This document shows, piece by piece, positions 1 through 64,000 of a stretch of DNA of 64,000 nucleotides. The first letter of the stretch is position 1. Every line of letters begins with the position of its first letter. Source of the stretch: Hydractinia symbiolongicarpus (lineage: Eukaryota > Cnidaria > Hydrozoa > Anthoathecata > Hydractiniidae); the NCBI RefSeq assembly GCF_029227915.1, contig NC_079887.1:13268001-13332000 (forward strand), given 5' to 3'. Both the position numbers and the translations under genes were made by a program. A model generated the notes under the pieces. The model saw nothing but the letters and a program-made list of their open reading frames with translations. It did not search any database and was not told the origin of the DNA.

Positions 1-3000
1 AGTGACTTGGGAAATACCGCTAAAAGTCGTTAGAAACAAACAAACTTCGTCGTACAGTAGTTTTTCGCAACAAAAATAAAATAACAACATATTTACTTTT
101 GAAGATTTGTTATCAAGGTAATAAAATATCAAAGAACTAAGAACTTGACAAAAATTTGTGCAATTACCCCCTGATAAATTTATTGCGACTTACTTGTGAA
201 CAGATTTCCATGCTGAACTGAAAATGAAACTTTAAAGCCGTCGCATGCGTGGTGTGCGTACAAAGTTATTTGTCAGCTGAAGAAAGAAAACGCATGATGT
301 TTTTTATTAAAGCTTTGCTTTTAGTTAGGTTGGATAAAGAAAGTTGTTGTGCCTGGTACTGTGCATTTTCGAATTAAAAGCAGATTTGAATTGGAATAAG
401 CTGCTTTTTTTAAATCAACAATTTTAGCTTCAAAGAATGGTTTACTTTACAAGACCTCGAAATATATTATTTTCTGGTGAACTTTGTTTCTTGATGGACG
501 GTGTTATAGGTTGAAGCAGATTTAGTATTGTTTACAATGCGTTTTTAGCTAGTTAGAATGCAGATAACTTGTGCAGAAACACTTCAATACCATTTTTGAA
601 CTAGTAAGATAAAAAATCACTGAATTTTTGTTACTTATATAAAAACGGAAAATGGCTTATTCACATAAAAAATGTAATTTATACTTTATAAAATATAATT
701 TATGTTCTGTTGCATAAATTATATTCTGCTTTTTTTTCGCACACAGGCTTTCATATAACAGTACTCGTCTTCTGCTTGTCACAAGTCTACTAAAATATGC
801 TCTCCAGTGTAGAGTGTTCCATATGGTATACAAAAATTTGTAGTTTTTAAAAAAGCCTCCTGGATAGAGGGTTAAAATACTCAAGATTTTTTTCAAAGCG
901 TGCAAAAATTTTGGCCTCAACACACAGGGTTGTGTAAACCGCTTTATGAAACGTCAAAGTAAACTGGCTTTAAATCTCAGTATAAAAGTGGCTAATATAT
1001 AGACCTTTCCCTGCTTGCTTTTTCTCATCTTAGTTTTAATGTATTTTTTAAATGGGATTTTATGCGCTTAGTAAAAAACGCCCTTTAACGCCTTGCGTAC
1101 TTTTAACGCCCATTTTCTAGTGACTTTGTAAAAAAATGAACTAACTTGTTTAAATTTCTGTATCCGCCCCTGATCCATTTGCAGATTTTCTGTGTGTAAC
1201 ACATCTTGCAGGCAAAGATAAGCATCTCCTGACTTTTCTTAATTTTTATTTAGGCCTGTGATGTAAAAGAAAGAAAATAAATGCACTTCATAGAAGAGTA
1301 CCATTGCATATTGGGTCCAGGGTAAATTGAATTCAAAAACGGCCAAAACCTAGTACAAGTGTGTAAAACTGTAAGAGTGTTGTAATGTGGAATTTGTTAT
1401 CTACGTATGGACCATATATATTGTCACCAGGTGGGTACTTCGGTATTGCTGAGGAGGTATATGGTACCAAGAATTAAAACACACCACTACAGAAAGGACA
1501 ATTCTGATCCCACTGACGTATATGTTCTTGTTTCTTCATCTACATCATCCTTCTATTCATTTTCAATATTCTACAGACGTTTCTAATTTAATGACACCTG
1601 CGTTAAAATTTCCAATGCAACGGGTCTTTATATTGTTATTGTTAAATTAAGAACTATATTGCATATATGACGACATTATAGAAAAACAACATCAATAAAG
1701 TCAATTTTGCATGAAACAAGTATAACAGATATAACAGGACTATGGCATTAGTACCATGTGAGCAAATTAAATTACAATATAATGTAACATAAATTAAATG
1801 TGGAAAATAGCCTAGTAGTATGTGATGCGGTATTTCTGATCCCAATAACGTCATCAAATTATTCTCTTAGCTGGAATAGGTTTGCATTAAGACATTCCAC
1901 AATTTATGTTTCATCACCCAATCGAAAATAGCTCGGGTTATATGGCCTGGGGGTACTTTATTCCCTTCTCCCCTTCCGTGCACAAAAGGATAAAAGGCAT
2001 AAAGTGAAGGCTCAAAGAGGAACACAGCACAAGGAAATGTAACCTGTTTTGATATATTTATCATTCACTTTGCAGTCTATCAAACTCACTTCCAGTGAAT
2101 TTGGCTCATATTGCATACTCTCAAACTCACTAACATAGTTAAGGCGTAGAAGCAGTTACACTTTCAAAAAAATATGTCTATGTCCTAGCTGAATCTAGAG
2201 TCTCCCTATTTTATTACAGCTGGAACATGTAGCTGTTGTGGACTCGATAGGCAATGTCTTTTTTTTGCAAGCAGAAGGTTGACTATTACTTAATAGGTCC
2301 CTTATTGCTACAATACCCAATTTAATTGGTCACTGTCATCGATATTTGGAACAGATAGTATGTCATTTTTCCTTTTTTTAAATGCAGTTTTCACTATTGC
2401 AATATATTGCATGCAATATTGTACAATTAATTGCAGTAACTGGCGTACAATTCTGTACAATTCTATACAAGAAGGATAGAATTAATTTACACTTTTATTT
2501 CGATAAAGAAAACAAAAGACATATTCAATTCTTTTAAAATAGCTTCAACAAGAAACTATGCTACCAGTTTCTTAGTGAAGTTACGACATATTATACATCG
2601 TGGTTATATCTGTTCAATATCCTCTACAAAAATAGGCAATATTGTAGCAGTGAAAACTACCATTTAAATACAGAAATGATCTCCAGAAGAACTAGTTGTA
2701 TAAGTGTTATATCTATCGTCGCCATTTTGTGTTGTAAGGCGCGAAATGGTAAAAACTCGTTATAGTGTCAAAGAACTAATACTTAAAATTTTGAGTGTCA
2801 AGTCCACATCATGCAATTAACAAATCACATAGTCAAATTAAAAGTACGCATAACAATTTCGCATCTTACAACTAAAATAACGCATCATTGTTGGACTTTG
2901 TGTGTGTCTATAAAATACTACATTAGCCATAAGACAAGAGTCACAATATATGTATATGTGTATGTACTATGTATATATGTATATATAAATAGCATTTTTA

Positions 3001-3177
3001 GGGCGTTCCTTTCTTGCTCATACTGCCACAGTTATTTCATCGTAGAGCTTGTGTTCTTTACAATTCGTATTTTACATTTCCAGAATGTTCTTTTTACACA
3101 TATTATACTTTTTGAAAGATATGTTGTGTTTATTAAAATCGTTGTTTTTAGCATACTAGATTTCTGCACAATTTTAT

Positions 3178-3250
3178 AACCCTCCCATTTACGCCCCCCC
3201 CCCCTGTCGAAAACGCCCCCCCCCCCCCATTTTGACAAATAAGCCCCCGC
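3178..3250. repeat. Poly-C tracts (left duplication copy)
   Basis: Two C runs are separated by TGTCGAAAACG; the right copy has one longer run at about 20069-20096. These mark a junction where the two duplication copies differ by an indel. Confidence 0.85.
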
Positions 3251-3871
3251 GGGCTAAATCGATCATTTAGGGTATATGAAAAATTCACATTGCATAAGGA
3301 ATAGAACGTATAAAAATTTCGCATCGTATACAAAGACAAACTAATCGTATGAGGAAAAATTTGCATCATTTGGTGACATTTATAGCGTAAAAACTGCTTT
3401 TCATTTTTTCATAAATGCAGAATATATAATCGTTATCTGCAGTGCGGCTTATATATATATATTTAGAAGAAAGTTGGTACATCCAACCTCTCGGGGACAT
3501 AATAAATAAAGAAAAGAGATGAAACTAAGAAACGAAATGAGATATTAATAAAGTTTTTCTCAACTATAGCTGTTTCATCGGGGTTTGGTATTATAATCGT
3601 GTTTAATCTCACTGTGGAAACAGCATTATATGTATACATAATATCAGACATTATACAATAACATCTATATTCTCTTTGCGTTACTTTAACACTTTAAAAT
3701 TATGATACTTTCTCATTACTTCCAACATTCATTCCTCCGATATTGTTTCCACATATACGGGTTCATATTTATTTGACAGAACATTCTCACTATTTCCTTC
3801 AGTCTCTATCTCTGTTTCAAAATAACGGCTCATCTAATTGTCACCCCTACGTAATTCACCCCTTTGTTGTT

Positions 3872-5230
3872 TTACCATAACTGTGCATAATCTTCAACAC
3901 TGATGTCTTTTGTGTCTAACTCCTTATATGTCTCTTCTTCAGTTACCTAAAAATGTAAGAATTCACATGCTACAAACTAAAACACACGGACTTTTTTTAT
4001 TTAAATTGTAACAGCTTTATCAATGAAAAGTACAAGATCAACTTCGTCAAGACGTTAAAATACAAAACAATGGAGAATATGTTTAAATCGATCTTTCTTC
4101 TATTATGATTATAATGTCATCAAAAAAAATACTAAGGAATCAATATTCTAAAAATTTGTTGTACACCTATCATTTGAAACTTATATTTTCAATTAATTTT
4201 ATATCGATCAAACGAATTATTACTTGCCACATTATATTGTGGCTTGGAAACCATCTGCATATCTAAATACCGATTTCGTATATATTTTAAAGTTGAACTA
4301 CAATCGTACACAATAATAAAACTTCCAAAAGACATTTACGCTTAAGAATTAATTAAATTTTGGGATGCATTCGGTCCAAATTCTTAAATCCATATTTTTT
4401 ATTCTTTGGTAGGCCGAGACAACATTAAATTTGCGAGATGAAGAATTGTGAAAGGTTTTTTTTATTAATATTCTCCTGGATTGTCCACTCAATATTGTAA
4501 CAGAAAGATGTACCTAGTTTGGCATAGTCATAGTCATTTGATGGTGCACTTGGTTGATTACTGATAACATATCCAGCATTTGTTGCAGCGGGAGTTGGAG
4601 ACTAAGAGTTGAAGTTTAAAACTTTAAGTTACTACAATCCAGCTTTAAATTTGTAAGAAAAAATGCTTAATTTCAAAGAAATATTGACGAGCAGTTATTT
4701 ACAGTCTTTTTATACCCTGCCTGAAATTCAAAGATGTCAAGGTTTACTTTTTAATGTTCACAATATACTTAGCAGCTTAAGTTATTTGGTTACTTCCGAA
4801 ACGTCAAACTGTGATAATTCTTGCTGAAATTAGCATAACCTGTTTTCTCGATTTTTTAGAACTTGAGGGACGTCCAATTATTTGTTCCATAATGCAACAT
4901 CGCAGAAACTGCCACTAGCGCCGTTTCAACGTTCCCCAACCACCTTACATATCTACCTAGGTACAATTTCCGCAGTCTTTTAGCTGCAGAGCATTTGTCA
5001 GAGTGCTATTTTGCCATTTCCAAAAATAGCCAAAAAAGTGCCACTTTGCAAATAATTAAGAACAGAATTAAAGATAGAACATTTGTAAAGGTAGTAAAGG
5101 GGATATATTTCGTAACGTTGTATTTCTGATCCGGTCTTACTGCAATTGCCATTGCCTAACAGTGGCAATTCGTCGTTAAATTACGATACTTAAGCATGTA
5201 CCGACCTTATTTTTAGGTACTCTTTTCCTC
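3872..5230 (-). pseudogene. Gene A tail exons 5-8 (orphaned, truncated cytoplasmic tail)
   Basis: These are the cytoplasmic exons of a family receptor: exon 5 5206-5230 (basic, RRKRVPKNK), exon 6 4514-4601 (contains DYDYAK), exon 7 4228-4262, exon 8 3946 to a stop at 3872-3874. Exon 8 carries a complete ITAM (YKEL-x9-YAQL) but stops right after YAQLW: a CAA in the duplicate copy (gene C) reads TAA here. Downstream remnants of the two Y-x-E-T motifs survive out of frame to about 3745. Exon 7 ends at GTG followed by GCAAGT, which fits a GC-AG intron; this is the only way to keep the phase 0 used by the relatives. No transmembrane exon lies between exon 5 and exon 3 (6176), so the exons are probably not translated with gene A's ectodomain: joining exon 3 to exon 5 makes TGA at the junction. 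The whole block is a near-identical copy of 20396-21795. Confidence 0.72.
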
Positions 5231-6175
5231 CTAAAAATAAAAATAACAAAATAATAAGAACAATAACAAAAAAACGTAAGCATCTTTATTTATATCTCAA
5301 TGGTCATTCTTCATATAAACCAGTAAATCCAATCTGAATGTCGTGGTTAAGCAAATTTTTGTAAAATTAAACCATAAAAATTAAACCTTTATACAGAAAG
5401 CAAGGTCGAAAGGTTTGCAGAAGATGTAATTGTGTGAAATGATCTTTAAGCAACAGATATGCACATTATTGGGTGTATAACAAAGAGTATCTACTGTTAT
5501 TTATACTTCTTCTTAATACCTTATCGGTAAAAAAAATGTCGGTAAATGGTCACCCTCAGTGACTATCTATTTTTACGTTTTATATAGACTAGTCACTTTT
5601 ACTGATTCTTTTACCTGATCCTAGAAAATGGAACAAAGGTATGACTCAATAGCATGGTGGGTAAAAAGAAAAATCGGCTTTTCCCTGATAATTTCCATCA
5701 ATTTTTGCATACATATCGGTCAATATACACAGTAAAAGCTTGACGAAGTCGACTAAAGACAATGCTGATGACAGCGAACCGTATTGTAAAAAATGCAGTT
5801 GGTTTGTTCTTTGTTTCTTTAACTTAACCGATTGTTGTTCAATGTCTTCAGTTAAATCATAGGTTTATATGTCACGGATACTGAACCTATATGTCCATCA
5901 AAAAAATTACCGATTAAGCATTTTACACTGCTTATGCCATACCTTATTTAGAACATTAAGATCCAAAATGCTTCAAAATGATGAGGGTACAAGAGTACCC
6001 TTTGTATTTTTTAATTTTTCTAGGTAGAAAAATTTTGTTAGCAAAAATGTAACATTGGTCAAATATTACATTTTAACTGACTATTCTTTTGCAAGCCAAC
6101 ATTATTTCTTCCGTCTAAAACCTTTTATCAACCTATTTCACCGATCTTTTTCTAAATGTTTTTCTATTCACTCAC

Positions 6176-7892
6176 ACTTGAACTCTCCTTCAGCTTTTAA
6201 GAGCAGACAATCTTTGTGTCTTACGTCACAAGACGCTAAAACTTTCAATAGAGCACCGGCCAATAACTGGTAAGATTTGGGTGTAATGGAAACTGCAAAT
6301 GTTCTAGAACGATGTGGTGGGCCCTGCAAAAAAAGATAATGCTATGCATATCTCATAACTAGAATAGTAACAATAATAACATTCTTAGTTAAAAATGATT
6401 GTGATAAGCCATAAAACTGTTCAGATATGCTGTCTATCGTGGACAAAATAGATATTAATATTAGCTGTTATTCTTTACAGTAAAATATTATTAGTTATTA
6501 AATAGCGATTTCTTTGCTGCCTTTCTAGTGACCTTCTGGAGAGGTGCTAGCGAGAATGTGACTTACTAGGGGCTTCGGTGTTGGTGCTATCTTGACTTGC
6601 GCCTTGATCATTTGCCATCCATGCTGTGTGCTTTTCCATATAAGAACATCAGTTTGGCAATACGTTTTACCGGTCGATATTAATTGACCTTTTGCTATCC
6701 ATGCCTTTCCTTGCTTCTTTAATAAAGGGACTGAATTTCCTAGGCGACTTTTACATTCTAAATTAAAACACACATTATATTATGTAGTCGTTAGCCCGTG
6801 GAAAAATCCACGGTTCGCCCGTCGCAGCTAAGCTACCATTTTGCGTGGCAGACGTGTACGGGCATTATATTATATTATGTATACTTGAATACAAGAGATA
6901 ATATAGCAATGAAGACTTGTCAATATTATAGTTTCTGTTTAGGTTCGTCTGTCGGCAAAAGTAGTATGAATTCAACTTTGTCGTTAAGCTCAAGTGCATG
7001 TCTGAAGCACAAAAAGTGTCTTAACAAGCAGATATTTTGTCAGATTGCGCCTGCGAACTGCATGCTGTTTTAGTTGTTTTCCACTATAGGGCGTACTAAA
7101 TGAAAACGAGCCTTTCTGATGTCGCAATAAACGTTAGTGAATTGGTGATGCACAAAGCCGCTCAACTTTTTTCTAAAAATAAGTTTTTTTCGAGATATGG
7201 CGATGATTACATCATGAGCGAATAAACCGTAACTTATACTCGAGAGAAAAATTGTCACATTAAGTAAACGGAGCGTTGTTTCAAAAAAAATGGCGCAAAG
7301 CAATGGAGATCTGAATAAGAGCTATTTGATGTTTTGGTGAAAAATTGATACCTTACGGCATCAGCGCTAAGTCGGGGGTGTATGTTTTCTTTTTTATTTT
7401 TTTTTCCTTTTTGGAACTCCTTATAATTAGGTATCACATATCATTCTGCAGAGAATTGAGTCATCTTTAAAAAGATATACTTTCAAACGAAAAAATATCT
7501 CGTAATGCGGTGATATTGAAAATATACTCAGCGTGTGCCAAAAGGGGTTACCGCATCCTTAAATACCAAAGATAAATATTTAACAAAATTCTTACTAAAA
7601 AGCAATTTTTTTGAAAAAAAATACATTTTAAATTCATTAAAAAAATGATACCTGGCGCAATTTCATGTCGTGAGGAACAACGAAACTTGTCATTTACGGT
7701 AAAGAAAGTCCATTTGATAAAACTTTGACAGACACATTTATTACGATCAGACGTGGATTTAGATGCATCAAAATTTAAGCAGTTTTCATTAGTAATAACA
7801 TGGTCATGTAAGTTTCTTCCGGCTGTTATTTCTGTCGTGGTAGCCATGTTTTTGTTTGAAGTCAATCCATATAATAAAAGAAAAAGAATCAT
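6176..7892 (-). CDS. Gene A ectodomain exons 1-3; probable secreted or orphan receptor ectodomain
   Basis: Exon 1 is 7652-7892, exon 2 6567-6757, exon 3 6176-6323, with intron phases 1 and 0 and a phase-1 donor after exon 3, as in the relatives. The first ATG (7890-7892) opens a signal-peptide-like stretch (MILFLLLYGL). A four-cysteine block follows: C-x14-C-x-C-x16-C. Exon 2 aligns with exon 2 of genes F and G around the PLL and W-K motifs, and exon 3 ends in CLLLKAEGEFK, like CVLLKAKGEHT in gene G. I find no exon encoding a membrane helix in the 945 bases before exon 5. Splicing exon 3 directly to exon 5 gives T+GA, a stop, so the predicted product would be about 193 aa and soluble. It could instead be a broken gene. 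Family function is unknown; a secreted decoy or ligand is speculation. Confidence 0.68.
6785..6885 (-). repeat. Dispersed repeat, copy 1
   Basis: Shares with 17300-17430 the blocks GTCTG-CACGCAAAATGG, TAGCTTAGCTGCG, GACGGGCGAA and a terminal hairpin (CCCGTGGAAAAATCCACGG here). It sits in intron 1 of gene A, just 5' of exon 2. Confidence 0.75.
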
Positions 7893-8444
7893 ATCTTTCA
7901 CAATGATGTTACAAAGTATAAATTTCCCGCTTTCTTTTATGCGTTGCTTTACGCTCTCTCTCGTATATCACTTTCATAACGTTCCATGTTTACTGTCAAT
8001 GTTTGTCTAGAATGTTTTTTCTTTTTAAAAAGTGTTTACTTTGCAGAGCTAGGTCAAAACTTGTTGTTCTCTATTTATGGTTATAATAGGTTTATTTCTT
8101 ACGAGAATGCAATTTTGTTTACATTTCGGCTTTAATCAGCTTTACTTTTAACACAAAAACATTTTTCAAGAGAAAGTCTATTTTTCTCATGTCAAGGACG
8201 TGCTCAACTCCATCTATAGTAGATTTTTTGGGTATCAAATAACTTCGGGGGCTAGCAAATGGTCCAATGACTTTTTCATGAACATTGATTCAGATATCGT
8301 ATAGCAATAAATAAAAAGATTGGCGGGAATTTTTAGGTACGATGTCATCGATTTTATAGGAACACTTGTTTTATTGGAGACTACTAAGAAATATGACAAC
8401 TGGTTCCTATGCAATTCTTCTTTCCTAATGGTAGCTTTCCAACT

Positions 8445-8800
8445 GAAAAAAATTCAATCTCTAATCTTGGACAAAAATATTGAGACAAAGGCAGTTTTTC
8501 CTCATTATTCAAGCATGGATAAAAGTGTCAAACAGTCAATACACGCGTTGAAATGCTGCTAGTCACATTCTTTAGCACGCTCGCACACCAAAATGAATTT
8601 ACACTGGGACCTACAAAGGCTCCAAAATACGTGAAAAATGACCATGTTGACGTCAGTAGCACTTAGCACATTTCAAGAGTTTGGACTTACCAAATTACCT
8701 AAGATCCTAAGTTCACTTTGAACATTGACAAGTGAACTTTGACAAGTTCGAAATGTGTGAATCCAATATAGTAATATCCTATGAAACTACTTGTGGTGGC
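8445..8800. repeat. 5' flank of gene A related to 5' flank of gene E
   Basis: A diverged but collinear match to 33700-34045. Shared landmarks are GACAAAAATATTGA, TAGCACGCTCGCAC and ACTTGTGGTGG. It lies 550-900 bases upstream of gene A's start. It is either promoter-proximal sequence copied with the gene or a dispersed repeat. Confidence 0.65.
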
Positions 8801-9312
8801 GAACTTCGAAATTATCTGTCTTGTCTCAACATATTTTGACCAAGAATGTGGATGCTTTCATTTAGCAATAAGAACATACAAACAGAATAATATTAGAAGA
8901 TACTAAGTTTAGCCCTGTTGAAGCTGAATTTTGAGTTATAACGAAAAAAGAAAAGTGGTGGTGGAATCCTCCGCCAGCATCAATTACACTAAAGACACGA
9001 ACTTCTTTAGAATAAAGGTACTTTTAATACAAATAATGACTCAAATGTGGAATTTAGTCTTTTATTATTGATTCTATAAATGTTCCTTCAGAAAGTGGAA
9101 GAATTCCTCAATAAAACGATTTTCATTCACGAGTTTGCGACATTTACCACTCTCCATAATGAAAGAAGCATTGAAGAAGCATTAACTACCATTACACACA
9201 CTTTCAAACTAGCCTGTAATCCTCTACCTGTTGTGCTATTTAAGGGCCACCGACCCCTCTGTAAATTTTTGAACTTATTGTTTATTCAATATGAAATTCT
9301 GACAAATATTGT

Positions 9313-9426
9313 CCGGACTTAACGTCACAACGTGTTTAAAAGAACTCAGAAGAATTTAGCATTTTTTCCCCGGACCTTACGTCACAACGTGGTCAAAAGA
9401 ATTCAGAAGAATTTAGTATTTTTTCC
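9313..9426. repeat. Two-copy tandem repeat, unit about 57 bases
   Basis: CCGGACTTAACGTCACAACGTG and the following AGAA-TCAGAAGAATTTAG text are repeated once with small changes. It lies between genes A and B. Confidence 0.85.
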
Positions 9427-11111
9427 AAAGATGTAATTAAACATACGGCAATGGGAAAAAAATAGCTTAAATGTTAGATTGTAAAAACATTTCAATAATT
9501 GCTTAGAATGAATTATTAAATCGAAGACCGAATAAAAATTTTGTAGAAACATTTTAATAGGTGGTTTGCCGCAATCATTATCCATCTCGCATTTTTCATC
9601 AAAGTTTGCACGTCATAAATAGTTCAAACACTATGCCCCTTTCTACAAACACCTATTCATACCCCGGGTGTTAATGTTTTACCTAAGTTAGGCCCAATTA
9701 CTGCCTAAGAAATTATCAGATTTGTTTGTTTGGGCTTTTATGAGTTTGGTGCCTTGTGAAATTGCCTATCTTGGTCTGAAACAGTTAAGAGTATTCTTCT
9801 AACCAAGAATGCACATTATAAACGCTGCATTCTATAAAAAAGGTAACTCAATTATTGTTGGACTCTTTGTTCAATTGACGCCTCAGTAAGCTAATGAATT
9901 ATAGCTAAAAAGGAAAAATGTTACTTAGAGTGTCACATAATACTTAAGTTAACTATTTTCATTGCTAGAAATATATGCCAAAATGTACATCTCCAAAAAC
10001 GGAAATATAAATAAAAAATGCTAACGTCAGCAAAATTTGTCGGTGACACTGATATTTTGTGGCGTGATTTTTAATTTTAATGTAAAAGACATCATTTGTA
10101 CAAAAATTTAGACTTGGTTACGCCGATTTCTACATACACGAATAGCAAGTTAACCCAGGTTCATCTTAGGGAAAATGTCAATTCGCTTTAGCGTCAGCGG
10201 GTTTTAAAAGCTTTGAATAAGACTTTGAAGTAGGATGAAAAACAATATAAAAGTCATTTGGGTCTTCAACTTAAAACGGCTAAAAAGACCGCCGGTATAA
10301 CCACATAACCCTGCTGCGAGTAATGGATATTTCTTTTGTAACATGGCTAACTTTGGTTAGGTGCAGGAGCATATTAGTCAAGTGAATAAAGAATTATGTG
10401 TCAAGTTAAAAGGCAAAGATTTGATTTTAGCAACCGTTTCCGATATTGCAAGCATTGGAAATATTGGGGGCAAATACATTTGCAATCTCGGTATTCTAAA
10501 ACCAACATGTATTCCCTGGGTTTGGACTGAATCAGCCCCTTCCCCCCACACTATCAGCATTACGTTTTTTCTTGTAAAAGATTTACTCCAGTTTTCTCTG
10601 CTTTGAATAAAAATAATGTTTAACGAAATGTTTAGTCGCAGTAAATTTTAGCACTGTAACCGTGTCATTGGTGGGAAAAAGTTCTTCGGATCTATTAAAA
10701 TAAATTAAATGCCTGAGTGAATGATCGCTTAGTTGGGCGTCAAAACGTACTAATAAAATAAAAATTAGAAAATCCTTGTTCATTTATCTGATTTGTTCTT
10801 TCAAATAACATAACAAATGAAATTGTCTTTTTATTTCTTTAGACCAATTAATTATATTGATAATTCCAATGTTTATAAATTGTGCGGGTTGCTTTTCGTG
10901 CAAGCAAAGTTAAAAGCCACTGATGTTTTGTTAAACTAGTATTTACATCTCAAACTGTTGGTTGAAAAAAATATGGAAGTTAGTGTCGAAAAGTTAGTCC
11001 TCAGCCCCTGATTAACTTTCTCCATAATTCTTTTACGGGCTTAAAATTACACTGTGATATTTTCTTACATTTCCTAACTTTTATTTAGCTTTTTGGAAAA
11101 TGTGACAAAGT

Positions 11112-11125
11112 GTTGCCATGGCAAC
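11112..11125. promoter_or_regulatory. Perfect X-box-like palindrome (RFX-type)
   Basis: GTTGCCATGGCAAC matches the palindromic RFX X-box consensus (GTNRCC-n-RGYAAC). The preceding AAAGT is shared with the copy at 13880-13893. It lies 1.5 kb downstream of gene B's stop. Function unproven. Confidence 0.5.
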
Positions 11126-11704
11126 TAATATTTGAACAGAGTGAAAAGTTTCGGTAATTTTTTTTTATAAAAATGTTTTTATTAGCTTTAGGGTACTCCT
11201 TAGTACATTGGAATCGCGCCCATAAGCAGACACCATCGGTGCAAAAAATAAAATTGTCCACTTTATAAAATAAACCTATGATTTATAGAGCTTTTGTCAA
11301 AATAATTATAGAATTTTGGCCGAAAAATGTTCTTAAAAGTTTACCTTACGAGGAATGCATATGAAGAGGCAATGTATTTGGACATTAAACATTATCCATA
11401 ACAAAAAGTAGGCTATGAAAGATAAAAAAGTATTTTTTAATTGACGACTATTTGCGATTCTTAACTAAAAGAATTCTTTCTTGTGACTGTTGACAATGTA
11501 TCTTGGGTGTTCGTATTAAGTACCACAGTCCGTCTTTTAGAGCTGTTCTCTTTAGCGGTATTCCACTGCTTCTATTCATACATTATTTTGTTTGTTTGTC
11601 ACGTTAGTTTGACTAAATATCAAGCAGTTATACAAATATTTTGCAAGTCTAAGCCCATTTGTACCCATTTCCGTAATTTTGACGTCATTAGTAAAAACGC
11701 AAAG

Positions 11705-11775
11705 ATAAAAAAAAAAAAAAAAAAAAAAGACGTGGCAGATCGTCGAAAAAACTTGTCAAAAAAAAAAAAAAAAAA
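11705..11775. repeat. Poly-A tracts between genes A and B
   Basis: Two runs of about 18-21 A are separated by about 36 bases (GACGTGGCAGATCG...). They could be low-complexity sequence or an eroded retro-insertion tail; no gene-like body precedes them. Confidence 0.7.
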
Positions 11776-12613
11776 GATCTGCAATCTTTTTTGACGTAAT
11801 TGTTAGGCTTGGGCAACACTTATGGAAGAGTTTGTGTTAATTGAAAAACTACTTAAGAAATTACAGAGGTGGTAAGGCGAATCGGGCCAGCCTCTCCAGC
11901 ATTGAGAATACCAAAAATAACCCAGCAGAAATAGAGTTACGAAAGAAGCGATTTAATGGCGTGTGATAAACGGACCACTCAATAGGTCAAGGTCCTAGAA
12001 GTTATACACAATTTAGAACAATATAGATATGTAGACAACCTGTTTATGAATAATTAATTTTTGATGATAAATTTGCTACTCTTCAGTATTTTTTTGGCAG
12101 TAAAATAAGCTACAGTCTGTAAATATATTAAGTATCAGTAAATCGAAAGTTCGCTTTGACGAGGGAACAGAGACAACACGAGGAGCTGTGTTACTACCTC
12201 TGAAAAGATTTCAAAGCCATATTGTTGCTTAGACTGGCGTTGTGTACAATCAAATTTTAAGTTTCTATACAAAATTTTAAAGGATATAGCTAACTATCTA
12301 GTCGAAGGTTTTGGCGTTTATTTTATTACAAAGTTTGAGTTAAAAGCAAGGACCACTGCCATTAGCTCGATTTTCGTGCAAGTCACTAGATTTAAAATCA
12401 ACAGCCGTTTCGTAGCCCCTTTAAAATCACTTTTTACTTGATGGAGGAGACGAGTCGCAGAGGTACTGTCATAACACGAAAAGAAGATTGGGATGATGAT
12501 TATTTTTATCTTTAGTAAAGACAACTAATCAACACTCTTTTTAAAACATACGTTAACGTCATTTGTACATAGCCTTCATGCCAATAAATACTAAATCCAT
12601 TCTTTCTTCGTAT

Positions 12614-15588
12614 TCAATCCTCCGGGACTGTTTCCACATATACTGGTTCAGACACCAATTTATTCTCCGTGTCAGCTTCTATCGCTGTTTCAAAGTACAG
12701 CGGTTCATTTAATCCATCATTTTGCAATGATGTTTGTACGCTGTTGCAGTAAGACAGCTGTGCATAATCTTCATCAAAGACTCCATTTTTATCTATCTCT
12801 TTATAAATCTCTTCTTCTTTCGCCTAAATTGTTAGTATGATTTTGGTTGATTTATTGATTTCATTGGTTAATTACTTTATAGAAATGAAAATGCGAATTG
12901 CGAATTTTACCTTTTCACCCTTTTTATATTGTAAATGAGAAACCATCTGCAAATCTAAATAGAGTTCATAATATGAAAGCAACAACAACAAAGACTATAA
13001 TAACAGCAAAAACAGTAAAAACAAACAAATAAACCAGCAAACAAACAAACAAAACGAATAATGACAATAAATTCAGTAAACACAATCTTACCTGCTGTAG
13101 CATAATTATCAGATGCATAATTATTTGTTTTCAAGCTTCCCTGATTATTATTATCCACGCAACTTGGACTCTTTACCGTAGAATTTGACGGCTAGGAAGT
13201 GAAATTTTTAAAAAAAGATTATAGCAATTAAGGCTACGCTAATTATACTTACTGTTTATGAGCGAAACAACTACATTTCGTGATGTTCAAATATCTATTA
13301 AAACAATGTCTACCACATTAGGATGATTTCCGCAAAAACGCAAAGCTAATGTTGAAGCTGCTTAAATAGCAATAAAATAATTTAGCTTTTTGAGAAAACA
13401 CACCGTTCTGTTGGCTTTCTTCCACCTAGAAATAAAAATTAATAACTGAATAATCATGTGTTGGAAAATATAAAGAGATTTGATCTTGTGCATTAAAATT
13501 GCAATCAGAGCGTTATTAACAATTAATCTTTTTAGGAAAGTTGAAATTCTTAACAGGAATAAAGAATCGACAGAAAACAGACTATTTTACATTAGTTTGT
13601 AACATCTAAGCTTTGGTAACATCACTTTTTTCAAAAAGCAACTGGTTCTGTTATGAAAAATTTTGAGTAACTTTTGGTACTCAGTTTTGTATATAGGCAA
13701 CAATTTTTTGATCCGGATTAACATATTCAATATTTCCTGATAATTTGCCAAAGGAATGACTAAATTATTTGAATTCAGGATCAATATTTATGTTAGCATG
13801 TAAATTTCCAACACCAAGTACAACTGCCTGTATCAGTAGTCAAACATTGATTTAGATTTTTTCTCAACATAAAAAAAGTGTTGCCATGGCAACATTTTGG
13901 CAAATTTCCAAAAAAAAACAAATAGGGTTAAACCTGCGTATATATCATACAGAATTGTATGTGAAGATAAAGTGTAATGTTAGCATCTTTTATTTCGCTT
14001 TTCTCAATCGAAGAAAACTTAATTTATTTTCTGCACATTCCACAATTATTTGCATCGGTATATACGACTCTTATTACGCTTTTGGGTCCGAAAGCTTCCA
14101 GCAGATAAAACTAATTGACATGTGACTGTTTGTTTTACATCGTCACTGTAAAACACCTTTAATCACTCACTTATCCTTATTTTCTAATCGATACAGCAAG
14201 ACCTGATTTACATTAAGTAGCGAAACAAATATGCAATAAGTACGTTAATTAATTTTACCTTACAATTAATACAATCAAAATTAGTACAACAATTACAACC
14301 ATAGCGCATGCGCTTCCAATGATAATACTGTTGCTATTTCCATTTGAGTTTTCTTTCAATGTCATTGCTGATTTTGTTGTGATCTGTTTCGAAGTCGTTG
14401 TTGAAATTGGTGTTGAAGTTTTTGCTGTTATTGTTGTGTAATCTAAAAAATTGATAAATCCGTGCAAATGTTCCTAGAATATAGCTTGTTGTAGAAACGG
14501 TTTGATAATGTTCTAAATCCAATCTACTTAAAAGATGATCATTTATTCAATAATTACTTACAAGTATATGTTCCAAATTTTTTATATACGTAGCAATCAG
14601 CTGAAATAACATGTGTTGAAGGATTTTTTCGCTTGCCACAAAGTAATTTAACCAATCTTCCTTTAATATTATTCAATTTTCCATTGAGCTAAACAGAATT
14701 CATTTTTACTACTTCGACATAACCAGATGACATTTTGAGGAATGTCAATGAGACATTTATGTAATTAAAATAGGAAAATGCCTATAATCCAAAATAAGAC
14801 ATTTTAGACGCAGAGTATGAAATTATCTACGTTTAGTGCGCAATAAGTACTTTAATTATTAGATCTTTGTTCTTTTATCATTTACTTGACTAGTTTAATG
14901 AAAATTAAATACCCAAATATTAAGTCCTTCTCCATCAAAATGTTCTTTAATATGAATATTCACCCAACTTTGGGCAATGCTATTCCATGCCAATAGTGAA
15001 TAATGTTGACAATCTTCCATGTCGCGATATATTTTTTGAGACTTCAAGACATCTTTTTTACATCCTAACATCAAGAAGAAATGCATTCATAATTTAAAAT
15101 AATATCATCTCATCAAGAGGGGAGTTTATTCCAGAAGTTGTCAAGCAGCATCTTACACACTGACTGAGATAAAAAGACAGAGGTAACTGTCAAAATGGTA
15201 GCCTAAAATAAATTCCCTTGTTTATGACGTTTTAAGATACTTTTCAATGACAATTCGTGGCAGTGTTTTTAAAATAATGAAAGGAAAACTTAGATTAGAG
15301 AATAACTAAATAATTCAAAAACATAATGGCATAGTAGGTACCTGGTGAGATTTTTGAACGTCTAAAGCAACCTGCTGTACCATTAACAATATGAAACGTC
15401 CTGTCTCTACTGCTGCATTTACATAGACCGTTTGACCTTCCCCACACCGTGTTACTAAGTTGATCACATTCCGACTTGTTTACATTTTGTATTACATCTC
15501 TGTATTTTCTAGAAACCTTTAGACATTCGACAACATATAACAAGAATATAACGCTCATGTAAATACTTGATTTTTTTACCAACTTCAT
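12614..15588 (-). CDS. Gene B: intact ITAM-bearing type I membrane receptor, 361 aa
   Basis: Eight exons: 15342-15588, 14913-15064, 14562-14688, 14259-14442, 13404-13425, 13092-13191, 12911-12954, 12614-12823. All have GT-AG borders and phases 1-0-1-2-0-1-0, and together they give one open frame. The start at 15588 was chosen because it aligns with gene C (MKLVKK / MRLIKN); an in-frame ATG lies 54 nt upstream. Residues about 1-25 are a signal peptide. The ectodomain has C-x14-C-x-C-x15-C, then C..C in exon 2 and two Cys in exon 3. A short Thr/Ser stalk precedes the helix (about 214-236, IIIGSACAMVVIVVLILIV) and the basic segment RWKKANRT. The tail has YASDNYATA in exon 6, then an ITAM (Y299-KEI-x9-Y312-AQL), then PLYFET and PVYVET. 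Neighbours are paralogues on the same strand. The likely role is a cell-surface receptor signalling through SH2 proteins; ligand and ectodomain fold are unknown. Confidence 0.82.
12755..12814 (-). other. ITAM of gene B (EEIYKEI-x9-YAQL)
   Basis: It matches the full consensus [DE]xxYxx[LI]-x(6-12)-Yxx[LI]. The acidic residue sits at -3 of the first Tyr and nine residues separate the halves. It lies at the start of the last exon, after the acceptor. Confidence 0.85.
13880..13893. promoter_or_regulatory. Perfect X-box-like palindrome (RFX-type), second copy
   Basis: Identical GTTGCCATGGCAAC inside intron 4 of gene B. Both copies share a 19-base core, AAAGTGTTGCCATGGCAAC, so they may instead be fragments of one repeat. 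Confidence 0.5.
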
Positions 15589-16061
15589 CTTACCATCTAC
15601 TAACATGTATTTATGTTTTTTAATTAAAGTGATATGAATCAATATTCTTTCTAGATAACTTTCACAACTATAGAAAATACTTTTTATTTATTAAAAAGGA
15701 ATTTACTGAATAAAATGGATCAATTTTTGTAATTACTTAAGAAGTAATTACTTTTGTCCGTTTACGGGGGAGGTTTGGTTTAATTGTGTATTCTGCGTAT
15801 TAGATTTCCAGAACGGAAAGTAAAACTTGTTTGCTAAGTATGTTAAGAACTTTCGTCGCAAGCATAATCTCACCCCACACGCAATTTCGAGAGTAGAGGT
15901 ACCAGCCAACTAAAAAAGTACCTCAAGTGTAGAAAACTTCTGACAATCAATGTTACGCAATATACGAAAATATATTCAAATAGAGAAGACAAAAATGTAA
16001 AAAAATACTCTATAAAAATTATTATAACGCATATTATTATATACCCGTAAGCAAAAACAGC

Positions 16062-16108
16062 CATTGAATAAATAATCGTATTCCACCCGTATTATTCAAT
16101 GCTTGTGA
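16062..16108. repeat. Imperfect inverted repeat (ATTGAATAA...TTATTCAAT)
   Basis: CATTGAATAAATAAT is followed about 15 bases later by ATTATTCAATG. It may be part of the same element as the palindrome at 16421-16555. Confidence 0.6.
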
Positions 16109-16192
16109 CGTAACAATAGTTTTGACAAAACATTCGTAAACGCATGTTTTGATTTTATCCTTTCCGCCTCATTAATTTTTATCGTAATTAAC

Positions 16193-16262
16193 TGTGATTG
16201 GTTGTTTCTTAGTGGTCCGTTTTCTGATTGGTCGATTTCCAAACACGTGAAATGGCGGGAAC
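16193..16262 (-). promoter_or_regulatory. Cluster of CCAAT, E-box and E2F-like motifs upstream of gene B
   Basis: In about 70 bases there are two TGATTGG (inverted CCAAT), one CACGTG and one GGCGGGAA (E2F-like). Read on gene B's strand the order is TTCCCGCC, CACGTG, CCAAT, CCAAT, 605-675 bases before the ATG. It may be a promoter for gene B or part of the adjacent foldback element. Confidence 0.4.
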
Positions 16263-16420
16263 TTTTTTGTCGAGAAAATTCTTTTTACAAAAACATCAAA
16301 ACAAAGAAATCGAAACAAAAATGAATCGCTTCACTATAAAATGAAACGAAAACAAAACAAACACAAAACAAAATAAGTAATATTAATTATAACAATCTCT
16401 TTTGGGTATATAATAAAAAA

Positions 16421-16555
16421 TATATACAATAGGTAAACATAGGTTATTGGATTTATTAACCCGAGGTGATTTATACTCAACGACGCGCAGCGTCGTTGAA
16501 TATAAATCACCTCGGGTTAATAAATCTCAATAACCTATGTTTACCTATTGTATAT
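16421..16555. repeat. Long near-perfect palindrome (foldback)
   Basis: Arms of about 66 bases are centred on 16488, where the sequence reads AACGACGC-GCA-GCGTCGTT. There is only a one-base bulge near the outer third. The whole can fold into a long hairpin. It lies about 0.8-1.0 kb upstream of gene B's start and may be a foldback or MITE element. Confidence 0.93.
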
Positions 16556-17299
16556 CTACTTATTAACCAACTTAAGAGTTGGCAAACGACAATTTAAACG
16601 TCCAACTATTAATATAGCCATGTATGAATCTATTTATAAGCTTTATGGGAATTCTTAGGATATATTGTATGTTATTTTTTGTTTGCCACATTAGTGTGAC
16701 TAAATACCAAGCAGTTATTCAGATATTTTGCAAAGCTTAAATTTAAATTAATTTTTACGATGATATTATTACCAAAAATGCTGACATCAGCATTTTTTTG
16801 TCCAAATTGTTACTAGAGGCCTCCCCTCAACACCAAGGAGCCCTCAAATAGCCTAGCGGAAATAATTTTATTATCGCACACAAATATAAGTAACCGTACG
16901 ATCTTTGTCCGTTGGGCCTTAAAATGTTTAATTCTCAATTTTTTTATTTGCATGACTCAACAAGGTTTAACATTTTTGCAATTCCTATATGACCCACAGT
17001 GGCAGATTTAGGGTATGTCAAGCTAGTCGGGTGGACGTGCTTAATTTTCGTCAAAAGCCTTGTGGTTGCAATTTCAAAATAGTATTTTTCTTATAAACAA
17101 AAATCTTTCCGGGTCTCTTATAATGCGCCGGATTGAATTTATATAGAATTTTTACACTTAATACACACGTGCATATGTTATATAGTTGAGCGCATATTCA
17201 TCAATGATATGGCGTAATACTTAAGAAACTGCTTAATTATCCTGCGACTAACTTCGCATGTTGTTTTATTAGGGGGCACACAATTCAGTTATCTATATT

Positions 17300-17430
17300 G
17301 TAATAGCCGAATACGTCTGTTTGTCTGTCACGCAAAATGGTAGCTTAGCTGCGCGAGTAGAAAGACGCACGCAATGTGGTATAAAAAGGACGGGCGAATC
17401 CTGGATTTTTCACGGGATAACGACTAGTTT
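17300..17430 (+). repeat. Dispersed repeat, copy 2
   Basis: Contains TGTCTGTCACGCAAAATGG, TAGCTTAGCTGCG, GACGGGCGAATCC and TGGATTTTTCACGGG. It lies about 190 bases before the right copy of the segmental duplication, in opposite orientation to copies 1 and 3. Confidence 0.75.
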
Positions 17431-17618
17431 GCTTTAACTCACCGTAAAAATTGTCGCATATACCCCCTTATTTAATCTCGATGTACTTCGACTTACTTGT
17501 TATTACAGGGGGTAAAAAATATAAATAATGGTAACATGTGACCGTAAAAGGCATAAGACAACCCCTGTAATTGTGACATAAGTACGTCAAAGTACGTCGA
17601 GGATATTCATTAAGGGGT

Positions 17619-20600
17619 AGTGACTTGGGAAATACCGCTAAAAGTCGTTAGAAACAAACAAACTTCGTCGTACAGTAGTTTTTCGCAACAAAAATAAAAT
17701 AACAACATATTTACTTTTGAAGATTTGTTATCAAGGTAATAAAATATCAAAGAACTAAGAACTTGACAAAAATTTGTGCAATTACCCCCTGATAAATTTA
17801 TTGCGACTTACTTGTGAACAGATTTCCATGCTGAACTGAAAATGAAACTTTAAAGCCGTCGCATGCGTGGTGTGCGTACAAAGTTATTTGTCAGCTGAAG
17901 AAAGAAAACGCATGATGTTTTTTATTAAAGCTTTGCTTTTAGTTAGGTTGGATAAAGAAAGTTGTTGTGCCTGGTACTGTGCATTTTCGAATTAAAAGCA
18001 GATTTGAATTGGAATAAGCTGCTTTTTTTAAATCAACAATTTTAGCTTCAAAGAATGGTTTACTTTACAAGACCTCGAAATATACTATTTTCTGGTGAAC
18101 TTTGTTTCTTGATGGACGGTGTTATAGGTTGAAGCAGATTTAGTATTGTTTACAATGCGTTTTTAGCTAGTTAGAATGCAGATAACTTGTGCAGAAACAC
18201 TTCAATACCATTTTTGAACTAGTAAGATAAAAAATCACTGAATTTTTGTTACTTATATAAAAACGGAAAATGCCTTATTCACATAAAAAATGTAATTTAT
18301 ACTTTATAAAATATAATTTATGTTCTGTTGCATAAATTATATTCTGCTTTTTTTCGCACACAGGCTTTCATATAACAGCACTCGTCTTCTGCTTGTCACA
18401 AATCTATTAAAATATGCTCTCCAGTTTAGAGTGTTCCATACGGTATACAAAAATTTGTAGTTTTTAAAAAAGCCTTCTGGATAGAGGGTTAAAATACTCA
18501 AGTTTTTTTTCAAAGCGTGCAAAAATTTTGCCCTCAACACACAGGGTTGTGTAAACCGCTTTATGAAACGTCAAAGTAAACTGGCTTTAAATCTCAGTAT
18601 AAAAGTGGCTAATATATAGACCTTTCCCTGCTTGCTTTTTCTCATCTTAGTTTTAATATATTTTTTAAATGGGATTTTATGCGCTTAGTAAAAAACGCCC
18701 TTTAACGCCTTGCGTACTTTTAACGCCCATTTTCTAGTGACTTTGTAAAAAAATGAACTAACTTGTTTAAATTTCTGTATCCGCCCCTGATCGATTTGCA
18801 GATTTTCTGTGTGTAACACATCTTGCAGGCAAAGATAAGCATCTCCTGACTTTTCTTAATTTTTATTTAGGCCTGTGATGTAAAAGAAAGAAAATAAATG
18901 CACTTCACAGAAGAGTACCATTGCATATTGGGTCCAGGGTAAATTGAATTCAAAAGCGGCCAAAACCTAACAATTTACAAGTGTGTAAAACTGTAAGAGT
19001 GTTGTAATGTGGAATTTGTTATTGTTTACGTATGGACCATATATATTGTCACCAGGTGGGTACTTCGGTATTGCTGAGGAGGTATATGGTACCAAGAATT
19101 AAAACACACCACTACAGAAAGGACAATTCTGATCCCACTGACGTATATGTTCTTGTTTCTTCATCTACATCATCCTTCTATTCATTTTCAATATTCTACA
19201 GACGTTTCAAATTTAATGACACCTGCGTCAAAATTTCCAATGCAACGGGTCTTTATATTGTTATCGTTAAATTAAGAACTATATTGCATATATGACGACA
19301 TTATAGAAAAACAACATCAATAAAGTCAATTTTGCATGAAACAAGTATAACAGATATAACAGGACTATGGCATTAGTACCATGTGAGCAAATTAAATTAC
19401 AATATAATGTAACATAAATTAAATGTGGAAAATAGCCTAGTAGTATGTGATGCGGTATTTCTGATCCCAATAACGTCATCAAATTATTCTCTTAGCTGGA
19501 ATAGGTTTGCATTAAGACATTCCACAATTCATGTTTCATCACCCAATCGAAAATAGCTCGGGTTATATGGCCTGGGGGTACTTTATTCCCTTCTCCCCTT
19601 CCGTGCACAAAAGGATAAAAGGCATAAAGTGAAGGCTCAAAGAGGAACACAGCACAAGGAAATGTAACCTGTTTTGATATATTTATCATTCACTTTGCAG
19701 TCTATCAAACTCACTTCCAGTGAATTTGGCTCATATTGCATACTCTCAAACTCACTAACATAGTTAAGGCGTAGAAGCAGTTACACTTTCAAAAAAATAT
19801 GTCTATGTCCTAGCTGAATCTAGAGTCTCCCTATTTTATTACAGCTGGAACATGTAGCTGTTGTGGACTCGATAGGCAATGTCTATTTTTTGCAAGCAGA
19901 AGGTTGACTATTACTTAATAGGTCCCTTATTGCTTCAATACCCAATTTAATTGGTCACTGTCATCGATATTTGGAACAGATAGTATGTCATTTTTCCTTT
20001 TTTTAAATGCAGTTTTCACTATTGCAATATATTGCATGCAATATTGTACAATAATTTTTTAACCCTCCCATTTACGCCCCCCCCCCCCCCCCCCCTGTCG
20101 AAAACGCTTCAACGCTTTCTCAACTATAGCTGTTTCATCTGGGTTTGGTATTATAATCGTGTTTAATCTCACTGTGAAAACAGCATTATATGTATACATA
20201 ATATCAGACATTATACAATAACATCTATATTCTCTTTGCGTTACTTTAACACTTTAAAATTATGATACTTTCTCATTTCTTCCAACATTCATTCCTCCGA
20301 TATTGTTTCCACATATACTGGTTCAGATTTATTTGGCAGAACATTTTCACTATTTCCTGCAGTCTCTATCTCTGTTTCATATTATAACGGCTCATCTAAT
20401 TGTCATCATTATGTACGGAATTCACACCTTTGTTGCTTTGCCATAACTGTGCATAATCTTCAACACTGATGTCTTTTGTGTCTAACTCCTTATATGTCTC
20501 TTCTTCAGTTACCTAAAAATGTAAGAATTCACATGCTACAAACTAAAACACACGGACTTTTATTTAAATTGTAACAGCTTCATCAATAAAAAGTACAAGA

Positions 20601-22716
20601 TCAACTTCGTCAAGACGTTAAAATACAAAACAATGGAGAATATGTTTAAATCGATCTTTCTTCTATTATGATTATAATGTCATCAAAAAAAATACTAAGG
20701 AATCAATATTCTAAAAATTTGTTGTACACCTATCATTTGAAACTTATATTTTCAATTAATTTTATATCGATCAAACGAATTATTACTTGCCATATTATAT
20801 TGTGGCTTGGAAACCATCTGCATATCTAAATACCGATTTCGTATATATTTTAAAGTTGAACTACAATCGTACACAATAATAAAACTTCCAAAAGACATTT
20901 ACGCTTAAGAATTTAATAAATTTTGGGATGCATTCGGTCCAAATTCTTAAATCCATATTTTTTATTCTTTGGTAGACCGAGACAACATTAAATTTGCGAG
21001 ATGAAGAATTGTGAAAGGTTTTTTTTATTAATATTCTCCTGGATTGTACACTCAATACTGTAACAGAAAGATGTACCTAGTTTGGCATAGTCATAGTCAT
21101 TTGATGGTGCACTTGGTTGATTACTGATAACATATCCAGCATTTGTTGCAGCGGGAGTTGGAGACTAAGAGTTGAAGTTTAAAACTTTAAGTTACTACAA
21201 TCCAGCTTAAAATTTGTAAGAATAAATGCTTAATTTCAAAGAAATATTGACGAGCAGTTATTTACAGTCTTTTTATACCCTGCCTGAAATTCAAAGATGT
21301 CAAGGTTTACTTTTTAATGTTCATAATATACTTAGCAGCTTAAGTTATTTGGTTACTTCCGAAACGTCAAACTGTGATAATTTTTGCTGAAATTAGCATA
21401 ACCTGTTTTCTCGATTTTTTAGAACTTGCGGGACGTCCAATTATTTGTTCCATAATGCAACATCGCAGAAACTGCCACTAGCGCCGTTTCAACGTTCCCC
21501 AACCACCTTACATATCTACCTAGGTACAATTTCCGCAGTCTTTTAGCTGCAGAGCATTTGTCAGAGAGTGCTATTTTGCCATTTCCAAAAATAGCCAAAA
21601 AAGTGCCACTTTGCAAATAATTAAGAACAGAATTAAAGATAGAACATTTGTAAAGGTAGTAAAGGGGATATATTTCGTAGCGTTGTATTTCTGATCCGGT
21701 CTTACTGCAATTGCCATTGCCTAACAGTGGCAATTCGTCGTTAAATTACGATACTTAAGCATGTACCGACCTTATTTTTAGGTACTCTTTTCCTCCTAAA
21801 AATAAAAATAACAAAATAATAAGAACAATAACAAAAAAACGTAAGCATCTTTATTTATATCTCAATGGTCATTCTTCATATAAACCAGTAAATCCAATCT
21901 GAATGTCGTGGTTAAGCAAATTTTTGTAAAATTAAACTTTTAAAATTAAACCTTTATACAGAAAGCAAGGTCGAAAGGTTTGCAGAAGATGTAATTGTGT
22001 GAAATGATCTTTAAGCAACAGATATGCACATTATTAGGTGTATAACAAAGAGTATCTACTGTTATTTATACTTCTTCCTAATACCTTATCGGTAAAAAAA
22101 ATGTCGGTAAATGGTCACCCTCAGTGACTATCTATTTTTACGTTTTATATAGACTAGTCACTTTTACTGATTCTTTTACCTGATCCTAGAAAATGGAACA
22201 AAGGTATGACTCAATAGCATGGTGGGTAAAAAGAAAAATCGGCTTTTCCCTGATAATTTCCATCAATTTTTGCATACATATCGGTCAATATACACAGTAA
22301 AAGCTTGACGAAGTCGACTAAAGACAATGCTGATGACAGCGAACCGTATTGTAAAAAATGCAGTTGGTTTGTTCTTTGTTTCTTTAACTTAACCGATTGT
22401 TGTTCAATGTCTTCAGTTAAATCATAGGTTTATATGTCACGGATACTGAACCTATATGTCCATCAAAAAAATTACCGATTAAGCATTTTACACTGCTTAT
22501 GCCATACCTTATTTAGAACATTAAGATCCAAAATGCTTCAAAATGATGAGGGTACAAGAGTACCCTTTGTATTTTTTAATTTTTCTAGGTAGAAAAATTT
22601 TGTTAGCAAAAATGTAACATTGGTCAAATATTACATTTTAACTGACTATTCTTTTGCAAGCCAACATTATTTCTTCCGTCTAAAACCTTTTATCAACCTA
22701 TTTCACCGATCTTTTT
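17619..22716. repeat. Segmental duplication, right copy
   Basis: This is the direct-orientation partner of 1-6151. It contains gene C exons 5-8 and 3' flank. The right edge (22716) lies in intron 4 of gene C, between exon 5 and the helix exon. The copies part after a shared run ending in CCGATCTTTTT. Confidence 0.95.
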
Positions 22717-24548
22717 TTCGGTTAATACCATAGTTAAGCTCAAACAAATGGAAAAATGATACTGTTTGCGCTTACAATAAGCATTTCAGTGATTATTTTG
22801 TGGTTATTACAACATTACTCAGTGTTCACATCACAAACATTTTATCTGGTCCTCTCAGTCTCCAAAATAGATTAAAATGACGATAAATTTTCTCGAATCA
22901 CATTTACCATCACTTGTAAAGTTTCTTCATTTTTATTTACTTTTGAGCTATGTTCTAGCTAGTTTTTCTAGAGAGTATAAATGGATACAAAACCTTTTTC
23001 TTACCTTACCATAAACATCACTGCCATCAGGAGTAGGATTAGTACCATGCCACAGATCACACCTATGATCCAAATGCTGGTACTGTTGCTTGTGCTTCTT
23101 TCGGTAAGTGCTGTTACGTTATTTAATACTGTGAATGCAGACGTCAGCGTTGGGAAGATTTTAGTTCTTCGTGTTTGTGTTGTTTTTATTGCCTTTTTTT
23201 CAAACGTCTTGGTCGTCACCGTTGTTGTTTTGTTAGCGTTGATGTTGTTGTAAATAACCAAGTATGGTAATCTGGTAATTGTATTATAATTTCGAAAATT
23301 ATTTTAATGAACAACTTAGGCATGAGATCTGATCTATTTCTAGGAGGGTGTCCCTCAATTTGTGTGAGTGTCCCTACCCTCCTTTGAAGGATTTAGAGTA
23401 TCGTATGTAGAGAAAGGATTTTGTGTTGGTAAAGTGATCCATTCAAGAAACAAGGGCTTTTTAAGACGCATATGGCTTCTTTCTTACACAGTCTATGCTC
23501 AGGTAGTGAAATAGATTGTGATAAAATAAAAGCTACGCGATGTAATTAAAAATTTACGTATACTTATACGTTCCAACAACTTAAAGACCAAGCATTTTCC
23601 CTCAGGATATTCTTTAGTATAACAAGTATAATTAACTTTTAGTAAACTTCCTTCTATTCTTCTCACTTGGTCATCAGTCTAAAATACAATTGTTAAATTC
23701 CTTTGTTACGCAAACACAGGATTAGTAAGAAATTTGAAATAAAGTAAGTATGCGCTAAATTTTATTCCCATTGTTATGTTACAGCTCGTGCAATAAATCT
23801 ATGCTTTGATACATTTCATTCTAATTTAATAAAAAGATAACAATTATTTTTTCACAGGGTACTTTAAACAATCGAAAAATGAAAGTGAAATGATCATCAG
23901 AATTCAAATCTTAGATTCGGTTTGATTACTTTTAACTTAATAAGTGTTTTTCTAAATGTTTTCTTTTTAAGACTACAAATATTTTAATACCTGGAAATCA
24001 ATTTCGTAGTTATTTTCAGTATCAGTTACGTCAACAAAAGAAATATCCTCATCCAGAGTCCAACTTGAGATACTTTGGTTTCAAATCATTACTTTCATTA
24101 CTGAATTATCGCAATACTTAATATCTTCATAAACGGCCTTTGTTGTTGATCAAATATAGGAACCGCTATTATATTGCATTAACTTCATAATCGATTGCTT
24201 GCATTCTAGCAAATAGATACTGGTATAAAAGCTGTTTTAATTCGCAAAACTGATAAACAAAACATAGAGTGATTAGATAGGAAGATAAAGAACAATGAAA
24301 CAAATACCTGGCGCAATTCCCTTACGATTGAAGCATCCTTTCACGCCATTAACGATATGAAACGTTCTGCTTTCGCTTGTACATTGACATTCTCCATTTT
24401 CCCACAACGTGTTAGGAATAGTATTGCATTCTGAATTCGTTACATTTTGTATTTGATCCCTCTACATTCTAGTTATATTCGTTGACAAAGCAAAACACAA
24501 ACAGTAGGTTAAACCAATGTAAACGTTAATATTTTTTATCAATCTCAT
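20396..24548 (-). pseudogene. Gene C: pseudogene of the ITAM receptor family
   Basis: All eight exons can be found: exon 1 24308-24548, 2 23991-24205, 3 23564-23678, 4 (helix) 23005-23271, 5 21771-21795, 6 21077-21164, 7 20791-20825, 8 20396-20512. Exon 1 has an in-frame TAG at 24462-24464, aligned with a Tyr of gene B. Exon 2 has TGA at 24150-24152 and 24081-24083; the first falls where relatives have Trp. Exon 4 is 267 nt, one base out from the family's length rule, implying a frameshift before the helix (IIGVICGMVLILLLMAVMFMV). Exon 8 keeps the ITAM (YKEL-x9-YAQL) but a one-base deletion, shared with gene A, creates TAG at 20396-20398. Remnants of the Y-x-E-T motifs continue out of frame to 20289. 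Exons 5-8 and the 3' flank duplicate gene A. Splice sites look intact, so transcripts may still form. Confidence 0.85.
20444..20503 (-). other. ITAM remnant of pseudogene C (EETYKEL-x9-YAQL)
   Basis: The motif is complete although the gene is dead upstream. The identical motif lies in gene A at 3878-3937. Confidence 0.8.
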
Positions 24549-27500
24549 TATTCTAGTACGCTTGATGATGTCAACAAATTCATAAAATCTTTATAAAACC
24601 CTTTACCTCTAAAACATTTGCTTCTATCTTTTTTTTATCTAGGCGTAATACTTTCGGTTTATTTAAAAAGAATTTTACTGACGAAAGGCCATAACTAAAC
24701 ACATTAAATGCATTGTTTAAAAGAAATTATCGTTTTTAAAGGCTGTGGCATCGGTTGGATAAGAAAGTCATTTAGGTTTTAATGAATCTTGATTGCAATT
24801 TTACATCGTGTTTAAATCAATTCTTAACTTCATCTAGACAGGGTATTTTTTTTCGCCTCAAGTTTGGCAAAGTTGACCGGTATGCTTTAAAAAAGTAAAG
24901 ATGCTATAACACTTTCAGACATTTATAAGTTTTATGATGGGTTTTATAGCGCACAAATTAGTCATTGGATTGGAATTGCTCATGTACTAACAATTTTATT
25001 AATTTTTCTTATAAAATTAACTTTGATGTTACATTAAAACTACAAAAAGCATTGAAGCTATCAGACATTTTTTTGACATGCTTACACAAGTTAAACGTAA
25101 GCTGTGTCATTAATTCTAAGAGTTTAGAAATGTAAAAAGGAAATGTAAAAGATAATCTTTCGTTTTTCACTTTAAGTATGTAAAAGATTTACACCATCAT
25201 TTGTTTCTACCTAAAGCCGTCAAAACCACTTAATGTCGTCACCCTTTTGAAATGACGCCCTCACTACATTATGTCGTTATAATGACGTAATGGTAAAACA
25301 TTATAAACTTATAAACGACAGACCAGAAAGAACTTAAGTAGGGCCACTAAAATTTATAGATCGAAACTAAAAAGTGATATAGCTTCCTGAAGGTACAAGA
25401 AAACAGAATCTAGAAAAATATACAAAATTTATTTTAATGGAACAAAGGTTAAGAATAATAAGGATAATAAACATTCTTTTTGAATATGGATTAATAGCTA
25501 TATATTTTTTAGTTGTTGTGATACAAAGGCGTGAACTCAAATTTATTTATTATAACATTTTTTTAAAAACGAAGCTTTTTGTAAGTATACTGACATCATC
25601 AGCTATTAAAAACTTTAAAAAAAATAATAGCCATATATGCTGCAGCATATAGTAGACTTCGTTTGCTTGAAATTGGAAGAGCGCTGAAGGGATTCATTCA
25701 ACAAATAATTCCTTAGACTTATTTAATACGTATACTAAAAGCTACCCTGAGTAAAGAAAAAGATTTAAATTTATTAACACAGCTGTTCCTTCAAAAATCC
25801 AAAATTGCCACTGGGTTTTGGCAATAATTTTTCGTCTTTGAACCTAATTTCTTGCCTCCTGCTACTTCGTTGGTGAACTTAAGCACTGCTGAGTACCATT
25901 TAATGCTCTTCATATGTGTCTATATTTTTTGATGATATAAAAATGAGTTATGAATAGGAGATAAAATGTCGCCCTTTCTCCCTCGCAGCAACGTTATTTC
26001 GTGTCTAACGAAGTATAAGGGTTAACACTTTTTCAACTTAGAAAAATATGCTCTTGCGACAACATTAAATATAGTTCTTCTAAACTCCCTAGATGTTGTT
26101 TTTAGCTACCTATTATTATACATACGCATGTTAATAAGTTTAAATACCTGGTGATACATATTGACTTATTTGTTTCAAGTAATTGCGCGCGTTTAAAAGT
26201 AATTAGTGTGTTTAAAAATTAATGCCTACGCAAAAACAATTACTCAATTGCAATGGACAAGCGCTGGAAAAAAGTTAAGAGTTCGCGTCAAAATAGTCTT
26301 AAGAATTTTAATAAACTTTATAAAAGACACTTATGTATGAACGTTTTCTAATCCATTCAACCAGTGGTGTTTAAATGGCAAGCTGGTATAATTCCTTATT
26401 TTATTTATCATTATATTTACGCTTTCTATATGTTTTTGGGTGCATACATATCGTCAATTGGCTCAGTCTGTTTGAGCGTATTTTTTGCTGACCTTATTTT
26501 TATACTATATGCTTTTTCACCCTTGAATTATTATTGATGATTAATTTCTGAGTAAGAGCATCATAATAGTAAAATGCCCACAACTTTGCACTGACTAACG
26601 CATTCTGGTGTGTACAGTTACTATGACGATTTCGACATTTTCTGGATGATTATAATAATTTTAAAATAGCCTACATTATTTATCAGGCTAATTAACTAAG
26701 TAACAGAAATTTTACGAGGTGATAAAATTAGAATAAAAAATATTTAAGATAGGTCGTGAAAAATAGTAAAAATACCATTACCGTAAATGCTACAATTTTT
26801 GGCGTAAAAATGGCTTAAATAATATTCTTATGGAAATGGTAATACGAACTATTTATCTTACATATACTTCAAACACTATTCGAATATTTTCTGTGAGGTT
26901 TTAAATCCGCATTAATGTATGTTGATCACCAATTAGTTAAAAAGGTGTTGCTCAGGAGATATATCGGTGATAGAAAGAAAATATAAATCAACATAGAAAG
27001 GGAATATTATTCTTAGAAATAATGTCATTTCTGATTTCAATGTCATTATTTTATTGATGTTTACACGTGATCACAATAAAAGCAGCGTTTTACAGTTGTT
27101 TCAATTTTTGGAAACAAGTGCATTACAAAAACAAACAAAAAAATTATAAGGAATTCTCAAAAAGAATTTTTTATATTTTTATCGTTAATATAAGGAACCT
27201 TATAGCAGATATGAAATTACTTTTAACTTTATTTGGTACGGGTTTTTTTTAATAAACTTTGCACACTTCTAGTACGTCACAAAAATAATTCTTCGTTTAA
27301 CTTGAATCTGTCCATAATGCCATTATCTGCTGGAAATTCAACTAATTCAGTTCGAGAAACTTTAACATTCTGTTAACATTTTCTGACAGCCATATTGAAG
27401 TTGTCTAACATGTTTTACGGTTTCGCATGTAAAACCGAAAAAAATTCCCGAAAATTTGATTTTCCCGACTTTTGGGTAAAATCCAAAAAAAAAAAAAAAA

Positions 27501-28133
27501 TTTGGATTGATCACGTTTCCAAAATTTGCAGAATTGATTAAACAAGGTTGTGTGATGGAGTTTAAAGTTCTAAGGATAATCCTAACAAAACTTCATATAA
27601 CCTGATTATCACGGAAAAATCACGCAATTATTGCGTCACAAAAAACATTTTGGCGAGGCAGCGGCGAGTCTGGGACAAAGAAGGAGAAAATTGTGCTTAA
27701 TAAAATGGTAAAAAAGCTGCAGCATAGCTTTTTCAAAGTAAAAAGTTAATAAAAAGCATTACTAAGCAATGAAAGTATAGCAAAAGACATAAAGGTCGTA
27801 TATAAAACTTTGGTTTATTGAGACAAATCTTATTACACCAAGATAAACTGTGCATTTGAGGGTCACGTGACGGGGCTTCCTCCATTTACTTATATACATA
27901 CCCACTGCTTTGCCAATTTGCTAACTTGCCTGGGCAAACAATAAAAATAAAAACAATAAGCGCCACCAAAATTCAATTATATTTTATACACAACTTCACC
28001 CGTGTTACTACATAAATTATGTATCCACCCATATTATCGAGCACCACTTTTCAACGTGTGTCATGTTATGCTGTCGTTACAAGTTAAACTTATTCTTCTA
28101 GCTCAGTTTCCACATAACAGGTTGAAATGTATT
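24549..28133. other. Intergenic region between pseudogenes C and D
   Basis: AT-rich, with no family exon that I can support. It contains a solo end of the TTAA element at 27223 and a 17-A run near 27485. Confidence 0.55.
27223..27255. mobile_element. Solo end related to the TTAA element
   Basis: TTAACTTTATTTGGTACGGG resembles the terminus of the 46758-47477 element. No matching second end was found nearby, so this is a fragment or a chance match. Confidence 0.4.
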
Positions 28134-30620
28134 TTACAGAATGTGCTCACTATTTCCCTCCGTCTCTGTACAACGGCTCATTAAATATATCATTGGGATG
28201 TCCGAAAGTTTCACCGCTGCCACACGGTGTGAAAATTGAGCATATACTTGGTTATTAGTACCATTTGCTATGTTCAATTCTTTGTAAACATCTGTCAGTT
28301 GCAAAAGTTTCAGTAGTAATACAAAAATTTCGAATTAAAATACATTTTTGTAGTACCAAAAGTGAAAAAAAATAAACTGGCGTCTGGTGGCTTCTATAAT
28401 TTTGTGTAAGAGAAACCATGTGTAGATCTAAATACAATTTTTGTTATAACAATAGAGAGAACCTAAATCATCAGCATCAGCGTCAACTATCTGTCAATGG
28501 AAATTGGAAATTAAAGTGATAACATAGCAATAACAATGTATACCTTGTGTGGCATAGTTGTTGTCATTTGCTGGTGCCCTATCTTGATTCTTTATCACAT
28601 ATGCGGCATTTTCTACCGCTGATATGGATGCCTAAAAGGCTGTTATTTTATTTATTGTATTCTAGTTCGCCATTGTCACTATTGGCTTGTTTAATTAGGG
28701 ATATAAATTTAAGCGTTCCAAATTTTTTCTTTATTTGCTCCTTCTACAATTCCTGTACTGTACTGAACTTGGTATCAATATTTGATGTTGCAATGTGAAA
28801 ATGTTACAAACTGTTGAATGCTACTTACGTATTATGCAATTTGGAAATTGTAACCTACTGCAAAAATAGTTAATTGATGCTTTGTATCATATCTAAATAT
28901 TGCTCCAAAACTTCTATTTTAAAATCACTTTCTGTCTAGGTTGTCGAGCTTTGTAGATGTTAGCTATTCTTACCGTGACACCTCTATATTTTCCAAGATT
29001 ATAGCGACAAAGATTGCCCCACTGATCGCACCTATAATAACATTGAAGTTATGTGGCATTCCTTCAGTTATGTTTTTGCTTGCCTCTGTTGACGGATTTG
29101 CAGCGTTATTTATCGCTGTTGATGTCGCAATTGCCGTGGATGCCATTGTCCTGACAGTCATTGTCGAAGAAATCTTTATTGCAGGTCTTGCTGTCGGCTC
29201 CCATGGTGATGTTGATAAGGGTAACAAATTTGTATTATCTAATAATAAAAGTCTGTCCTGGAAATCTATGATTAATAAGCTAATATTTAAGACTAAGTTT
29301 TGAAGACGGACTATTTAAAAGACAATTTGGACCCTCAAGTGATACTTTGATTCCACGGTTTACTTACAAATATACGTCCCCACAATCTTTAGTTTGTAAC
29401 AGGACACATCATTGCACACAGAACTTAACTTCATTAATCTTCCTTAGACTTTTAGCACAGGATTAAGCTAAAAAGTGTCCATATTCAGTCAGAATAACAT
29501 TTTATTTATAATGTAGATTCGTCCGTGATGCTAATTTACAAACCTGAAAAAAAATCTTATCAATTTGTTCACTTATATATTATGCAGCAATATCAATGCG
29601 TGAATCTAGAAGCTCCCAAAACGAGGCAGTGTAATTCCACAACATTATTGACTAATGGCAAGAGTTGGTTATGTTTATGTCATGACTAATTTCTCCATTC
29701 AATTCACCTCCTGGATATTGTGCAATCAGAATAAGCTTGTCTCATTCTAATAATGAGAGATATATTATTAAAATGAGCGGTAAGTCTGGCTATGTATTTG
29801 AAATGAGCAGAAAAACAAAATGTTAAGAAAATATCCACCTGGTTAAATATTTTCATAAGAAAAATAACAAAGTACATCATTAACAATTTCGAAAGTTCTG
29901 TGCAGTTTTGTTGCATCTATAGTAGCCCCTGACATTTTTTGTTTCTTCCCATATCGTATCATGAATATTGTTACATTTATTCTCGGTCACGTTGTGTATG
30001 TCATCCCTGATTGCTCTGTATACTACTATTGTCTTCACGAAGTAAAAATAAAACACAAAGCTGATAGAAATGCTTGTATATTTTCACATCTCAATCCAGA
30101 GTTTAACAAGATACTGAACAGCAATTTAACAAATGATATAAGCTTTACATCATTGATAGTTTTATAAAGTTTTTTCATTTAATCACTGTCGCAAACAAAA
30201 CTTTCTGTGTAATAAAGAAACTTCAATATAAGGAAATTGGTCTATACTAGTATTTCTTTTACTAACATGCAATTGACCGTTTCAAAGGTCGTGGCACAAG
30301 GAAGTCATTACAATTAAAATAAATGTTCCGTGGAACTTCATGACATGTTTCATCTAATTATTGAAATCGATATTGTGATACCTTCAATTGCATTAATATA
30401 TAAGTGTTCTCGTATCTTGGTATATGTTAAACCATCCAGCCGCTTGAGATATCCAACTGCATGTTTTATATAATGTTTGCTTGTAAATTTAAAACCAAAA
30501 TTTAATGAACAGCTTGCCAACGCTTAGATCATTTAGAAAAACGGAGTCAGAGTCAGAGGCCTATTAAGTGCAGGTGCAACAACAAGTAGCTACAATCCTA
30601 CACAAAAATATTGAACAATT
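27972..30620. repeat. Tandem duplication unit containing pseudogene D
   Basis: Gene D, its 3' flank and part of its 5' flank align throughout with 30687-33745 (gene E). Divergence by eye is clearly higher than in the 1-6151 / 17619-22716 pair, so this duplication looks older. Confidence 0.85.
28134..30089 (-). pseudogene. Gene D: heavily damaged pseudogene, tandem sister of gene E
   Basis: Exons align one-to-one with intact gene E. Exon 1 is 29839-30089; its ATG (30087-30089) is followed at once by TGA, and it is 251 nt against 250 in E, so it is frameshifted. Exon 2 (29544-29710) contains TAG and TAA. Exon 3 (29368-29467) contains TAA where E has GAA. Exon 4 (28974-29238) is open, but its helix is cut short by charged residues (VIIGAISGAIFVAIIL, then ENIEVSR). 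I could not place exon 5. Exon 6 is 28544-28631 and intact. Exon 7 starts at 28427 and lacks a good donor. Exon 8 (about 28134-28293) has lost its acceptor AG, keeps YKEL but has YAQF in the second ITAM half, then is frameshifted. With this many independent lesions it cannot make a full receptor. Confidence 0.85.
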
Positions 30621-30807
30621 GGGTCGATACTGGTGTCATCTTACTTACATGGACAAACTATGAAATAGAAACAAGAAACGTCACTAAAGGTTAATTATAT
30701 TTTATTAACAATATCACCTGTATTTTCACTTAAATTATTTATCCACACATATTATCCAACATCAATTTTTAGCGTGTGTCACATGATATTACATGTTATC
30801 GTTAAAC

Positions 30808-33240
30808 TTATTCTTCCGGCACAGTTTCCACATATACAGGTTCAGATGTATTTGACAGAACATGTTCATCAATTTCGCCAGTCTCTATCTCAGTTTCAAA
30901 ATACAACGGCTCGTTAAACATATCATTCTTATGTTCGAAAGTTTCACCGTTATTGCGGTATGACAATTGGGAATATTCTCGGTCATTAGTTCCATTTGCA
31001 ATGTCCAATTCTTTATAAACATTATCTGTCGACTGAAAAAGTTGCAAAAGTAAAGCAGTATTGGGAGTAAATTACATAGTTGCAAATAAACAAAAGCAGA
31101 CGCAAAAGAAATTGATACCTTGTCACTCCTTTGATTTTGTGAATGTGAAACCATCTGTAGATCTAAGTACAATTTTTTAAAAAGCAACTTTAATCATTAG
31201 CATCAACGTCAACTGTATTTCCCAATAGAATGAAGCTAAAATGATGGCATGTACAGTAGCAATGTATACCTGGTGTGGCGTAGTCATAGTCATTTGCTGG
31301 CGCGCTGTGTTGATTCTTTATCATATATGCGGCATTATTCACCGCAGGTGTGGATGCCTAAATGTCAAGCGTTCAAAACAGCATTAAAAATTCTAAAAAC
31401 TTAGATAAATGTCAAGTATTGTGTATCCCGTTTCATATGCTTTTCAATAAACACTTACCTTACTTCTGTTTAATTTTCTTCGCCTAGAATTCAAACAGTG
31501 AAACATATTAATATGCAAATATAGCAAGTAATGTTAAGTAATTCGCAGTTTTCTGCAGTCTCTTTAACATCAATAATTTTTACTTAACTGTTAGAAATAT
31601 ATAAGCAGTGCTATTTGGTGTTTGATCTTTTACTACAAGATTGTGTGTTTATTAAAAACTGAAAAAGTTCAATCTATTAAAAGTTTAAACATTCGTGCAC
31701 TTTAAGAATCATCCCCGTAGTTACTTTGAACTTAATAATACTTTAATTCAAATTTGACATTGTCAGAATTGGCTTGCTAATTTAGTTTCAAAATTGTAAG
31801 CTTCCTAATTTTTCTTAAACGTCAATTTTCTCTACTGCAATTCACCAGAATTACCGATCTTAATATCAATGTATCGGTAATGTCAAAATGACGACATATT
31901 ACTATTGGATGCCGGTTAAGCATTATGCAAGTGGGACATTGTAACCTACTGCAAAAAATGGTTAACTGATGCTTTGTGCCATATCTAAAAGTTACTCCGA
32001 AACTTTTATTCTGGAATCACTTTTGTCTAGGTTCGTCGAGGTTGGAAATGTTAACTATTCTTACCGTAAAACAATCGTAATTGCCCAGATGAAGAGGATT
32101 AGGATTACACCACTGACCGCACCTATAATAACCGTCATGTTATTTTTGTTCGCATTTTTATTTAATGTTCTTGAAAATTTTGATATTGTGGTCAATGACA
32201 TTCTTTCAGTTGTGTTTTTGCCTGATGCATCTGTTGAGGGATTTGCAGTTTTAGTCCTCGTTGTTAGTGTCGCAATTGCCTCTGATGTCATTGTCTTGAC
32301 TGTCGACATCGTAGAAATCTTCATTGTAGGTCTTGTTGTCGATTCCGTTGGTGATGTTAATGGTGGTGAAATTGTATTATCTAATAATAACACTATTTAC
32401 GGTCAATGTATATGAATAGATAAGCCATTATTTAAGACAAAATTTCGAAGACGGACTATATAGAAGACTATTTTTTCGACTGTCAACAGATACTTCAATT
32501 CTACACCATACTTACAAATATGCGTCCCCAAAATTTTCAGAATGTAACAGGACACATAACCACAAACAGAATTTAACTTCATTAATCTTCCTTCGACTTT
32601 TCGCACAGGATCAAACTAAAAAATTCCCATATTCAGCCATTTAGAATAAGAATTTATTTAAAACGTAGATTCGTCCGTGATATTAATTTACAAACCTGAA
32701 AAGAAATCTTGTCAAGTTGTGCACTTCTATATTCTGTAGTAACGTCAACGATTGAATCTAGAAGCTCCCACAACGAGGCAGTGTAATTCCACAACATTAT
32801 TGACTTATGACAAGAGTTAGTTATGTTTATGTCATGGCTAATTTCACCATTCAATTCACCTCCTGGATATTGTGCAATCAGAATATGGCCGTCGCATTCT
32901 AATAATCAAAGATATGTTATTAAAGTGAGCGGTAAGTCTTGCTATGTAATTCAAATGAGCAGAAACACAAAATGCTAAGAAAATATCCACCTGGTGAAAT
33001 CTCTTCATAAGAAAAACAACCAGGTACATCATTAACAATTTTAAAAGTTCTGTGCAATTTGTTGCAACTACAGTGGCCTCTGACATTTTTTCTTTCTACC
33101 CATATCGTATCATGAATATTATTACATTCATTCTCTTTCACGTTTTGTATTACATCCCTGATTGCTCTGTATACTTCTATTGTCTTCACAAAATAAAAAC
33201 AAAATACCAAGCTGATACAAATGCTTGTAAATTTTATCAT
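30808..33240 (-). CDS. Gene E: intact ITAM-bearing type I membrane receptor, 404 aa
   Basis: Exons: 32991-33240, 32696-32862, 32516-32615, 32065-32380, 31459-31483, 31270-31357, 31119-31162, 30808-31032; one open frame with the family phases. The acceptor of exon 2 could also be three bases further on (32859). The start MIKFTSICISLVFCFYF aligns with gene B's signal peptide; an upstream in-frame ATG would add 35 residues. The ectodomain has C-x17-C-x-C-x15-C, exon 2 lacks the usual leading Cys, and exon 3 has VCGYVSC. The stalk is about 75 residues, Thr/Ser/Pro-rich, and the helix is at about 255-277 (VIIGAVSGVILILFIWAITIV) followed by RRRKLNRSK. The tail has NDYDYATP in exon 6, an ITAM (Y336-KEL-x10-Y350-SQL), then PLYFET and PVYVET. 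Its sister D, just downstream in the same orientation, is dead. Probably a surface signalling receptor; ligand unknown. Confidence 0.82.
30964..31026 (-). other. ITAM of gene E (DNVYKEL-x10-YSQL)
   Basis: Asp is at -3, the spacer is ten residues, and both halves are Yxx[LI]. The position at the start of exon 8 is the same as in every other member. Confidence 0.85.
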
Positions 33241-34911
33241 CTCAATCCAGAACTTAACAGAGATACACAACAGCAATTTAACATGTAATATAAACTTTAC
33301 ATCATTGACAGTTCTATAAAGGTTTTTACATTTAATCACTGTCACAGCTTTAAAAAAAAACTTTCTATTTAATGAATAATTTTTAATGAAAGCAACTTTC
33401 TGTTTAATAAAGAAAGTTTAATGAAAGCAAACTGATCTCGTTTAGTATTTCTTTTATTTACATGTAATTAACCCTTTTAAAGGTCGTGGCACAAAGAAGT
33501 CATTACAATTAAAATGAATTCCGTGAAAATTTATGACATGTTTCATCTAATTATTAAAATCGATATTGTGATACTTTCAATCTCATTATTATATAAGTGT
33601 TGGTATTTCAGTATATGTTAAACCATCCCGCTATCCCGCAATTACACTCTGATCATTTAAAAGATCTGAAATGAGAGTGAGTTGACCAACTAATTTGCAG
33701 CTCAGGCAAAAACTAGCTACAATCCTAGACAAAAATATTGATACAAAGGAAGTTTTTTCGTTATTGTTCAAATACGTGGAAAAACTTTACACGATGAATG
33801 CTCCACAGCCGACAGGCTGCACAGTCGCTACCTAAAGCAGAAAGACAGTGTTTAGAATGTGTAATTCTCTAGCACGCTCGCACTACAAATTAATTCACGT
33901 CGTAACCCTCAGGACCCCAAAATTTGTGCAAAATTATCATGCTGGCGTCAACAACAAATATCACATGAACAATTATACTTTGACGAGTGGAAAAAGCGTT
34001 AAGTTAATATAGAAATAGCCTATGGAATTACTTGTGGTGGAGAACTTAATGATAGTATGTAACTAAACAATACTCTAGCTTATCGACTATTGGCCACATA
34101 TATTTTGAGAAGAATGTTCTTTATTATATAGTAGGGGATAACTTTACATGAACTAAATACTCAGAATTGCTTATTTGAATTGCTGTCTATTTTTTTAAAC
34201 AGTAGGAGATAAAATAAAAGAAGAACTGGTAATGACTCCTCCTCATTAAAGCGTTTCATAGCATAACATCAGCAAAGAAATGCAAAAAACTTATTTTATA
34301 TTATCATTCACAAACTCCTGTTGATATAAGTGTTTTTCTTTTTACTCTTACCAGAGAATTAAAAAAATCTATAGCCGTCAAAGTCTACTCATTGTTTCCT
34401 TTCTACTTCTTTATGAAGTTGAAATATTCTGTTCCGGATTGCGACCCCAAACGTTAAGATTTTGTATTTAGATCAATGCCTGACTTTTTTATTCTGACTT
34501 TTGTGTAAATAATTTTTGTCGTGAAAATCTCTTAGCGAAAAAAAAACTGTAACCTTTTGATGCAAGAAGTGAATATCTAAGTAAAAAGGTTACAAACCGA
34601 GAACATGTTTGTTGTGCAGCTATAATAGCGGTCGTAGTGAGAGAGTTGAAAAATTGAAAAAAAGAGGTTATGGGCAAGGGTCCTCATGTTGCAACAGTGG
34701 CTGGTAAATACAAGTTACTTTAGAATCTACTTTGAAAGCATGCATACAGGTTAAGAAGCAAGAAGCAATCAAATGTATTAAATATTATAACAGCTTCTTA
34801 TCATTACAATAATTCGTTTCAGAATATTTTCTATGTGCCCAATTCTTGTGAAGTTCCTCACGTGCAAGGTTATGTGGAAGAGTGACTAAAAACCAGAGTT
34901 AGATTTTCTAT
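33241..34911. other. Short intergenic region between genes E and F
   Basis: Contains gene E's presumed promoter and the 5' flank repeat at 33700-34045. No exon seen. Confidence 0.55.
33700..34045. repeat. 5' flank of gene E related to 5' flank of gene A
   Basis: Partner of 8445-8800. It lies 460-800 bases upstream of gene E's start. A shorter piece of the same sequence (CTACAATCCTACACAAAAATA) recurs near 30590, upstream of pseudogene D. Confidence 0.65.
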
Positions 34912-37276
34912 TTACTTTTTAAAGGCTGACGTATACTCTGTCCCAGTAGTGGCGTATTCAGGCTCAGTTTCTACGTAAATTCGTTCATCTTCTACATGTT
35001 TTGGTAGATTGGGAGTACATTCAGGCTCGGTTTCCAAGTAAACCGGCTCATTGATTGGATCGCTTGAGTGTATCTCTTCTTTTGTTGAGAATGCTAATTC
35101 CTCATATTCTCCCTCTATGTTTTCCTGCAACACTAAGCTGTTGTACATATTTTCATTGTCCTGTAAAGGAAAAGAAACTGATGTAAAAGAAATGCCGTAG
35201 AAATTGAAAATCATTTGCAGTCTGGCTTATGTTGCACAATCTGGTGAAGAAATATCACAAATGCCATTTTGACAAGAAAGGTGCAACCTCACATATAAAT
35301 TGGGGGAATGGGGGGCGGAATTTCAAAGACATTAACCGCAAACTATGAAGGATGCTGTTTCTATCTAGACAACACACACAAAAGTTCTCTCATATTCATA
35401 GAAGACATAAGTTATTTTTGGTTAGACATACTTAGATGGTATTTTTTTTTTGATTTTCTCAGTGTATCCTAATTCCCCGATTTCTCACGCTTTTTTGGCC
35501 TACAACCCTGCTCAAGTAAATATTTTTCGCAGCCTAACGTCTTCAGAATGCAGGCAAAAAGATGATATTTCAAAATTGTGAAAAAAAATCTTTCCAAATA
35601 ATACATCCGGGGTTGAAGTATAGTTACATATACCTTAGCTTCAGCAACAGATACGCCACTTGTTCCTCTTACATCTAGATGAAAAAGGATGTTTACAATA
35701 CAAATGGAAGGTGTTGAATTAAAGAAAGAAAGTATCGATGTTCATGCAAAAATTTTTAGTTCCAAGATAAGAGAAGTGCATTGTGTGTAAAATTTTCTCT
35801 TGCATTTTTTTAAACAAGACTGAAAAAGAAAGTAAATAAATAAATATAATTACCTTCACAACATGCATATTCTGGAGTGGAGTAAGAATTTTCATTCTGT
35901 ATGTTTAATGATGGATTCACATCTTCATAAATTGCATTCATTATACAGGTCGGGGACTACAGATAAAAAGAAGAGCATGCTTTATAATATCGCATGGGAG
36001 TAATGAATATTAAACCACAGATATTACAAGGTGTAATGTGTCAACAGTGATGGTCTGATAAGACCTCTTTTATTATTACTTTCATAACTTCTATTATTAC
36101 TTTTTATTATCGATCTTTTTATTTATTTCTACTGGACAAATAATATTGTTCTTCTTAACTTCTTCAACTTATTCTACACTTATTCTAAATTTGTAGAAAC
36201 ATATCCGAAAACCGCACTATTTATCAACTATCCGAGTAAAATATCCTAGATTAAGTTGCTTCTAGCGTGATAAGGAAGCTCTGGTTGGTGAAAGTAACCA
36301 CAATTTAGGTGTTTTTTTAAAAAAATATTATATCTCTATGTCCCAGTTAATTGACGAAGTAACATAATGTGCAAAATTTTTTTCAATATTCTGGAAAACA
36401 AAGTTTATTTTGATAATTAATGGTAATTCACTTAATTAGTAAATGATAGTAATGAATGATAGTAAATGATAAAATGCTCACGACAACAAAAAAAAATTTT
36501 TGGTATAATTTATATGTCTTTTTCTACGAAAATGTTTCCAATTTTTTTTTTTTATTACATTCACTTATGGACATATAAACAGCGGCCAAGTTATTCACCA
36601 CACCATACCTAAAAAGTCTAAGTTCAAGGTCTAAACAGCCTTTACCAACCTTATATAATACTAGTTGTCTGTATGCTAATATATAATCCTGAGGTTTTGT
36701 AATGAAAAACGCCATTAAAACTTCACTTATAATAGTTGGAATAACCCCCGTCCACGTAATTTTCATCAATTATTGTAAACAGACGGAAGGGATGCATGTA
36801 ATAAAGATGCGGGGAGTATGTACAACAGGCGATAGCCGTGAAATTTTATAACAGCATACCTTCTTTGTTTCTTTATGTTTTAATCTAAAAGTAAATTATC
36901 TTTTTAACTAAATGACGCTTTAAAGAAGCCATTCAGTGCGAAAGAATTCTACGCTTTAACAGGAAATATGAGCTCACCGTCTTATCATGAAAATCACTAT
37001 CAGCAACAGAATGAAACCTATACTGCAGGAGATACCTATGATAATATTTCTGTCGATCTTTGATATATTATCTGTGGCTGAGGTATAGTAAGTAGTAGGT
37101 GAAGTTGTTCCGGGGTTTAACGTTAATGGCAGGCCAGTTGTTGATATCATTGATTTTGGTGAGGTTGTGTGTGGCAATACTGATATTGGTGAAGTTGATA
37201 CAGAAAGAATTGAATCCGGTAATGTTGTTATAATTTGGGTTGATTTTTGTGTTATTATTTTAGCATGTGTTGACAC

Positions 37277-37307
<31 letters not shown>

Positions 37308-39016
37308 ATTGTCGGTCTGTCCGGCTCTGTTGTTTTCATTAGTGTTGTGATTGGTAGCAGTGTTGACGGCTCTGTATCGATATTATCTAATTAAATATTC
37401 AAAACTGGAAAACTTGACGTTAATTTTAAAGGCTAAATTTAGTTCTTGGATTGCAGTGTTGTTTTTACTGCATTATCAAAAATTTACAAAAAATAACTTT
37501 TCGTTAGACTTAGTGGAACTGTAACAATATCAAAGTAATCGTACCAGAATGGGCGTATACACCAACAAATTGTACAGCCCGAATTTAACTCTCGAGATAT
37601 GTATTTACACAGATCTTTGTATGTTTAGGCGCAAATGAAGGAAATGATTAAAATTGAAGAAGGAATCAACACCATTTCTGATATACGAGCATTTTATTAC
37701 TTATTCTAAGATGTTTCGAACAATAATTTACCATTGCGAATAATGAGGAACCTGCTATTGTTGTGTAGGTCTAATTGTCTTTCTTAATCGTCTTTGTTGT
37801 TCAATTAAAATAATTATTGCAAGAGTGTATTTGATATTTTGACTTGTTAGAGCATTTCGCTAAAGGATTTTATTAAATGTATATGCCACAACCACTTTAT
37901 TTAAATGTAGCTTTGACTCACATGTATAATTTCCAGCAACCTTGAGAATTACACAAGTGTCATCAAGTTCAAGGCAAGAGGCTTTCAGCGTTATGACGAA
38001 TCCTTTGATGTTTTTGAAGCGTTCTAAGTAGGTTTTGTCATTGAAATTGGTCTAAATATTATAAAAATATAATAAATTGAAATCAAGTGGTAATTGATGA
38101 CCAAGATTAATATACCATCTGACTAAGGGTTGTTAGAGCTTCTATTAATTTTTTTCACAATATTTAACAGTTTCTTTTTCGAAATGTCAGCACGTTTACC
38201 AGGGCAGCTTTGTCTAATTCTTTTACTATGAAAATCACAACTATTATCAACAACATTACAACTTGGAGACAAAAGGAAAATTATATTAGATTGTTATTGA
38301 AAGAAATAAAACACAAGGATTCTTTTCTCGTGCTGACAAATTTAAAAGGCAGACAAAAAGGAAAAGAGATAATTGGAGCAAAAATAACGAATGCAATATC
38401 GTAAAAATATTTGTAACAAATGCAATGTAATGAAAATATGAAAATATAGAGCCTACCCGATAAATATAGAATATAACCTTTTCATCCCAAGTAACCTCAT
38501 AGTGTACCTCCACTTTCAAATATTGTAAATTCATATTGTTCAACCATATAGCGGAATTGTTGCATATATACGATCCTGTGTACGGGCGGTGAGTTAAATC
38601 TTCAGCAACTGTTTTGTCTGATTTCCAAAATGTGCCCTTGTTTCGAAGTAATGGCAAGTCTTTGGTTGTGTCACAATCTAGCATAAAATTGTTAATAGAT
38701 GAACTGAGTTTTAATAGATACAACCAGATTAGTTTAAAGCAAGCAAATACACAAGAAATAGTTAAAAAACAGTACCTGACACAATTTTCTTCTTTTCAAA
38801 ACATCCATACTGGCCTTTTATGGAATGGAACGTTCCTTTGTTTTCAGGACAGAAACATCTCCGTCGTAGCCATGAAGCATCGAATGTTTCACACGCCGAT
38901 TTTTTAACTTTAATGATATCCCCCGTCCTCCTTCTGTCTACTTCCACGTTAATTACTTCACTCAACAAGCCAGGTAACATGACAAGAAACAATTTTAATT
39001 CGTCCAAGACATTCAT
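34912..39016 (-). CDS. Gene F: intact ITAM-bearing type I membrane receptor, 472 aa
   Basis: Exons: 38776-39016, 38457-38677, 37922-38051, 36978-37386, 36860-36884, 35854-35956, 35634-35674, 34912-35160; all phases match the family. Signal peptide residues are about 1-19 (MNVLDELKLFLVMLPGLLS). The ectodomain has C-x11-C-x-C-x15-C, a second pair in exon 2 (DCDTT and YICNN), and SC-x6-C in exon 3. The stalk is about 100 residues, Thr/Ser/Pro-rich, with a run of ten Thr encoded by a GTT/AAC-type repeat near 37272-37305. The helix is at about 310-332 (IIIGISCSIGFILLLIVIFMI). The tail starts RRLKHKETKK, exon 6 has AIYEDVNP and EYACCE, and the ITAM is Y396-NSL-x9-Y409-EEL, followed by PVYLETEPE, RIYVETEPE, EYATT and EYTSAF. 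With G and H it forms the second tail subfamily. Role inferred: surface receptor coupled to SH2-domain signalling. Confidence 0.83.
35095..35154 (-). other. ITAM of gene F (ENMYNSL-x9-YEEL)
   Basis: Glu is at -3 and the spacer is nine residues. The residues inside both halves differ from gene B (NSL/EEL against KEI/AQL), yet the consensus positions are kept, which suggests selection for the motif. Confidence 0.85.
37272..37305. repeat. GTT triplet run in gene F exon 4
   Basis: About eleven GTT units on the plus strand encode a poly-Thr run in the stalk of gene F. Confidence 0.9.
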
Positions 39017-39540
39017 GATATCATTCTCTCTTCCTTGTACAAATTACGATTCTCTTTTCACCACTGTTAAAGTTTGATATGTCTTGTAAATAAGACGCCA
39101 GTTCATTCATCTGAAAGCAATTTACAGATTATAATTCTTATACCTCATAACAATAAGCTTATAAATTTTAATTAAATTAGTTCATCTACTTAATAGAAAT
39201 CAAAAGTTGATGTCATTCCTGATAATTAACACCAACGTTTAACACAATGCTTTCGTTGCATGACAGAAAAGATTTTAAGAAAGTGGTTAAAAATTTTAGT
39301 ATCTCTTTTTTTCTAAATTTCTACTTTCTGGTATTTCGTTTTGAAGTTTTCTGTTTCCATTGAGACAGCACATAGCTAATTATGCCATTTTCAACACGAA
39401 CCTAATTTTTTATTTTTGTTTACATAGAAAACAATAGTTCTCATGTGATTGATAATAGTGTACATCATTGGTATTCCCGCATTGAAGGCGAGTAGGTTTC
39501 AAACTCTTTGTATTTGTATACTTTGCGTAAACTCAGCTTT

Positions 39541-39600
39541 CAATAACCGAGGGCAATATTCTCGGTACAGCACATACCGAAAATATCGCCCTCAGTCATT
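39541..39600. repeat. Inverted repeat upstream of gene F
   Basis: AATAACCGAGGGCAATATT plus CTCGGTA is followed, after a seven-base loop, by TACCGAAAATATCGCCCTCAGTCATT. The 26-base arms carry a few mismatches. It lies about 530 bases upstream of gene F's start. Confidence 0.8.
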
Positions 39601-40225
39601 GAGTATTAGTGGAGAAGATAATACAAAGAAAACACACTACCTAAGTTATTTCATGACAACCTTGGTAAAACAATCTGTCAGTCAAAAATATTACAGAAAA
39701 ATGCTATAATGTTTATGATATAAAGATCTTAGTAGGACTCCATTTGTTATCAATATACTGAAAGCATTATATCAAGGAAAAAAACCATTGTTTATTGTTT
39801 GCTAATACTACAAAATAAGTTTAAGTTAAACAAATCTTTGTTATCCGACATGAGCACTTTCGATATTTGCTTACTAAGTTTCTGTGCACTTTTTATACGT
39901 AATTTTCTGTGACCCGTTCATGTAAATATTTGTTAGAGAGAGTAAAACAAACATTCATTAATACAGGCAAAGAAAGTACCGTATTTACTAGCCTGCAGAA
40001 AAATCCACGAAATACACTCCTTGCCGATCGCGCCTACCATCTATATCTCACAAACAGACAGAAAAATAGATTGGCAGGCAGACAGATTACTTATTGTGCA
40101 AAAGATGTATTACTTTCACATTTGGGTTATTTTGTTTCAGCCTCACTTGGTAGATATTTTATTGTTGATCTTTAGGCAATTACTGGCTTACCACAAAGGT
40201 ATCAGACCTTGTGGTGAGAGAAAAT

Positions 40226-40259
40226 TCCGGCAATTCATATTTCCGGCAATTCATATTTC
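40226..40259. repeat. Two-copy 17-base tandem repeat
   Basis: TTCCGGCAATTCATATT occurs twice in direct succession in the F-G intergenic region. Confidence 0.85.
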
Positions 40260-43200
40260 TAATTTTTTCAGCTAGGTTGACGACTAAATAATTTCAATCT
40301 CAAATTTTATCTCTCCTTAATGCCGTTTGCCCTCTTGTTTTCCCGCCTTGTGCACTTTCCAACATCATTTGTTTACTATTTTTCACGGTTTTACGCAGCC
40401 CTTTGAAAGAACATCATTCTTCTAGCAAAGAAGTTCAGATAAAAATGACCTAATTCGTTTCCATTTTAATTTTTATTCTTTTTAATTCTTTTTTAATTTA
40501 TATAGTTCTTATTTTAACACCTGTTGTGCGATATAGTGTATACCTGAAATAAGAGCTCCACTCGTGTGTCTAGAATGGTTTACATGAACTTTATTGAAAC
40601 CCCGGGTTACCCAGGTAGTCTTTTAAAATGGTCTAGAAGTAATGGGACAAGATAAACCACTGAAAAAGAACATTATTACATTGAAATGGTATGTTCCTAT
40701 TGCTTGTTGTTCGGTAAGCCGTGCAAAAATTTTTACTAAGAGTTATATGAGGCAGAATAATTTGTTGTCTCATGTCAGGTCTTGTCCCCGTTCTTAGTTC
40801 TAAAATTGAAACTTAACCCTGTTCTGCTGGCCATTTTAGGGGATCCTTAATACTGGGGGGAGGGGGGGGGGGGCTGATTCGGCATAATTCCAAAAAATTC
40901 TTTTGTGGAAAATAAAGCTAAACAAAAGTTAGGAAAACTCACAAAATTTAAAGGTGTAACTATAACATGTAAAAAGTTATTAAGAAATTCAGAACACAAT
41001 GTTAGCAAATACTGCTAGGGCTTTGTTTCTCGAAAAGTGCACGTCATTGATATTTTCACCAATCGCGGAGAATGATTGCTTTTAAATGAGTTCATAGTTT
41101 AAAAAAGAGTTTTCTCCTCCAAGTTAGACTGAGTTAACCGCGCAACCATATACCTGTATTACATGTCACCTATGGTAGCATGAAACATAAAGTCTTGCGC
41201 AGTGTATATGGTCAACGTACATGGCACATGAGATGTCTTCTCTCTTCTGCTTTTTCTGTCCTTTATCATTTCGTCAAGCGAACCTAACCCGGGCAAATAA
41301 ATGTGTAAATTCCTCTGTAACAGTTATGATAGAGTTATTTTGAAGTAGCTAAGTAGCACAAATCAACGCGTTGTGTTAGGTTAAGAATAGCTTTCAAAGT
41401 ACTTGTCTCAAAATCTAACTTCTCTAACTTTATTTGATAATCAAGCTTAACTGCAATGTTTATAAACTCCAAACGAAAATGAAAATGGAGTTACTATAAA
41501 CGTGCCTTCTCAGTTCATCAGACTGCAGAGCATATTGAAAATCATAGATTATTAATTTTGTTTTATATTTTATCGCTAAATGATGTTGGCAGGCATTAAA
41601 GATGCTAAATGTTGGTGTTTAGTACGTTTGCAGTTGCGTAAGTTCTGCGGATTTTATATATAGTCCTGTTTATTTTTGTAAACAGTGTTTATTCTGAAAG
41701 GTAGTATGCGATGATATATAGCCTTGTCTCAGCATCTTGTTTTCAGCAACAGAGATCACTCAACTGAACAATACCCATAATTATGTGACCTGATAACAAA
41801 GTTAAAAATTCAAAAATGGCGACATGTAAATAAATAACGAGGCACGAAGGAAAGGATAAATTTGACATAGAGTTTTGTTTTGTAAAGTATTACGCAAAAA
41901 AGAGATATACCCCATTACAACGTAGTATTACTTTGCACACGGCAATTTTTATGATAAACAACCTTTAGGAAATAAATTACTCACTCCAAATTTTCGAAAT
42001 ATCTTGTTAGGTGATCAGCTAGCAATATACACATGTTTTCATATTATAAACTGCATTAGAAAGTAACCTGTTAATACAGAAAGTTTTGCAGCAGATAATT
42101 ATAAGTTAATAATGAGTAATTCAAAGTTTAGCTTTTATTTTTCTAGCAAACGAAGGCTACCTGCTGTGTGGGTTTTTAAGGGTGGCTCCCTGGAAATACT
42201 TATGTGGTTGTTGTTCTTGTTGTGGCAACAAGCATTTTTCTTGTAAATTTTTTTTCCAATACCGCACGGAGAAAACGGCGGAGTAATTCTTTGCTCAGCT
42301 CCTATATAATTGCATAATACCTTTAACACCACAGTTGATTTATACTTCTGTTGATATTAATTAATGCCATAATGTTTTCACCAAAACAAAAGCTATTGGG
42401 CGATGTGCACTCTCGGCGGCTATCTTAGTCACTGTGCCGTCCAGTCTGCTTCAAGTTTGGCTAAGTTGGATTAATATTTTGAACTATACCTATGTCTTAA
42501 TTAGCTCTCACATGAAGTCACTTCACACCTTGTCTTCATACTGTTGCATTTCTAATTGATCAATTTTTTGTTTGTTTTTATCGTTCTTACTGTTTTTACT
42601 GCTTTTTCCCATTTTTATTCTCAGACAGGACGGACATTGATAGGAGTTTTTTTGTATTTATGTATATATTTGCAAATTACTGAAATCCTCATCCTGTATA
42701 AACATTTTAAAAATAATAATAAGTAAATAAATAGTATTGATATCGCTGTAGATGTACGTAATATCAGTCAAGAGAAATATCGCGACAAATTTCAGACAAA
42801 CATCAAAGTTTCTGTTTCAGTGGATACACTACCTTGATGGATGTTTGTTTTTAATCAGATTTATTCATTAACGTCGTAACTAAGTCGTGAGACATTGTGT
42901 CTCACACAGTCTTGAGACTGACATGGAGTAAAATAACTGATTTTTAAAAAAGCATTTGTTACAATTACCATTAATCAATCACCACTCTATCTTTTAACAA
43001 TAAAACTATTTTTTTGATGTTATTCTTAAATGCACTTGTGCGTTTGATGCATATTAATAAGTGTATAACCGAAAGTTCTGACAGTTGCTGATGAACACAA
43101 GTCTTACCTTGATTTTAAAAATATTACCACTAATCTGTTCAGTCATCGTCATTGAATAATATAAATATTATCATGTCATGAACAAGCGAGTTTATTCTAG

Positions 43201-43600
43201 GTTACGTTTCGACAGCTACAGCTGTCATCGACGGGCAGTGATCATAATCATCTTTGGCTATTTATTATTTGAAGAGATAATTAGTGGATCGAAACTTACC
43301 TTCGTGCAATAGTACTCTTAAAATTATGGATATACAAAGAGATTGGAGGAATTAGTTAAATTATACAGAATTTTCTCAATACTACAATAGTTTGTTTTTA
43401 TTAACAAATAAAATTTATTGTTACTTATACTTTAGAAATGTGTCTTGAAACTATTCCGCCTTGATACGAGATTCTCCCATTCAGTTCGGTCAGAGGATTC
43501 TTCTACTCGTTTTGGTCAAAGTTTCTTTTGCTACTCTATTTTTATAAAAAAAAGTCAATTAGCATTATAGGTAAGAAAATATGAAACGAAATTATTTATA

Positions 43601-46600
43601 TCATTTTTTGGAGACTGTTGCATACCATGGCTCAGTTATTGCGTATTCGGGCTCAGTTTCTACGTATGTTGGCTCAGCTTTAAAACATTCTGGTTCAGTT
43701 GTTGCATATTCAGGCTCAGTTTCCACGTAACTTGGTTCGGCTTTAAAACATTCCTGCTCAGTTTGAAAATATAATGGCTCGTTTGGAGGATTTTCTACGC
43801 TTATTATCGCGTTTTCACGAAGTGATAATTGTGCATATTCCTCATCTGTATTTTTCTCCAGCTCTATGCATGTGTATGTATTTTCCGTTTCCTAAAAAAT
43901 TAAACAATGTAAGTCAAAACCTAACATTGAATTGAATGCCAAGTGTTCAACATGAATTGATAAAAATGATAAAAGAGCTGGAATAATGATTATATTGCAT
44001 TATGATTATTTTGACATGTAAATAAGTTCTTTGCTTTTCAAAGCTGCACGAATCCGAAATAGAAAATTATTGTTAAACTGTAAGTTAACTAAGTTTTTTT
44101 TGTGTCATATATTAAATATATAGTTTGAAGTTACATTACGCACGGAATAAGATTCTCAATTCCTTTGAAATCTACATTTTGCATTATCAGACAATAAAAG
44201 ATATAACATTTCCTATTTACTTTTTATGCAGATATCTGTATTTTTGCGGTCAACCATACGGGCGGTCAATCATACACATTATGCAAAAATTGTTTGTTGT
44301 ATTTCATGTACATATCATGAAATGTATTCTAGTCTGACATGACATTGCCAATTAACTTTTTCGTAAATTTTCGTAAGCTATCTGGTTAAAGGTAACCGGA
44401 AATTATATGTATACCTGGGATTGGTCGACAACAGAAGCTGGAATGTTCGTCTTTAAAGCTAAAATTAGAGGGAATAAAATTAAAAATGAAATATGTTTTA
44501 CTGTGTGCGTATATCTTATTGCGATACTGTATAAAATTGTTCTTTGTTGGAGATAAAGCTAAAAATATACATTTTACTTAGTTTGATAAACTGGTTTTGT
44601 CAAACAAGTAAACATAACATTCATTATGCTATGCAAGATTATTAAGGTAAATTTTCTATCAAAAACAAAATGAAACGGCTCTGATGAACATTTCCTTTCC
44701 GCTCCAAACTGAAAGTTGAAATCATTCAAAGCTTTCCTTTTGCTCTAAAATTGATAAAAACAAAACAAAAAATAATTAATAGATTGGCAACAAAATTTAA
44801 GTCCGTTTTGCTGTTAAGTGTAAGATCCCCTTAAAATTCGAAATTGACTCAATTTTGCATACTTTAATGACTGTAAAACTATAGCATTCTTGACCATAAC
44901 TCCAATAACTTTCCAATTCCGCTAGCCAACTTAACATGCAGCTATATAGCATAACTTAACAACAGGGACTAAAATTACCTTCACAATATGCGTATTCTGG
45001 TGTTGACTCGTTATTTTTAGATGGCGTGTTTGCAGGTGGATTTACATCTTCATATGTTGCATTCATAATACAGGTTGGAGACTACAAGAAAAGCTTTCTG
45101 ATATAATAATAAAGGTAACTGGAAAATAATACGTGCAGAGGGAATCTATGATCTGTGATCAATATATTTAATGCCATTTTAAGTAGTTCTAAACTTATTT
45201 AATGGTGGAACACGTACAGGTCTGCTTATGACTACCAAGGAAATTAAAATGGACTTACTATGAACATGGCTTTCTCAGTGCGGCAAATATGTTAGTATTT
45301 ACACAAAATAGCATTTTTTTCACCTAGTATATTATCTCCAAATTTTTCGCCATTTTTTGTGTCAACTGCTTGTATCGCCTCACCCGATTGTTCTGAAGAC
45401 TTTTAGAAATCGAACGTACGAAAATTCGAAGCCTGAAATTCGTTTAAAATTGGAAATTTGAAACCGTGTAAAGGCCTTGTTACACTCTAGAAATCGAATA
45501 AGAGAGCAAAGTTCTTTCTCCGGACCTCAAATTTGTATTGAAAACGAGAGCTTATCGAATAAGAAAATGTTGAATAATAGAGCTTCGTATATGAGAGTTT
45601 CTTAAGGAAATTTGACGGTGACTTTTAATTTGATCGAAAACGAGAGCTTATCGAATAAAGGAGCGTCGAATTAGAAAACGTCAACTGTATTAATATTATT
45701 TTTGATAGTAGATTACATTTGAACATTTTGAACATATTTTTATTTTTAAATTCGTGATGTTGTTATAGCCTTAAGGTGTTGTCTACTTTGTATACATTAT
45801 CTGACACTTTCTACAAATACACAACATATAAGATACATAAACAGGAACTATTGACCCAGATAAAAATCATAGATTGAGCTTGCTGGGACGAGACGCTGAC
45901 TAATGCACTCAGCTAATCGCTTAGTCACTTAGTGCTATGGCAGCAAGTAACATTAATTGCATATGATAGTTACGGTAGTTCATATGTGACTATAGTAGTG
46001 TTGAACATTAGCTTGTTCAGTTTCTCTGATTTTTAGCAAAGTGATCTTCTGCATATCGCCTACGACCATATTAGCAACAATGCAAAGTAATTGTAATGAC
46101 GTTGATAAAGGTAACTTCCCGCGAAAAAACATGTTGATTTCATATGAAAGAGTAATAAAAGTTGTGTTTGAATCTTTTTTATTTCATTTTTTTAAAAGAT
46201 TTTTCTTGAATATATAAGTCTTAAAACTTAGCTAATTATACAGAGTTATGACATCACCGACTAGATGCTCAGAAACAATTGCTGACATGACACGTAAATA
46301 TGTTTAAAATATACCTGGATGGGCTCTTAAAACAGCACCGAATTTTTGCTAATACCTGTCATGTATTTTTAAGCATAATTATCAAAACTTCTAAGCCAAA
46401 AATATTAAAAACCGATCGAGATTTTTCAAAAAATAAAATATTCATAAACAAATTTTCAAGCTCTGTCATATAAAGTCGCAGAAGTTTTAAACTTCTAATT
46501 TAGAATTCGTCTGCATTCTATAAAATTATTGCCAAATATATGTGAACACCTTTCAAAAACCAAAGAACCTTCCACCCCGTCTTGATCTTGTGCAAAATTT

Positions 46601-49557
46601 ACCTTCCTTGAGTATATGCACTTTACTGCACTACTATATCGCCACAATAACACACGACAAGCGTGCCTTAAACTGTAAGAACTTTTACCTTACTTTCTCC
46701 CATGCGCTTTAATCTAAAACAAAATATAATCCAACATCTTAATCCGTGCCAATCTTCTTAACCTTATTTGGTATGGGGGGATGGGAGGGGGGCATAAAGT
46801 GCCCGCGGCATTTACAAAGTCTCATAGTTTTCTCATTACTGGATGAAATACCTTGTGACTTTTCCTACCTTTTATTAGACTTTCGGAATTTTTTTTTTCT
46901 ACAAAAATTGTCCGGTTAATGTCACTTAGTCTTTTATTGACAGGTGGTCATATCAAATTTTGCTGTACTGCTAGTTTTCTAAACTTACCAGTTGTGTGAA
47001 CATGTGATGATGTATGTGATAGTGACAAAAAGTCATCATGCAATATTGGCATACATACTGTGTATTTTGCAGATCGGAATATTGGTAATTTACAGACCAA
47101 AATATTTGTATTTTCCTATTTATTTATTTTTCTATCGTTACATGATGACGCCATAGGTCATTTTGTCACATGTCAATCCAATTTGCCTTGATTGATTAGT
47201 TACAGAAATAAATGCGCACAGATATACTAAGTTTTAGTCCATGACAGCTGCTAACACTAAGGTTCTCAAATATCAAATTTTCAAAAAAATTGAATTCTGA
47301 TCGATTTCCATTTTCTACCCAAACATTTTGTCACTAATTAAGTCACAACATATTAATGCTTCTTTGTGCCAAGTTTCGTCACTTAAATCCTAACAGAACA
47401 AAAGTTACAGCCCGTGGGCACTTTATGCCCCCCCTATACTAACAAGGGTCAAAAAAGCCCATACCAAATAGGGTTAATATATAATACTTTTTATTACAAC
47501 AAAGTCCTCCCCTAATGATAAAAGTTATTATCACTATCAGAATAATTACTACACTACAAACAACACCAATGATTATATGTGTTTCTGTTTTAGATGAATC
47601 GTTTGTTTCTAAAGTATTTGTTAATGCTGTAAGCAATGTTGTTATTGATTTCTTATCTATGGTTGTTGCTATTGACGGTGTTTTAGGCTTTGGTGGTGCA
47701 GTTTTGTATGAGGTTGTTGTTGATGAGGCTGTTGTTGACGACGTTGTTGTTGATGTCGCTGTTGCTGATGACGTTGTTGTTGATGAAGTTGTTGTTGATG
47801 ACGTTGTTGTTGATGTGGTTGTTGTTGACGACGTTGTTGCTGATGACGTTGTTGTTGATGACGTTGTTGTTGATGACGTTGTTGTTGATGTGGTTGTTGT
47901 TGACGACGTTGTTGGTGATGACGTTGTTGTTGACGTCGTTGTTGCTGATGACGTTGTTGTTGATGTCGTTGTTGTTGATGAAGTTGTTGTTGATGTGGTT
48001 GTTGTCGATGTCTGCTGTGATGTCTTTGTTGGAATACGGTCTAATTGGAAAATCACGCAAAGTTAGAAATTTTATCTGGTATCTAGCATGGTTGTTTACG
48101 GTAAAAAATTTAAAGGTCTTTCCTTACAGTTTATGAACCACGGGGATGGCCCCGTTAAAGGTAAATAAAATGGTAGTATTCAAAAATAATACCAGGTAGA
48201 TAGGACAAGTTATACTTAGCTACACATATATGGGTACATTGTAATGATAAATACGCAGTCTTATATATTGACACACCATAGTAATTCTTTAAAAATTGCA
48301 TAGGTAACCGAAATAAAGTTCGCATGGTTTCGGGCTTTATAGCTTATCTTTATAGCTGTTTTCTGAACACTTTTACACTTGTTGCTGGAATACGATTGCA
48401 AGAAGTGAATCTTTCGGTAATAGGACAAGGTTTGTTTAAAGTTTTCTTATGCTTTAAACTAATTTAACTTGATAGGATTGTTTTATCGGTATAGACAACG
48501 TCGCAGAGTCCTGGGCAATTTCCAAATTGTCGTTTTGCTGACTTTCCGTAAATATAGAAATAAACTGTCTTTAAAGACCTCTTGTATTACTTTACAAACA
48601 TGATTATATGCTTGTTATAAAAAAGTAGACTTACAAGTGTGCTCTCCTTTAGCTTTTAGCAACACGCAAGTGTCATTAACTTGAATACACGACGAGACTA
48701 ATTTTATAAGCGATCCTTCGATATCGTTAAAACGACTATCATATATTTTGTCGTTGTGTATGATCTAGAATTAAACAGAAAAATCATGTTTATATGTTAA
48801 CTTATATAAGTATTTTCCTTAATTTAATTGCTTTTACCTTGAAACTGAAAAAAAACAGACAGGCAATTTCCCCTTTCAAAATGATTGGCATTATGTTAAC
48901 CTTATTCGGCCCGTTCTTTTGTCCATATTGAAACTAAAGTAAGAAGTGAGCATTTTTTTTGCATATAGACACCTAGCCAGACGTGGGTAGTTTAGACAAT
49001 GTTCAAGACGTCTCAGCAGGCGTAAGTACTTTAATAAATTTAAAATAGTGTACACCATGCCATCAGAAAATTTTAGTACCCATCTGTTTTCAACAATGAA
49101 GGAAATCTTTTAAGTTATTTCAAATATTTTGATATGTTAGTTCTTTTTTTACACTGCAATTGTATTATTGTAAGTGCTTATATCTTAAGAAGGTAAAATA
49201 GGCAACGCCTTTTCTTACCGGAATTAGTATTTTTATGAATATTCGTCCATTGCGCCCTACAATTTTTTCATTTCTTATATTTATATACTTTGTAGTTTTT
49301 GTTGGTTTGTTAAAACGATTTTGATCGATTCTATTTCAAAGGCCTAAATTTTTTCATCAATTAAAACGCTTTGTTCTAACAAAAAAAATAAAAAATGCCT
49401 CTTGCCTAATCATGAGCACTCCTGAAGTACCTCTTGAAAATGACCGGGAAAAACTACACACAATTTTTTGTACATATTTAAGAGCTGATTAAATTTCTTT
49501 TGTTTCTGTTTCGTTATCCAACACAATTGGAATGTTCTGGTGCAAAATATATATATA

Positions 49558-49597
<40 letters not shown>

Positions 49598-52500
49598 TAT
49601 ATATATATATACAGTACCTGCGGCGCAATGACAGCCTGCAAAATTGCATTAAACATGCATGAAAAATTGTACGGTATGCCCGACGTTTAGCTAGTTGCAT
49701 TAGCTTGTTACAAGATATTTATCATGCGTGATTAAATGTAAATAAACATAGCGTCATCCACCTTCCTAACATTGAAACAGTATTATCGAAGTAGCAACCG
49801 TGTGAACTTAAAACTTAAACAATTCCGGTATGCTCCTACACAGCAAACCTGAAGGCATAACCCTGCACAAATAAAGCGTAATGTAGAATTTAAACATATA
49901 TTTCGAGAAAGAAAATTGGTCACTAGGAATTTATTCCAATTGTTTTTGCTAATTGTATAGGCGTTTGTTATCCCACAACAACATCAAATACGCCTTCATC
50001 ATCGTATGTCTTTGTCTTTCAAAGAATTCGGTCGCGGGCAAAAAAGTTTCATCACATTAGATTACATTTAAATTTTATGCTACAGCACTGGACCCAAATT
50101 GTACCGTGAATAAAGAGGGTTGTTTGTTGTATTATTAATTTCTAAACTTGTGCGATATAATTCTTTTACAATAATTTAAAGGAAGAATATTCAGTACTAA
50201 TATTGTGTATAAACTGTATTATTTATCATTGGTGTAGAAATTTATTTTCAAGTTTTAATGTAATTTTTCTTAGGGGTCATTTACATATCAATATTTGAAT
50301 TTTTAGCGTCATTTGTAAGCTAACGGGCGGGAGGGAAAGTGCCTAAGCCCTTACAAGGGTTTTGCTAGTGCCCAGACCAGCCCATAACACTGAAGAATCT
50401 ATGTTTTTCTCTAGAATTATCTGTCTGAATCTAACAACATAAAAACAGTGTCAAATTTTTTATTTTTTTATTTTTTCACCGATATGTATACAAATACGTG
50501 CATGAATTCAGGAAAGGACAAATGCTATGACTGTGGAAATTTTCAAACCGAATAAAAGAAGTGATTTGATATCAAAAAATCAATTCACACCCATTTATTT
50601 TTGGGTGATTTTTTTTTAAATTGCCTCTAGCAAATGAAGGAATAGTGTAACTAGATATAAAAAGATGTTCTTAGAAGTTACAATTAAAAAGATATTAATT
50701 ATATTTTTAGCCAGCTATATTCGTAGAGGCAATTAAAGTTTTGTCAGCAGGAGTAATGTAAAAAGAAGGATAATAGATTAGGAAATAGTAACACTTCAGT
50801 GCATACCTGGTAAATATAGAATATAATATTACGGCCATTTCTCTCATACTGAACATCAACATTCAAACTTTTTGATTCCAAATTGTCTATCCATATAGCA
50901 GCATTTCCGCATTTATTGTGTGACTTTGCTCCTTCTCCAACCAAACTCTTGGCAACTACAGCCTCTGATTTCCAAAAATTATCAGTTTCACTATTCTTTG
51001 ATAACAACTTTACTTCATTTACAGTGTTACAATCTAAAAAATAAAAAATAATTCTGTTATATATTTACAAATAGTGGAAGTTACGTATTTGATAAGGAGT
51101 GCTTAAAAAAATTCTTTAAGTAAAAATTTTCATAAAAATGATTTTAAATAATTTATTAAATAAAGGGTTGCAGAGCAGGAAGAAGTCCCCTATGCAAGCG
51201 AAAATTTTTATAGCAATTTACAAGTCCCCAGGCAATTTCGCCCATGGCTCATTTTTTAACTTTTTGTTAATGGTTGTTCTTCAGGGTTTCTTTTTGCAAT
51301 GAGAGTGGAGGTGCAGAGCACTTACATTTCGTACAAGTTATTAAAAATCGTAAATCTGTTATTAAGGTTCATTCGTTTTTAACAAGTGCAAACGGCACGT
51401 TGCAAAATATTACAAAGAGGTTTTATCTACACTAGTCATTACCATTACCTTTATATATGGCATTTCGTGTTTCCGTAAAAGGACGCGGTAACCCTTTTGA
51501 ACAAACAACTAAAATACGGCTATTATAATAGAGACTACCCGGTGGCCCGTAGAAAAATCCACGGGATCACATGGTCTTTTCATACCTCCTTCAGTGCGTC
51601 TCGCTACCTGGGATACCATTTTGCGTGACGAACAGACATATACGGGTATTATTATATAGATAATTGCTCCTTTCCGTCTTCCACGTTTTTGGTTTAAAAA
51701 CTAAGTATTTCAGGACACAAGAAAGGGAGTTTTAGACATTTTCTTTACCAGCAAGCATATATAAAGTTCTTTACAATATGTGTTAAAAAATATTTCTTTA
51801 CTAAAACTATGCATACTACCGCCCTCCTTTTGTTCACACTGGTTGAGTAATCTAAAATATAAAAGACATGGTTTTATTGTAGTGTAAAGAAAAATAAAAT
51901 CAGGTTCGGAATTTGTTGGAGTTTTCTTCGTCTTGTACCCTCTCTAAAAAACAGACTGTTTTTCTGTAAACTTATTGATTCAAGGAGCCATCATGAAATA
52001 TGCAATAAACTGTATTAATATTCTTTCATTCCCCCCTGCTAACATTACAAAACTTTGTAATTTTTCTCGGAAGTTTGTATAGTTTGCATTTTTCCTCTAG
52101 AAATTTTGAAGGCCATGATCGATTTTTAATTTTGATTTGCACATTTCGCGCCGGAAGGTCACTTCAAACCCAATATGCAAAAAAATATCTTCTTTAAAAT
52201 ACGCCAGTAGTTAAAATACTATTTAATCTGGAGGTCATAAGCGAAACAATAATAAAGGTCATAAGTTGACACCTGACTAACTTTTTAAAAAAGGTCCTTA
52301 GTAAGAATTATTTTCGCTTGCTTAAATGGCAAATGGATTTTGCCAGCGCTTAGCTTTTCAAAAGGTATCGGATAATTATTTAAAGAAAATCGTTTTCTTT
52401 ATAAAAAACTTCACCACAATATACTGTTACCATTCATTGTTATGATTTTAGCATTGGTGTTCCATTTACCTTTATTGCACTAAAAAATTCAGATCTTTTT

Positions 52501-55500
52501 CACTCTTTTTGAATTGCTATATTTCCTTTTTTCTGCGAATGTCAATTTAGCGAATGATATCTTAAATAACATTTTGCGGGTACGTAATTTTTCAAACTTG
52601 ACTAAAGTCTTTAAAAAGCACAAATTATATACAATGCGGGAATTAGTACCATTAACCCTTAGTATGGCTGCTTGGCAATTTTAATATATCTGAAATACAT
52701 GCTTAACTGGGTGTAACTTTGTGACTATAATTTACAAATTTTGTTCTAATAATCATTCCCAATGAAAAAGAAGTCTTTATAATTTTCATTATATCGTTTC
52801 GGTAAAGTTTTGGCAGCCTCTGAAAACTTTTACTAGATTTTTGCTATTGTAACGCGTATATGAATCAAATGGCCACCATGGAAAAGCGGGAAAAAGTAGC
52901 AAGGAAGTTCATTTGCAATCTATCTTGCATCATTATCGGTAGCCATAAAAGTTTAAAACGTTAAATTTACCCCTTTATTCAAAATGCAATTTTATTAGAC
53001 ATTTAGACAATACGTTATATACGGGACTTATATTGCGTAAATACTTAAACACGTGTATTTACTATATCGATCCGTCCCTACAGTCTTTTAGCTGATCGTG
53101 CTAATGTTAGATATACTTAATTTCCAGTATCTACCCAACATATTAGAAATTATGTTGTTAGACATCTATAGCTACCTTAATAAACTTAGATTTTCGGCTC
53201 TAACTGACTTAAATTGCGCTTTTGGGCACGAATTTGGAATGTAACAAGCCATATAATACCTGCTGAGAATTTTTGAATTTATTTTTTCGTGGGACAGGAC
53301 TATATGCAATTTACCGAAAGAACAAATTTTTGTAGAATCAGACTTTTGAAAGCTGTTGATTTATTTTTATAATTTTGGTAAAATTTGTAAGAAACTGTAC
53401 ACAGTATACTTTATTGTCAGATAATTTTACTGGAAAAAAATTCCACAGTTTCACATTTGTTTTATTATTATTTGTTGAAATTAAAATTCTTTGATATACA
53501 AACAAAAAATGGGACATTCCTTAGCCACAAAAATTTATTCAGTAAAAATATAATTCAGTAAAAATATTCCGAAATCAAAAATTTAATTCCAAACTCCTAC
53601 TAATTTTTTTTCAAAAATAAATATATTTATTCATTAAAAATAATTACAATTTAATTAAAATATAAATAGACTAAGGCTAAATAAAATGAAAATTGATAAA
53701 GAAAAGACAATATAGAGTAAAACTGTATTGTCAAAGGCTATGAGTTACACGAGTGTTTGACTGAATAGAAGAGAAGTGCGCATTGGTGACTAAATAAAAT
53801 AAAAACTTTATATTCTGGCATCTACACAGGCAAGATCAAAATCATTAACCACCTCTGTGTGCAATTTGGTATTCAAGGATCTGGAACCTCTAAGGCAAAG
53901 CAAAGCAGATTTCATTATTACTACTGATTATAGTACCTGTAAACCTTGAAATAAATTTTAGGTTTATGAGAAATTCTAACTCTGAAATTACTTAGTTACT
54001 TTTTCTATTTCTGGCAAAATTTTATTTTTAATCATCCACAAAAATCTGTTCAACCAAATTTCATTAATATTTTGCCTTCCTTCTTCTGACGTTAAAGTAC
54101 AGAAATGACTTACTTTTCCAGACAAGAGTATAATGTGTTTAAAAGTATGTTTTTTTGACAATTTGTGTATGATTCTATGAATGTGCTACAAAGAACTATT
54201 TTTTAGTTAATTTCGGACTTACTCCTAGGCAAAGGAATGTATGCAATATACTAAAATAACAACAGAGTTTCGAACTGTGGTCGTTATACATTATTTTAAA
54301 ACTTTAGGTAAAAACAATATGCCAAATGCTGATATAAATCCTTCCACAACGGACTTCATCATCATATATATATATATATAGCTTCATTTGGGTTTACTCC
54401 ACATCAACCGTTATTTTTTACATTTTGTGAAAACTTTTGTCCTCGCAAACCTTTTTTGTCATTTCATATTAAAACTTTTTTAAAGAACAGAATGAAAAAT
54501 GCATACTGGAATGTTTATTTAGTGAAATTTACCATGATAGAGGACAGAATAGATTATGCCGAAATAAATAATTTATTTTAATTTTTATATTTTCTTGTCA
54601 GCGAAAGGCAATTTAACTATTTGCTCAACTAAAACGTAATACAAACTATTTTTTAAGTTGTAAAAAAATAAATAAGAATCAAGTAGATAAAATGAAAATC
54701 AACATTGTATTCAGCTACTTTCCTTTTCAGTTTTTCTTTTCTTTCGTTTAGGCTTCCATGTAATTTTCAACAACCAACATACGAAACATTGGTTAAATGA
54801 AGCTTTTTCTATTTTTACATTTAGGTTGATTTTTACAAATGTTTAAACAAATGTGAGGGCGGATGTTATGTAAAAAATAAAAATAAAAATTATTTTAATT
54901 ATTTTAATCGATTTGCATTTAACAAGTCAACATGATGGATTTTTTTGAAAGAAAAGAGTACAAAATATACTAAAGGAACTGAAATTTGTGGCTTGGAGTA
55001 TTTTGACACTAACTTGTTTTGTGTTGTTGTTGTTTTTTCGTGTGTAAATTTTTGGGAGGGAGAATGATATGCAATATACTAATAAATAATAATTTTTGAA
55101 AAAAAATTTCTACACATTACAAGCTGTTGTTTATTGATATAATGTTGTGTAAACTTTTGTGGGGAAAGACCAAACGCAATTTGAGAGCTTGCGTAAATAT
55201 TTAGTAGTAGACATTGTGCAATATACTGAAGAACTTTGTTGTTGAAGTTTCTTCGATGCTCTTGCTTATATTTTGAGACTTTTTATTATTATGGCATATA
55301 ATGCAGATTGTGATGTTCAATATTGTGACGTTTAATGTTCCAACTCAAACTGCGGTATTGTTTGTTTTTGCTGCATAAGTTTCACATGTTTTGGAATTCT
55401 TTACATCGATCTAACATGAAGTACATTGGATTTCATAAAGCTTTTAAAGTTTTCACACTGGAGTTAAAGTACACGAATTACTAGCTTTCCTTTGTTTCGC

Positions 55501-57282
55501 GGCCGTTAATTTATGTAAAGTAATCTATGTAATCTATATAATAATACAACAGTTCTGTGTGTCTGTAACAGGCAAAGTGGATGTGTTCATTTTTCTTTGA
55601 TGTAGCCGCAAAAATCTTTGGTCTTAACGAAAAAATATGTCTTCTTTGTCAAGAAAAGTCGCGAGTTTTGTTTGTTTGTGTTTTAGAATCATGTGATCAA
55701 AATAAGAAAGTTAATTGGATGAACTAAACCACGTAATCGAAATAAAGCAATTTTTTTGCGAAAAATTTCAAGTTTTCCCTGACTAACAAAACGACCGTAA
55801 TAAGTTTGTTAAATAAAGTTCCTAGCACAAAGTAACAAAAATTGTGTTTGCAAAAAAAGATGGTTGTTCTTTTTAAGCATTTGTCTACTCTTTCCTTAAA
55901 AATGAATCTTTGCAAAAGCATTTGAAAAAGGGGCATGGTATTTAAATGAAGTATAGAAAGGTTTTTGTAAGGTTTGTTTATGTTTTTATTCAGTTTTGAT
56001 GATATGGGAGACATGTTTGTTAGCTAGCATCGTAAAGCCAACCATACCAACAAGAACTAGCTAGCTAGGAATTTATAAATATGTAGCCATGTACGTAATA
56101 GCTAGCTAAGTCTCCAGTTTTTCTTTAACTAACCAGCTATTAGCTGTTGTAGCTAGCTAATGTTATCTTTAAACTGAAGATTCCCAGTACCTCTAGCTAA
56201 CGTGGGAGTTTTCTGTTGCTAACCGTAGTTATCTTAGTGGTCTTTGCTAGAAATATGGCTGTAAATTATTTGACTTGACCTTTTAAGCTTAAATTAGAAG
56301 ATATAACAAGCAACAACACCTTTTAAAAGAATATATATATACTTTGTTGATTTCGATTTTATACTCTTTTTAAGCTATTTATTTCTTCTCTTTGACATTT
56401 TGGTTTAACTTATTGTTGCACAAGGCATATACAATATGCATATAAAAAAATAAAATTTTACATATTTTTGTTTTACCACTCAATTTTAACATTTTATATA
56501 AATTCTTTGGGACAGAATGGTATGAAATAGACCAAAATACCTGACCTTAGTTGTTTTTAATTTACATGCCTTGTGAAACTTTAAGGTGAACATTTTTTGT
56601 AAGACAATGGCATGGCATACTGATAGAACTGATCGTTGTTGTTTTAAATGTTATAACTGAAACCTTTTTTTGACATATTTATGTTAATTTTGTGAGGAAG
56701 GACCATACACAGAAGAAGAATTAGATTTTATCTTTGTTTTTCATATTTTGTATAAATTCTTACCGGGGAGGACTCTGTACAACATACCGAAATGACTGAT
56801 TCTTCTCTACTTAAATTTGATGCGTTCCAAAATGCATTTTTTTAATATTTGGGTAAGATTTAATGGGTAGGGACAACATGCAAAATGTCAAAAAAATGCT
56901 CTTTTTGTTGAATAAGAAGTACTCCTTACAATCATTTTTTTTTCTTACACTTTGGTTCTAAACAGCACATAACAATGATCGTGTTATATAATACAATCAG
57001 TATGAATTGGGAGAAATCAAAACAGACAACTAGTAAATGATCCTTACTGGTCACAATTTGGTTCTTTTTAAAGCATCCGTATTTACCATTCACTAAGTGA
57101 AACGTTTTTTTACTTCTAGGACAGAGACATCTTTCATTCTCCCATAAAGCTTTAAAAGTTGCGCAAGTGGATTGATTAACCAAAAGAAGATCTTTACCTT
57201 TTCTATTTACCGTTACATTAAAAGTGTGAACAAACAAACCACGCAAAATGACAACAAGAACATACACGTTTAAAATTTCCAT
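43601..57282 (-). CDS. Gene G: ITAM-bearing type I receptor with minisatellite-encoded stalk, 535 aa
   Basis: Exons: 57048-57282, 50807-51033, 48635-48764, 47488-48040, 46689-46713, 44979-45081, 44415-44458, 43601-43891. Exon 1 is assigned across a 6-kb intron because its phase-1 donor (A/GTAAGG) fits and no other exon 1 is visible nearer. It encodes a signal peptide (MEILNVYVLVVILRGLFV) and C-x11-C-x-C-x15-C. Exon 4 encodes about 150 residues of Thr/Ser repeat and the helix (IIIGVVCSVVIILIVIITFII). The usual donor after ATTAG is GG here; the next phase-correct donor, 24 nt on, adds GGLCCNK to the juxtamembrane segment. The ITAM is Y445-TCI-x9-Y458-AQL. The rest of exon 8 has PLYFQT and two tandem 21-residue units each with a YVETEPEYA core, ending EPWYATVSKK. 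Exon 1 could belong to another transcript; the remaining exons are firmer. Confidence 0.75.
43826..43885 (-). other. ITAM of gene G (ENTYTCI-x9-YAQL)
   Basis: Glu is at -3 and the spacer is nine residues. It opens exon 8, ahead of the duplicated Y-x-E-T units. Confidence 0.85.
45539..45658. repeat. Direct repeat pair in gene G intron 5
   Basis: GAAAACGAGAGCTTATCGAA is present at 45539 and again at 45636, 97 bases apart. A partial relative (GAAATCGAATAAGAGAGCAAAG) lies near 45490. Confidence 0.75.
46758..47477. mobile_element. piggyBac-type MITE-like element in gene G intron 4
   Basis: The ends are inverted copies: TTAACCTTATTTGGTATGGG at the left and the reverse complement of TTAACCCTATTTGGTATGGG at the right. 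A second inverted block, GGGGGGCATAAAGTGCCC, sits a little further in on each side. A TTAA at each end matches the TTAA target duplication of piggyBac-type elements, whose termini begin CCY. At 720 bp with no open frame, it would be non-autonomous. Its right end lies only ten bases inside the intron, next to gene G exon 4. Confidence 0.75.
47697..48030. repeat. Minisatellite in gene G exon 4 (GTTGTTGAT / GACGTTGTT units)
   Basis: The plus strand shows dozens of GTTGTTGAT-, GACGTT- and GTGGTT-type units built on a 9-15 base period. On the coding strand they read ACA/ACG/TCA codons and give Thr/Ser repeats (STTTTSTTTSS). The repeat explains long open frames on both strands here; only the minus frame continuing into the helix is the gene. 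Confidence 0.93.
49548..49613. repeat. TA microsatellite in gene G intron 2
   Basis: Almost uninterrupted TATATA. It produces a meaningless Tyr-Ile open frame on the minus strand. Shorter TA runs occur at 2941-2990 and 54362-54381. Confidence 0.95.
51535..51662 (-). repeat. Dispersed repeat, copy 3
   Basis: Contains GCCCGTAGAAAAATCCACGGG, CCATTTTGCGTGACGAACAGAC and ATACGGGTATTATTATATAG. It is in intron 1 of gene G, as copy 1 is in intron 1 of gene A. A weaker relative (CTGTGTGTCTGTAACAGGCAAA) is near 55555. Confidence 0.75.
53270..56920. repeat. Degenerate repeated module in gene G intron 1
   Basis: A short landmark of the form GGAC/AGAC-n-ATG/CATGCAATATAC-n-AAATAA recurs many times, for instance near 53292, 54231, 54534, 55065, 55163, 55209, 56511, 56602, 56703, 56768 and 56873. 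Spacing in the right half is often 90-105 bases. T-rich text with TTGTGTAAATTTT or GTATAAATTCTT lies between. It looks like an old, badly eroded tandem array. Confidence 0.55.
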
Positions 57283-59191
57283 GATCGTGGCATTAGTTTC
57301 TTGTACTTAATCATGTTTACACCTTTACTTTAGCTATGAAATCTTAGTCATCTCGCAAGTAACTATCTATCTGAAAGCAATTTTCAGATTAAGAATTCTT
57401 TACTTTACTACAATAAAAATATCCGTTGTAATTAAAATAGTTTCGTCTAGCTTAAAAAAGTAAAAAGTTATAAGTCATGTTTTTAACCAGGAGTTTTCTA
57501 AGCATAATAACTTCTTTATCTAACTTAAAGTTATTAAGAGATCACACAGGACATTCCCTCTTGAAAGTGCAGTTTTTAATATTGACGTATCTTTATTTTA
57601 GTAGTAGTATTTATTTATTAATAAGCGTACTATAAACATATAGTGAGGCCAAAATGAAGAAAAAAAAGCATATTGAGGTTCAGTTCAGAATACACTATGC
57701 CTGAGAAACTTGTAAGGCTTTTCATAAAAATTGGTTAGAACTAGGAGAATTGATAAACAGACATCTTATTTTTGCAGCCTTTGATATCTCTTCAAATTGT
57801 GTATTGTTGTTAATAACAATGGAACCATAAACCTGTCTCGCTCGTCTTTTTCTCTTTTATTTCCTAAGAAACAGTGCGTGGGAAATTTGATGTCCAATTG
57901 ACCTTAATATAGCAGGTAAAAAAAATTCCCCTTTGTGAAATGAACTTGTGATGTAAGTTATCCTAAGGATAATCCTGATGAAATTTATGATATTTTCCCA
58001 ATCATAAGGATTTCATAGAGATTATTAGCAGCACTTTTGCGTATTATCTAAAGCTTGAGGAGGCATAACAATTTGGCAAACCGATGCCTAATACATACGC
58101 AAAATTTACCAGAAATGTCAAGTTTTTCAGAAACTTACGCCGACACCAGCATTTCTTATTAGCCTGTTTTTTGGTTTAATGAAATTTTTTTCGAAAGGAC
58201 AACGAATGATTGAACTGCTGAAATAAGAAGTTAACTGATATATTTATTGGACTCATTATTCTGAGCACCATCCTCATCACCAATTTTATCACTTTTAAAC
58301 TGATCTGACTATGGTCTTTAGTAGTAGCATTATTGTCTTGCTCTATGATGTGTTGTTGTTGATGTTGTCATTAATACGCTCTAAGAGCTGATAGTGGTAC
58401 GTAGCTACCTTGACTTGTTTCCTTCTTTTTTCTAGTTTATATGCCTGCATTCTTGTAAGAAGTCTGTGTTTTTAAGTGATTTGACAGGTTTGTGTTTTTG
58501 AGAGAAGAGACTTATCTCGAAAAAAGTGGAAAACAATTCAACTCTTTTTTTATTGCTCGGAAATTAAACAGAGAATGATGACGCGTTTTGGAATGACTTA
58601 GCGTTTCCTTTGTTATTTTTCAATTCCCCTGGAACTGAACTGAAAAGGATCTTGGGTAAAAATTAGTAATAATCACTGCACTACTAAAAATGCATGGAGC
58701 AAAACATAAGCAATGATGTCAGTCAATTAAGATTTTGCTCTATCTTGGATATTTCATCTCTTATTAATTTTTGAGCTCTTATTTCACATAAGATTTTTTC
58801 GAAAGACAAAAGTACTTTCGCACCGCAAAAATATTATTCTCCCACTCTCTTTGGTCCTCCTTTGTTTTTCTCTCATAGCATGTGTACTCCATACCGCCAT
58901 AAAAATTTAAATTTTTCCAAGAACTGGATTTTAGATCTAACAAAGAATCATCAGTTTGCAAAACACAATTTTTATTCAAGAAGTAGCTAGCTACCCTGTT
59001 TTTAATTAATTACAAGTTTTTATTTATTACAATGTGTCCCTAAAGGCATAAATTTGCACACAGATTGCAAGAATTACTTTAAAAAGCATTACAACAAATA
59101 GTTTTTATAATTATTTTTTCTTTTACAATAACATCTTTTGGTTACTCCTTAAATAGATGCACATTTCGGTATGAAACATATTTTTTTATTC
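57283..59191. other. Region between gene G exon 1 and gene H stop
   Basis: No supported gene. It should contain gene G's promoter and gene H's 3' UTR. AATAAA-like sequences are too common in this AT-rich text to assign one. Confidence 0.5.
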
Positions 59192-62100
59192 TTATCTTTT
59201 CACGACATCATACTGTGCTTCTGTTGTTGCGTATTCTGGCTCAGTTTCTACATAAATTGGTTGAGCTTCAAAACATACTGGATAAGTCGTTGCGTAATCT
59301 GGCTCGGTTTCCAAATATACCGGTTCATTTGCAGGGTCGCTTAAGCCTGTTACCGCAGTTTCCGGAAGTGATAATTGCGCATATTCTCCGCCTAGGTTTT
59401 TTTCTGACTCTAAGCACTTGTATGTATTTTCATTGTCCTAAACAAATGAAGCAACGTAAGTAAAGAAGAAAGGTAAAGTACTTATCGTACAACATCACGC
59501 ATCCAGCAAAATTTTATCAAAATGAAAAAAGCTTAGCCAATATTATGCTTTGCATTAAAATTATTTTAACACCATATCATTTTTCTTCTTTCACTACCGA
59601 AAAAATCCAAATAGCTAACATAATTTCGAATTGTATAATCACAAAATTTAAATGGTAGCTAATTTCTTTCCTATTTCTTCTGAGGTTTTAAATTTTTCAT
59701 AATTTGTCATTTGCAAAAATAATAAAGTTGCAAGAAACAAAGTTGCCGATTATTCTTTTTATGGAACTTCATTAAGTCCTTTCTACGGGCATGTCTCAAA
59801 CCTTACTATGCACATCTTTAGTAGTCTTCCTAGCATATTCCTTGTGATATACTTGCCGATACAGTCGTAAATTACCTTTCTCATGAGAAAGTTCTTATAT
59901 AGCTCGACATAAGGGAGATATTTACGTATACCTTAGCTGCATCAAGAACAGAAGCAAGATTGCGTATTGATACATCTATAAAAAAGGGAATTTTTCAACA
60001 AAATACATTCCAGTGTTTGCATATGGAACGATTTTCGCTGACATTCTGGGCTTTCAAAAAACTCCTTTTTGCCCGACTCCATGGTTATGATACGTCCTGA
60101 GTTATAATATATATACGGCAGCGTGCCAAATTTTTAGGGCTCATACCTATGTGAGGTGTGGATATTGGCCATTACTCGAAACTACCTCTAAACGTCTCTA
60201 TGAAGTCTTTATAATCGGGAAACTATAGTAACCTTCGTAGAGAATAAACTTAAAGGATGAAACTGTAAATTGTGGACAGGTGATTAATCCGATTTCCCCA
60301 TTCTTTTGGATTTACCCTCATATCGGGTGAAATCGAATTTTCGGGCTTTTTTGTAATTTTTTATACGAACTCTGTTTAAACTGGTAAATATGTTAACTAT
60401 CTTTTATTTAACTATTAAGAATTAACTTTATGCAAGATGTGAAAATTCGCTAGAAAACTTAAGTAACTGAATTTTAAGCAGATAGAGGTATTTTGGAGAA
60501 ATTTCAAGCTTTCGATACATAAGCAAAAATTTATTGCTGATTTTTTGTTTCTTTCATGCCGTACTGTAAGTGTACCGAGTTTGAGTCAATTTGGACAAGT
60601 CTATGATACGTTTTTTGGCGTTTTAGCAAAAATGTTCCTACTGATTGTAGATTGTGCTAATACTAATAGAAAAGAGAAAGTACCTTCACAATATGCGTAT
60701 TCTGAGTCAGGATTTTCATATGCCGTGTTTACAGATGGATTCACATCCTCATAGGTTGCGTACATCGCAGCAGTCGGAGGCTATAAAGTAAAAAAAAGTA
60801 ATATTACAATAGGAGAAAATATGAACTAAGGTGTGCATATGAATATTTAGAACATCTACGTATTAGATTCTTAAGGAGTGTCAAACTATTGTTTTATCAT
60901 GGACAGGCCTCTTTATGGCTACCAAGAACGCACCAACGTATTTCTACTCTGTATGCCTTATCTGTTTTGTTTCTGTCGTTCCATATTATATATAAAGTTC
61001 TATAGAGTAAAACCCATCTCTTTTTTTCTTAACGATAAATTTCTTTCTACCAGTCTATGCATTACTGGTAAAAAAAAATTTTAATGAAAACTAACTGGCT
61101 TGTTTTTTATCATCTATGTTGAAAAAATTTCTTTTATAACGATAAGATATTATCTTAAAAAAAATCAGCGAATATTTTAGTCATGATAACATGAATGTAT
61201 AAAATATGTCTTTTATACCTCCATAAAGATAATCATGCAAAACGGAAGTATAGCAATGTCACAAAAGCAATGCGAAAATGTAGACTTTGTTATTCTGCAT
61301 ATTATTACTTATCTCTTCTGATTAAAAAGCTTAACAAATTAAAGCTTCAGGTACTATGATTTATTGACGACTCATTGTATTCCATTCCAAATTAATTCTT
61401 CTATTCTTACACACTGTGAGTAAGATGACAGCATCAAGTTAGTTTATTCTTTAATGAAACAACTACAGTAATGCTCACAATAACTTGTACAATTGTTGTA
61501 TATTTAGCAGAAAGGACTCACGTGATCTGCTCTATTCGTAAGATTAAACTTTCAGTTTTTGCATTGCATTATAGAAAAGAGCTGGTGCGGTTTTCCTAGT
61601 TCTTTGAACTGAGATCTCAGTTATGCAAATCAAGTGAAGAGATTTTTCTCCTCTATTTGATCTTTTGTATAATGGTAGAGGGTACCATCATTTTCTCATT
61701 ATAATACTCCACCTTAAACGGTTAAACTCTTACCTTTTTTTCTCTTTGGTGCTTCAATCTAAAAAAAATACTCTTATAATGAGTTTTATTAAGTTTTATT
61801 CCCTTTTATTTAAAGCAATATCAGTTTTTGTTTTTAACAAAGTGCTCACCTAATAAAAATAAAAGTTATCATTAGTATCAGAAAAATGACTATGCTGCAA
61901 ACAACACCAATGATTATATTTGTTTCTGTTTTTGAAGTCTCATTTGCTTCCAAGCTATTCGTAAATACTCCACGCGGTGTAGTTCTTTCCGACGTTGTAT
62001 TTTCTGAGGTTGTTGTTTGTGACGGTGTTCTTTCCGACGTTGTTGTTTGTGACGATGTTCTTTCCGACGTTGTTGTTTCCGACGATGTTTTTTTCGACGT

Positions 62101-62824
62101 TGTTTCTTTCGACTTTGTTTTTGTTTGTGGTGGCATTGTCCTTCTTGGCAATGTTGATGTCTTTCGAGGAATGAGGTCTAATTAGGAATTCTTATAATTA
62201 AATGTTTAAAATTATTTTTCTTGTACTTATTTTTTTGTAATAATTAACCCTCTCTGGTACTATTCTACCACAGCATGTCCAGAAATAGCATTACAGATCA
62301 TATGTGCGCAAAACGAGAGCTCTAAACAATTACTTAACAACAACAACTATTTAACCTTTTTTATATTTTTCCGCAAGTTGTTCAGATTACATGGTATAGT
62401 ACAGGGCAACTAAACATTGCGAAAATCACTTTTCAGATGAGTATTATGTGAAAGTTGTTGTATTCTTGTTAATTATCTGTAATTAATCTTCTTTAATTCA
62501 ATCTAGTAACGCATAAATTACCACCTTAAGGTCCAATTAACAATCATATTTCAACTCGTAAATCGTGGAGGTTGTAAATGTAAACATTTTTGCCTACCTT
62601 TCCATATTAAACTTCACAGGCTTTCTTAATCGGAGACTTTGTAAACATTATATGTAACCATGCAGCTATGGTTGTTATAAAAACAAATTTGACTTACATG
62701 TGTGTTGGCCTTTAGCTTTCAGAAGAACACAAATATCAACTCCATTACATAAGGAGACCAATTTTATAACTGATCCTTTGATGTCATTGAAACGAGACAT
62801 ATATTTTATGTCGTTGTATTTGAA
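59192..62824 (-). CDS. Gene H: ITAM-bearing receptor, exons 3-8 only (5' end outside window)
   Basis: Exons: 3 62698-62824, 4 61850-62177, 5 61734-61758, 6 60684-60780, 7 59932-59975, 8 59192-59437. Together they encode 288 residues plus stop, with the family phases. Exon 3 (DIKYMSRFNDIKGSV, then CVLLKAKGQHT) is closest to gene G's. The stalk is repetitive, with TSSQTTTSER-type units. The helix is IIIGVVCSIVIFLILMITFIFI with a normal GTGAGC donor, followed by RLKHQREKK. Exon 6 has ATYEDVNP and EYAYCE. The ITAM is YKCL-x9-YAQL, then PVYLETEPDYATT, PIYVETEPEYATT and a final QYDVV. I found no exon 2 or 1 between 62825 and 64000, so intron 2 is longer than 1.1 kb and the signal peptide lies to the right. 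Likely intact as far as it can be seen. Confidence 0.8.
59372..59431 (-). other. ITAM of gene H (ENTYKCL-x9-YAQL)
   Basis: Glu is at -3 and the spacer is nine residues. It lies at the start of exon 8, as in its paralogues. Confidence 0.85.
61970..62150. repeat. Short repeats in gene H exon 4 stalk
   Basis: The plus strand repeats TTCCGACG-TTGTTGTTT-type units of about 30 bases with variations, encoding ERTSSQTTTS-like stalk repeats on the minus strand. Confidence 0.8.
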
Positions 62825-64000
62825 CTAAAAACATAAAGAAAAACTATAGTGTATTTAAAATCTTTAAAGATACATTATGTTGTTGAGAATATGTTAAATT
62901 AAATCTAACTGACCAATGAAGATAATGGCTGGCAATGTGGCACGAGTCTTTGAATATGCTATTTGGCCCGGGACAGACGCCCCCTGGCTTAATTTCTCTC
63001 CAAAGAATCAACGTTTTTTTATTTTACTAAACTATTCATGTTGAGAATACTGGCTATATTTTACAAACTGCATATTTTTATGTTAACTATATATTTTCTG
63101 ATAACCAGTTACATTCTTTATCGAAAAATGTTATTTCTTTATAAAATAACAAACTGGAAAGACGAAAAAAATATAAAATGCATTGCTGACTCTCTAACCT
63201 AAAAGGTACAGGCCTTTAAAGCATATTGTATAAGAATGAATAAATAAAAGTTAACATATTTTCAGTTTTTACAAAATTTAAATGAAAAAATGCCCAAAAA
63301 GTTGCCCAACATCCGATTCTTCCCGATTTTCCAATTAAATCCGAAACACTTGGGAAATCGGATTAAGAACAAGTTCAACCTTTACAAGGTTTCCATTGAT
63401 AAAATAAAGTTGTGTTGTAATTTCCAAGTTCTATTATCTAAGACTCTGAGATGTATGGGACGTAACAATTTGGCATATAGTTGATTAAAGGATAAATATA
63501 AAAAATCACTAACTATCATAACCATGAGCATAGCGTTATTTTGATAACGGTAATAATACCGTTATCAAAATAACCATACGGATGTGTAACAGGGATTACC
63601 TGTTCCGCAAAATAAAATAATATTTACCGACTATTTTTGCCATGATGAGGTAACAACGGGAAAACTGTGTTTTTATTTCAGCTTAAGTTGCGAGAAAGTT
63701 ATTTTTTGACACTCGAAATAATGTAATTTTGTGTGCGCATTACTTGCATGTGTTGCATACTTTACGGCTCTTATTAAGCGCTCAACTAGACGTTCAACAC
63801 CGAGTTACATAGTCGGGACTTTCGATTAGTTATTAATAATAGCTAAAAACCATTTATATTTTTACCGACCTTTTTTGATTGTCCTCTAGGACGGTCTAAC
63901 GGAGGTTGTCATTTTGAAGGAGATCCTTTTTTGACCTTTTTATCTTCTAAAAGCTTTGTATTACCGTAATGCTTTGAATAAACGCCCGGGCGTTTATTAT
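62825..64000. other. Right end of window, probably gene H intron 2
   Basis: No exon 2-like sequence (Cys near the start, ending in an F-Y-I-Y type strand with a phase-0 donor) could be found. It holds the 40-base palindrome at 63535. Confidence 0.5.
63535..63574. repeat. Perfect 40-base palindrome
   Basis: GTTATTTTGATAACGGTAAT is followed directly by its reverse complement. It lies upstream of gene H exon 3, probably in H's intron 2. Confidence 0.9.

Follow-up and report, generated by a model that had tools for sequence, protein, structure and literature searches.

Genes and decayed copies in the array

The window analyzed here, a 64-kb stretch of DNA from the cnidarian Hydractinia symbiolongicarpus, carries eight receptor tails on its minus strand (A, C, B, D, E, F, G, and H; Table 1), with the ITAM-like motif placed at the beginning of the last exon. 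Both the early-branching source and this shared exon position had been proposed in a preliminary description of the locus, and both are confirmed. Scanning the 64 kb in six frames with spacers of 6 to 12 residues, we found the strict pattern [DE]xxYxx[LI]-x9-10-Yxx[LI] at seven tails and at no other place; a relaxed pattern that also permits V and F adds three frames with an acidic −3 residue elsewhere in the window. The eighth tail, that of D, was thought to have lost only the last consensus residue, but the acidic −3 residue is absent as well.

Table 1. Positions of the receptor genes, their ITAM-like motifs, and associated repeats in the window
Feature	Position	Strand	Remarks
Direct duplication	1..6151 with 17619-22716		98.2-98.7% identity; 2433-3555 unmatched; holds 3' halves of A and B
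Gene A	3872..7892	-	Exons 1-3 open; stop immediately past ITAM (YAQLW-stop)
ITAM-like motif of A	3878-3928	-	Six-frame scan
Gene C	12614..15588	-	Eight-exon model, 361 aa, open throughout
ITAM-like motif of C	12755..12805	-	EEIYKEI-x9-YAQL; six-frame scan
Gene B, pseudogene	20399..24548	-	Stops in frame: TAG in exon 1, TGA twice in exon 2
ITAM-like motif of B	20444..20494	-	Duplicate of A motif; six-frame scan and duplication
Gene D, pseudogene	28116..30089	-	Tandem copy of E; ATG-TGA start, frameshifts, stops
ITAM-like tail of D	28233-28286	-	Ends YAQF; 1/8 tails outside consensus
Gene E (LOC130623868)	30808..33240	-	8 exons, 416 aa, intact
ITAM-like motif of E	30964..31017	-	DNVYKEL-x10-YSQL; also in NCBI protein
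Gene F (LOC130623867)	34912..39016	-	8 exons, 472 aa, intact
ITAM-like motif of F	35095..35145	-	ENMYNSL-x9-YEEL; also in NCBI protein
Gene G (LOC130623877)	43601..57282	-	Ectodomain, stalk, membrane exon present in NCBI isoform X2
63-base tandem repeat in G tail exon	43628..43763		21 residues around YVETEPEYATTEPECFKAEP
ITAM-like motif of G	43826..43876	-	Intact-looking ITAM exon, outside NCBI isoform X2
G exon 4, broken splice donor	47506..47511	-	GGGAGG instead of GTxxxx
15-base minisatellite	47708..48010		Codes Thr/Ser-rich stalk of G
Gene H (LOC130624001), exons 3-8	59192..62824	-	ITAM-bearing receptor, 449 aa
ITAM-like motif of H	59372..59422	-	ENTYKCL-x9-YAQL; coordinates from first Tyr; also in NCBI protein

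The locus had been described as a cluster of eight same-strand genes that all bear a canonical ITAM. The eight minus-strand tails, seven with the consensus, bear this out, but eight working ITAM genes are ruled out because B and D carry lesions, A lacks a recognizable membrane exon and stops early, and G, which has a broken splice donor, has lost its tail; the motif spacers of 9 to 10 residues are not canonical either. Against the eight claimed, we count three annotated working ITAM receptors (E, F, and H) and one likely one (C), and judging from the gene models only these three to four copies look able to yield a complete receptor. Our models of E and F, with eight exons each, agree letter for letter with the respective NCBI proteins, and exons 3 to 8 of H (62824-62698, 62177-61850, 61758-61734, 60780-60684, 59975-59932, and 59437-59192) give the final 288 residues of the NCBI protein. 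Exons 1 and 2 of H were sought as far as the last base of the window, 64000, without success and are placed beyond it, so that the span first assigned to the cluster, 3872-62824, includes all eight tails while gene H runs past its end. Among the NCBI model proteins, those of E, F, and H contain the ITAM consensus and that of G does not. For C, no database protein was found; it is known from our model, the weakest part of which is microexon 5 (13425-13404, 22 nt).

On their reading frames, B and D are decayed. D starts with ATG-TGA and has frameshifts in exons 1 and 8 and a stop or stops in both exon 2 and exon 3; its exon-8 acceptor is unlike that of E. The tail of B meets a stop shortly downstream of the ITAM. 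No stalk or membrane exon is recognizable in A, which probably does not encode a working receptor. The motif tails of A and B are not independent, as both lie inside the direct duplication. The copies are of several ages (A/B 98% identical, D/E 73-77%, the remainder more distant), and the tandem copies and pseudogenes noted at the outset were found again. A gathering-threshold Rfam scan gave no matches.

In G, the membrane exon ends in GG rather than GT, where H has GTGAGC at the equivalent site, and NCBI isoform X2 reads through the broken donor to a stop 23 residues later, without an ITAM. Having lost its tail, G may serve as an uncoupled or decoy form. An array related to the 15-base minisatellite of G is present in H at 61982-62122.

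Receptor architecture and the identity of the ectodomain

The N terminus is hydrophobic and, by eye, reads as a signal peptide. It is followed by a small cysteine domain, which has the form C..W..CxC..TF..CF in five of the copies (C, E, F, G, and H) and is without the W in A. Two more ectodomain exons and a Thr/Ser-rich stalk of variable length come next. The membrane helix, also assigned by eye, is uncharged in C, E, F, G, and H; after the membrane exon come a basic microexon and then the tail, in which two YxxL/I sites are conserved. As read from the sequence, this single-pass architecture places the tyrosine motif on the ectodomain-bearing chain, in agreement with the earlier proposal of a signaling motif on the ligand-binding chain.

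The ectodomain has no credible Pfam match, which accords with the initial impression of an unrecognized family, and the receptor type apparently is undescribed so far. Judged by the curated cut-offs, all full-protein matches fall below threshold. We rejected these matches, which lie on the stalk and membrane segment; the strongest were two of H, one with TMEM154 (E 7.9e-07, 29.5 bits, cut-off 30.3) and one with RIFIN (E 2.9e-06, 27.9 bits, cut-off 32). Matches to amyloid precursor structures in the PDB (best E 8.2e-06) were also rejected, as they cover the membrane and juxtamembrane region (profile positions 199-275). The N-terminal domain of Shavenoid isoform B (PF23328) resembles the first domain of F weakly (14.1 bits, E 0.057), but this score is below the 24.4 cut-off and none of the five other first domains matches, so that membership was likewise rejected. 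Two AlphaFold predictions had pLDDT values of 36.3 and 34.5, too low to use for the fold. Word-based protein searches, which are of limited reach, gave no credible relatives outside H. symbiolongicarpus; a restriction to this species is soft, because the paralogues F and E escaped an ectodomain search with H (E up to 10) and E escaped the tail search. LOC130623867, LOC130623868, LOC130623877, and LOC130624001 were found in no paper of the open-licence library searched, and earlier Hydractinia papers could mention them.

Descent from the Alr allorecognition family, which belongs to the immunoglobulin (Ig) superfamily, as a branch that has since diverged is a very unlikely reading of the cluster. 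Alr genes share the species, the single-pass form, tails with tyrosine motifs, and clustering with pseudogenes, and C has one Ig-named Pfam match, to Ig_PDGFR_d4 (E 0.016). This match scores 15.6 bits against a cut-off of 27 and lies at residues 188-218 of the construct, membrane segment included, and we do not take it as evidence; no Ig-named match was obtained with three full proteins, nor with six first-domain and five second- or third-domain segments. Moreover, published searches place Alr genes on chromosome 3 plus three outliers, none of which is one of the present loci.

Conservation of the motif and of the tail around it

The motif spacer is 9 residues in C, F, G, and H and 10 in E, beyond the canonical 6 to 8 (PMC9231431) but within the 6-to-12 form given for FcγRIIA in PMC6433993. 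A chance origin of the motif is ruled out by three observations, namely, its rarity in shuffled tails (0.3 to 0.7% of amino acid shuffles per tail with spacers of 6 to 12; five tails, 20,000 shuffles each), the confinement of the strict pattern to seven tails, and a column test. In the latter, all five consensus positions inside the motif are class conserved, compared to 1 of the 14 other positions (P of about 5e-4 from a hypergeometric count on five non-independent sequences, all paralogues from one genome). The claim that the motif itself is conserved is thus upheld. The ITAM exon also does not evolve at a dN/dS near 1, the value named beforehand as speaking against the motif: in addition to the conserved columns, four of the six pairs have last-exon dN/dS values of 0.19, 0.27, 0.38, and 0.42, with dS saturated in the other two.

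Yet, conservation within the tail does not peak at the ITAM. The last exon has 14 invariant columns among 66 that are gap free, and 11 of them lie downstream of the ITAM, in the tyrosine sites NEPxYxxT and YVETxPE. Together with the tandem repetition of the YVET unit in the G tail exon, this lends some weight to a multi-tyrosine docking tail, in which the main output would pass from NEPxYxxT and the repeated YVETxPE to SH2 proteins of other kinds or to PTB proteins, leaving the paired YxxL/I sites a secondary role or one in endocytosis. It also speaks for this reading that YxxL/I alone is a common sorting signal. Sorting signals are not known to need an acidic residue at −3. The retention of every consensus position amid variable neighbors, with the acidic −3 residue among those kept, argues against this alternative, which we regard as improbable though the strongest of those considered.

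Proposed signaling and comparison with known systems

We consider it most likely, with a probability of roughly 0.6 for the explanation as a whole, that a single family of type I single-pass receptors forms here a tandem array that is young and continues to change. E, F, H, and probably C would be its signaling forms, acting as activating single-chain receptors through Src-type kinases and Syk. A ligand would cluster the receptor, allowing a Src-type kinase to phosphorylate both YxxL/I sites of the pair; in this doubly phosphorylated state the motif would recruit the tandem SH2 domains of Syk, the further tail tyrosines may dock other SH2 proteins, and the outcome would be an activating signal without a partner chain. 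This explanation is supported by the agreement of the models of E and F, and of a large part of H, with NCBI proteins; by the motif in the last exon of the intact genes and the restriction of the strict pattern to the seven tails; and by conserved consensus columns, low last-exon dN/dS, and uncharged membrane segments. It is weakened by the long spacers, by the location of most invariant columns downstream, and by the loss of the tail from the NCBI product of G while its ectodomain was kept. As for the kinase, Syk-related proteins are reported from hydra and sponges (PMC9486129), the distribution of invertebrate Syk tracks CARD-CC/Bcl10, which the authors read as ancient ITAM signaling (PMC5978004), and the Hydractinia genome encodes associated signaling molecules according to a review (PMC12065747).

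Alternatively, the receptors might have a nonimmune role in epithelia or adhesion, for example, in cell contact or phagocytic clearance via Syk or Shark-type kinases, with duplication being ordinary family turnover. The ectodomains show no rapid evolution (dN/dS 0.39 for E-C and 0.30 for F-G), although such values are rough because dS is near saturation, and Draper of Drosophila glia is reported to signal in phagocytosis through Src and Syk-family kinases (reference 35 in PMC5978004). The several ages of the copies, the pseudogenes, and the absence of a tail from one copy are instead reminiscent of immune-type receptor clusters, and we hold a nonimmune role to be unlikely.

In the literature examined, cnidarian ITAM-type motifs are discussed via the Ig-type Alr proteins. 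A receptor family that combines the same type of motif with an unrelated-looking ectodomain would suggest that, in an early branch of the animals, motif and kinase are not confined to a single family of receptors, and it would allow a direct test of whether ITAM-to-Syk signaling is older than Ig-based immune receptors. Hydractinia is a genetically tractable cnidarian, and it offers natural variants for such testing in the copy that has no tail and in the repetition of the tyrosine unit.

Human FcγRIIA/IIC likewise carry an ITAM on the ligand-binding chain, but they are vertebrate receptors with an Ig-domain ectodomain and, to our knowledge, have neither NEPxYxxT nor YVETxPE sites; the present family is set apart from them by description. 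Their spacer also exceeds the canonical length (x12; PMC6433993). The oyster Crassostrea gigas has an invertebrate single-chain receptor with an ITAM, CgIgIT2, which differs in its five Ig domains and is described there as a single protein and not as a cluster (PMC11999971). An ITAM on the ligand-binding chain is therefore not new, FcγRIIA and CgIgIT2 preceding the present case. The Botryllus fuhc receptors form another invertebrate family with tyrosine motifs (ITIM and hemITAM) but are tunicate members of the Ig superfamily, here compared by description (PMC12065747). The same review reports ITAM/ITIM-type motifs for Hydractinia Alr genes, likewise compared by description, whose allorecognition complex is on chromosome 3. 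Published locus numbers (Alr1, LOC130635943; end of chromosome 3, LOC130636598; Prisilkin-like LOC130630016 on chromosome 2), put the present loci outside the chromosome 3 range, and the receptor cluster thus probably lies on another chromosome, going by locus numbering only. The resemblance to immune or allorecognition complexes first suggested therefore stands for the tandem array with pseudogenes but is an analogy only. Tentatively, the locus could be a second ITAM-type complex of Hydractinia, non-Ig and unlinked to the allorecognition complex, in which tailed signaling receptors stand beside a form whose ectodomain is related but which splicing has uncoupled from its tail, comparable to the paired receptor clusters of vertebrate NK cells.

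Gene models and family identity

The eight-exon structure put forward in the preliminary description proved correct: models of E and F, two of the eight related minus-strand receptor copies (A to H; order along the window A, C, B, D, E, F, G, H), were built from raw sequence (32.1% GC) before any database search and are identical, letter for letter, to the Hydractinia symbiolongicarpus NCBI proteins LOC130623868 (416 aa) and LOC130623867 (472 aa), and exons 3 to 8 of H match the final 288 residues of LOC130624001 (449 aa), its exons 1 and 2 lying past base 64000. Exon 1 encodes a hydrophobic N-terminus, judged by eye to be a signal peptide, and a small Cys domain, followed by two further ectodomain exons (2 and 3), a Thr/Ser stalk with a membrane helix, also judged by eye (exon 4), a basic microexon of 25 bases (22 in C; exon 5), a tyrosine exon and a short exon (6 and 7), and finally exon 8, at whose start the ITAM-like motif lies. 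In C, E, F, G, and H, the membrane segment is uncharged. Read from sequence, the architecture is that of a putative single-pass type I receptor with a conserved paired YxxL/I and further conserved tyrosines.

This receptor family is real, looks undescribed, and has conserved ITAM-like tails. Pfam searches of the proteins found no credible ectodomain family; all full-protein matches fell under the curated cut-offs, nearly all of them located in the stalk and the membrane segment, and H as TMEM154 (29.5 versus 30.3 bits) and C as Ig_PDGFR_d4 (15.6 versus 27 bits) were rejected. Two AlphaFold models (pLDDT 36.3 and 34.5) were too low for use. A profile search at E ≤ 0.1 retained 4 of 2,699 candidates, namely, three Hydractinia proteins and a plant kinase (E 0.018) regarded as spurious. 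The H ectodomain recovered itself and G (2 of 102 candidates, E ≤ 10) and the H tail itself and F (2 of 176); because these searches miss known paralogues, the absence of relatives elsewhere is weak evidence. The cluster's locus numbers turned up in none of the open-licence papers searched. The allorecognition complex, including Alr1 (LOC130635943), is placed on chromosome 3, with three Alr homologues lying outside it at other loci, by a study that also names the Prisilkin-like LOC130630016 and puts that gene cluster on chromosome 2 (PMC11876637). The numbering of our loci (130623867-130624001), rather than map position, points to a chromosome other than 3.

Intact, decaying, and duplicated copies

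The claim of eight genes with a canonical ITAM in each stood in part: 7/8 tails match [DE]xxYxx[LI]-x9-10-Yxx[LI], and outside them six-frame translation of the 64 kb held no strict motif (spacer 6-12), but the predicted signalling members number three to four, and one member appears to have lost its tail. The NCBI-predicted products of E, F, and H (n=3) are intact and carry the motif; all eight exons of C are open in our model, and the profile search found no database protein matching it.

The cluster is both decaying and duplicating. B is interrupted by a TAG in exon 1 and by two TGA codons in exon 2, and its tail is shortened; D, 73-77% alike to E, has a TGA directly after the start codon, frameshifts in exons 1 and 8, and stops in exons 2 and 3. 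The last exon of A ends at a stop (YAQLW*), and no stalk/membrane exon was recognisable between its exons 3 and 5 (best 20-residue hydropathy 1.78 versus 2.75 in the E control); exons 1 to 3 are open, and A could encode a secreted protein. Its exon 3 is only 20-27% identical to other copies. The near-identical blocks at 1-6151 and 17619-22716, interrupted at ∼2433-3555, may stem from a recent segmental duplication or have arisen in the assembly.

In G, the donor after the membrane exon reads GGGAGG (GTGAGC in H), and isoform X2 of LOC130623877 (P0005), the one of its two isoforms from which we judged the product, reads through it to a stop 23 residues on, without the tail motif. X2 also splices out the C-terminal part of exon 1, site of the Cys domain, so the first ectodomain module of G may be optional. 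A doubled tyrosine-rich unit of G sits in the tail absent from X2. As the G and H stalks are minisatellite coded, their length might differ among individuals.

Coordinates of repeats and selected exons in the window
Feature	Position	Strand	Detail
Repeat block 1	1-2432; 17619-20056		98.7% identity
Repeat block 2	3556-6151; 20116-22716		98.2% identity
A ectodomain exons	6176-7892	minus	open
G tail-exon tandem repeat	43628-43763		63-base; doubles 21-residue unit around YVETEPEYATTEPECFKAEP
G stalk minisatellite	47708-48010		15-base; stalk-coding
AT dinucleotide repeat	49547-49611		∼33 copies; between G exons 2 and 3
G exon 1	57282-57048	minus	P0005 junction NVTVNRK-DCNTV
H stalk minisatellite	61982-62122		15-base; stalk-coding

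Conservation of the tail

Lying in repeat blocks of 98.2-98.7% identity, the A and B tails are a single observation; this pair and the pseudogene D were left out, and columns were counted in exon 8 of the other five copies (C, E, F, G, and H). Residue class is preserved in 5/5 columns of the ITAM consensus versus 1/14 other columns within the motif (hypergeometric P ∼5e-4, a guide only, since the rows are related paralogues). Last-exon dN/dS, for which a value near 1 had been expected if the motif were not conserved, is 0.19 (E-C), 0.42 (F-G), 0.38 (F-H), and 0.27 (G-H), synonymous change being saturated in E-F and C-H. Exons 6 and 7 give 0.33-0.52 inside two subgroups and 1.09 for E-F. Ectodomain exons 1 to 3 give 0.39 (E-C) and 0.30 (F-G), rough values at dS 1.4-1.6, and thus no excess amino-acid change is seen. 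The early emphasis on the ITAM nevertheless needs shifting, since 11/14 invariant last-exon columns (66 gap-free columns) lie downstream, in NEPxYxxT and YVETxPE, whose tyrosines must enter every account of the tail.

Proposed signalling and known ITAMs

Overall, the preliminary observation is partly confirmed and its interpretation partly supported. A Src-type kinase would phosphorylate the tail, Syk would be recruited, and the output would be activating. In support, hydra and sponges are reported to have Syk-related proteins (PMC9486129), invertebrate Syk distribution is described as following CARD-CC/Bcl10 (PMC5978004), and invertebrates are credited with one Syk-like gene plus HTK16/Shark (PMC10253181). 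According to one review, candidate Hydractinia allorecognition genes bear ITAM and ITIM motifs and the genome encodes the pathway (PMC12065747). The YxxL/I spacer is 9 in C, F, G, and H and 10 in E; one review gives the consensus as YxxL/I-x(6-8)-YxxL/I (PMC9231431) and another allows 6-12, describing the ITAM of FcgammaRIIA, on its own IgG-binding chain, as departing from the canonical form (PMC6433993). With these spacers, the cluster motif is best termed ITAM-like in the broad sense, and in layout it is nearest to FcgammaRIIA.
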